DNA from: Sipunculus nudus
Lineage: Eukaryota; Annelida; Sipuncula; Golfingiida; Sipunculidae
Assembly (NCBI GenBank): GCA_026874595.1
Contig: CM049313.1
Coordinates: 69,680,659 to 69,744,658 of the forward strand
Direction: 5' to 3'
DNA length: 64,000 bases
Within the stretch, counting starts at the first letter, position 1. Every line of letters starts with the position of its first letter. This document shows, one piece after another, positions 1 through 64,000 of this stretch. Below the pieces are notes generated by a model. That model was not told where the DNA came from, did not search any database, and worked only from the letters and a program-made list of their open reading frames with translations. A program made the position numbers and the translations under genes.

Positions 1-817
1 TGTTCATCTGCCTGGGGTTAAAATCACTCATATCTCTGCAGTGGTTTGACTAATTCACCTAAAAATCGGCATGCATATACATCCTAGATAGCTTTCTTGA
101 TTTTATGACAGGTGGCGCCACCTACATTCACGTTAACGCTCCATACATAAACCCATATATCTCGGGAACCGTTTGACCGATCCGGAAAATTTTTTTACAC
201 AAATGTAGCCCTGGGATAGCTTTATAACATACACAACAAAAGGTGGCGCCACCTGCAACCATGTTTGCACAGTGTCCATTTGTTAATCTGCCTGGGGTTA
301 AAATCACTCATATCTCTGCAGTGGTTTGACTAATTCACCTAAAAATCGGCATGCATATACATCCTAGATAGCTTTCTTGATTTTATGACAGGTGGCGCCA
401 CCTCCATTCATGTTAACGCTCCACACATAAACCCATATATCTCAGGAACCTTTTGACCAATCAGGAAAAAAAATTTACACAAATGTAGCCCTTGGATAGC
501 TTTATAACATGAACAAAAATGGTGGCGCCACCTGCAGCCATTTTTGCACAGCGTCCATCTGTTTGTCTGCTGTGGGATAAAATCACTCATATCTCTGCTT
601 TTCCACATGAAATTTTGCATGTGTATATATCTTAGATAGTTTCTTGTTCAAATAACAGGTGGCGCCACCTACAATCATGTTTATGTGGCCGAGATCCATT
701 CTAATATTTAACACATGTAACTATATCCCCTTGCCACTCAATCCATGCCTCACTTCACCCGTCCTTCTCTGATTTTGGCGGATACACGTAGTCGCTTGTC
801 AACTACCCGTATTCTAG
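1..817 (+). mobile_element. Family C repeat, copy C0, left-truncated by the window
   Basis: Alternating units of about 130 and 150 bp are each centred on the palindrome GGTGGCGCCACC (near 111, 241, 391, 521 and 658). They carry shared text such as ATCTCTGCAGTGGTTTGAC. The right end has a degraded stem GTAGT...ACTAC followed by ATTCTAG at 811-817, the family's 3' end. The left end lies outside the window. Noncoding; the short open frames inside are shadows. Confidence 0.8.
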
Positions 818-1092
818 TTTTTTTTAATGTTTGGTCCGATTTAGAGAATGTTTGTTGTCTGATTTCAGACTTGTCAAAAGTCCAATATGGCCACCAGGCA
901 ACCATCTTTTAATTCCTTTTGATCATATTATCTCAAGAACAGTTAAAGTGAATGCAGTTGGATGTATATTTAAGTAATCTTGTAAAGGATTGGGTCAAAT
1001 ATTTCTGAATAAATATTACCATCATTTATAAAAGTGAAATACAGTTGGCTTGTATTGAATAAAAATTCATACAGAAGCACCTGTTTCTCAAT

Positions 1093-2421
1093 AATTGTAT
1101 CCGCCAAAACAGAGTTTTGCGGATACTAGGTTTTCAGCTGCACGCCGCTGCCGCCGCGTAGGTGTCCGGAGAACTCTTCCATAACCGCTGGTCAGAATTT
1201 TACGAAACCCGGGATTATGTTCAGTTCACATGTGAACTGCTGCACCCCAATTTTGTTTTGACCTCTGACCTTTCCTCTGCACTCTGCGTCAGTTTGTGTG
1301 TCTGTTTCCACACATATCTCGGGAACCGTTTGACCGATCAGGAAATTTTTTTGCACAAATGTAGCCCTTGGAGAGCTGTTTAACATACAAAAAATGGTGG
1401 CGCCACCTGCAACCATGTTTGCACAGTGTCCATCTGTTTGTATGCCTTGGGTTAAAATCACTCATATCTCTGCAGTGGTTTGACTAATTCACCTGAAATT
1501 CAGCATGCGTATACAAATATAGCCCTGGGATAGCTTTATAACATATACAACAAAAGGTGGCGCCACCTGCAACCATGTTTGCACAGTGTCCATTTGTTCA
1601 TCTGCCTGGGGTTAAAATCACTCATATCTCTGCAGTGGTTTGACTAATTCACCTAAAATTCGGCATGCGTATACATCCTAGACAGCTTTTCTGATTTTAT
1701 GACAGGTGGCGCCACCTACATTAACGTTTACGCTGCAGACATCCAAGCTCATATCTCGGGAACCGTTTGACCGATTGAGCCAAAATTTTGCATGTGTATA
1801 GATCTCACATAGCTCTGTATCATACGCAAAACTTGTGGCGCCACCTGCAGCCATTTTTGCACAGCTCCCATCTATTTGTCTGCCATGGGATAAAATCACT
1901 CATATCTCTGCAGTGGTTTGACATATCTGCCTAAAATTTTGCAGGTTTATACATCCCTGACAGCTCTCTTGATTTTATGACAGGTGGCGCCACCTACATT
2001 CTACATTTATGCAGCAGATATCCAAGCTCATATCTTGGGAACCGTTTGACCGATTGGGCCAAAGTTTTGCATGTGTATAGTTCTTACATAGCTCTTTATC
2101 ATACGCAAAACTGGTGGCACCACCTGCAGCCATTTTTGCACAGCGTCCATCTGTTTGTCTGCAAAGGGCAAAAATCACTCATATACATGTAGTGGTTTGA
2201 CTTATCTGCCTTAAATTTTGCATATGTATACAACTTGGACAGCTTTCTGGATTTTGTGGTAGGTGGCGCAACCTACATACACAATGGGGCTGCAGACATC
2301 CATGCTAATATGCAACACTTCACTCTATTTCCCCTTGCCACTCAATCCATGCCTCACTTCACCAGTTCCACTCTGATTTAGGCGGATAAACGTAGTCGCT
2401 TGTCGACTACCCGTATTCTAG
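1093..2421 (+). mobile_element. Family C repeat, copy C1, full length
   Basis: The left end is a palindrome, GTATCCGC...GCGGATAC, at about 1097-1126. The core has tandem units with GGTGGCGCCACC-type palindromes near 1396, 1556, 1705 and 1983. The right end has GGCGGATA (subterminal inverted repeat of the left end), then the perfect 7 bp stem GTAGTCG-CTTGT-CGACTAC, then ATTCTAG|T. The plan resembles a non-autonomous Helitron-like (Helentron/HINE) element. No protein is encoded. Confidence 0.78.
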
Positions 2422-3150
2422 TTCTGGCATGTATTTCCTTGATTTTTGCTATATATTTTGATCTTATATTTGCCCTTTGTGAAGTTCCTACTAGACTGAC
2501 AGGTTTCAAGCAAGCTGTTGGAATAGTTCCTGATAGCTTAACAATCATGCATTTTCCTCAGACCATCAATTCACTGTGTTTTAACCAGACATAGGTGATA
2601 TATATTTCTGTTGTCATAGAAAATTTTCAACAAATTGGCAAATTGGTTCTTCAAAATTTGACTGGAAGTTGTGAGTCTCAGTCCATGATGTCACAGGTCA
2701 TGCATGGCAGCTGAGCGTCATGGCCCATGGGTCACTTGTTTTGGTTTTCATAGCACATTTTACCACTTGCACTTGTTGCATGTGACCATAAGGTCATCTG
2801 TCCAGCATGATCCATTATGCCACAGGTCACAATGACATCACGCCATGTGCCTTTTCCCTGAAAGGGTTCTGCAAACCAACGTATGTCAGGGGGGGGGGGG
2901 ATGGTTGTTGTTCATTATGTTATAGTCAAGTACAGCAATACCATGGTGTCCAGGGCATTTCCAAAATATTCATATAAAAAGTTCCCAGAAATAACACGTT
3001 TCATTAAAATTCCATATTACTATTTTCTGCGCAGGGTGTTTGCGTCGCCATAACAGACGGTTTTTAATTAGATGTGCAGTCTTTCAGACTGATTCTACTG
3101 TATTTATAAAGATTCTATAAAGCTTACATAATTTATTATCTTTAAAACAG
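2422..3150. other. Intron or upstream sequence with an E-type 3' end fragment
   Basis: Around 2708-2745 is a short match to the right end of family E (CAGCTGAGCGTCATGGC and CCATGGGTCACTTG). A 12-base G run lies near 2889-2900. No exon with usable splice sites and phase was found; the open frame at 2400-2594 contains a stop in the only phase that could join exon 1. Confidence 0.5.
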
Positions 3151-3367
3151 ATGTGGGTTTATCAGTGACCATCCCTGCCCACAGTGCTGCCACCTATCTT
3201 CTGAGCCATCTAGAACTGGACAAACTGGGGGAGTGGACGAACAAGGAGCAGAAATCAAAAGAACATGTTAAATGGCCATTCAACCAGCATATCCCTGACA
3301 GTCTCCTCCAAGCCAGCCTTAAGTTACCGTACTACTGGAGAAACAAACTACAGACCTGTCTTGTAAG
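3151..3367 (+). CDS. SPG11: SPG11 exon (window exon 1)
   Basis: The acceptor is TTTAAAACAG before 3151 and the donor is AAG|GTAATG. The exon is 217 bp, opens with 2 bases of a split codon and ends in phase 2. It encodes about 72 residues, including HSAATYLLSHLELDKLGEW and PDSLLQASLKLPYYWRNKL, and looks helical as expected for the solenoid. The preceding exon must end in phase 1; none is convincing between 1 and 3150, so it probably lies upstream of the window. Confidence 0.85.
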
Positions 3368-6300
3368 GTAATGTTTACATCAGCCGAGGATTTTAAGAAC
3401 AGTGTGTTTTGCTCTATCTTTGCTATCTTTTAACATCTGTTTTACTGTATTTGTTGGTTTGCCAGCCATTCACTTCACCAGATACCATCTACCGGTACTG
3501 CCAAATAATGCTGAAGTCTGTATTTTCTTTATCTTTCCCTGTGTCTTCAAAAGTCAATAGTCATCAACTGCCATGTGATTTGATGCCCTGATCTGACATT
3601 TGACACTGTTTGCTAATTATATCCTAAATAACTATACATGGCATCAAAAATTTGTATTTTTATTCCACCAGCATATTTCCTGTTCTTTTTTTAAAGGGTT
3701 TGCTCTTGTTGGATTAGTTATTGATTGATAACACTGCAATAGACCCTACATATATTTTTTTTAATTTCTCAGGATTCTTGTTGATATAATTGGTAGTAAC
3801 AGACTCTCTCCCAATCCCAGATTGATAACAAAGTGCTACTTTTCTAGCCTATTATAACATGTAGCAGTCTCAAATTGTTTTGTCCAGTATCAGTTTATAC
3901 AGTCTCAGCTTTCATGTGTTTTTGTTCTTCTTTGTTAGCATGAATTTGTTCATTACTAGGGCTGGTCTCCATACCCAAAAAAGGCTTGGTTTCCCAGAGA
4001 TGTTCCAGATGTTGTCAAGGTGTCAGGAGACAATCGGAGAAACAGATGTTTGGTCAGATGAGGATAAAACCTGGTTCACTCAACAGCTAATCAAGTACTG
4101 CATCGAGCATGGACTGCTGGCAGTGCTGCATCTCATCACCCACAGGCTGGAGTGAGTCTCATATAGACATGTTACAAAAAAGATTACACTATTCAGTATA
4201 AACAGTAATGGACTTTAAAAAATTCTTATTGCAGAGTTGCTTCACATGAATTAAACAATAAATTTATGATAAAGTTATCAAAACCAAAAATTTTTATTCT
4301 TCATTTGAGGCAACGCTTACAATTTTTATCATGATACTTAACACTGCAGTTGTTGAAATGAATCATTTATCAATTTGAAAATACAGTTATAACATTATAG
4401 AGTCCCAGGCAGAAAGCTTAATGTTAAAGCTAATATGTTTTCAGAACCATAGCACCATCTCTTTGTGAGCCATATAACTCCAAAAGAATTTGCCAGATTT
4501 GTCCAAATCTTTACATGTGCATAGATATCGGTAAAGAGAATAAACCTATAACAAAGTTGTTTGTAACCAAAGTCATCGGACATAACAGCATCTATTGTCT
4601 GTTCTGTCACATCCTGGGGCTGATGACAGACTTTAATTCTTTTTTTTCCAGAGAGTATTGGAACCCTTGGACCTATTCCTTCCCTAGCTTAAAAAGATTA
4701 CCCCATCACACTTCACTTGCTTCAGTCCCAATTCACTCAAGGACCAGTATCAACAGTGTGAAACACTAATAGCATGTTAACATGTACTGTTAACATAAAT
4801 ATTGTTACAATTGACTAGTATATACTCACCAGTACCTCAGTGTTATTGCAAGCTAAAGTTACTCTCAGTTTTAGACTTTCACTTAGTCCTTTAGAACATT
4901 TATAAATCCATTGAAAAAAACAGGTTATATGTTCATAAGTTCACAATACCGATTGACATGGAAAGTAAGCTGTAATCAAGCATATGCACAGGAACAGCGA
5001 AAAAAAGTCAGTTGTCACATTACAACAAAGAGACACAGGTCTCAGAATACAAAGTTGTGGCATCACTTTCAGCTCGCAAAATAACTTGGCATTTCTGACA
5101 TTACTTAATGAAAGTAATTGATTCATATTCCCGACACACCATACATGATCCTGAAAGAGACCTGCTGAATACGTCCTGCACTGGATTTCTCACCGAATAT
5201 GCCAATCCGTAATGTCCATAACAACAGCACTGTGCCATTAACTGCGGACCACCAACATTGCCTCTCTACAGGCTATGGCTAAAGTCTGGCTAAAAGTATC
5301 ACAGGTTTAGTTTTGTGGCAAGTCCTGATGCAAAAACAAACAGTGGTCCAACAACACATGCACAGACTGATAGCTTGACCCAGGAAAAAGCAGAGCTCTA
5401 GTTTCTTGAGTGAATTGCTCTCCTGCCGTGCCCTGAGCTAGAATAACCTTTACTCTAGGCCCACTAGTGAATAATGCCTTCACTCTTTAATTCATTCCTC
5501 TAATGAATACATATAACTTAAAAAAATACTTGTAATAGCTCTAGCCATTAACAGTAGTTGTAATATAAATCTTCCTGCTCCTTAACTTTTCATAGGAAGA
5601 GTACACAGAAAAGAAAACCTCACTTGCAGCTCCTTTCCCCTACCGGTGTAGCTGTTACAGGCCTCCTGTGAAATGTTCTATCACCCTGTCCAACTGTTTT
5701 TTCATGATTATTGTTTTGCAACACGAAGAAGGACAAACTTTTTGCCCATAAGGCAAAAAGAGGAAAATGCGTAATTAACCATTTTAGAAATAATAGCCCA
5801 CCTTACCTTATTTGTGTAAAAATCCCAAAGTTACTAAAACTGTAGATGAAAATTAACATAATTAGTTCCACTGCACAGTTTCAGTGCCCTGTGCAATTTG
5901 AAGACTCCACTTTTCCTGGGATTAACATATGTGTGATTAATTCCTGATAAAATCGTGTGTTCTCTACTTTGTATTTGGCAGACTAAATGAGCAGGAACAA
6001 GTCTTGACCTGGGGTGAGCAACAGCCTGAGGCCAGTCTACTCAAACTGGTCCAGTGCTTCCACAGAGTTGCCAGGCAACCATCAGGTATATAATATCACT
6101 ACCCTATTGTGGGCTCCACAATTCTGTTTAACTACTTTAATTAAAATGTACTTTGTTGTAAAAATGCCTTTTTCACGCCCTGTACAGATTATCTGTACTG
6201 TTGAATACTTTTCGTCTCCTGTTTTACAATACTGAAGGTGTTTGTGAATGTATTTGCTGCCAAATAACAGAATTTAATTTACTGACTTGTTATCATTTCT

Positions 6301-9300
6301 TTGCATTAACTGCTGACAGGACAGTAATGTCCTTAAATGCACCACAGTTTCAGCATGTAGGCTAGATTCTGCAGCTATTGTTCACAGAGTGTTGCTAACA
6401 TACTGTGTGTATCTTTGTGACAAGAATGGGAGATAAAAACTCAAAAGGGTCATGGTAAAGTGATAGAATTTATGTAAACAGTCATGACAGCTTTACTGTT
6501 GCTTGTCATCCCTCCAGACTTAAGTGTTATTCCCAGCAAATACACAGCTGATTGTTCATCATAATGTCAAGCACATGCTTAATATATTTGTATTGCAGAG
6601 AAGGAGCTGATGTTAGAAGCAAGCCTGGTGAGCAGTGCTTGTATCAGTGATCTGTCTGTCTCGAGTGTGTCCGACTTGATTCAGCGTGGTCATTTAGTTC
6701 AGGGGCTTGCCACCAGTCTGTATTCCCCATACACTACACAGCAGGTATGACCATGGGTGTGCTATTTATCAATGATTGTATAATTTTCTTCACATGAATG
6801 CCTATATGCTAGACATTCTGTGATAGGGACTTTGACCAGTTTGCTTTTACATTACTTTTATGATAATTCTCAGCTAAGATGCCATATATTTTATAACTGA
6901 TATTTCCATTTGATGAAGTAAACGTGTACATTGATAATATCTTATATTAATCCCAGATCTTATGTTTGTGCATTTTATCTTCTCCAACTTATTGTGACCT
7001 TTCAGTGGATTCAGTGCCCAGGTAGGGTTGAGGATATTATTTACACTGCCTGTATATTCACTTTCTTGATCCAATAATATGATTTTATTAGCACATGTGG
7101 CTACACTTTATAATAGATTATATGGCATGAAATGGTTCCTGTAACTGATGCATATGTGGTCCAATGGACATATAGTGTATATGATAGTTGTTCACCACAA
7201 CAGTTGAAGAGCATAATTATATATATAAGAAGACTATTTTGAATCCCCTGTCAATATTACATCAGACTTTGCATTAGCAGATTACATACCCAGTATAAAT
7301 ATTTTCTCTAATCCATATGTGATGTTCTTATCTTGTGTAGCAGGCATGGTCTGTATCTGATGTTCTAGTTTTCAGTAACTGTGATCTATATTATTATTTA
7401 GGTGTGGCATGGTGAAGTACAAGATGAGAGACTTGGAGATCTGTCATGTCAGTCTGTACAGGACAAATTGAAGCAACTGCCCTACGTGTATCAGGCACTG
7501 ACACTTAACGATGTATCATCCCAAGCCTTGATAAGTCCCACCCTGGAACAGCTGCAAGATGAACTGGTGTTTAAACTCAGGAAAGGAGATCAAATAGGTC
7601 AGTATTAGATATATCTGTTGGACAGATTTCAAAATATTGATATTCTATAGATAATGTGCGTATCACACTGGTTGTGTTGTTTTCACTTGGATCTGTGTGT
7701 GTTTATGTGTGTACTTATCACAGCAACTCAGGACAACTGGAAAAGTTTAAAGATTTTAATGGAACATGGCACATAGATCAGTAGAATGAATATTTACCAC
7801 TACATACCAATTAATTCTCCCTCCCTTTTTGCTGTGGTTCTGTCTTTTTGACACTTCATAAACTTAAAGTCTCTAAAGTATACAGGAAGTGATAGGGGAT
7901 GGACCCCCGGAGGATCTTTTTATGCCCCCGCCACAAAGTGGCCGGGGCATATAGTTTTACCCATGTCCGTCATTCCGTCCTTCCGTCCTTCTGTCATTCC
8001 AAAATCAAACAGTTGTACAGACTTTTTTTCGCAATGCCTGCAGACATTGGCCTGATTTTTGGTGTGTGGGCAGATAATGACCAGTTACAGATTGAGTTCG
8101 AGTTTCGTCCCAGTTGACCTACTTTTGACCATTTTACGGCTCCTTAACTTAGAAAATTTCATGAAAAATAGAAATTTTCATGACGAATACACATGTACGG
8201 ACTTTTTTTCGCAATGCCTGCAGATATTGGCCTGATTTTTGGTGTGTATGCAGATATTGACAAGTTACAGATCGAGTTCGCATTTCGTCCCAGTTGACCT
8301 ACTTTTGACCGTTTTACGGCTCCTAAACCTTGAAAATTTCATGAAAAATATAAATTTTCATGACAAATACACATGTACGGACTTTTTTTTGCAATGTCTG
8401 CAGATTTTGGCCTGATTTTTGGTGTGTGGGCAGATATTGACCAGTTACAGATCGAGTTCGCGTTTCATCCCAGTTGACCTACCTGAACATAGAAAATTTC
8501 ATGAAAAATATAAATTTTCATGACAAATACACATATACAGACTTTTTTTCACAATGCCTGCAGATATTGGCCTGATTTTGGTGTGTGGGCAGATATTGAC
8601 CAGTTACAGATCGAGTTCGCGTTTCGTCCCGGTTGACCTACTTTTGACAGTTTTACGGCTCCTTAACTTAGAAAATTTCATGAAAAATAGAAATTTTCAT
8701 GACAAATACACATTTACGGACTTTTTTTCGCAATGCCTGCAGATATTGGCCTGATTTTTGGTGTGTATTCAGATATTGACTAGTTACAGATAGAGTTCGC
8801 ATTTCGTCCCAGTTGACCTACTTTTGACCGTTTTACGGCTCCTAAACCTACAAAATTTCATGAAAAATATAAATTTTCATGACAAATACACATGTACGGA
8901 CTTTTTTTAAGCAATGTCTGCAGATATTGGCCTGATTTTTGGTGTGTGGGCAGATATTGACCAGTTACAGTTCGAGTTTGTGTTTCATCCCAGTTGACCT
9001 ACTTTTGACAGTTTTACGGCTCCTGAACATAGAAAATTTCATGAAAAATATAAATTTTCATGACAAATACACATATACAGACTTTTTTTCGCAATGCCTG
9101 CAGATATTGGCCTGATTTTGGTGTGTGGGCAGATAATGACCAGTTACAGATCAAGTTTACATTTTGTCCCAGTTGACCTACTTTTGACCGTTTGATGGTG
9201 CCCTAACATAGAAAAGTTCATAAAAAATAGAAATTTTCATAACAAATGCATATGTATGGACTTTTTTTCCGCAATGCCTGCAGATACCCCCCTGATTTTT

Positions 9301-12300
9301 TATGTGCGGGCAGATAATGACCAGTTACAGATCGAGTTCGCTGTTCGTCCCGGTTGACCTTCTTTTGATTGTTTTACGGCTCCTAAACAATAAAAAATTT
9401 CATGAAAAATATAAATTTTCATGACAAATGTACATGTACAGCCGTTTTTAGCCCTCAGCTCATAGGCTGATGGGCTATTGTTGTGACCCAAGCTGTCCGT
9501 CTATCCATCTGTCCATCTGTCTGTCCGGTGTCCGTCCGTCCGTTCCGCGTCTGTTAACTTTTACCTTGTGAGCGGGATGTTTCTAAAAGGATACACGGTT
9601 GGAATTTTATTTCATCAGTGAAGATGTATATCGATAAAATCTCGGTCAAGTTTGAAGATGGGTGACCTTGACCCATTTTCTACATTTTAGAGCTGATTAT
9701 AGAAAAACACTCAGAAGCTTATATCTCAGGAACCATTGTGTCGATTTTCACAAAACTTAATATGATCATTGGGACTGATGGTCTGTAGGTGCTGCACAAT
9801 TTTGGTGGTGCCACCTGCAATTTCTGATTTTTTAATGAAATTTTATCAAATTTTTCAATTTTGGCCTTTTGTGCAGGATATCTCCAAAGGTATTCAACAC
9901 AGGAACTTCATTACTTCAGTGCTTTTGCATCATATTTACAAAATCTTGGTCAAGTTCAAGATGGGTGGTCTTGACCTACTTTTCAAGGTCACAGAGCTTA
10001 GTATAGAAAAAAACTTAGGAGCTTATTTCTCAGGAAGCATTTGGTGGATTGTTATAAAACATGGTACATACCTCTCCAATTTAAATTTATAACTGATTAT
10101 CAGCTTTTGCTAATATTCTAGTTGTATTACGTAAACATAATTGTGAGCTGTTTCTGTATTAATGAGAATTTTCTCTGTTAAAGTTTATACGCCAGAGTAA
10201 GCCAACCGAAAATTTTCCCTTATTGGGCCTATTATCGCCCATCCAGCCTCGTTCCCATGTATCTAGGTCACACTTCCGTTACCCATAATCACATTTTCTT
10301 CTGGCGTTCGCCATGATGGACGTGTGATCCCGCTCTGCGAGATTCGTCCACTGTTGGGTTTGTACTGAGTTTGCCAACTGAACTGTAAGTTGTCTTCTTT
10401 TTTCCCTTGCCCGCCCTGGAGAACCCCACTTATTGTGGCTCTTGTGGTTCTTAATCCCAGTTGGGACTCCCACCCCCTTGTTTTCGTTGCCGCTCCTTGT
10501 TTTCACTGCCGGACTTGGGCGTCTGACCAGTGGGCCCTTTCCTGGATTGGGCTCATTCCCCGGTACTTGGGGGTTCACCCTCCTGTATTCCATTGTCTGA
10601 CCCCGTGGTTGTCTCCGAGGGGTCGGCGGGCCTACCCTGGTTGACCGCACCACGGACTTGCTGCGTTCACCGTCCGTTTCCGCCGGTCCTGTCACCTCTC
10701 CAGTGGTTTAGACAGTTATATCGTTGAATTCTCATTCCCGGAAACGGAATTCTTTCCCCATTCCCGCGGCCTCCCGTCCTGCCAGCACATCTGCCTATTC
10801 CATATTACATTATTGTCCCGGGTTTGTTAATCACTTGTGTCGGATCTCGACGATTCGTCTAGACCCGATTCTGTCCGCCCGGCGCCCTCGCCGGCGCCCC
10901 GGTACTTTCTCCCCGGCCGTTCTCGTCGCCGGCTCCTCACCGGATTCCTTCCTTATCCCCGGGGCCAGCTGGAGCCGTCCCGCTGGATCGCCCGGACCTT
11001 CCTGGTGTGCAGGTAAGTGCGTCGGTCCCTACTGCCTCCATTCGGGGCTGCCGGCCTCACCTCCGGTTCCTCCGTCTGCCGTCGTTACTTCACGGCTGGC
11101 CGGCTCTTTTTTTCAGTTACCATCTGCTGTGCGACCTGCGGCTCCGGTTCCTGTGCCTTCCCGGATGGTTCCTGCTGCTGCTCGTTCCCCGGCTTCCGGT
11201 TTCCAGCCTCCCGTGGCTCCGGCTCAGCGGGTCTCTCTGGCTCCGCCTACACAGGGTTCTCCAGGGTCCCCGACTGCTCAGTCAGCCGATCCCGCCCTGG
11301 CATCAGACCAGTGGTCGGCGATCGCGCTGCGCCGCCAGGCTTGGCGTCCGCGCAAATCTGCTCTGTCAGCCGATCCCGCCCTGGCCCCAGACCAGTGGTC
11401 GGCGATCGCGCTGCGCCGCCAGGCTTGGCGTCCGCGCAAATCTGCGCTTATGGACCTGGAGGCTACCTCCACACAGGAGGCTAACCCTAGTGGTCCGAAG
11501 TTCCATAGGTACAACCTCGGACTTCCTCGGCGTCGGCGGCCGGTTCTTCTTTGAATCCTGGCCCCTTCATTCGCCCTCCACAGTGTGTCTGGTATTACTG
11601 ACCGCACGGGGGATCTCTTCCGTGGGCGCCCCGCGGTCGTCTCGGGGTCTTGCTCTACTGGGGCCCCGCTTCCGCCTGGTTAGGCTACACCTTGGTCCCC
11701 CGGTACCCTCGGGAGTTCCCTTGGGTACCGGGCCCCCGGGCTACCTGTTCTTTCGCTTGCTCCCTTCTCCTGAGCTCCCGGATGTTCAGTCTGCTCCGCT
11801 GCGCCTCGTGTCCTGCCTGGCCGAGCCGTTTGCGGACGGTCAGTCTTTAATTCCATCCTCTGTCCAGTTTTCCGATCGTCACCTGTCGGATCTGGAGGGG
11901 CTCGGCCGGCAAGCGGCCGGTATGGTTTACGACTTGCAGGCTGTCCCTTGTTTACTCGCCGTTTCCGGACACGCTCACTCTCCCGGACATATGGCAGGCT
12001 TCTGCCCATTCTGGGGCTGTGTTACATTCAGGTCGTTGGCGCCCGGTTGTTAATTGCATCTTGTTACGCCGCCTGGCTTGCATTCAGTCATTTATGCACT
12101 TACGGCCGCGGCTTCTCTGACGGAGTTAACCGAGCTTTATTCTCCGCCTTTCCCGGTTCCCTGCTGTTTGGCGGCCAGTTACGGCCTCTCTTTGACCGCG
12201 CCTTGGCGCGCTCAGATCGTCAGGCCCGCCTCCGCTTGACCTCCCCTGCGCCTCGGCCTTCCTTCCGCGTTCCCCGCCTTCGGCCTCCGGTTGCAGCTTC

Positions 12301-15300
12301 CGCTCCGCCGCGTCGCGCATCTGCTACCTCGTCACGTCCTTCAGGACGTTCCAGCCTTTCTCCGCCTTTCGTAGTGCTCCTCCCACCGAGGTTTGACCGA
12401 GAAATGACTCTCTAGCTCCGGTCGGCGCTTGGCTCCGCGACCATTTTCCCCGCGTGGGCGGGTTTCACCTCCCAGCGGTTAATTCTCAGCGCCCTCCAGT
12501 TCGGGTTCCGTCTTGCGTTTAGCACACTCCGCCTCCGTCCGATCCGGCAAAACGCCTCGCTTGGCGGAGGCCCTTCAATCTATGTTAGACAATCGGGAAA
12601 TAACGAGGTTTCCCCATCCACCATGGGGTTTCCCTCTCGCCTTTTCTTGTTCCCGAAGCGCACAGCCGTTTGCGCCCGATCATGGACCTGAAGCGCCTCA
12701 ATTCGTTCATCCGTCCGCCCCCGTTTCGGATGTTCATTATCCATGCTGTACTCCGCATTGTTCTGCGGATGGATTAGGCGTTCATATATAGACCTTACGG
12801 ATGCCTTATTTCACGTTTCCATCCTGGGTCCATCCGTTCGGGATCCACGTGGCCCCCTGGAATTTACCATCCTTGGTCACGCGGTCCCGAGTTCTCTCCG
12901 TTCACTGGGCATTTCTGTGCTCCCTTATCTGGCCGATGGCTTGTCCATGCGGCCGCATCGCATCGCATCGCTCCCGGGTTCTCAACTTACTTCGGAACCA
13001 CGGCTTCCTGGTCATTGCGGCGAAATCTCTTCTCACTCCAACCCAGTCACTCCAATTTCTGGGTGTCACGCTCGCTTTGGCGTCCGGCACAGCGTGGCTC
13101 CCGCACGATTTTACTCTCACGCTCTGCCGCCTGATTCGTTCCTTTCTCCCGAGGCGCCGTGTAGACTCGCGCCCTGCGGCTTCTCTCCACGGTGCTCTCA
13201 ACCGGGCCGCGTCTTTCATCCCGTTCGGCTGCCTGTACCTGCGTCCGATTCAGTCTATCTTGCGCCGTCACGGCCTTCTCCGGTTAACCTCGGTTGTACT
13301 ACGATCCTCCCGTTTCGGCGCACCTGGCGGTCCCTTCATCCCTGGATGGACCTTTCCTGTCTCCTGCGCGGCATTCCTTTTCCAGGGATGTCGATTGCAC
13401 CGTCTATACCGATGCGTCTCTCCTCGGTTGGGGGGCCCATCTCGACGATCTTCGCGCTTCCGGGATATGGTCCCCGTCGGAACATCTGCTCCATATCAAT
13501 TTCCTCGACCTGCGTGCCGTCTGTCGCGCCATCTCCCACTGGTCTCCCTGCTTGATTGGACGTCCCATTCTCGTCCGGCCCGACATTCCCACGGTTGTGG
13601 CATATATCAACAAGCCGGGCGGTACTCGGTCTCCCTCGCTCATGCAGGGGACTTACCTTTTGTTCGATCTCTGCCTCTCTCTCCGGGCATCAGTTCATGC
13701 ATCCCATCTTCCGGGCGTGTCGAACATCCTAGCAGACGCCCCTTCTGCATCCGGCGTCCCTTCCTTCCCCGCCGCTCCTTCCGCTCCCGGTTATTCGGAG
13801 TGTTTTCGCTCGCCTGGGGTGGCCGGAATTCGATCTGTTCGATTTTCCGTCCCCCCCCCCGTTCTCGTGCCTTCCGAGACGCATCTCCGTCCCCTCGCAA
13901 CCGTCTCCCCGACACGCCGCCGTCCGGGTGGTCTCACCAGTTTCTCTTGCGTTTCCGGGGCCTCCTCTCCTCCGCCGTGTCCTTCTCCGCTTGTCCTGCG
14001 CGGACCAGACTACCCTGCTTCTCATCCTTCCGTTTCAACCTGCGGCTCCATGGTTTCCTCTGTGGCGCTCGCTTCTCTCTCGCCCCCCGCTTATACTACC
14101 GCTCCGCATCGCGCTCCCGTCGTTACCTCGAATGTGTCGCCCGTTTCGGTCGTGCCCTCTATGCGCATGCGTGCTCTCATCGGACACCTCAAAGGATCAG
14201 GGCATTTCAAGTCCGGCTGCTCTCCTTGCCTCGGCTCCCCGTTGCCGTTCTTCTATGACTCCCGGTGGCGTCTCTTCACGGAGTGGGCGTCTTCCTGCGG
14301 AATCTCCCCTTTAGATCCGTCGCTTGCGGCTGTTTTGGATTTTTTCGTGTTCTTACTGCAGGATAACCTTTTATCCTATCCCTCTCTGCGTGGCTATCGC
14401 GCCGCCCTGCTGTCGGTGCTCCGTCCGCTGGGTCACGCTCGTGTCCTTCATCACCCGTTGGTGTCGGACTTTCTCAAGGGGGTTCAGGCCCGTGCTTCTC
14501 GTCCTCAGTATGTTGCGCCTTCCTGGCGCCTGGACGTCGTCTTATGTCACCTCCGGGAACCCCCTTATGTGCCGTTGCGTTCGGCCCATCTTCTACCTTT
14601 GTCTCGGACAACGGTTTTTCCTCCTAGCTCTTGCCTCGGCAGGTCGCCGTTCTGAGCTTCCTGCCCTCGTGGCTGATTCGAAATTCCCGCAATTTAAGGC
14701 CGCCGCTTTGTCGGCCACCCTACATTTTCCTCCGGACTTTTATAGGAATTATCACCATTTCGATAACCCTCCATCTGCTTGGCACGTTCCGGCACTCCCT
14801 ACCGGTCCGTACCGTTCTGGGGATACCCCTTACCCGGTTCGTGCGTTGGGGGGGGGGGGGGGGCGCAAGAAGATGTTTATTTCTGCAAAAGTCACATCTT
14901 CCAATTAGGTGATTAGCCCTTTCACCATTAGTGTGTGACTCAACGCTACTATCGTCGTCGCATATGAATCAGCTTCTCATTCCACATTAGACCAACTTCA
15001 CTTCAAGGCCCATGACATTCGAGCTATTTCGACTTCCTTGGCCCATTTCTCCGGGATTTCACCTAATCAGTTGGTCAAGATGGGATACTGGATATCCCCA
15101 TCTCCGTTCATACGCTTCTATCTGAAAGATGTTCCGCTCCAGGCTTCGGGCCTCTACTCCATGGGCCCTGTGATCGCGTCGGGTGAGGTCCTACAATTTT
15201 CCAGGCCTTCTTCTTCCTCTCCGTTGGTCCCGCCACCAACGTGGACTGCTGCTCCATCACCGCACTGAGATTCCTCGTTCCAGCGTTACAGGTAGGTGCC

Positions 15301-18300
15301 CCCTCCCCAAGGCATGTCTGTTTTTTTCTCATTAATACAGAAACAGCTCACAATTATGTTTACGTAATAAACCCCCCCCATTCCCTCCCTGTGAGGTTTT
15401 GTTAGTAAACTGTTGTGAGCTTTTCTGTATCACAAACATCGCTCCCTCCTAGTCCTCTTCCTTACGCCTTCGAAAATGTGATTATGGGTAACAGAAGTGT
15501 GACCTAGATACACGGGAACGAGGCAGGATGGGCGATAATAGGCCCAATAAGGGAAAATTTTCGGTTGGCTTACTCTGGCGTATAAACTTTAACAGAGAAA
15601 ATTCTCATTAATACAGAAAAGCTCACAACAGTTTACTAACAAAACCACCATTCACAGGGAGGGAATGGGGGGGTTTTGCAATGCAATGCTTACAGATACT
15701 GGCCTAATGTTTGGTCTGTGGGCGCATAATGACCACTTACAGATCGAGTTCGCGTTTCATCCCAGTTAACCTATTTTTGACCATATGACAGATCCTGAAC
15801 ATTTCATGAAAGACAGTGTTGCTTGATAATGACCCGTTACAGATCGAGTTTGCATTATGCCCTTTTGACCATACAACACCTCCTGAACTTAAAAAATGTT
15901 ACAAAATTTAACAAATGTTTCTAATTTGCCCCAGGCGGGGGCATTCGTGTCATTCCGACACATCTAGTTTAAATTAAGGTTATTCCCAAATCCATGTCAT
16001 AAAAAACCGGAAGTGAAGGTTGCTGAGGTTGGCTTCAAATAAGTGAGGATAAATATTTGCGATTCCCAGTTCTTCAGTGTTTTGCAGGGGTTTCATTTTT
16101 TGTGATTTACCATACAGTAACTTGCACTATGTACATATAAATTATTAAATCAGTTGCCTAATATATATGCAAAATCTTATCATACTTAAGGTAACATCAT
16201 CAGGAAATCCTTTATATGATAGAGACAGATATAAAAGATAAAAGTATTGGTTTAAATTTTTGTTATCATGCATTGAATTACAGATAACTTCAAATGCATG
16301 CTAATATATATTGATGCACAATTTACATGAAATGTTTTTGATGCTATAGAATAAATTACTGTCCATAATGGCCTATGATGTCCACTTTTGAAAATACATT
16401 GTGCAAGAAAATGGTAAGTTTGAGTCATCCTTGTAATTTCAAAAACCTATGGTTGGTGTAGTTACTATGGTTTTGACCACAGCATGATTGATACACAATA
16501 ATAACTATGTTAAAGCAAAGTTTTAAAATTCTTGTTTCTTGTTTATGCTCAATTCATTGTCTGTCTTACAGTAGTTAGTTTGTTAGGTGCTTAGATCTGG
16601 AGATATTGGACACTTATTCCACAAAATCAAAACATCTGTGAAAAGTTTTGAATTGACTATGTAGAGTAGACATGAACAAAGCTTCAAAGTATTCTCTCCA
16701 CTCTCAGGTCAGGCTCGTGACAAAGGGATTCTGGGATCAACAAAAGAAGGCCAGCATGTACTGGAACTGGATGTATCCACCTACCTCCAGCAGCACAGAC
16801 CAAGTCAGGCAGTGCTGGCATTCCTGCTGCACCAGTTCCAAGCCAGCCAGGGGGGACCTGGCAAAACCAGGTATCATTTAGAGTCTTGTTGGCATATCCT
16901 GTGTGTAAGACTGTCAGTCATCAAGGTCTGTGTGGCTGTCATGGCTGGTTGCTATTCAGATGTGACCCTAATTTGACCATTATTTGTGTGGTCTCTTGTG
17001 TTTTATGTGCACTCAGAGTTTTGTTCAATATATTTGTATTTTACTATGTCATGTGTAGGTGAACATGATTGTATTACACAGACAGTAAGTAATAAGAATT
17101 ATAAATGTTATATTTATTATCATTATTATTGTACTATGTTTTTGACTTGGTTCCCCCGCCGCCGAGTTCGTTTCCGGAGAACTCCTCTGAGACTACTGGA
17201 CGGATTTTTCCAAAACTTACACCAATTATCAGGTCACATGTGAACTGGTGCCTTACTAATTGGCCTTGACCTCTGACCTTTCCTCTCTGCCCAGAGTCCG
17301 TTTGTGCGTCTGTTTCCAAACATAATCCCACATATCTCGGGAACCGTTTGACCGATCAGGAAAAAAATTTGTACAAATATAGCCCTTGGATAGCTTTATA
17401 ACATACACAAAAATGGTGTCCCCACCTGCAACAATTTTTGCACAGTGTCCATCTGTTCCTCTGCCTTGGGTTAAAATCACTTATATCTTTGCAGTGGTTT
17501 GACTAATTCACCTGAAATTCGGCATGCGTATACATCCTAGATAGCTTTCTTGATTTTATGACAGATGGCGCAACCTACATTCACGTTCACACTGCAGACA
17601 TCCAAGCTCATATCTCGGGAACCGTTTGACCAATCAGGAAAAAAAATAACACAAATGTAGCTCTTGGATAGCTTTATAGCGTACACAAAAATGGTGGTGC
17701 CACCTGCAGCCATTTTTGCACCGCATTCATCTGTTTGACTGCCTTGGGTTAAAATCATGCGTATACATCCCGCATAGCTTTCTTGATTTTATGACAGGTG
17801 GCACCACCTACATTCACGTTCACACTGTAGACATCCATGCTTATATCTCTGGACCTGTTTGACCAATCAGGAAAAAAAGTCCACATAAATGTAGCCCTTG
17901 GATAGCTTTATAACATACACAAAAATGGTGGCGCCACCTGCAGCCATTTTTGCACAGTGTCCATCTGTTTGTCTGCTGTGGGATAAAATCACTCATATGT
18001 CTGCAGTGCATGGTTTGACTTTCCCACCAGAAATTTTGCATGTGTATACATCTTGGATAGTTTCTTGTTCAAATAACAGGTGGCACCACCTACAGTCATG
18101 TTTACGTGGCAGACATTCATTCTAATATGTAACACATGTAACTCTATTTCCCCTTGCCACTCAATCCATGCCTCTCTTCACCCGTCCTACTCTGATTTTG
18201 GTGGATACACCTAGTCGCTTGTCGACTACCCGTATTCTAGTTATCATCATTATTATTATTTTTATTATAAAGTGATATTATTATTATTGTTATTATTGGT

Positions 18301-21300
18301 AATTATGCATGATTGTCTAATAAATGTCTGTCAGTCATGTAAGATTTTCAAAAATGCACACCCATCAATCACTTATGAATTGTAACTGCATCTTTGTGCA
18401 TGATATTAATTGGTTGTATACTGATCAATTATACATGTTTAGCAGGGCTGTATCTTCAGTTTATAATCCTCATGAATTATGTCTCTTATTCATATTATTT
18501 GTCATCTCACCAAGAAAAATTCTCTCTTCTGAATATGAAAATCATCCCCACCATCTTTTACACCATCAGAGATTCCATGAGGATATTTTAGGAGCCTCTT
18601 GTATCTTTCAGAGAGAAGAAGATATATGGTCTGGCCCAGAGTCTGGCCCTGCAGAATTTCCACAACATGCCAGTGTCTTCAGCCTGTTGTGCATTCCTTG
18701 AGATGCTGGGACAGAGCAGCTTTGAGATCAGGTTACTGATACAGGCAGGTCATGTGATCTTGGCGTACAAACTGGCGGACTATACAGGAAGACTACAGGA
18801 TAGGAGAAAAGCTGAGGCCCAGCAGCAACCATTGATAGGTAAGCTGTACTTTTCTAGTGGAGGTATTTTAATGCTTACCTCACTAATCTTAAATAATCTT
18901 CCCCAATGCTTGGTTATAATGTAGCACTGAGGAACCGCACAGACACACTCATTTGTGAGTGAGACACGGCTGTAGGGCACAGCCTTCCCATTAACCTTTT
19001 AGAGCACTTGCCCTGGGTGGGGGCCAACCGTTGAAAAATCTCACCGCTCCTCGGCTGAGATTTGAAATTGCAATTTCCCATCTTTGAACCCTGTGCTCTA
19101 CTCCTAGGCCACTGAGGTCCAAATCAAAGTAACTTGACCATTTGTTTGCCATGCAGTTGCAACATTAAAAGATTCTTCTTATACTAATGTAGCTTTTTAG
19201 CAATGATACAGTACACATACTAGAGATACCACATCCAAGGTTCAGCAAATATAAAAAAATATTTATTTTATTTTGTTCTATTTCTACTTGATCAATTATA
19301 ATAATTTAAATTGGTTCCCCCAAACTTTATCTGGACAGAGTAAACAGCTTGTTTTATGCTCAACATATTTATTTTGTTCAGCTGTCATTTATCAGGTTTT
19401 ATAATGACTGGCCTTGCTCTTCAGGTCAGTTACTTGCTGGCTGTAGGAAACAGCAACTGAAGATTCAGCAAGACACACTAGAACTGCTGAAGAGTGCCAC
19501 AGTATGGGAGATCGAGAGAGACAAGTTACATAAGTAAATGCATTCTATGTTCATGTGAGCCATACTCATTTGGCACTGTTTTGTGTATTTAATTCACCTG
19601 CACAGTGGCCAGAAATTGCTTCACAGAAAATAAGGTATCCCTCATAGCTCTTCATAATTAAGGGTTGTTTGATGAATAAAGCAATTGATAAGCATGAGTC
19701 AACAAACCTGCTCAATAAACCTGAATGAAAGTGTTGGAGATAGATGCCCCTTTTCTGACTGAGTGAGCCATGAACCATGCCGACTCTTCATGACAGTAAA
19801 AGAAAGTAATGCTTAATGGTGCATAGCTAGAAAGTAAAAAAAGTTTTTGTGATGATTTCATTTATTTTATCACAACCTTAATTTACACTATGCCAGCCTT
19901 ATGTAAAATGTGCACCACAGAATAGAATAGAATTTGACCATATAATTCTCCATGAAAGTCACTTCAGAGTTGTTAGTTTTCACTGTGATTTTTGAATTTT
20001 GAGTAAATTTCATACAAAAGATTTCAATAAGTAAGGCATCAATTGCCATGAAAATTGTTATGCATGTTGACCTTGGAGATTTTATCATTTAAATTAGTTC
20101 AGCCCCTCATTTTAATAAGTCCACCCCCTCATTTTAATTAGTCCTCCTCCTCCCCAAATCGGTATTCTAATTTGCATGCAATTTAAAAGGGTATCTTTGA
20201 AACTGGCAAATTACAGTAACAGTATCATTTCCTGATGTGTTGATTCATGAATTGTCCTGTTTAATTCCAAGATGCAGCATAGAGGCTGCTGAACGCTGGC
20301 AGCTGACCTTGACATTCAGCTACTACTTCAGTCTGACCCCACCAACCTTGATTCTGGAATCTTGTGCTAAAGAGGATCGCTGGGTGGAATTTCTTCTTAT
20401 TGCTTATGGGTTTAACTTTCAGCAGCCACAGGTGAGACTTTCCCATCCATATACATGATTGTGAGGCAGCAAAGGACTTCATCAGTATAAATTCATTTTA
20501 AACGTAGACTAACAGCCTAGCAATGTGTGGCTAATTAGTTGAAATGCTGAATATATTAATAGGGAATGATAGTTAGAGTAACTAAAGGTAAAAAAGAAAA
20601 AGACTGTACAAATGCTCTTTTCTTATTAAAATAAATCAAATATTAAAAAAAAAGGAAATAAAAAAAATATTTACAGAGTGCGTATCATCTTACAGGTCTT
20701 TATCACTTCATATTCAAGACTTGCAAAGGTACTTTATACTTCTCTGGTTCAAATCTGCAACTTTAAGAAGAGACATGTACAGTCAGTCTGAGAAAAGATA
20801 TTACATACTAATTACTCTGAGAAAAGATATTACATACTTGTTACTGTTTCCACCCATACACATTGTTTTTTTGGCTTAGGTCTTTTGCCAGCTTCTGCTC
20901 ATATCCTAGTTTAGAATTACAGTTGTTTCATCATTTTTCAGGTGTTAGAAGCAGCCAGTTCATTTAAAAATGTTGCATTAAGGGAACACTTGCAATATGT
21001 CATAAAAAAAGCTGGACGCATGCAAGAAAAAGGCCTGGCCAGAATGAGAGGCAAAGACCCCCGCAAACAACTGTACCAAAGGATAGGACTCCAACAGCAC
21101 CAAGGTAACACCTGGCTTATAGTCAGGTTAATGGATGTGAATAAATATATACAGATTAAGGCTTCAAACTGGTACTACATCCGGCATTGTTGGCAAAGCT
21201 TGCTCTGTAAAAAGAGGTACATACTAGGATAATAAATAACATAGTGAATATCTTTGTGGCAGTCTTCTAGGTTGAGTAATTAGTTTGAATATTAATTTAA

Positions 21301-22789
21301 AATTGATATAAATACAATAATTAATTAATATAATTAATAATTAATATATGCATGTTGCATATGTAATTGCATATGTAAAAGGCATTAATAAAAAAATTCA
21401 TGCATGAAAAAGAATAACAGAAGCATGTAAACAAAAGCCATGAGCATTTAGTGCATATTGCAAAAACTCATCTTCATACCATACATCAGGTCTGGCAGAT
21501 AGCAGCACATTAATGGTGACAGACCTTGATTCAGCGATCACCTCAATCTATCTGTTTTTTGTTTTTGGTCCATTATTTTTCTTATGTTACACTTTATGTA
21601 ACAAATCTTACTAAGATCCACTGATTTATGGAGTAACTTGTGATTAAAGTACAAATTTCTAGCATTCCAAGTCTCATTTGGATCTGATCTTCCGAAAAAC
21701 TCATTTCATGTTCATAATTGATATTTTTTTATTATCTGGATTTAACAAAAAATACATTTTAAATGAAATAAATATTATCTAGACTTAGAAAAGCATAAAA
21801 AAGATTTATGATTACTAGATACAGTGTTATATTCATTAATGATTAATCACAGGCTGTTATCAGTAATATGTTAATATGATTACATTGTAATCACTAATGA
21901 AATGAATGACTTTTATGCTTGCTGGTTTCATGTGCTGCTTTTCCTGTCCTATTTAGGCAGCAATATTCATTAACTAAATATTCACAAGAATTATGCACAG
22001 CCTAAATTATTCTTAGCTATAATGCTTTAACTAACACCACACATTGCTTGATAATAGTCTGTTCCACCTGTGGGTGCCCATTGAAATTTGGCAATTATCC
22101 TCTTATTAGATAATATTATCACACTCTATGATATTGAAGCTGAAGAGGGACCTACAGCCTAATATGAGGGGTAAAACATCATAACAAAAACCAACTTTAT
22201 ATTTTACATGTTTCTGGTCGTTATGAAACTTTTAGCCAAGTGACATGGCGTCTGTCATGGGTTATGGCAGCCTCACTTTGATAGTTAGATGAGTTACATT
22301 TTTAGCTGAGCTGACTATAAGTCATCTGAGCTATAGTCGTGGTCCATTGTCCGTCGTCCGTCTGTCCGAATGTCAGTCCGCAAGACTGGCACATTTCAAA
22401 ACCTACGAATCTGAAATTCGGAATACAGTTAGATGTCCCAAAAATCTCCTACTATGCCAAAAATTGGGTCAATAGGACTTCATTCCTTCGAGATATTAAG
22501 GAAAAACCTCAGTTTTTTATTAGAAATCTATTTTCACACTTCAGGACTACGTAATATCAAAACCACTCGTCTAGTTCTCTTCATATTTACCATACATATT
22601 CTTCTATATAATTCCTATGTACATGCCAGAAATTTAGTCTGTATTTTATAATTTTAAAAGTTATGGGCCCAAACATAATGGACTTTTTAAATATTAGCAA
22701 AAATATAAATTTGGTACCTTAAATTTTGCCCAAGTTTGACCATGGCGTGTTCTTTCTTGTAAGAACATTTGATTTCTTGTAAGAACATT

Positions 22790-22840
<51 letters not shown>

Positions 22841-25800
22841 ATCTGTTGAATTCTGAAATTTGAAAGTAAAAGCTTAAAAATTATTCTAGTTATAGAAGTT
22901 TTTCGAGGCTCTAATGTATTTATGCAAATTTCAAAAATATATTTTAAGAAAAAATAAATACATCTGTGTATATAATGTGACATTGCCTGAGCAGATTAAC
23001 TATAAATGTTGATGCAATTTAGAATTGTAAATCAACTTAAATTTTCAAATAAAATTGGTATATACTGTAAATGTATAGAAAAATTTATAAATTTTGTCCA
23101 AAATTTCCCTTAACAAAAAATTGATGTATTAAAAAAGAGGATCTAATGCAAACATTCGTTCAGTATTTTTCTGCCTCAGTAGAATGGGAATTAAAGTGAT
23201 TTGCTTTGTTTTTCTATCACTCTGTTTGTTTTGAAATATTCAATAATTATGAATAAAACTTTATTTTACCTGTAAGCACTTTTGGATTAAATTTTGTATC
23301 CTGTATGTTTATGCAAAGGTGTTATAACTTTCCTCACTCCCTGCCACTGAGCATTTGTTTGGGACAATATTCTTCTGGCAACTGCATAAAATTTATTACT
23401 GGTAAATAAAGAAAAAAATATACAGAGGTACAAAGGTACTATTAAAGGAGAAAAAGAAAGAATTTGAGAGCAAATACTTTCAAAATGTATTCATTAATGC
23501 ATTCATGAATATATTTTATAATATTATTATCATTTATTTCAGTTATATTATTAAAAGAAATATTTTCAGATGTAACTGTTAATATTTTTTTTTTATTAAA
23601 ATTACTTTTTGCCCAATAAATGCAATTAATTTTTAAAGAATAGTTTAACTCTCATAATATTTGTGCTAGTGGTACTATTGGCTATGGGCAACTTGTAATT
23701 ATTGAATAACAGTTAACTCCATTGTGAAAAGCATGCATGATAATTAACATGACTTACAGTGGACATTTATTTCCTGTTACTAGTGTTAGTGCTGTGAATT
23801 GAATTTTCACAGCATGTACACATAAGTATTTCATCTGTTAAAATCTGAAACTTGAAACCAATTGAACAAAAACTGTAGATTTCATTCAAGTTTTCAAGCA
23901 CCATGGGTTGATTGTTTTCATCAACTTGAGTCAGTGAAATGTGTGCTAGGCAGTGTTACATAACAACTAGTTCAACTTCTGATCTAGCTACTGCCTCTGT
24001 GATTGTCTGGGTCAGGCTGGGTCAGGCAGTATTTACCAGAGAGTCTCTCTCTCTCTCTCTCCCATTCTCTCTCACCCCTAAGCCTCCCATCTTCCCTGCA
24101 CCCCATTCTGTTGACAGGTACTATAATTCAGATTAATTAGCTATGAATGTTAAAGTTAGAAATGTGAAACCAACTGAAATATTCATATATATATGTTTTA
24201 CTCTAAATGTGTAGTTACATTTATAAACCTGGAAAAATTGATGTATTGAAAAAAAGGAATTAAGGCAAATATTGTTAATTTTTCCTGGCTCAGTAGAATG
24301 GGAATTAAAATGATTTGCTTTGTTTCTCAACCTTTCTGCCTGTTTAAATATTTATTGTATCGCCAGACATAGTCTGGAGATACTATGGTTTAGGCAGGGT
24401 CGCGCCGCCGTTGCAGAGATTTCTTTTGGACACAATAACTCAAAAAATATTTCACGGATCTTTACCAAACTTGGTATGTGTATACATATGGGTGAGAGGA
24501 CGACGCCTATTTAAAATGAGGTCATGACCTCAACTAGGAGAGTGACCTTGACCTTGAATAGGTTCAATTTTGGGGAAAATCACACAAATTCTTAAATATC
24601 TCAAGAAAACTTGCATGGATTGATCCCAAAATCAAGTTGATCGAAGATCATGGATAGGGTTGTCATGTTCCAGAAACTGGTGGCGCCACCTATTATTCTT
24701 TACTTGTTTTCATGCCGTTTAATAACCCAAAAATTGCTACTTGACAGTACTGTGAGCATTATAAGTCAAAAACTAATGGACAGATTTCTTTCATATTATG
24801 CAAATACATAGATATGGGTTATGGGATGATGTTTATTTAAATTGGGGTCATGACCTTTCCTATGAGAGTGGCCTTGACCTTGAATATTGCCATATATGGT
24901 GAAAATCACACAAAATCATTAATTTCTCAATAAGGGATGCATGCATTGGTCCAAAAATCAACTTGACCGAAGATCTTGGATAGTAATGTCATGTACCGGA
25001 AACAGGTGGCGCCACCTGTTATTCTTTTACTTGTTTTCGTGCCGTTTAATACCCCATCATTGCCACTTAACAGTACATTTATAACCTGTGAGCATTATAA
25101 GCCAAAAACTAATGGACAGGTTTCTTTCATATTATGCATATACATAGACATGGGTTATGGGATGATGTATATATAAATTGGGGTCATGACCTTTCCTATT
25201 AGAGTGGCCTTGACCTTGAATATTGCCATATATGGTGAAAATTACACAAAATCATTAATATCTCAATAAGGGATGCATGCATTGGTCCAAAAATCAACAT
25301 GTTCGAAGATCATGGAAAGTATTGTCATGTACCGGAAACAGGTGGCGCCACCTGTTATTCTTTTACTTGTTTTGTGCCGTTTAATACCCCATCATTGCCA
25401 TTTATCAGTACTGTGAGCATTATAAGTTCAAAAACTAATGGACAAATTTCTTTCATATTATGCATATACATGGATATGGGTTATAGGATAATGTTTATTT
25501 GAATAGGGGTCATGACCTTTCCAATGAGTGGCCTTGACCATGAATATTGCCATATATGGTGAAAATCACACAAAATCATTAATTTCTCAATAAGGGATGC
25601 ATGCATTGGTCCAAAAATCAACTTGACCGAAGATCTTGGATAGTAATGTCATGTACCGGAAACAGGTGGCGCCACCTGTTATTCTTTTACTTGTTTTCAT
25701 GCCGTTTAATACCCCATCATTGCCACTTAACAGTATTGTGAGCATTATAAGTCAAAAACTAATGGACAGATTTCTTGCATATACATAGACATGGGTTAGG

Positions 25801-28800
25801 GGATGATGTATATTGAAATTTGGATCATGACCTTTTCTATGAGAATGACCTTTTCTATGAGTGTGGTCTGATATTAATTGTTGCTGAAGATGGGGGGCCT
25901 ATTCTTAAAGGGGGGGGGGGATTAATTGTCTGGGAATACTATAGCACCTGCGGTGCCAAGAAATATCTAGTTAATTATGAATAAACTATTTTTCCCTGTA
26001 AGCATTTGAATTAAATTTCATATCCTGTATGAATATGCAAGGGTGCTGTAACTCCCATCAACCCCTTCCCCCACCCCACAGAGTCCTTGCTCTTTGGCAC
26101 TGTGAACAATAGTTCTATTGCCATTCCTAAAATTTAATAATTAAAGATAATATATACAGAGAGACTGAGACATTGTAACTCCCATCATAACCACCTCCCC
26201 CATCAATCCTCCCACCTGTTAAGTGGGGACTTTATGGCTACTGTATACATATGATAAAATAGAAAAATAGGTTTATTAAATTAATTTGATCTCATTAGAC
26301 TAATGTGTAAGCTGTTGAACTGTCAACAGCTCATCAAAAAGTAACCAATGGAAACACATGGTCGGATCTCAAAATATTATTTGCAACAATTTCTTCAATC
26401 ATATCAACCAACCATGGCCAAGAATACCTTTTTCAATCAGACTTAATCTACTTTTCATAATATTTTAGATTTTAACCTTCCAGGTGTTTAAGTACTGTTG
26501 AATGCTCGATCCCCTCTCTCTGTCTCTGTCTCTCTCTTTCTCTGTCTCTCTCTCTCTCTTTTTCCTTTTCTCTCTACATCCACCTTGCTGCCCTCACTGT
26601 TCCCTTTACCAAACCCCATACCAATGTCAGCCTCCGTAAACAAGAACAAGATGAATCAGATATATTCATACTTTAATATTTTGTATAACTATTTGTCCAT
26701 AGGTACCTTTGTACATGCCAGAAATTATGTCAATATTGTGTTATATGTAGAAATAGTCGGCATAAAAATAATGTACCTTGTCAAGACTGAAGAGATATTG
26801 TGTCATACAGTCACAAATTCATAAACCCCCAACAGCATAGTAAATCATAACATCATATCTGTCAAATTGCAATCTTGCACACTTCCATACACTATAGATC
26901 CTTCAACAAATAGCCTTATCATCATTCTACTACTGCTTATTACTGCTGTCATTGCATTCATATTTGCTCAAATATATCACAATTTTCAACCCCTCCTAAA
27001 TAAATAAAAAAATAAAGCACTATATTTTACTCTATTAATCCATCAGTCAGGTTATTTCATTAATCATTTACTTACATATTACATTACATTCCTTTATTAT
27101 AGCCAAACCTGTCCATGATATTTATAAGCTTTATCAACTCAATATAGTATCACAATGCAGAAACATTTATAGTCCAATCACGATCAGCTCAGCGCCGTGA
27201 CCCATGGGTCCCTTGTTTAGAATATTTATGACACTAAACAACCAATCAGGAGCTTAAGAGTATTGTTGTTTGAACATGTGACCCATGACTTTGATCTTTC
27301 TACATAGAGTTGATATGTTGTAAAATATAGACTGTTTACTCAGATTTTGATTTTATTGCATCACTTAAATATTTTGCCAGGTTTTGCTTGACTTTAATTA
27401 TGCTTCATTAAGCCTATGCCCCATTTCTTAATTGTGTCACAACTCAGGCTCATGCCCCGGCTTCATTTCAAGAGTTCATTGTTTTGAGAGCAAAGACTGT
27501 ATTGTAACAAACACACAAATTTCTTCTGAATCAACAATGATTACACAGCAAAGCATATCAGACTCAACTGTTTCAGCGTCCTGTCAGTACCAAAACAGCA
27601 AGAGATATGGATCTATCTGCCTATCTAGTTGTTTAACCAAAGGGTCCATAATATAAACAGTATATCCAGCTTTTCCTGATGGCTACATATAATCCAATGG
27701 TAAAAGTACACTCCAGTGTCCCCTGTATACAACTCAGTATTAGTATCAGTATTATAAGTCCCCTGTCTAGGCTTCATGAATTTCAGATGTCCTAACCCCC
27801 GTCTCGGGTTAAACAACCATAATAACTCCTTAATATATGGTTGACGAAGTAACCCTCATCTAGGGTAGCAGTGGGTAACTACATTAGTTCCCACAAAATA
27901 AGGAGCCTCTGGCCTCACTACCTCATTCCCTAACCATGAGAACAAGACTCAAATATTATGCAGTATACATTCCTAAGTCATCACTGCATTTGAGTGTTTC
28001 ATGACATGTGACTTTAAACAGTTTAACTCATTGACCAGTGAACAAGATGTGTGCTCTGTGGCTTCTTTCTTGAAGCTTTCTTTTGTCCTGCTGATGTAAA
28101 CAAAGCTCTTTCAAGGTGACTTTGATTTATATATATCCCCTGTATTACCTTAAAATATCATCTGTAATCTAAGCAGTAACTAAAGACTTTATATAGTGAA
28201 TGGTTTTTTATAGTCCCATTCTAGATTTTCAGTGGTAAACATAAATGTACTAAATACTCCTTGTCTATAGCTATGACGTCACATGTAAACAAATGGTTAC
28301 CCTTTAGTGATAGTGAATCTGTTTAAGCCAGTATCCATCAATACATCAGCATTCATGTAACATTATATAAGTGATGTTTATAAAATAAACATATATATGA
28401 TATTATATTAGTGATGTTTATAAAATGAACATATTGCATATGAAACATTGGTCTTGGGTTTTATTTAACCATCATTTAATATTGGTATTTGTGCCATTTG
28501 GAATTAATCTGTCAGATTATGAAAATATTGCCAAATTTTAATGGGCTTCCTACTGTGGAATAGACTTTAGTCAGCTATTATTGCACAGCAGGGTATGAAC
28601 ACCAGTTACACTGAACTTTGACTATACTTTTGAGGATCTTTAAATTTAACAGTATTTAAATTGTGTATTTTGCTAAAAAAATGCTGTGTATTGGCCACAG
28701 AATTATAGTAATCTCATGTAATTTTATTGGTTAACATGTCAACTGTAGAAAATGAATCAGATAAAGATATTCTTTTTGCATTTAAGATGCTTTAGTCAAA

Positions 28801-31800
28801 ATCAACAGCATCAGTGTTACCATAGATACCATAAACAAGTTTTACACAATTTTTACATTAAATGTCTCCCTTTACAAATTTTGTATCAAAAGAGGATTAT
28901 AACAATGCTTTTCCTTATCAGATTGTTCTTTTTCTGTAAATTTATGCATGTGTTCATCTTTTGTCATTTTTGCTATCTGATTTGCATGAATCAGTTTCAC
29001 ATTCAATTTCTCTTGTTCTGTTTACATTTCTTTAAAATTTAAATGAACAAACCTATTGGTTACAATTTCAAAGATATTCAACTTACAATTCAGAGTAAAG
29101 GTCATATTCTGGCTCATATAATTTTCGTACACCTGTCTAACGATTCCAACATACAAATACAGTGTCAAAATATATTTGTATTATAGAACATGTCCATATG
29201 CACACATATTTTCTTATTTGGATCATATTCTAAACATTTAAATGGCCCACATTGTAATTTGAAGTACATTTGATAAAAAATGTTCTATTGAGTACAGTTT
29301 GAACTGTATTCTTATTGTGAACATGGTGAACAATTACTGCAGCAGGCCAGGCAGAAGTGGAAGAGATGGGATGTAAAGAAGAGACAGCTACACAGTCTGA
29401 TAGCACCAGTATTAGTGAAGGTACCACAAATATATTAGTATTACAGTGTGTTTTTCTCTTGTTCTAATACAGTTTAACAGTGTTACAGAGGACTCTAGCA
29501 GTCTTGTAGTGATGTGTTATTGTACAGTTTTATGGCATGCTTTTTGTACAGTTTCTCATACAGTGTGGCATATGCTGATTCAGTTAACAGTATAATGTTA
29601 TAGAAAGTGTTACACTCAGTACACAGTTACATGTACATGGTGCTATAACAATATGTTACAGAGAAAGTTTCATTCATTACAGACCTATTTTTACACAGTG
29701 GTGTTACAGTGTGGCATTTAATATTGATCATAGAAACATTTTTCTATGGTAATATACTATATATTAAGGGGGGGGGGGCAAACTTTTCTCTGTGAAAGTC
29801 ACATGGAACATCTTTAAGGTCTCTCTCAGACCACATTATACAAAAAGCCAAATTTACCAAATAAAAGGAGTTTCCAGCCCACAAAAATACATTTATTTTT
29901 CAATAGCATCAGTTGTTAGCTATATAGGATTGTAATATTTATCAATTAAATGACTTCCAAAATAATACCCTTTCCATCACTATTACTGGTATCCATTTCT
30001 GGTTACAACAAGACTACAAATCTTATATTCAGTCACATTAAGCTAGAATATCAGGGAAGGCATAGATTGATAAGAATGTTTGCTGGCCATACAAAGGGAC
30101 CACACGGGTGGCATTATGCCCTTATATGAGTACATAGAAAAGAATTCATGGGTATCATTTGCATACTATAATTAAACAAAGGTATATAATAAAACCACCT
30201 GTAAATTAGACCACATTTGCCCTTCCCACAAGTGGTCATAATACACAGGATTCACTGTATATTTGACTTTTATAACTGTAAAATGTCACTGCTTTTGCTG
30301 TGATCACCAGAATCTTTATAACCTTTATAATCTTATATAATCTTTGAACTGCTCTTTTATTTGTCACTCTGCATACTGCACATTCACCATTACTTTTATA
30401 TATTCACAGACAAAAACTGTGAATGCATGCTTTCTGCATCACTTTTGGAAATGACTAATACCTGATTCTTATAACTCCTTATAAAACCTAGTGGTGTTAA
30501 TTTTCTTGCTTTCAATTAAGATTATATAACTGTTTTAATCATTGTGTTGATACCTTTTCTACAGTGAGATAGCATTGAAAAAGAATAAACGATTGAGTGT
30601 CATCTGGCCAGACCATTGCCCAATAATCAGGTTTTTGACATGAAAATGCATTTGTTCACACCTGTGTTCTTGTTTGTGTAGAACATGAAAGAAGACTACT
30701 TGTATATTTAGACTTGTGTTTGAAATATTAATTGTCCACTGCTTCCTTGGAAGGAACAGGGGACATTGATTTGGGTTTTGTCTGTCTGTCCCTCTGTCTA
30801 TAGCTGTCTGCCTGTCCATCAGGTTTTCATTTCCGTGCAATTATTTTCCTAAATTTTATCCGATTTCATTCAAATTTGGGTCAGTGATTGCTCTCCTGCT
30901 TACCTTGGGAGGGATTGGTTTTGGAGTGTCTGTCTCACAAGATAACTAGAATACGGGTAGTCGACAAGCGACTACGTGTATCAGCCTAAATCAGAGTGGA
31001 ACGGGTGAAGTGAGGCATGGATTGAGTGGCAAGGGGAAATGGAGTGTTGCATATTAGCATGGATGTCTGCAGCCAAATTGTGTATGTAGGTTGCCCCCCC
31101 TACCACAAAATCCAGAAAGCCGTCCAAGTTGTATACATATGCAAAATTTAAGGCAGATAAGTCAAACCACTACATGTATATAAGTGATTTTAGCCCGTGG
31201 CAGATAAACAGATGGACGCGGAGCAAAAATGGTTGCAGGTGATGCCACCAGTTTTGCGTATGATAAAGAGCTATGTGAGAACTATACACATGCAAAACTT
31301 TGGCCCAATCGGTCAAACGGTTCCCAAGATATGAGCTTGGATGTCTGCTGCATAAACTAGAATGCAGGTGGCGCCACCTGTCATAAAATTAAGAGAGCTG
31401 TTGGGGATGTATAAACCTGCAAAATTTTAGGCAGATATGTCAAACCACTGCCGAGATATGAGTGATTTTATCCCATGGCAGACAAACAGACAGGAGCTGT
31501 GCAAAAATGGCTGCAGGTGGCGCCACCAGTTTTGCATATGATGAAGAGCTATGTGAGATCTATACACATGCAAAATTTTGGCCCAATCGGTCAAACGGTT
31601 CCCGAGATATGAGCTTGGACGTCTGCAGCATAAACGTGAATGTAGGTGGCGCCACCTGTCATAAAATCAGATAAGCTATCCAAGATGTATACGCATGCCG
31701 AATTTCAGGTGAATTAGTCAAGTCACTGCAGAGATATGAGTGATTTTAACCCAAGGCAGACGAACAGATGGACACTGTGCAAACATGGTTGCAGGTGGCG

Positions 31801-34800
31801 CCACCATTTTTTGTGTATGTTATAAAGCTCTCCAAGGGCTACATTTGTGCAAAAAAATTTTCCTGATCGGTCAAACGGTTCCCGAGATATGTGGGTTTAT
31901 GTGTGGAAACAGACGCACAAACGGACGCAGAGTGCAGAGGAAAGGTCAGAGGTCAAAACAAAATCGGGGCGCAGCAGTTCACATGTGACCCGAACATAAT
32001 CCCGGGTTTCGTAAAATTCCGCCCAGCGGTTACAGAGGAGTTCTCCGGACACCTACACGGCGGCGGCATGCAGCTGAAAACATAGTATCCGCAAAACTCT
32101 GTTTTGGCGGATACAATAATACAATATGATATTTCATTTTCTTATATGATGAATCAGCACATTAAGTTACACTAATCGCTAACAGGTGTTGCTAGCGCTG
32201 GACATAAAATACTTTAATTTTTTTTCAGTAACTTCCAGGTGCTGCCATCTTTTGAGTGTGGTTAAAACTATTTGTACTAAGTCATCACACTCTTTAAAAT
32301 TATCCTGGACTTGAAGGTGGAAGCGGAGGACATAAATTCATGTATGTGTACATACATTGATACATATGTGATGCATTACAGACATCAAATTAGATGTGCC
32401 AGACCATGTTCCTTTCATCTATTCATAATGTTTGTGACCTTGACCTTTTTTATGTCAGAGCTTGACCTAGACCTTCCTGTGGGGTCCAGCCTGATGGAGG
32501 TTCTGTTGAACTGTGTGCACAAGGAGCAGGGATGGTGGCTGCTGTGTGGACAGAGCTTAATGTGTCATAACCCGATACTGGCTGTACTAGGGGCCTGCTG
32601 CCAGGTGAGTGTGCTGTTTTTATCACTGTGGGCAAAGAATGCATATATCTGTATTATAATTGATGGTGGTGCCACTCCATTATTCTCAAGGAATTCCTCT
32701 TCTTGACATGCCTTGGAAATGTCCATTTTTGGTTTTGACTTTGGGAATGGAGCCAAGTGTCCCCCCAGTGGACCTCTATCTATGTATTCACATAATATTT
32801 GAGAAATTTAATATTAATTCGTGTAGTTGCTATCACAGATCCATATATCAGAAACTACACATAACATGTATATCACAATTTGGCTGATTATAAATAATGT
32901 GGTGAGTTACTGTTTCTTTACTGTATGTAAGTTCCCACTTTTGAAAAAAATATTAAATACTGTAGATCCCCTTTTTATCACCGTGGCCATAAAAAGAAAC
33001 TTAATGGTTTCATATTTGAATCCTGTTCTATCTTTTTTTAGGACGCTGACATGATCCACTGCCTGTGTTCCTGGTTGCTGGCTAATTTACATGAGACTGC
33101 AGCAGTGCTTCCCTCTACCCCTCCAGTGTTCTCAGCATCAGAGCTTCACCATTTGATCACCAGATGTCTCCAGCAGGCTGACATCCATCTTGTCCTCATG
33201 GGGTTCAAACTGTTTATTCCAGTAAGAATTGTTTATATTCTGCAGGGCTTAAATCACAACAGTAAAGTCAGATTTGAAATTAAGAAATTTACTAGGAAAT
33301 ATACTTTTAATCTTACCTCTTGCTTAATCTAGTTGTAATTTGGTGCTTTTCATGATAGTATTTTGGGTGATCTTCAAACAAAATTTCCTATTGAAATTCA
33401 CCAATTGGTAAATTGATCACCCATTCCTTTTTAGCAAAAATAGATGAAAAATGTTATTTTTATGATAACTTTTATTATTATTATCATTATTCAATAAAAG
33501 TGCACCTGCCTTAGGAAAATTTATCCAGCTACTGTGCTAAGCCTGGATCCCTGGTTTTCAGCTTTTGGCAGGTAGTCACATCTGGTGGGGGCACAGGTGA
33601 CACAAAGGTCAGGTAATTCAAAAATAATTATGTTAATCCCTGTTTAGCCCTCTGTTGAAGCCCCATTTTGCTATAACCCTTGCAGCTCCAGTCATATGGT
33701 GTGTGCATTTATATTTCAGGTAAAATAGAAACATGCAGGGTGTATTCCCCAACTGAAACCACCATAAACCAAGATATTTAAGAAAAATATTTTGGATAGA
33801 AAAATGTAAATGGTCTCTCCACATCCCTAGGATGGCTATGGTATGCCCCATTAAGTTGGCCACTTTTATCATTTGTCATTATCTTTACACGTGAGACTTT
33901 CATCTGCACTATCATTATAATATATATCACTGAGGTTGTCATACATAAACAGCATACTAAACAGAGTCAGCTGTTGATTATTTATACTGTTTACATGATA
34001 CCTGCCAGTATTTACCATGGCTTACTGCTTTATATGCTGAATTTGTAGAACCAGCTACTGGTGCCATTTCTTGAGTGCTGTAACTGTCTGGACAAGCAAG
34101 ACCCTGCAGACATAGCCCGCAGTCACCTGGAGAACTTTAAATCACTATGGCAACAGGTACACAAATCCAAGGAGTTAACTTGTGAACTTTAAATCACTAT
34201 GGCAACAGGTATTGATGTGGATCTGATAATTTAAACAGTGTAGCATGCCCGTAAAGTGCTTTTAATATAACAGTTAATTAAAAGGTTTATAAGATATTCA
34301 GTTTTTAGCCCTCAGCCCCTAGGCTGATGGGCTATTGTCATCACCCAAGCTGTCCGTCCGTCCATCCGTCCGTCCAGCGTCCGTTAACTTTTACCTTGTG
34401 AGCGGGATATCTTGAAAAGGATTCACCGTCAGAATTTTATTTCCTCGGTAAAGATGTATATCGACAAAATCTCGGTCAAGTTCAAAGATGGGTGACCTTG
34501 ACCTATTTTTCTACATTTTAGAGCTGATTATAGAAAAACACTTAGATGCTTATTACTCAGGAACCATTTGGTGGATTTTCACAAAACTTACTATGATTAT
34601 TAGGACTGATGGTCTGTACCTGCTTCACAAGTTTGGTGGCGCCACCTACGATTTCTGATTTTTAATGAATTTTTAATCGGATTTTTCAACTTTGGCTTTG
34701 TGAGCGGGATATCTCTAAAAGGATTCACTGTAGGAATTTTATTTTTTCGGTGAAGATGTATATTGACAAAATCTCGGTCAAGTTAGAAGATGGGTGACCT

Positions 34801-37800
34801 TGACCTATTTTTCTACGTTTTAGAGCTGATTATAGAAAAAACATTTAGAAGCTTATTTCTCAGAAACCATTGGGTGGATTTTCACAATTTTTACTATGAT
34901 CATAGGGACTGATGGTCTGTAACTGCTGCACAAGTTTGGGGGCGCAACCTGCAATTTCTGATTTTTAATGAATTTTTCTTGGATTTTTCAACTTTGGCCT
35001 TGTGAGCGGGATATCTCTAAAAGGATTCACAAGAGGAATTTTATTTCTTTGGTGAAGACGTATATCTACAAAATCTCAGTCAAGTTCGAAGATGGGTGAC
35101 CTTGACCTACTTTTCAAGGTCACAGAGCTTATAATAGAATAAAACTTAGAAGCTTATTTTTCAGTAAGCATTTGGTGGATTGTTATGAATCATGGTACAT
35201 ACCTCTGCATTAAAATTTATAACTGAGACATGTACAGATATACATCCATGTGAGAACAGATATTTAGTACTTGTTACTGTTACTACCTCTAAACACTTTT
35301 GTTTTGGCTGAGGGCTTTTGTCAGCTTCTGCTGATATTCTAGTTTGTCCCTGGCATGGCCAAAGCCAAGGCATTAGGGTTACATAACTTGAAAACAAATT
35401 GACATACAATCACCATAATACATGGAGAACTAATTTAAATCCAAATATGGATGACCTTGACACATTTGTCAAGGTCACAGAGGCGACCTTGCTAAAATGA
35501 TGTCAGCACAATAAGGGTTTGAGTCACAGTCATCATCCTCACACCATTGATACATATCATGAAAGGCATGTCAAGTTTGAAATTGGATGACCTTGCCTAT
35601 CAGATGCTGTCACTCTTGTTCTGGTCAATTTGTTTTCACAACTCAAGAGGAAATAAATTTATTGTCCCGCCCCCCCCCTCCCCTTTCCTTGGAACAGGAG
35701 ACATTGTTTTGTGTTAGTCTGTCTGTTTGTCCATATCTCCTTCTGTCCATCCATCAGGTTTTCTTTTCTGTATGATAACTTTCCTAAATATTATCTGATT
35801 TCATTCAAATTTGATTCACTGATTGCTCTCATGCATAACTTAGTTGGGATTGGTTTTGGAGTGTCTGTCTGAAAATTTATTCTTACTAGCTCCAAAATAA
35901 AAATAAAATTTGTTCCCAATTCACAACCAAAAATTATGACATTTGGAGACGTTTTAAGGGGACAACAAAAACTAAAACACAGTCACTAAGACATGTGGAG
36001 ACATCTTCATGTGAAAATAAAAACTAAAACATATTGATAGGGCAAGAATTAAGGACAACAAGAGGCAGAAGTGGGCCACATAAATTCAAAAAAATTTGCT
36101 TGTGATGCTTTCCATCACTGTTTCATCCATGTATCAATACAAGGACAAATGACAATAGTGAGACAATAATTGACTTACTATCATGATGTCTCAGTGCATC
36201 ATTGTATCATTACAAACCTACTAAATAGTGATTGCATTGGATTGTCGGGTTACAGAATTCAGTTTATTTTAACATTTGTGATTCTAATCCTATAATGGGT
36301 ACAATAAGATATTATATGACAGATTACTCTTTTTATTCACTGGATTTGCCAGTTAAGTAACTAATATTCTGTATTTTTATACATATGCACAGCAGAGTGC
36401 CAGTGACATTAAAGAAGAGTTCGAGGAGGGAGAAGAGTGCACAGGATTGAATGGAGAGTGGGTTCAGGCAGTAGTTAGAGATGTATTGACACAGCTGTTG
36501 ACACAGCCTCGTTCCTACACCTGTGTCAGCCAGCTGTTACAGCTGCTCCACATCACTGACATGACACAGCTGCTCCACAAACCAGGTCAGTGCTCATTGG
36601 TGAAAAAAAGTCATCAAATTTTATAATAAGTAAAGTATAAATTTTTGTAAACATAATATGTACTTCATATGTCAGATAAGAGTAAAATAACTTGCGATAT
36701 TTTTTGGTGCTTTTTGCCTATTTACCATTAATGTAGGAACTTCTAAGATCTAAGTTAAAGAAAGAACTTCATGGTCTGAATAGGGTTATTGCTCTATAAT
36801 AGTCCTGGTTAAGAAATCTTACTTTTCCTTATCAAATCAAATTTAGAAGGGACAGTTGAGTTTATTTTAAGAGCAAACCATAGATTTTAGATCATACAAT
36901 TGTATGTAATGGTTTATATGTGATTGCAGATTTTAGCCAGCTGCACCAGCTGCATGAGATAGGTTATGCCTGTGATATCCAGCTGAACTACAGTGAGATG
37001 TTACAAGGAGGAGAAGCCCTGGTCACAGCCTGTCAGGCAGTGCTGCAGACACTACAGGAGGCAAGACAGTTCAGAGAAGCTAGGTTGTTTGCCGAGGTGG
37101 CAGGAATCCCAAGTGCTCACATCACATTCGCTGAGGTATATCAAGAGCTCAGTTTATATTCATTAATCTAACATATTGAGTAAAACCTTGGTGTGTCAAA
37201 ACTGAAGGGACTTAACTTTGCTTCAACTTATAAAAGTTTCAACATAAGTGGGTTTCATATGGTAATGATTTAACTTCAGACTTTGAGCAGTCCAAAACCA
37301 TATTCAGTTGTAAACCATACATGACTTATTTTAATAACCATATGGCTGTAATATGTGTTATCCGCGTAAAATACCTATTTACATTTATGATAATTTGCCT
37401 ACTAAACTGTAGAAGAGCCTTGTTATAGGTGTTGGACCCAAGTGTACAGGCACATGGGGTCTTTAAAGGGGCCTAATCACTGTATAGCATGTTGAATAAA
37501 CACAAAAAATAGCATTATGCTCTTTAATATTAATAGGTAAATGCAAAATATAGCCCTGAAACTGTTGGCTTACTCCTGTACAAGAGTGTTTGAAAGTGGA
37601 CCAGTACACAGGTGTCAACATTAACACAGCTCGTGGGATTTTGTGCATTGCCTGCCGAAACACCTGTCAATCAGGAGTGCCCTGATTTGGCCCATGAAAT
37701 ATGTAAAACATGTTCCACCAGGTTGAAACATTGCGTGTTATGGTGACTGAGGGACCTGATACACTGGGTCTCACTGTGCTGAGTGTGTCTCTTCACATAT

Positions 37801-40800
37801 CTGTTGTGAAAGGGTCTTCAATGAATGTGCATTCAGCCAATGGACCTAAATGTCCATCCAGCAGATATATATATCAGAGGACATGAAGGACCATGTATTA
37901 ACTAGTTTGGACTATACCTGGTTTGGGATCTGTTGTGCATGCGCGAAATCAGACCTCCATTCACACGGGCTTGTTAAAGTAAACAGAAACACACTGACTA
38001 TGTTTGTCAACAATCAGAAACATTACAAGGTGTTTAACAGCCATATGAGAGGTACTGAGACTGTATGCTCGGTTGTTTTTCCTGGGAAACTTTTGTATAA
38101 AGCAAATCTGAACTGATAGTGTGAAAGAATAGGCATAATATTGCTCCTGATTATGTCCCTTTAAAACTTTAGGGCTGAAAGGAGTACTCAGGTTCAAGTA
38201 TTTCTAACTGACTTCTCTTGTCTAGAATCATTTCTCAAGTCTTCATGTAGACCTGCAGTTTGAGATATTTAAGCCATTATTCATGCATTTTTAATTTTGC
38301 CTTTAAATCTCATTTGTTTATTACAAAAAAAATTAAGGTGTTCTTCACATCAAAGTTCAGGCACAATGTCATATGCATCACTAGATTAAATGGAAACCTT
38401 TTATGCAAGTGAAAAAGATGTTAAATTTCCAATTTTATGATCATATTACTTGAAGTAATGGTAAAAAGTACTCAAGTCCTAGTTGAGTAATGCTGGAGCC
38501 CAAATTTTCTACCCATTTCAGCAATGTGTATCATTATAAGATCCTTTCCCAGGTGTAGTGGCCTAAGTACAGGTTGAAAATTTGAAATCCTTGCAACAGG
38601 TGTGAGACCACTTCAGATATAAGACTTATATAACAGGTATAGAGGTGTGTTATTTTGTTTCAGATTGACCATGATGCTGCTGGTGTCCAACAGCACCCTG
38701 TGTCAGCACATCTTACTTTTTGGCAGAGGGCTCAGGAGAAATTACGGAGATATAGAGTAGACCCACAGCTTGTAGTCGCTTTCTTTAAGGTATACTTCCT
38801 AGGAAAACTTCTTGTTATCAGCTGTCATGTAAAAGTGTAGTCACAACTTTGTTTTGTATTATACACATGACAGCTGTTCCATGTACATCAGGAATAACTG
38901 ATGAATTGTTTAAAATGTGAAATTCAGCTTTATGAAGGGCTGAATAGAGTTCAGGAGTAATTCAGACCAAGTACAGGTGTCCTAATTTTGGACTTGGTTA
39001 CTGATGCAGAGCAGAAAAAAATTTTTTCTTACCTGTATAACAAAGTGGCAAATACCAGGTTTTATGGAATACAATTGAAACTTCCAATGAATCCTGTCTG
39101 AACAATAACTCAAAAATATTTCTTGGATCTTTACCTAAATTGACATGTGCATAGAGATGGGTGAGAGGATGAACCCTATTAAAAAACAATATTTCCACCA
39201 ATATCTGATTTTTTTTCAAGACTGGTGAACTTGACCATTGTTTTCAAGGTCAAACTTGAAGAACCGTAGGTTTTTGTGATCTCCATAACTTTTGAATAAC
39301 TGCTATTCTTTTTTTCAAATTTGATTTGTCTCCACCAAGATGTCAGACAAGTTCAAAAATTTGTGACCTTGACCCTGGTGGCCTTTGCCTTGTCAAGTGT
39401 CCATATGTGCTTCTGAAGAAGGGGGCCTATTTAGAAGGGGTATGCCTTAATTGTCTTGGAAAACTACAGCATCAAATTTTTATATTTTCACGTTAAATAT
39501 TCCAGTATAGGATGTTGTGAATTTTATTAGTACTCTAGACTGAGTAAGGTAATACTTGTTAAGTAATCAAGTCCAAAATTTGCTACTCATATGTGATGCA
39601 GCATAAATAGCTTTATTCTGTAATAGGTACATAATTTTCTGCTGCAAAATGCAATATCATTATAACCTGTAATCATCTTTAAACAGGATAAAGCTGGCAA
39701 TAGCTCTTCACCGTTAGAAGCTGCATGCCTGTACAAGCTGGCATATCAGTGGCTGAACAGCCAGCCAGACAGAGAGGCTGACAGACTGGAACTTTATGTC
39801 AGAATGTGGTGCAGTCGAGTACAGGCCCACCTACAGAACCAACAGGTTAGTGTGGACACCTGGAAAAGTGTTTCATCAGAAAATCCGTAACAAGAAAACC
39901 AGAAGTTTCAGAACAAAACCAGAAAAATTGATAGAATCAACAATAACTATTGTGATACTGGAGAATTATCCATTCTAGCTTTGGGACTACTGTAAAATCT
40001 TTGAAATTTCGTAACTCGATGAATTTCGTACACGGTCTTTCTTCAGTAACCATAATTATTAAAATGACATGTTAAATTTCGAACTGCCGATGGTCTGTTA
40101 CGCCACATTTGACGTTAGCAGGACTGCCTTGAATGTAACACTGACGTAACCTCAGCCTGTTATCTGGTTTTGAACAAGCCTAGCGGTCCGATCGATGTGA
40201 TTGCCATGCTATTGACAATTAATATGAATTATATCTACATCATATAGAAAGAAATTTGACTGAAAACTAAGATTTTTGTTTCAGCGACAATACAAAAACT
40301 TAAAATATCTCAAATGTGAGTTGCTTAATTGTCCGGGATGCGAGCGACACGCCGTGAATAACTGACAGAGGTCCATGAAGTTTGACGGAGGTTGGAAATT
40401 GGATAGTCTGGATTTACTCCGTAAATGATCTCAAGACCACTAGCTTTACATGCACCGTAAAGGGGGATATCCGTGTGTAAGCCAGGTTCAAATTGGTCTC
40501 TTTCAAGCAAGCTCGGATGTCCGGTGTATGTATTGCCAATGTTAATCAGTTTGAAAATTAATGCTTATTTCCATTAAAACATTTAAAATAAATATCTTGA
40601 ATGTCACATCAGAAAGACTCAGTTTCGAGTACCCGGGCTCCGTATCGCCCCACAAACAAGTCACACGAGATCAAACGGTACATCAAAGCGCTGGCAGACG
40701 TTCATGAAGTTTAACGGAGGTTGGATATTTGATATTGGATAATCAGGATCGATGAACTCTTCAAGTGATCTAAAGACCTCTAGCTTTTTGTGCACTATTA

Positions 40801-43800
40801 GTGGGGATTTCCATGCGTAAGCCACCTGAAAACCGTTCTCTCCGGGCAAAGCCCCGGATGTGAAGCAAGCACGTACGGGTGTCGAGCTTCATGACAGGAT
40901 TAAATCCTTCAGATATACTTTTCAGATTACTTTTCCAAACTGATTTAATATAAAATAAACAACACAAGTATAGAAAATAATGTTTTTATTCATGAAACTT
41001 CATGGTTCACACGGATGAATGCAAAATCGGTGAGTGAATACTTGAGGCTCCTATTATCGCCCACTGCCGACGAGGCATCTTAACTTGTCAAGACCATAAT
41101 TTTAAAACTGCTGAAATCGACTGTTAAATTTCGGACTTCCAACAAATTTGATTATTTTTTTGTGTACGAAATTTCACAGATTTTACGGTAGTTCACCCAT
41201 TGTTCCCCCCCCCCCCCCCCAAGGAAAATCTGCTACCACGGTTAATCTCCACCCCGAAGAAAGCCTCAATTTCTGGGGAAAAACACATAACCCTGTCTGA
41301 AATATGCAGCTAGTTTCTGGCCAAAATCCTGAATGCTTCAATTTGTATTTGTGGTGGTCATCAAACATTCACTGGCTTCATGGGAGTAAACTTTGTCAGT
41401 CAGACACTCAAGTTTCTTAGAAGAAGATTGTTGCCCGTGAAATAGCAAAATTTTAAAATTCAAATGAAGTTATACCGTCATGTAATTTCCAGATCATAAA
41501 TTTTACCCCAGTTTGTGTTATAAATATGTAGTATGTATTTTTAATCTTGTCAGAGTAAGACAAGGATTATATGTATTTTAGACTGGGTATGGGAAAGACA
41601 GAATTATTTACACATTTTAGAGTGGTAATGGGAGTGTTTTACATTATTACATTATTTACACATTTTAGAGTGGTAATCGGAGTGACAAGGATTTCATACT
41701 TGACTGTGGAGAACAACAGGATATGGTGAAACAGGAGAAAAAACAGGAGTTCCTGACCTGTGACAGTGATAGCTCTGTGAAGTGTCATATACAGCTTACA
41801 GTTGAGGTAAGGTAGCACACATTGTAGCTTCTAATCTACTTACATTTGTCACACCTTCATCCATCAACCTCATGGCAACACTGTAAAAAAAATAAATGAA
41901 CATCTGTTAACCAATGCAAAATATGTATAAATTTGACTTAATGCCAGTTTACCCTTCTCCCAACAAATTAAAGAAATAGATGTTAACAGGGTGGAAATCT
42001 GCTCCAAAGCATATAACCCATTTATCATATATTATATATAACATTAACTCGGTAAGTTGATTTGCAGAAATATTCGGATATGCATGTATACACACAAGTA
42101 CCCGAGTGTGAAAAGGGGACTTGAGTACTTTGTAAGTAATGCCAGGACCTGAGTACTTCTTGCACATGTTCTCACACCTTCCTATCAAATTCATTTCCCT
42201 GGACCCGATTTTAGTAATTAAAAGAGGTTACACATTGTGTTAGGACTGTCTGCTGTTTGGTGTTAATACATAAGGACAATTAAAATGAGAAATTTTAAGC
42301 TCTTATCAGCCATGCAGTAAAATATAGTATTTATTCTTAAATCCATTAATTACTAAACTTGATACAAATAAAGTTCATTCAGTCCCACACTACTTAATGT
42401 TCACATGATTACTCGTTAAATGCCCTTGTGATCCCCTACAAAGCATCATGTATAAAAGTCAAATCCTTCCAGTCAGCTCTTAATAAATTAATATTTTAAA
42501 AATAATATTTAATTAAAGTATCATATATACTTGATTTTGTATAATGGATTTTCTCTGCATAGAAACTTATCAATGATTTACACCTCAAAACATGAAGAAT
42601 ATATGCATTATATACACGTGTATTACTAATAAATATCTATAGGAAAAGAAGGCATTAGAAGAGCTGTTGATAGAGCTGCTACTACGTGGTCAGATCAGGG
42701 AGGCCGGGAGGCTGACAAGAGTATTTGGAATCAGCAGTATAGACTATGCCAGTGTCCAGGTAAGTTTATATCGTAGAGGCCAGTTTAAATGGGAGAACAT
42801 ATTGTGCCATTTGCCATGTGTGAACACTTTCAGGTACATATCTCCACCATTATATAATATCTGTACGGGGACTTAGAACATTTTGACATACCTTGATAAT
42901 TTTTATAAACTGTTTGAAAAAAGATTATCCTTTGATACATTATAGTGTTTATATGTTTGTAAAGATTGAAGCCTGTACCTCTTTACTACAGTCAGATCTT
43001 CTCGAGTCATGTAGTTATCAGAGGGTGAACACTGATATCACTGGCACTTTAGACAATTTATCTCGTAAAAAACAAATTCTTAATCCAGAAATGTGATACT
43101 TTGTGATATTCATTGATATTTGTATTGATATATACTATGTTTTTGACTGGGTTCTGCCTCCGCCCACGCCGCGGCGTTCGTTTGCGGAGAACTCCTCTGA
43201 GACTTCTGGACGGATTTTCCCAAACTTACAACAATTATCGGATGTAAACTTGTGCCTAACCAATTGGCCTTGACCTCTGACCTTGCGTCCTCTCTGCCCA
43301 GCGTCCATTTGTGCATCTGTTTCCACTCATAAACCCACATATCTCGGTAACCGTTTGACCGATCAGGAAAAAGATTTTTTACAAATGTAGCCCTAGAATA
43401 GCTTTATAACATACACAAAAAATGGTGGCGCCACCTGCAGCCATGTTTGCAGTGTCCATCTGTTCAACTGCCTTGGGTTAAAATCATTCATTTCTCTACA
43501 GTGGTTTGACTAATTTACCTGAAAATCGGCATGCGTACACATCCTAGATAGCTTTCTTGATTTTCTGACAGGTGGCACCACCTACATTCACGTTCACACT
43601 GCAGACATCCAAGCTCATATCTAGGGAACCATTTGACCAATCAGGAAAAAAAATTTACATAAATGTATCCCTTTGATAGCTTTATAACATACACAAAAAT
43701 GGTGGCGCCACCTGCAGCCATTTTTGCACAGCATCCATCTGTTTGTCTGCCTTCGGTTTAAATCACTCATATCTCTGCAGTGGTTTAACCAAATTACCTG

Positions 43801-46800
43801 AAATTCGGCATGTGCATACATCTCACATAGCTTTCTTGATTTTATGACAGGTGGCCCAAGCTTCATTAACGTTCATGCTGCAGACATAAATGCTTTTATC
43901 TCTGGACTTGATTGACCAATCAGGAAAAAAAAATTACACAATCGTAGCCCTTGGATAGCTTTATAATATACACAAAAATGCTGGCGCCACCTGCAGCTAT
44001 TTTTGTACAGCTTCTATCTGTTTGTCTGCTGTGGGATAAAATCACTCACATCTCTGCAGTGGTTTGACTTTTCCACCTGAAATTTTGCATGTATGGACAT
44101 CTTGGATAGGTTCTCCTTCAAATAACTGGTGGCGCCTGCTACAATCATGTTTACGTGGCAGATATCCATTCTTATATGTAAAACATGTAACTCTTATTTC
44201 CCCTTGCCACTCAATTCATGCCTCACTTCACCCGTCCTACTCTGATTTTGGCAGATACACATAGTCGCTTGTCGACTACCCATATTCTAGATTTAAATGA
44301 GATGTTGTCTCTAGATATAACAGTTGCATTTGGCCATGAAATAGTTTTATATTATCCGTAGAATTTATAAAAAATGATGTATCATTAAACAGAGATGCTT
44401 GGATAAATATTGAAATAAGACCAAAGTGTTTTCTTAAAGTATATTAAAAGAACTTGTTAAGTGGGGAGAATCATGTGTAGTGGAGCTTCCTGGTTGTGCA
44501 TTTATGTATGATATATAAATGTATCGTCTCATCCATAGAGTAATAGCAAAAATATTTATTGCACTGTTTAAAATATTTAAAACCATTGCATTATCGCACA
44601 AACTAAGGAACAAGTGGAAATTAAATAGTGGTAAAAGCTGAGTTTTACAGGTATGGCTGTATTTTGCAGTGGTGTATCAGGCTGGCAACAGGTTTGGCCA
44701 CTGTCAGGGACATAGATCCAGCAGTGGTACAGCATATTCATAAAACCAAAGACCGTCCACACTTGCTGAGAAGGCAGATGTCTTCCCGTTCACTTCTAGG
44801 TTGGTATCATGCCCTCAATTACCAACCATAGCTATAATTTAACTAAGCATCCATTGATCATAAGATTTTTAGACTTTTAAGCCACTTCAGTTCAGTTAAG
44901 GGACAATCCAAGCACATGGTCTCAGTACCTCCCTTTCAGCTGTTTAACACCTTGCTATGGTTTTGATTCAGATTTGTAAGATAAGTCCAGGGACCACAGT
45001 GGAAATGACACAGGTAGCACAGAGTGTCACCAAAACATACAATGTTTCAGCCACATGTATAACATTTTGGGGGGCCAAGTCAGTCAGGGCATCTCCTGAT
45101 TGACAGGTGTTGTAGTGCAGGAGATCCACTGAGTCTCACCCACTGTATTTATGTTTACGCCTGTTATCACCCCCAGTGCAATGTTTAATACTTGTGGACA
45201 GGAATAGGCATATGGTTTCGGGGCAATATTTTGGCAGGTTCTAGTTTTTTTCAAAGAGAAGACTATCATTTGTGTTTATTAATCATGCTCAATATAGGTG
45301 ATAAGGCACCTTTTAGGTTGTTTGTAGTCATTCATACAGTATCAGCTTATGTTAAAAAAGGTCATGATCATGAAATATAATAAATTTTATGAGTGATACT
45401 TGCATTATCTCTTGAGGGTTCAGTCTCAGTTTCAATACATATGTTTATCCCTGCTCGAGCAAATATTTTCTCCATAGATGAGCACATGACTGAAAATTGT
45501 AAAATTAATTCACATTGCCAGAATTAGACTGATTAATACTCTATTGTCAAAACTCATGCAAAATTACTAAAGTTGGACTTAGAAGTTCCCCTGTATAAAT
45601 GTATTCATATTTATACGAAGGTGACCTTGATGCTGAAGAGGAAGAGGAGGAGTTAGAGGAGCACCTTAAGTTGCTGAGTCAGCACTGTCCTAATGCATCC
45701 TTCACCTGCTGGGCTATCTACATCTTCTATCATGTAGCAAAGGTGTGTATTGTCAGAATAGGAAACCAAAAACCAGCTAAAAACTAGCTATAAGAGCATA
45801 GATTAGCAGGTATTTTAATTGGCCTGATTGGACCTACTTTTAGTTGAGGCAGCAGTCATACAGACAACTGCACCATAATGACTGCACATCCTATATTGCA
45901 GTGATATCATTTATACAGTCAGTGACTTTGATATTAGCCTAGGAGTGGGGAAATTAATACAAAAGAAAGCATGACTGTTCATACAAAAGCATGAGCCCTA
46001 TTTCTATGGCGACAGCTGTCATTTTCCATTCCTCACAGTTGTTTACAAATCCATGGATGAAATTCTTATATGGAGTAAGAAATTTAATAACCATGCAGAC
46101 AGATTTATGACCATTTTCTGAGTTAAGATGGAATCTTTTTTTGCCATATGGTGAGTGTTGGAAGAAAGTTAATAAAACACTTTTGATGGTTGGCCCTGGA
46201 TTACTCAAAATGACCCAGTACTTGTAAGTAATGCTGTGTTTTCATAAATTTGGGAATGATTTTTTTAGCTCAGCTGACTGAAAGTCAACTGAGGTATAGG
46301 AATGGCACTTTGTCCGTTGTCTGTCCGGCCGTCCGTTAGCAGGGCACAAATCGTAACTGCTGGTCCTAGAAACTTCTAAGTGAACATCCAACGAGGTCAA
46401 TTAAAAATCTCTTCGGAAACCTAAAATTAGGTCACTGTGACCTATATCCTCTTGAGCGATTGGGCTTGAAAGTACCCCCCCCCCCACAATAATAATAAAT
46501 ATAATACAAAACCTCCAATATCTTGATAATTAATGCATGGATTGTCATGAATCTTGCCTTGAATATTGACCATGACTAGTTTGGTCAGTTCCCTTAAAAG
46601 TGGTGGCGCCACCTGTATTTTTTGTTATTTTAATGAAAATTTTTCCATTAAAATGACAACAATCATGTCAGTTTCTCAGCTGTAATTACATCTAGTGTCC
46701 CAAAACCTGGCGTGTTTATTAATCACAAGTGGATGCCATATAGTAATCACCTTGTCTGTCTGTCTGTTCGTCTGTCTGTCCATCTGTCCATCCACACAAA

Positions 46801-49800
46801 TTTGTTTCCAGATGATAGCTCCAGGTTTTATTGACACATGGATTTCAAACATGACTTACGTATGGCCCACCACTAAAGCAAGAACCTATATGATTTTGGG
46901 GTCATGAGGTAAAAGGTCAAGACCACAGTACCCACTAATTCAGAAAGATTGTGGATGCATTTTAAGCCAAACTTTTCATTCCAGACCTTTCATCTTGCAC
47001 ATATAGCTGAGCTGCCAATAGGGGAAGATTCTGATTTATTTGGGGGTCACAAGGTCAAAGGTCATCATCACAGGGGCCCATCTGTCCACATATTTGTTTC
47101 TGGATGATAACTCCAGTTTGGATTGACATATTGGTTTCAATTTTGAATTATATATGACCCACCAATATTGTAAGAACCCTTTTGATTTTGGGGTCATAAG
47201 GTCAAAGGTCAAGGTCACAGGACCCATTTCTTTAAAAAGATTGTTGATGTATTTTTATCCAAACTTTCTGTCCCAAACTTTCTATCTTACAGATGTTGCT
47301 CACCTTCCAAAAGTGGGGGTAACTTATGGATTTTGGGGTCACAAGGTCAATGGTCAAGGTCATGTTGGCCATCTATCCACATATAAGTTTCCAGATGATA
47401 ATACAAGTTTGGTTTGAAATATTGGTTTTCAAACTTGACTTGTATATGGCCCACCACTAAAGTAAGAACTGTTGATTCTGGGTTCATGAGATCAAAGGTC
47501 AAGGTCACAGGACCCACCACTCTAGAAAGATTGTGGATGCATTTTAAGCCAAACTTTTCATCTCAATCCTTCCATCATCAACATATGGTGCACCTGCCAA
47601 TAGGGTAAGTTTCCTTTTGATTTTGGGGTCACAAGGCCAAAGGTTAAGGTCACAGGGCCCATCCATTCACAAATTAGTTTATAGATGATAACTCCAGCTT
47701 TGGTAGACAGGTTGGCTTCAAACTGATCACAGGACCAATATTTTGGAAAACCTCATAAACATATATCCTTAAAGAAAAATGCAGCTGAGCATCAAGACCC
47801 ATGGGTCCCAAGTGTTTATCAGGATTTTTATATCAGTTTTCAGTATGGCTCCTGCTGTCACTATTATAATTTGTCTGAGTTTGATGAGCAAATTTACCTT
47901 TTTCAGGTACTAGGACAGACCTATAAGTGGGTTTGCTGTCAAGCAGATTTTGATCTCCTTCATCAGATTCTGAACAGCAGCAATCAGGCTCGTTACCAGC
48001 TGGCTAAAGACTTCATCCATGTGTGTGGCCTGTCTGATGCTCAGGTAAACAGTCAGTAATAATAATAATAAATATATATTTATAAATGTTACCTCAACAG
48101 TCACTTGCTATTACTTTCATACACAATTTGTTATTATATTTATTTCATTTTCTGCATTTAAACCTCTTTAATTATTTTTATTTTCATGAATATGATTATC
48201 ATTTCTAACTAGAAGATTAGGAGACCACTGCCTTGTACAGGTCTACACTCCTCTGATTTTACCCAGATCCAGTGTGGCTTCAATGGTAACACTTCCAGCC
48301 TCTCATATTAATTATTAGCTCAGCTGACTGTAAGTCATCAGAGCTATAGAGATCACCCTTTGTCCGTCGTCCGTCCTGCCGTCTGGCCGTCTGGCCCTCT
48401 GTCCGTTAACAGGGCACAAATCGTAACCATTAGACCTAGAAACTTCTAACTGTACATCCAGGGAGGTCCTGGGCTATTCTCCTTGGAAACCTGAAATTAG
48501 GTCATGGTTACCTATATTTTGTGACTTACAGGTAAACATGTTTTTGAGCACCCAGACAGTCAGATGGGGCACTAATTGTATCTATTAGGTCTAGAAACCT
48601 CTAACGTGACATTTTGGGATATCCTAGGTAAATGTCCTTTGAAACCTGAAACTAGGTCACTGTGACCTATACTCTGCGACCTATAGGGAAAAGATCTCAT
48701 ATGAGCACCCTGAATGTCAGATGGGGACAAATAGTATCTGTGGAGCCTAGAATCTTCTAACACAATATTTGGGAATTTCTAGGCAAATCTCCTTGAAAAC
48801 CTGAAATTAGGTCATGGTATCCTATATTTTATGACCCACAGGCCAAAAAAAAACATGATTTTGTGTAACCTGAATGTCAGATGGGGACAAATCGTATATG
48901 TGAGGCCTAGAATCTTTTTACTCAATATCCTGGAAGTTTCTAGGCAAATCTCCTTGGAAACCTGAAATTAGGTCATAGTGACCAATATTTTGTGACCTAT
49001 TGGCCGAAAACATGATTTTGAGCACCCATACAGTCAGATGGGGCACAAATAGTATCCATTAGGCCTAGAATCCTCCAACATGACATTAAGGGAGGTCCTA
49101 GTCAAATGTCCTTCAAAACCTGAAATTTGGTCACTGTGACTTATATTCTGCGACCTATAGGAAAAAGGTGTCGTATGAACACCCTGAATGTCAGATGGTG
49201 ACAAATCGTATCAGTAAGGCCTAAAATCTTCTTACACAATTTCCTGGGAGGCTCTGGGCAAATCTCCTTGGCAACCTGAAATTAAGTCATGGTGACCTAC
49301 ATTTTGTGACCTACGAGACAAAAACCTTATTTTTAGCACCCTGAATGTAAGATGGGCACAAATTGTATCTGTTAGGGCTAGAATCTTCTGATGCAACATC
49401 CTGGGAAGTCCTAGGCAAATCTCTTTAGGAACCTGAAATTAGGTCATGGTGACCTACATTTTTTGACCTACAGGCCAAACAGGTTTTTTAGCATCCAGAA
49501 AGTCAGGCAGGGCACACATTGTATTTGTTAGGCCTAGAATCTTCTAATGTATCATTCTGAGATGTCCTTGGCAAATGTCTGTAGAAAACTTAAATTAGGT
49601 CACTATGACCTAAATTTTGCAAACTTTAGGAAAAGAAGTCATTAAGGCACCCAGACAGTCAGTCAGGGCACACATTGTATCTGTTAGGCCTAGAATCTTC
49701 TATTGTGACATTCTGAGACGTCCTTGGCCAATGTCCTTGGAAAACTGAAAATAGGTCACTGTGACCTATATTTGGCAACCTAATAGAAAAGATGTCATAT

Positions 49801-52800
49801 AAGCACCCAGACAGTCGGACAGGGCACAAATTGTATCCATTAGGCCTAGAATCTTTTAATATAAAATTCAGGGAGGTCTTAGTCAAGTGTCCTTGGAAAC
49901 CTGAAATTAGGTCATGGTGACCTATATTGTGTGACCTGTGGACTGAAAAATGGTTTTGAGCACCCAGACAGACAAGGCACAAATTCTTTCCATTAGCCCT
50001 AGAATCTTCTAACATAACATTCAGGGAAATCCTTGGCAATTCTCCTTGGAAACCTGCAATTGGATCATGGTGACCTATATTCTGCCAGCTATGGACCAGA
50101 AACATGATTTTGAGCATCCAGACAGACAGGGTACAAATTGTATCCATTTTACTTGGAACCCTCTATTGTGAAATCAAGGGGGGGTCCTGGGCAGGTCTCC
50201 TATGAATCCTGAAATTTTTATTTTCTGTACATTTTTTCAACACTAACTTTAGCCATAGGCTATTCTCACAGACAATATATAACATTAATATAAAAAAATG
50301 AGCACCCAGTCTAAATTAGCTGAGTGTCATGGCCCATGGGCCACTTGTTCTGGTTTCCTGTTATGTTATGGTGCAACAGGAATAATTTGTCAGGCAGGAT
50401 AAAAAATGCAAATTAAATGCTTCCACATTTCATATGTGCTGTTCTACAAAATACGTAAAGCAATTTACCAAATAGATGGAACTTTTAAGGCTTGTATTCT
50501 GTGACTACACACAGGAGAATTAGTTAAAGATTTGTAGTACAAACTTGCGCATGTGACTTCATTCATAATTTTTGTTTGAGGACATTGATGACTGTACTTA
50601 TGAACCAAATTTTTTCAGCCTAATTCATGGGGCCACCCAATGTTACACAACTGGAGCGTCCAAAAGCCCAACAAATGATAAAACAAGCTAACAGTGACAA
50701 CGTCCAATGCATGTTCATGACAAATGAAAAAAGAAGTACAGTTTACATGATTTGTGTCAGTTCAGTAGGGGTCATGACAGATTTTTAGATAAGGACCAAC
50801 CTTTTGGGGAATCTCTGGTACCAGGCATCTTAAGTCAGTTTATGCATTACAATTAACTCCTATAACCATTTTGCAGTGTTTCATTTTAATAATATTTGTT
50901 CTTATAAATTCATATATTTTGTTTACGTCTGACCCTTCATATAAAACCACATGTTAATAAATTTATATTTACTGACGATCTATTAACCAGTTAGATTAAG
51001 TCATGCATTTGCCATACCATTTACGCCTTATTATTGTGTCATCAGATATTCATATTAAGAAAGAAATATACTATAAATTGTTTTCAGACATCAGAAACAA
51101 TCCCTTTCGTGATGTTAAGTTTCTTGTTTTATCTATGGTTGCGAATTTGGAACATCAGAAGCTAGTTACAATCATTTTTAATGCGCAATGTGCTGATAGG
51201 TTGATAAAAAAATTGAACATACGAGACGTAATCATTTCTACTTAGAGAGGACACGTCTATGGTTGATAAAAGCTAGAGGAAAAGAAAGGAGAAGCGCAAG
51301 CTTTGGGAATTGATTCTGTAGCCAAAGCTAAGATAATTTATTTTGTCACCAATGAAATGTGAGGGGACAGGAGCCCTGCTGCTCATTAATACTTCTGAAA
51401 ATGAAATCCATCACCTAGTAGTTGTGAGTACTGGTTACGGTTTTAAATGGGAGTCCTTTTATATTTTGACTGGCTAGAAGGTTTTCATCTGGGATTTTGG
51501 CAAGTCTAGGTGTGGTTTTTAAATGGATATGTGGTTTCAAAAAGAAGAAATAAGGTGGGCATAATTTTTTGCAACAAAGTGTTAATCTTGGCAATAAAGC
51601 AGTAACTCTTTAAGTATTTATACATGCAACACATGTCAGGTAAGGGTATATTAGTGGTGTAATGACATGTTTTCATCTGTCTTTAGGTGTGTGGTTTCCT
51701 TTCCAATTCCATCCTGCAGATATTACAACAGCTCCACACAGTAAAGGACCAAGGTATTTGATTTTACTGCAACTTAATATCTCTTAACCAGTCTATTTTG
51801 TACTATATATGAATGTAAAATTATTGCACAGTGAACTTGTGGTAAAGTCATGAAGTATGAAGACCTATTATACCATGTTTTATGTAGTACAGTAGATATT
51901 ATTATATAGTTACCATATTCTAATTAGTCATAAGTTTTATGTTTTACAGTAACCATGGTACTGTGTACTCTTAACCAGAAATCCTATCATATTCAGTCAT
52001 ATAACCACCGTATAATGAAATAATATCTATACAACAGAGGCTGTGTAATCTTAAAAATTAACTAACCATGCATTTTATCAACTTAAACCAGGTACCTAAG
52101 CCAATGTGAAAGATGTGAGATTTCACAGTGATCAGTATCATTGCCTAATAATATGGGTTATATCAGCCCAGTAGGTGCCTATATCAGCCCGTTGAAGTTT
52201 GTTTGGGTCAGTGTGTCAGTCCCGTGATGAACTTGACAGTGAAACTATTTCTTTTACATTCAGTGATAAACATGATGTCCATGTACATATGTACATTTAA
52301 ACAACATGACAGGTAACATGAAGACCACCTAACCATGTACCATCCCAACCATATTGTATATACATCATCTTTTTAACACAATATACAGTACAAATAAATG
52401 TTCCTCAATTAAAATTTTGGAAAAACAAATTTTTGGAAAACAAGATATGTAAATTCAAGGTTTGACTGTATCATAGATACTTACAAGATTTACTTTATTT
52501 ACAGTTTCCCGCAGTATGTCAAGCAGTGCTAGTGACCAGGGCATCCACCCTGAACTTATCTCGCTCTGTCAGGATCCTGCTGTGTTAGGTCAGCGCTTGT
52601 TGGAGTCCTCACAGTGCTACAACGTAACAAAGCTTGACCTCTCACAAGCCAGTAAGTCACATTATCAGGGGATAGTGCATTGCTATAAGATTGATGCTTT
52701 CAATTTTGGAGTGGCAGGTCTTGGCTCAGTCCCAATCAGAGCCTCGAAACTAAAATGGTGAAATATCAGTTGATCCTTTGCAATGAACTCTAATGTCTAA

Positions 52801-55800
52801 ACAACAGGTTATAACTTTTATACACCAATGTATGATGGGAGGTATTTTAGTATACCCATGTTCTGTCAGCCTGTTAAATTTTAGTGACAGTGCGATATCT
52901 TATTGGGGCTTTGATGGATTTTCATGATACTCATAATTACTAATTACCAATTATTTATCTTGCCTGACTTTTATTAAAGGCAAAATCCATGCATATTTAT
53001 TAAGGTCAGAGGTCACTGGGGTACTTTGTCATGGCCATGATAACTAACAATGAATCAATGGATATGAATAAAACTCACTAGAAATATTAACCAATATTAT
53101 AACTCTCAGTGCTTAGTTCGATTTCCAGCAAAATCCATGCATATTTAACGAGGTCATAGTTCTCCAAACTTTAGAGGCACCATTTTGACTTACCAAAAAT
53201 CTTTTGGATTTTGATGAAATTCATATATATTTACCTATAGTTTTTCACCTGAATTACATTCTCAGCAAAATTCATGCATATCTAAAGAGGCCAGAGGTTA
53301 CCAGGTAAGCGACAAGCATATAATACACCATTTTTGGTGATCTTGTTGATTATTCTTTGCCCTAAGCACATTAAACCTGAATTCAAAGTTATTAATTATC
53401 ACCCATCAATCCTTATCATGTGGTTACCTTTATCTTCATTCAGTAGACTGTTATCCAGTCAGCCCTTGGGCCTTTATTTTTCTATACAAAAAAAAATAAT
53501 AACTTTAGTTAAATCAAAACTAGATAATCACATATAGGTTTGAACACTGGAACCCCACAATTACCACTGACCAAAGTGGTGTTAATTTGGGTGTGGTCAT
53601 ATGTAACATCTTGGTTACTTTCAATGTCATCTTAATGTTATTCATTCAATAAAGTGCTACCTGCAGACAATATTCAAAGAAATGAGCTTAAGGAAATTTC
53701 TTCTTTATTTTTTAAATTAGATCCAATAGATGAAATTATATATGTTTTTTTGTCAATCTTGAATGAGTCTTTTCATTAAAAATATAAGACTATACATCTT
53801 TAATGAATTGTGAAAAAGTTATTATAACTAAGCATGGCTCTCTCTATGGCACGGCTTTGTGGCATACAGTTGTGTCTGGAGGTGGTTGGAACCAGAGAAC
53901 CCTGAGTAAACCACATCCTGGGATGGGCCACTCCATGGCCATGCCTGGGACTGAACCTGGGTCTCCATCAGACAGAGCCAATCATTTTTACCCCATGACT
54001 GTCCATGACCCCCAGTGCCTGAACCACATGACACTAACATTTTATTTTGTTTATCAGACACAGGACTGGAGGTTGAGCTCCTGGTGTGCGCTCATTCCTG
54101 CTTCACCAAGGCCTGTAGTATGGAGGGGATCACCAGAGTACTCAAATGCTGCCAGATCTGTGCCACAGGGCTGGCTCAGGCTGAAAAGTACTCACTGATG
54201 GTGAGTACTTATCTCTGGCATGTGACAACCACAAGTTAATTCCTATAAACAGCAGTATTACACATGTGTCCAGTGTTCAATAAAATACACAAGATACTGT
54301 CAAGAATTTTCTTTAAGATACCAATAATAACATGGTTTACCAGAGATAGAGTCCAGGTGCTGCTTTTAAAGAAGATTTAAATTATTTTGACACTAATAAA
54401 AGGCTTATAAAAATCATGGTGCGGCTATTGATAGATGTGCAACCATAAAATGAGGATTTACTGTAGCTTGAAAGATTCATGAGAACTGATGATGTGATAA
54501 AAAGAGCTGATGAACAGGATGCCTTGTTCACTTTACAATATACACAGCCTGACCTGGGGGACACCAACAAAATCTAGAGGTTCAACCAGCTGTGATATTA
54601 TTGATCTGCATTAGCATATGTCTGACACTTGCAAAAGTTCATTGATCCAGGGACATGAGAATAAAGCAGGTCTGAATACTGTAAATTTAACATTGTACTT
54701 TGTATTTCTTGATAGATTCAAAGTTATCTTGATTGATGATAGAAATACACATTGACAAATATAACACATATATAGCTACAAAAATATCTGTGGGTGGACT
54801 TTTGACTAAAAAATCATTTTTGGAAGATAGCCATATTATTATTTAATCATCTTTCCATAATCCATATTATAAGGCTCCCAAAATGTCCAGTGTCATATTT
54901 AATTTTTAAAACATGCATTTTTAAAACAGGCCTTTTTAGCAAACCTGTGTGCTATGGTGTTGAAGCATCTGTCGTATGTCTTGCATCTGTACATCAACCA
55001 TAGCTATCTCAAAAATTGCAGGAGCTAGCATCACAAAATTTTTTTTTTACATATAATCAGTCATCTTAAAAACTCTATCATATTTTGTTTTTTCACTGCA
55101 TTTTCAGAGATTTTATGGGGAAAAAACTAAAAAAAGTTTTCAAAATCTTCTTCTCCAAAACTGTCCAGCCAAATTGTCCAATATTTCACAGAAATGATCC
55201 CTAGAACAATCTCTCTCAAGTTTGTTTATATGGTTAGGTGATTTTTTGCCGATTTATGGGAGGTTGAACTAAGTCATCTGTCCAAAAAAGCACACTAAAA
55301 TAAAAATCTCAGAAATGGCTGGTGCTATCATCACCACATTTTGTGCCAATGTTTGTCACATGAGTCATATTTGAAATTGAGGTATTTGTGGCGCCACCTA
55401 CATTGATCTGTTTTTTACAAACAAAATGTAATTTGAGACTCTTCTAGCTTATACACTGTTTTATAATGAAACTGTTAAGCTGATTGGTTTAAACTTTACA
55501 AGAATTATTGTATCCCCAGACAAAGTCGGGATACTATGGTTTCACAATGGTGCCGCCGCCGCAACAGAAAACCTTGTGAGCGGGATAACTAAAAAAATAT
55601 TTCACTGATCTTTTTTAAACTTTACATTTGTATAGATATAGGTAATGGGACGAACCCAATAAAAAAGGGGTCATGACCTATGCTAGGAGAGTGACCTTGA
55701 CCTTGAATAGGTCCATTTTTGCTGAAAATAACACAAATTCTTAAATATCTCAAGTAAGCTTGCATGGACTGGTCCAAAAATCAAGGTGACCGAAGATCTT

Positions 55801-58800
55801 GGATAGCCTTGTGATAAACCGGAAACTGGTGGCGCCACCTATTATCCTTTTCTTGTTTTTAACGTCTTTTAATACCCCCATAATTGCCACTTGACAGTAC
55901 TGTAAGCATTATAAGTCAAAAACTAATGGACAGATTTCTTTCATATTATGCACATGTAGAGATGGGTTATGGGATGAGGTCTATTTACATTTGGGTCATG
56001 ACCTTTACCATGAGAGTGGCCTTGACCTTTAATGTGTCCTTATTTGGTGAAAATCACACACCTCTTGTGATATCTCCAGTGTTGATAGCCATATGGATTT
56101 TAAACGTGACTTATGTATGGCCCACCACTAAAGTAAGAACCCTATAGGTTCTAGGGTCATGATGTCAAAGGTCAAGGTCACTGGCCACTGGCACAAGATA
56201 CTGTGGATGCATTTTAAGCCAAACTTTCATCCCAGGTCTTCCATCTTGAATATATAGCTCACTTGCCAATAGTGGATGATCCATATAAATTTTGGGGTCA
56301 AAGGTCAAGGTCACAGGAGCCATCTGTCCAAAAATTTGTTTCTGGACGATAATTCCTGCTTTTATTGATGTATGGATTTCAAACTTGACTTGTATATGAC
56401 CCATTGGAAAAGCAAGACCCAAATTGATTTTGGGGTCATGAGGTCAAAGGTCAAAGTCACAGGACACATCTTTAAAAAAGATTGTGGATGCATTTTCAGC
56501 CAAACAATTCATCTCAGATCTTTCATCTTGCAAATATAGTTCACCTGCCAAGAGTGGAAGACCCGTATCAATTTTGAGGTCACAAGGTCAAAGGTGAAGG
56601 TCACAGGAGCCATCTGTCCAAAAATTAGTTTCTGGATGATAATTCCTGCTTTTATTGATGTATGGATTTCAAACTTGACTTGTATATGACCCATTGGAAA
56701 AGCAAGACCCGAATTGATTTTGGGGTCATGAGGTCAAAGGTCAAGGTCACAGGACACATCTTTAAAAGATTGTGGATGCATTTTCAGCCAAACATTTCAT
56801 CTCAGATCTTTCATCTTGCACATATAGTTCACCTGCCAGGAGAGGAAGAACCCTGTCAATTTTGAGGTCACAAGGTCAAAGGTGAAGGTCACAGGAGCCA
56901 TCTGTCCAAAAATTAGTTTCTGGATGATAATTCCTGCTTTTATTGATGTATGGATTTCAAACTTGACTTGTATATGTCCCATTGGAAAAGCAAGACTGGA
57001 ATTGATTTTGGGGTCATGAGTTCAAAGGACAAGGTCACAGGACACATCTTTAAAAAGATTGTGGATGCATTTTCAGCCAAACATTTCATCTCAGGCATTT
57101 CATCTTGCACATATAGTTCCCCTGCCAATAGAGGAAGACGCCTGTCAATTTTGAGGTCATAAGATCAAAGGTGAAGGTCACAGGAGCCATCTGTCCAAAA
57201 ATTAGTTCCCGAGTTGATAATTCAAGCTTGGATTAATATATGGATTTCAAACCTGACTTATATATGGCCCATCAATAAATCTAGACCTCTATTGATTTAT
57301 ATATAAAAGTGGATGATCAATATCAATTTTGGGGTCACAAGGTCAAAGGTCAAGGCCACAGGAGCCATCTGTCAAAAAATTAGTATCTGGATGACAATTC
57401 CTGCTTTTATTGATGTATAGATTTCAAACTTGACATATATGTCCCATTGAAAAAGCAAGACCCCAATTGATTTTGGGGTCAAAGGTCAAGGTCACAGGAC
57501 CAACATCTTTAAAAAAGATTGTGGATTGATAGATGGAAGAAACAATAATTTCTTGCCAGGTGTCAGTATATGCTGCTAAAAATGCGGGCCTATTCTTAAA
57601 GGGGGGGGGCGTACTATGTCTTGGGATACTCTGGCACCTGCGGTGCCAAGAAATGTCTAGTTCTATGGTAGGGTTCTGCTAGTATTATTAGAATATATTG
57701 GGTAAATGCAGCTTTTAGAAAACCAATCAAAAAGGCTTTCAGTGTTGAAAACAGATTTGAAAACATGCCAAGTTTCAACATGCCAGGGCAAGAGGTCACT
57801 CAGTTCAACGAGGTGAGGTCCAGACATCACCTTGGCAACTGGCCTGGCGAGACGCTGTGTCTAGACGTCTTAACAATGGTCTAGACACATTGTCTAGATA
57901 AAGATTGCCCAGATTAGAACCAGTGGACATACCTTTCAACTGTTTGAAAAAACCTGTTTTGCATTTTTAGCGAATCTGTGAGCTTATGCGATGGTGTGGC
58001 GTTGTCCCTATTCCATCTAAGACAGCTTTCTCAAAAAGGGCAGAAGCTAGCTTCACCAAACTTTTTGCAAAAAATTAGTCATCTAAAAAATTTTATTGGA
58101 GTTTGCTGATTTTTTGGCTAACTGCATTTTCTTAGATTTTATAAGGAAAAAGCTAAAAAACATTTTGTAATGTTCTTCTCCAAACCCATGCTGCCAAATT
58201 GTCTGTTCATCTGTCCCAGTAATACCTCCTGGCAAAAAGAACATATTCGAAATATCCTGACTGATACTTCCTAGTTTTAAAATGCCCTAATCAGAAATGT
58301 GCAGGTCCAAAATATCCATTGGGCTGAAATCATAATGACTAAGGTAGATATGCTGTTGTCTGTTATTGTATGCTCCCCAGGGAGCTGAGAAAAGCTACAA
58401 GAATGACTAAGCCCAAAAGACCAGGAAGGAAAAGTTTAAAGTGCAATGAGACTGACATTGTTTGTGATTTCAGACTGTAAACCATCACCTTTACCTTTAC
58501 CTTCTATAAACTGAGGAATAGGGGACAAAAAATTTATGTTGTTTACAGAAATCAGAGATTTGACCTTGAAGATCAAGATGAAGGTCACCAGTTTTTTTTA
58601 TCTCCAACCTTTGAGAACTTTTTTAAATAACTTGTGAAAAAAAATATTTGCAACACTTCTCTTCTTATTGGGTTCACAAAATTTTGCCTTTGGCTAATTT
58701 GACCTTGAAGTTCAAGGTCACCAGTTTTTTTATTTACTGTCCCAAGATCATTGTAAAAACATTTTTTGTTTCAAACTTTTAGGAATAAAAACATGCAGTG

Positions 58801-61800
58801 CTTCCAAAGTTTAAAAAAATTAGCACATTCACAAGACAAAGACTGAAGACAGTGAGGGACGACAGAACTGAAAAAGATGTGTCTTCCCGAGAGGGTGCAG
58901 GAAAGACATAATTTGGGCATGAAGGTTTGGGTCCTTTAAGACTGAATCATGATGTGACTGGGTGATATCATGTACCATGAATTAATAAATTTAGTGGTTC
59001 ACTCACAATGTCAACGTCCACCCTGTGACTGGGTGATATCATGTACCATGAATTAATAAATTTAGTGGTTCACTCACAATTTCAATGTCCACCCTATGAC
59101 ATCTGGGATATAGACTTGGTTATTAAAAAAATTTCTCATTGGAGAAAAAAAATAAAACTGGTGACCTTTATCTTGATCTTCAAGGTTAAATCTGTGATTT
59201 CTGTTAACAACATAAATTTTAGGGTTGTGCATAAGTATTCCTAAAGTTTTAGGATGCTTCCCTATGGAGGAGAGGTTTGAGATATGTAATTGTTTTGTGA
59301 CAGCAGAAAATCAAACCTGATTAAAAAATGTTGTGTATATTAATGTATGTTGGTGATTTTTTCTGACTGTAATAGGTGAAGCTGTTGACTGGAGTAGGGC
59401 GATATGGAGAGATGCCTTATATCTTTGATATATTAAAACAACAACATCAGTTTCAGTTGCTGCTTCGACCAAGCATTGACAAGGTCTGGTAATTTGTTTA
59501 TATTCAAAATTCTTTAATATTAAATTGATGTTAATCTGCTCACTGTCCTCTATTATGCTGCATAAAAATAAAGTTCTTAAAAGGACATCCAACTGAGGTC
59601 CCCTTGGTTAACTGGAACCTGAAATGTGTGTGTTTAACTGTATGATTTCAATATATTTTGCTTAACAATTGATATTTTTCTTAATTGTTTTGAGAAATGA
59701 TCTAAAGTCCAAATGGTAAAAAATTGAAGCAGTCTCAGTAAAATGTCTTTTGCCTTCAGCCCACAGATTGGTTTCAACATCATGGCAGTAATTGTGACTA
59801 AACTTGCCACTGTAATATTGTGATGAAACTTGCCTTCATGTACATTAGGCTGAAACATAATATTGTGCATGGTTTTACATAAAAAATGGGTTATTTTTAT
59901 ACAGACATTTAAAAGTGACTCTGTATTTTGATTTTATATATTACGTGAAAGTTCATGTATTCTATTTAAGGATGGTAAGTTAAAGCTGGCTGTCCTAGAC
60001 TACTTACAGCGATATCACCGCAGTGATACAGACACCTACACCATGGCATCTGTCAAGTTTGCCATGTATCGAGACATCGCTGTGCTCTTGGAAGCAGAGG
60101 CCGTGAAAACACTGAAGGTCCTCACTGGCAACAAAATTGGTAAATTATTAATGTATACCCATAATGTCCCAAGATATTTGTAATATCCCAAGAGATTCTG
60201 CAACTTTCCAGGTCACATACAATTCCACATTGTCCTTAAGTAGATATATTTATGCTACTGACTACTTATATTATCATTAATCAAGAAATGAATTCCTCTC
60301 ATCCCTGCTGAGTTTCAGTTATTGACAAAATAGATCTGAAAGAAATATTTGCAAAACCCATATGGACAGGGCTGATAAATAGGTACAATTTAAAATTTTT
60401 ATTATCATTTTGTTTCGAGTATATGGATCATATATAATGTTCCTTGTATTGTTTTACCAGAGAATTCCTCTGAGAACCTGAGCCAGCTACAAGCAGCATT
60501 ACAGTTCTACTCTGATGCTGTGGAAAACTACATCAAGGCAAGTTGCTTTTTATCATTCAGGAAGGGTCATCCTTTTGTTAAATTGATGCACTTCATAAAT
60601 TATTGACAAAAATCTCACTATCAGAGACCTGCTTGATGGGTTCAATTCTTTATGAATAATTCATGGCAGCAGTATTTTCTATATTCTCTTTTGTCCGACT
60701 GTAAGACTTTACTCTATGTCACTTATGATGTTAATACGACACTGTTTATCTAAATGATCATCTTTATCTAAAATGAAACCATGTCCGAATATTCAGCCCT
60801 CCACTGCAAGTGTTATTTCATACCAATCTCACAGGCTGAGTGTCTGAGACAGGCTGAGAGCTGTGTAAAACAAGCCAAGCTGGTGGGGCTACAAGTGCAG
60901 CACCTGACTTCAGCAGTCAAACTGGTCAACCTGGACCAGAAAACTGCACTACATACCTTCCTAAATCAGAGCATCTTCTGGGAGGTAGGTAACTCTGTAT
61001 AATGTGAACAAAAAGGCATCTGAAGTCATGTAAAAAAACAATAACAGATAATACATTTGACATGTTGTATACCCAAGATTAGGTCTCTTAATTTTATTCA
61101 TTACTTAGGGACATCTCCATTTATATCTTAATTACATCCTTATATCTGTGTTCCTATCCTGGTTTAATTTGGCAGTCAGCTGGGAATTATTCAGTTATTT
61201 AAATCATTAAATTTAGTTTCAAACTAAAATTCTGACATTTATTTAAAATCATGATATTGTTTAAAAAAATAATCAAAAGATTTTATATGAATACAAAGAC
61301 TATTTCACTTATTATTGTAAGCCTTCAAGGTGACTTGTTAATTGTAAGCCTACATCATGGCTGTTTATTATTGTAGGCCTACATAATGGCTGTTTATTAT
61401 TTATACCTAGATCATGTTTTTTTATGGTATCTTAGTAGGCCTACATTGTGGCTATTTATTATTGTAAGCCTACATCATGGCTGTTTATTAATGTAGGCCT
61501 GTATCATGGTTGTTTGTTATTGTAGGCCCACATAACGGTTGTTCATTATTGTTGCTTAGTTGGTCTACTTAATGACTGTTTATTATTGTAAGCCTACACC
61601 ATGGCTGTTAACTATAGTAGGCTTACATCACAGCCATTTATTGTTGTAGGCTACATTATGGCTGTATATTATTGTAGGCCTACATCATTGCAGTCTATTA
61701 TCATAGGCCAACATTGTGGCTCTTTATTATTGTAGGCGCACATCATTGCTGATGCATACAAACTGCATGGAGAGTGGGCAGCAGCTCTTTACCAGAGAGT

Positions 61801-61887: not shown

Positions 61888-62204
61888 GTAAATCTGAAAG
61901 GCTTCCTGTAATATACAGACCGCTGAACCCTGCAGTATATTTTAAAATTTCTTTTGTGATACCGTTGTCATAACAGGTAGATGCTCCAAGATATTTCATT
62001 TTGATCTCTGGAATATGTATGTAGACGAAGGGAGCAGAAATGTTTTTCAAATAATGGTTTTAATGTCTGTTTAATGTTTAGTAAATAAAAAAATATATCC
62101 ATAAATTGGATATCCGGTTGTTTTTCTGCAATTGTTGGTGAGAGTTATTTAAACATGTGCATGCATATGTGTATATGAAAACATTAATTGTAGTATAATT
62201 GTCC

Positions 62205-62610
62205 CTGCAGATGCAGGAACATAAATTTGGGTTCGTCTGTCTGTCTCTCTGTCCAGCCATCAGGTTTTTTCATTTCTGTGTGATAACTTTCCTAAATATT
62301 ATCTGATTCCATAATCACATTTGGGTCAGTGAATGCTCTCATGCTCACCTTGGTTGGGATTTGTTTTGAGGTGTCTGGCTTCTGTCTTTTTGTCTGTCAC
62401 TCTCCTTGTCAGTCCGTCGGGTTTTCATTTCCATTGGATACCTTTCCTTAATATTATCCAATTTTATTCAAATTTGGGTTAGTGATTGCTCTCTTGCTTA
62501 CCATGATTTTGATTGGTTTTGGAGTGTCTGGCTGCTGTCTGTCTGTCTGTCACTCTGCCCCTCAGTCCTCAGGTTTTCATTTCCATAGGATAACCAGGGC
62601 ACGTACGGTC
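62205..62610 (+). mobile_element. Family F repeat, two units
   Basis: It begins with the palindrome GTCCCTGC-AGAT-GCAGGAAC. It then has two ~150 bp units with GTCTGTCTGTCTCTCTGTCC, CAGGTTTTCATTTCC-like text and TTCAAATTTGGGTTAGTGAT. It lies in the intron after window exon 31. The right end is not clear. Confidence 0.6.
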
Positions 62611-64000
62611 TTTGAATTTCTGGAATGTCAGGGAATTTTAAAATTTATTTTCCAGGCCTGGAAAGTCATAGAATTTAGCTACCTGTCATGGAATATTATG
62701 GAATTTCTAGCATGTCAAACAAATTGTTAATTTCTTGAAAGCAATGACGTATTGCCCTGCTTTACATTGAAAAGTAACTTCGTGCATTCAGAACCACTCA
62801 GCTAAATTTGCTGGCTTTTAAGCCTGATCGGCAATGAAGGGCCGTAGTGCTCTCCATGGCCCCTGGATTTACTTTAATGGGATGATAATTATATGGACAT
62901 GCATTACAAAGGAGGTCACAGACCTGCCAACTAGTCCAATTTAATCCTACTTAGTCCGATTTTTAAGATTTTTGGAAAGAGAAAATTGTATTAGTACGAT
63001 TTCTTAATATTCTTGGAAAAGAAATTCATTGTGCTCATCAAGATTTCCTCTCAGTAAATTCTGATCGAACTGCATGTGTTCATTCATCATTCATTCATTC
63101 CATTACCCAATAAATCCTGAGCGCTTAAAGCTGGTCTATTGTAGCTTTTATTCACTGAGGGGCATTCTGTAAACTTCGTGTGTGCATGTGCTAATAAAAT
63201 GTAACCTTTTAACTGTGGCATGAGCATGCGATGCAAAATGGACCAATTGCGAAAAATTTCTATTTCCTATCACTGTGTCTGCAAATTTATTGAAATGCAT
63301 GTGTCAACTAGTAAACTGATACGTGCTTGCTGCTTAAGTTTCCTGGAAAGCTAATCCTGGTGACACCTGACCCACAAACCCATTGGATGACATTAGATCG
63401 ACGTCATTTGACCCATGCATCCATTGGTTGACCTCAATTTTATTTGCATAGATGTCATCTGAACTATGACCCTCTTTGTGACTGTCTGACTATGTTTTTG
63501 CACGGAAGAAAGTTCCCGCTTTGGTGGGCTGGGCGTGATACCTATCATCAGAGTGAACCAAAGAGCAAAATATTTGTATTTAACTTACCAAACAAATTAT
63601 CTGCAGTAACTAAAGGGGCCTTATGCACTTTAAATGGGCCAGTTTTAGGGTTTAGTATCGATGTCAACCACACACTGTGTCGTAAAGAGATCTTCATAAC
63701 TGCCGTTGGCAGCACATTCCTTTACTTTTCGGTGGAAAAATGCAAACATTTTTCATAGAAATATGATAGTAATGTGATATTCAGTGAATTTTATCGTGTA
63801 AACACACTGTGTGTCTTAAGTTATCAGAGGTAACCCTCGTGTTAATTAATGCAGTTGTATATATTTATAATTATATTTACAATAATTGTACTGAAGGTGA
63901 ATGGTATTATCAATTGAGGCCCATGACAAGGTTGAAGGTTTTACTTTCAGTTTTATTGTAATTATTTCGTTACGTCATGTATTTAATTAAGTCTTTAAAG
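62611..64000 (+). other. SPG11: Intron sequence to window end
   Basis: 62615-62720 repeats GGAATTT/GGAAT text (CTGGAATGTCAGGGAATTT, TCATGGAATATTATGGAATT). 62940-63040 has TAGTCCGATTTTTAAG and TAGTACGATTTCTTAA units. No SPG11 exon that enters in phase 2 and continues the C-terminus was found. The 104-residue open frame at 63444-63758 has no recognisable domain. Confidence 0.5.

Follow-up and report, generated by a model that had tools for sequence, protein, structure and literature searches.

Helentron-associated elements with central satellite arrays in a Sipunculus nudus locus, and full-length Helentron partners for three of the families

Background

The Helentron-associated elements (HINEs) of the Pacific oyster, Cg_HINE, carry a central, satellite-like array flanked on the left by a module with a subterminal repeat, an inverted repeat, a microsatellite and, in several, GTCY, and on the right by one with a subterminal repeat and a palindrome; they prefer TT as target, make no target duplication and occur as several lineages per genome (PMC7492417). 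The elements analysed here share all of these features. None of the 10 autonomous elements of the oyster could be related to its HINEs, and that paper left open which autonomous elements mobilise them. The bivalve elements Pearl, CvA, CvE and Cg170, which we liken to ours by their descriptions in PMC7492417 and PMC11136912, are also Helentron-like and have central satellite-like arrays. The HINE, DINE-1 and Helentron elements treated by Thomas et al. (2014, PMC4067079) agree with ours in subterminal palindromic repeats, a 3' palindrome, insertion into TT with terminal Ts and a Rep-helicase-endonuclease partner.

Here we analyse a window of 64,000 bp from Sipunculus nudus (contig CM049313.1) that contains six such repeat families, A to F. 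We are highly confident that families A to E, and probably F, are HINEs, that is, non-autonomous partners of Helentrons that would depend on Rep, PIF1 helicase and endonuclease activities supplied in trans and move by rolling-circle replication. The kind is already known from the oyster; what is added here are partners for bivalve-like HINEs, target classes and a frozen palindrome.

Elements in the window and their ends

The elements that we read as belonging to these families are as follows (window coordinates; a slash marks the junction of element and target).

1-817, plus strand: family C element, 5' part beyond the window edge; 3' end CCCGTATTCTAG/T at 817, from self-similarity and sequence
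1097-2421, plus: complete family C HINE; TAATT/GTATCCGCC palindrome, hairpin GTAGTCGcttgtCGACTAC, CTAG/TT
2707-2739, plus: family E 3' end remnant, CAGCTGAGC..GCCCATGGGTC..CTTGT/TT, resembling autonomous E-type ends
7922-9449, plus: family A HINE, left part; TTTTT/ATGCCCC..GGGGCAT palindrome, GTCY tract, 180-bp array
9450-10121, plus: family B HINE nested within the T-run of an A monomer, from sequence and the A-monomer flank
15674-15967, plus: family A HINE, right part; subterminal GGCGGGGGCA, hairpin GTGTCattccGACAC, CTAG/TTT
17131-18240, plus: family C HINE without the 5' hairpin (GTACTATG); 3' end intact
22304-27216, plus: probable third E element with a D element nested inside; TTTTT/AGCTGAGCTGAC ... 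CAGCTCAGC..GACCCATGGGTCCCTTGT/TT, from sequence and inference; the same subterminal-repeat variant stands at both ends
24357-25970, plus: family D HINE; TTATT/GTATCGCC..GATAC, 326-bp array, GGCACCTGCGGTGCC hairpin, CTAG/TT
30734-30945, plus: family F 5' part, cut by a C element; TAATT/GTCCACTGC..GGGGAC, GTCY tract
30946-32114, minus: family C HINE in reverse orientation
34307-35342, plus: family B HINE, an independent insertion; TTTTT/AGCCCTCAGC ... hairpin CAGCttctGCTG, ATATTCTAG/TT
35680-35880, plus: degraded second F copy
43133-44290, plus: family C HINE without the 5' hairpin
46267-47814, plus: family E element with a GGTGGCGCCACC module and 290-bp repeats; 3' end GACCCATGGGTCCC; its 5' end and module resemble a 14,884-bp autonomous element
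48317-50348, plus: family E element with a 156-bp array whose repeat also occurs in autonomous elements; 3' GCCCATGGGCCACTTGT/T
55510-57660, plus: family D2 HINE; TTATT/GTATCCCC..GGGATAC, D repeat plus 290-bp repeats, CTAG/TT; 85% identical over 1,606 bp to an array that lies next to a related endonuclease frame, on contig C15
111-55839, no strand: 23 exact GGTGGCGCCACC palindromes within B, C, D and E repeats, the first at 111 and the last at 55828

Four reading frames of the gene in the window had no Pfam match above the cut-off.

Every 5' palindrome that the first-pass annotation had reported for families A to F was recovered when we checked the sequence: at 7922-7950 in A, 9450-9476 and 34307-34333 in B, 1097-1126 and 32085-32114 in C, 24357-24383 and 55510-55534 in D, from 46267 and 48317 in E, and at 30734-30764 in F. 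The families start with GTATC, ATGCC, AGCC or AGCT; of the four C copies that are nearly full-length, those at 17131 and 43133 have no 5' hairpin. Genome-wide, words made from the 5' palindromes, counted only with a non-G base 14-15 bases before, occur 3,572 times for C (20 fixed letters), 3,437 times for D (21 places, four free), 2,671 times for A (one free letter) and 1,253 times for B (two two-way letters), against 0 for each reversed-pattern control. The 20-mer of the C 3' end occurs 16,006 times at up to 2 mismatches (control 3).

For A, B, E and F, tracts of CCGTC/CTGTC had been described behind the palindrome, and GTCY is indeed enriched there, at 3 per 100 bp in A, 9 and 6 in B, 5 and 6 in E, and 6 and 4 in F, relative to a window mean of 0.69; the values are 1 in C, and 0 and 0 in D. 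At the 3' end, a scan found the hairpin followed by CTAG that had been claimed for A to D, although the spacing ranges from about 2 bp (A) to 10 bp (one D copy) and is not uniformly about 10 bp. Family E deviates from this pattern: it ends in GACCCATGGGTC..CTTGT/T or a similar form, not in CTAG, and it has a palindrome near its 3' end, as do A to D. Subterminal inverted repeats were confirmed by motif search in A and C, to which they had been confined; by eye they can be read in B and E too, as well as in D, where 11-12 of 13 bases agree. No 3' end of F was seen.

In the Phytophthora proto-Helentron, the one case for which the account of Thomas et al. (PMC4067079) reports it, the 3' end is likewise CTAG; here this end is found in four families. 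Neither CTAG ends nor two target classes belong to the description of Cg_HINE, in which a word search returned no "CTAG" (PMC7492417).

Full-length partner elements

The first-pass annotation had called for an autonomous Rep/helicase element with the same ends, and such elements were found for A, E and D and, in the stretches searched, not for B, C or F. Full-length elements with both ends and the array repeat measure 12.4 and 12.0 kb for A, 14.9 kb for E and 8.9 kb for D. In the two A partners (G6, 12,384 bp; G7, 12,003 bp), which are about 97% alike and have different flanks, the A palindrome is followed by a 180-bp array (78-88% identical to the window), by frames for Rep, helicase and endonuclease, and by the A 3' end. 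The A 5' end in the window is identical to G6 over the first 58 bp and to G7 over the first 70 bp, and the 3' part is 86-87% identical to both 3' ends. In the D partner (contig C3, 82014770-82023666; 8,897 bp), the 5' end and repeats are those of D, with 86% identity over the first 831 bp, and the 3' end is 87-89% identical to D over 45-46 bp; Rep, PIF1 and endonuclease lie on the opposite strand, an inversion of the coding strand that is also described for one Drosophila Helentron (PMC4067079). Relatives on contigs C8 and C15 have D-type repeats at the same place. In the E partner on contig C17 (14,884 bp), the E 5' end and an E-type 3' end are combined with E repeats and one open frame of 2,342 aa, and a relative on contig C5 is 98% alike. 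Several Rep frames of more than 2,200 aa, including that one, are open; in the A and D partners, the coding region is broken up into several frames. Very probably, these full-length elements move three of the six families.

By Pfam domain match, on which the Rep assignment is made, Helitron_like_N and PIF1 are above the cut-off in the A, D and E partners, and lineage G1 additionally carries OTU. After the helicase there follows Exo_endo_phos, with best E values of 2e-9 in A, 3e-5 in D and 1e-4 in E; the score is above the cut-off of 24.5 bits in A (37.8) and just under it in D (24.2) and E (22.2). The two sub-threshold scores bear on whether these are instead Helitron2 elements, which lack an endonuclease and have a hairpin at each end besides asymmetric terminal inverted repeats. 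Both the layout and targets of the form TNAT/T or TTTT/T have been described in Fusarium and other Helitron2 (PMC5148889); the Fusarium FoHeli/Helitron2 elements resemble ours in the TNAT/T target of two groups and, each in some groups, in hairpins at both ends and an inverted transposase. The fungal elements, however, lack the endonuclease, and the account of them describes no satellite array. Given the endonuclease match after the helicase in all three partners, we regard a Helitron2 identity as improbable.

Between the A and D partners, the helicase-endonuclease ends are 34-37% identical, and those of E types match either at 27-34%, which bears out the several lineages that had been proposed. 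E-type 3' ends were present in 14 of the 53 stretches beside Rep/endonuclease matches that we searched (9 Rep loci, then 9, 20 and 15 tails), A-type 3' ends in G6, G7 and L070 and, more weakly, in L067 and L069, and D-type repeats in L058, L059 and L060. A partner with B, C or F ends occurred in none of the 53, the Rep scan having scored 150 of 195 candidates, and one with C ends in none of 4 more stretches fetched for that family; although no family counted is more numerous than C, it has no partner among the stretches searched. Reversed C or D copies in L043, L045 and L051 were considered as partner ends and judged to be separate insertions, because they start at or near the HINE 3' end. Three loci encoding relatives of the D protein (45-47% identity) were examined for C ends and rejected: the one on contig C6 has a whole C HINE beside the gene and no C ends around it, that on C12 nothing upstream and, downstream, a C 3' end in reverse orientation, and that on C3 just a weak reversed E-type end.

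Unlike the situation described for Cg_HINE (PMC7492417), three families here have full-length elements with both ends and the array, and the satellite repeat is carried by the autonomous copies too.

Target sites

Insertion between T and T, which the first-pass annotation had asked to be tested, was checked at one C site and confirmed: the element sits in the TT of a pre-existing TAATT, and only TT is repeated. The joined flanks were spanned by 40 of 40 scored host-repeat copies, and the 12 that were read letter by letter were all intact; repeat R3 took up the 40 scored places, which left no match listed for repeat R2. The G2a/G3 pair was too diverged to be read as a C empty site, and C copies in other repeats (L075, L076) yielded no clean flank pair. 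The gain of TT at the C site could also be read as a 2-bp duplication.

Flanks were listed for exact pattern matches on contig C1. The rule for C is sharp: T stands at -5 in all 100 listed 5' flanks and in all 84 kept after flanks from shared repeats were dropped (raw TNATT, 92/100), and TT follows the 3' end in 94 of the 97 kept (raw, 97/100). D flanks have T at -5 in 92 of the 96 kept out of 100, four repeats of one tandem flank having been dropped, and A flanks read TTTTT in 80 of the 100 listed. There are two target classes: THATT for C and D, and probably F, and a run of about five Ts for A and B, and probably E. For A, B and D, the evidence for TT insertion consists of flank statistics and one A nested in B, which reads T5/A/T3, where B copies of the window have T5 or T6. 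A five-base THATT target in two families, together with arrays in autonomous copies, sets these elements apart from those described in PMC4067079.

The B element at 9450 does not count as an independent insertion: the same kind of A-monomer spot holds 93 of 100 listed copies of the B variant searched. We rejected the idea of one chimeric element with an A 5' and a B 3' end, as A sequence resumes after B in five of five fetched composites; the A 3' end itself was seen in four of these, the fifth (L080) being too short.

A TT that is single in the empty site and flanks the element on either side when the site is filled would also be expected of MITEs or foldback elements mobilised by a cut-and-paste (TIR) transposase that duplicates a 2-bp TT target, and subterminal inverted repeats do exist in our families. 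We give this reading very little weight, since the ends are asymmetric (5' palindrome; 3' hairpin and CTAG), elements with the same ends encode Rep, helicase and endonuclease domains, and nothing beyond TT is repeated at the site tested. Canonical Helitrons (Helitron1) are the least credible class, for although CTAG in A to D (not E) has the CTRR form with a 3' hairpin and Rep and PIF1 domains are present, the defining 5' TC and A/T target both fail, the target being TT, and the 5' palindrome and endonuclease match argue against them.

Proposed mobilisation by Helentrons

The Helentron-associated plan first proposed for these repeats is supported by the TT insertion at the C site and by the Rep/helicase/endonuclease partners of A, E and D. 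These three families share ends and array repeats with their partners; the domain architecture of the partners and the target motifs in the flanks of the families are likewise observed. Under the HINE reading, an autonomous Helentron, with an HUH Rep/PIF1 helicase and a C-terminal endonuclease, would provide the protein in trans; the protein would recognise the 5' palindrome and the 3' subterminal repeat with its hairpin, the stretch between the recognised ends would be replicated as a rolling circle, and the product would be joined into the TT of a THATT (C, D, probably F) or of a run of about five Ts (A, B, probably E). From the common target class and end layout, we infer that B may use the A-type protein and C the D-type protein. 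The first-pass suggestion of a very active system draws indirect support from open Rep frames and from C 5' ends, the best 40 of 1,190 candidates being 97-100% identical to the window copy. Since three families are tied to full-length Helentrons with both ends and the satellite, the question of the mobiliser can be tested through expression, binding and circles.

Core relationships and a frozen palindrome

The cores had been called unrelated. By local alignment, however, B, C, D and a part of E (46448-46660, E2) are distantly related, with same-strand z values of 10.0 for C-D, 7.3 for C-B, 8.6 for D-B, 12.6 for D-E2, 11.0 for B-E2 and 4.3 for C-E2, which are still 4.6-11.8 with the palindrome masked. 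In the same comparison, A, the 156-bp E repeat and the 290-bp D2 repeat showed no convincing relation. The degraded module common to B, C, D and part of E holds one frozen part, GGTGGCGCCACC, which has 111,729 sites in the genome, compared with 14 for the reversed control.

We lean towards the view that this abundance reflects copy number alone, the palindrome riding in C, D and B arrays without a role: about 16,000 C ends, with several sites per C copy, could cover most of the sites, and among monomers the exact form is carried by only 11 and 8 of 19 in C and by 3 of 8 in B, where its window rank is 125 of 295. What pulls the other way is that in C its windows rank 18 and 28 of 268, that in D, with 6 of 7 monomers exact, the rank is 7 of 325, and that it is identical at 12 of 12 positions across five aligned modules against 16 of 119 other columns, a contrast that is suggestive only, because the alignment was anchored on GGTGGCGCCACC. 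We put forward, tentatively, that the 12-bp palindrome may be a working site, for binding or for replication or termination by a protein shared by several Helentron lineages or by a host factor, unchanged across four families that have otherwise diverged in their repeats and now present at about 112,000 genomic sites. If so, this site and the two target classes would together mean that the arrays work within the rolling-circle machinery and are not just passengers, and one short palindrome may explain why satellites are retained in these elements.

Full-length elements with the ends of families A, E and D

The first-pass annotation proposed looking for an autonomous Rep/Helicase element that shares the ends of families A to F, the repeat families of the window read as HINEs (non-autonomous Helentrons), and we found full-length elements of this kind for A, E and D. 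When 150 of 195 candidates from a genome search with the Helitron Rep domain were scored, there were at least 143 matches, some of them within open frames exceeding 2,200 aa; 53 stretches beside Rep or endonuclease matches were fetched. Among these are two complete A-type elements, G6 (12,384 bp) and G7 (12,003 bp), each running from TTTTT|ATGCCCC and its palindrome through a GTCY tract, a 180-bp A array and a coding region to the A 3' end, GCGGGGGCATTCGTGTC..GACACATCTAG|TTT. They are about 97% alike across their long aligned part, with different flanks, and the A copy in the window equals G6 for its first 58 bp and G7 for its first 70 bp. On contig C17, a 14,884-bp element matches family E in its 5' end and repeats and has a 3' end of the E type; it contains a 2,342-aa open frame, and a family C HINE is nested inside. 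The relative of this element on contig C5 is 98% alike (copy compared without its 5' end). The D partner, on contig C3 and 8,897 bp long, shares both ends and the repeats of family D, and its Rep, helicase and endonuclease matches all lie on the opposite strand. Two relatives of its protein, on contigs C8 (98% identical) and C15 (71%), occur with D-type repeats in the corresponding position.

In Pfam scans of the A and E partners, DUF6570 and Helitron_like_N are followed by PIF1 and this by Exo_endo_phos, and the D partner contains Helitron_like_N, PIF1 and Exo_endo_phos; the last of these scores over the curated cut-off in A and just under it in D and E. In all three the domain order is the Helentron architecture described in PMC4067079. 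The coding regions of the A and D partners are broken into several frames by introns or decay, and are reported here unmended.

The E-type partner on contig C17 (L006:1-4527) also has an N-terminal match to Herpes_teg_N (aa 63-210; 45.6 bits, cut-off 25), the name of a cysteine-protease-like domain, which stands where the G1 type of locus has OTU. Copies of the G1/G5 type (L001-L004, L013-L014) are similar for more than 15 kb and have long open frames (2,235 and 2,426 aa); both an OTU and an endonuclease domain were matched in G1a. A repeat at 55002-55508, directly upstream of the D-family element at 55510-57660 and containing TGTGGCGCCACC, recurs by Rep loci G5 and G7 (74-82%).

Termini in the window and across the genome

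The window corresponds to C8:69680659-69744658, and the 5' palindromes that had been assigned to the six families all stand in it at the positions given. We counted the corresponding words across 1.43 Gb (153 contigs), with reversed patterns as a test of chance: 3,572 for C (20 fixed letters), 3,437 for D (21 places, four free), 2,671 for A (one free letter) and 1,253 for B (two two-way letters), against 0 for each reversed pattern, with a non-G base 14-15 bases upstream additionally required throughout. The GTCY tracts described for A, B, E and F are borne out: downstream of the palindrome these families have 3-9 per 100 bp and C and D just 0-1, where the window as a whole averages 0.69. Two C copies, at 17131 and 43133, have no 5' hairpin: in the former GTA..TAC is joined as GTACTATG and the latter reads TACTATG, as though the hairpin had been deleted at its base.

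At the other end, a search for the last 20 bases of C that allowed up to two mismatches found 16,006 sites, against 3 in the control. A 3' hairpin before CTAG is present in A to D as claimed, but at a spacing of about 2-10 bp rather than a uniform 10 bp or so. The subterminal repeats reported in A and C exist, and by eye they can be read in B, D and E as well. Family E ends with a hairpin centred on CCCATGGG, usually followed by CTTGT|T. Two endonuclease-bearing loci (L063 and L065) have in common a different CTAG end, CTGACCTGTCAGTTTTCTAG|TTT, pointing to one further family.

Target sites

Position -5 in the 5' flanks of C is T in all 100 listed copies, and in all 84 that are non-redundant; the 84 non-redundant flanks have A at -3 in 95%, T at -2 in 96% and T at -1 in 99%, and G is almost absent at -4. 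Family D has T at -5 in 92 of 96 flanks and T..ATT in 81 of 96, the background of T.ATT being about 1% of window positions, whereas TTTTT precedes A in 80 of 100 listed copies. Downstream of CTAG in C, 94 of 97 flanks begin with TT. Setting the C and D flanks against those of A and B, we define two target classes. Families C and D have THATT|G, which the two F copies also match by eye; A and B have T-runs|A, and E is placed with these two from single cases only. A TNAT|T target is reported for two Fusarium Helitron2 groups in PMC5148889. Among the first 100 C 5' ends listed, on contig C1, 8 have exactly the left flank CCAGCTACAATCATT and another 5 a near-match to it, so C seems to be carried along there in another repeat.

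One copy of C on contig C1 sits in a host repeat, R3. In all 40 scored places of R3 the alignment runs through the junction of the joined flanks, spanning 297 to 308 bases, and TAATTGTT is unbroken in 12 of the 12 empty places read; thus the target motif is older than the insertion. The filled site reads TAATT|element|TTG, a net gain of the element plus TT. This one insertion fits the predicted T|T insertion without target duplication, with a terminal T at each end of the element, and equally a 2-bp TT duplication. A nested in B reads T5|A|T3, against T5 or T6 in the B copies of the window, which fits a gain of two or three T.

Proposed mobilization and relation to known elements

The best-supported reading is that the families are trans-mobilised Helentron derivatives moved as rolling circles. 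What the data show is the ends, the architecture, the target and, for one C copy, the TT insertion. The partner protein would act in trans on the HINEs, movement would proceed via a rolling circle, and one protein may be used within each target class, A with B and D with C.

This kind of element is already known. Oyster HINEs have satellite arrays and GTCY tracts, and 0 of 10 autonomous oyster elements were relatable to HINEs (PMC7492417); the titles and abstract openings listed contained no bivalve report of such full-length HINE partners. To this we add full-length elements for three families, the one for D antisense, together with the two target classes, a nested A-B composite and a frozen palindrome, GGTGGCGCCACC.

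A module common to B, C, D and part of E

The family cores had been called unrelated. When monomer consensuses were aligned locally and scored against 100 dinucleotide-model shuffles, this did not hold for all of them. Same-strand z is 10.0 for C-D, 7.3 for C-B, 8.6 for D-B, 12.6 for D-E2, 11.0 for B-E2 and 4.3 for C-E2 (E2 being the part of family E at 46448-46660), and 4.6-11.8 among the same four after masking of the palindrome; opposite-strand alignments reach at most 4.1 (C-D). From these values we infer that B, C, D and part of E have an old module in common. Family A, the 156-bp E repeat and a 290-bp repeat gave no convincing relation in this comparison (top pair z 3.4, 3.9 masked).

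In the five-module alignment all 12 columns of the 12-bp word GGTGGCGCCACC are identical, compared with 16 of the 119 columns elsewhere, although anchoring the modules on this palindrome biases the comparison in its favour. Within families its conservation ranks high in C and D and no more than average in B; monomers that retain it exactly number 11 and 8 of 19 for C, 6 of 7 for D and 3 of 8 for B. The genome contains 111,729 occurrences, against 14 for the reversed word (also a palindrome, of equal composition); much of the total reflects how many copies C and D have. One paper in the literature searched, on a chitinase, prints the word.

On contig C1 (1407709-1418642), five D 5' ends lie 2.6-2.8 kb apart with an identical left flank, a tandem array of a D-containing unit. 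Across the window GGTCAAGGTCA, counted together with its complement, appears 15 times, most of them in repeats of D, B and E. The E-type repeats at 46429-49922 contain AGGTCANNNTGACC, a word close to the textbook estrogen response element, seven times.

The A-B composite

For one searched variant of B, an A monomer flanks 93 of 100 listed copies on the left; of the remaining 7, 6 lie in T-runs. Sequence of A resumes after B in 5 of 5 fetched composites and reaches the A 3' end in 4 of 5. The composite has therefore multiplied as a unit. Inside A, directly beside the 3' end of B, the window contains:

10125-15640: GC-rich stretch (about 58-60% in the middle)
10151-10298 and 15472-15619: 148-bp inverted repeats (98%) flanking this stretch

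Three frames of the stretch scanned against Pfam gave no match; by eye it reads like a DIRS/Ngaro-type reverse transcriptase-RNase H element.
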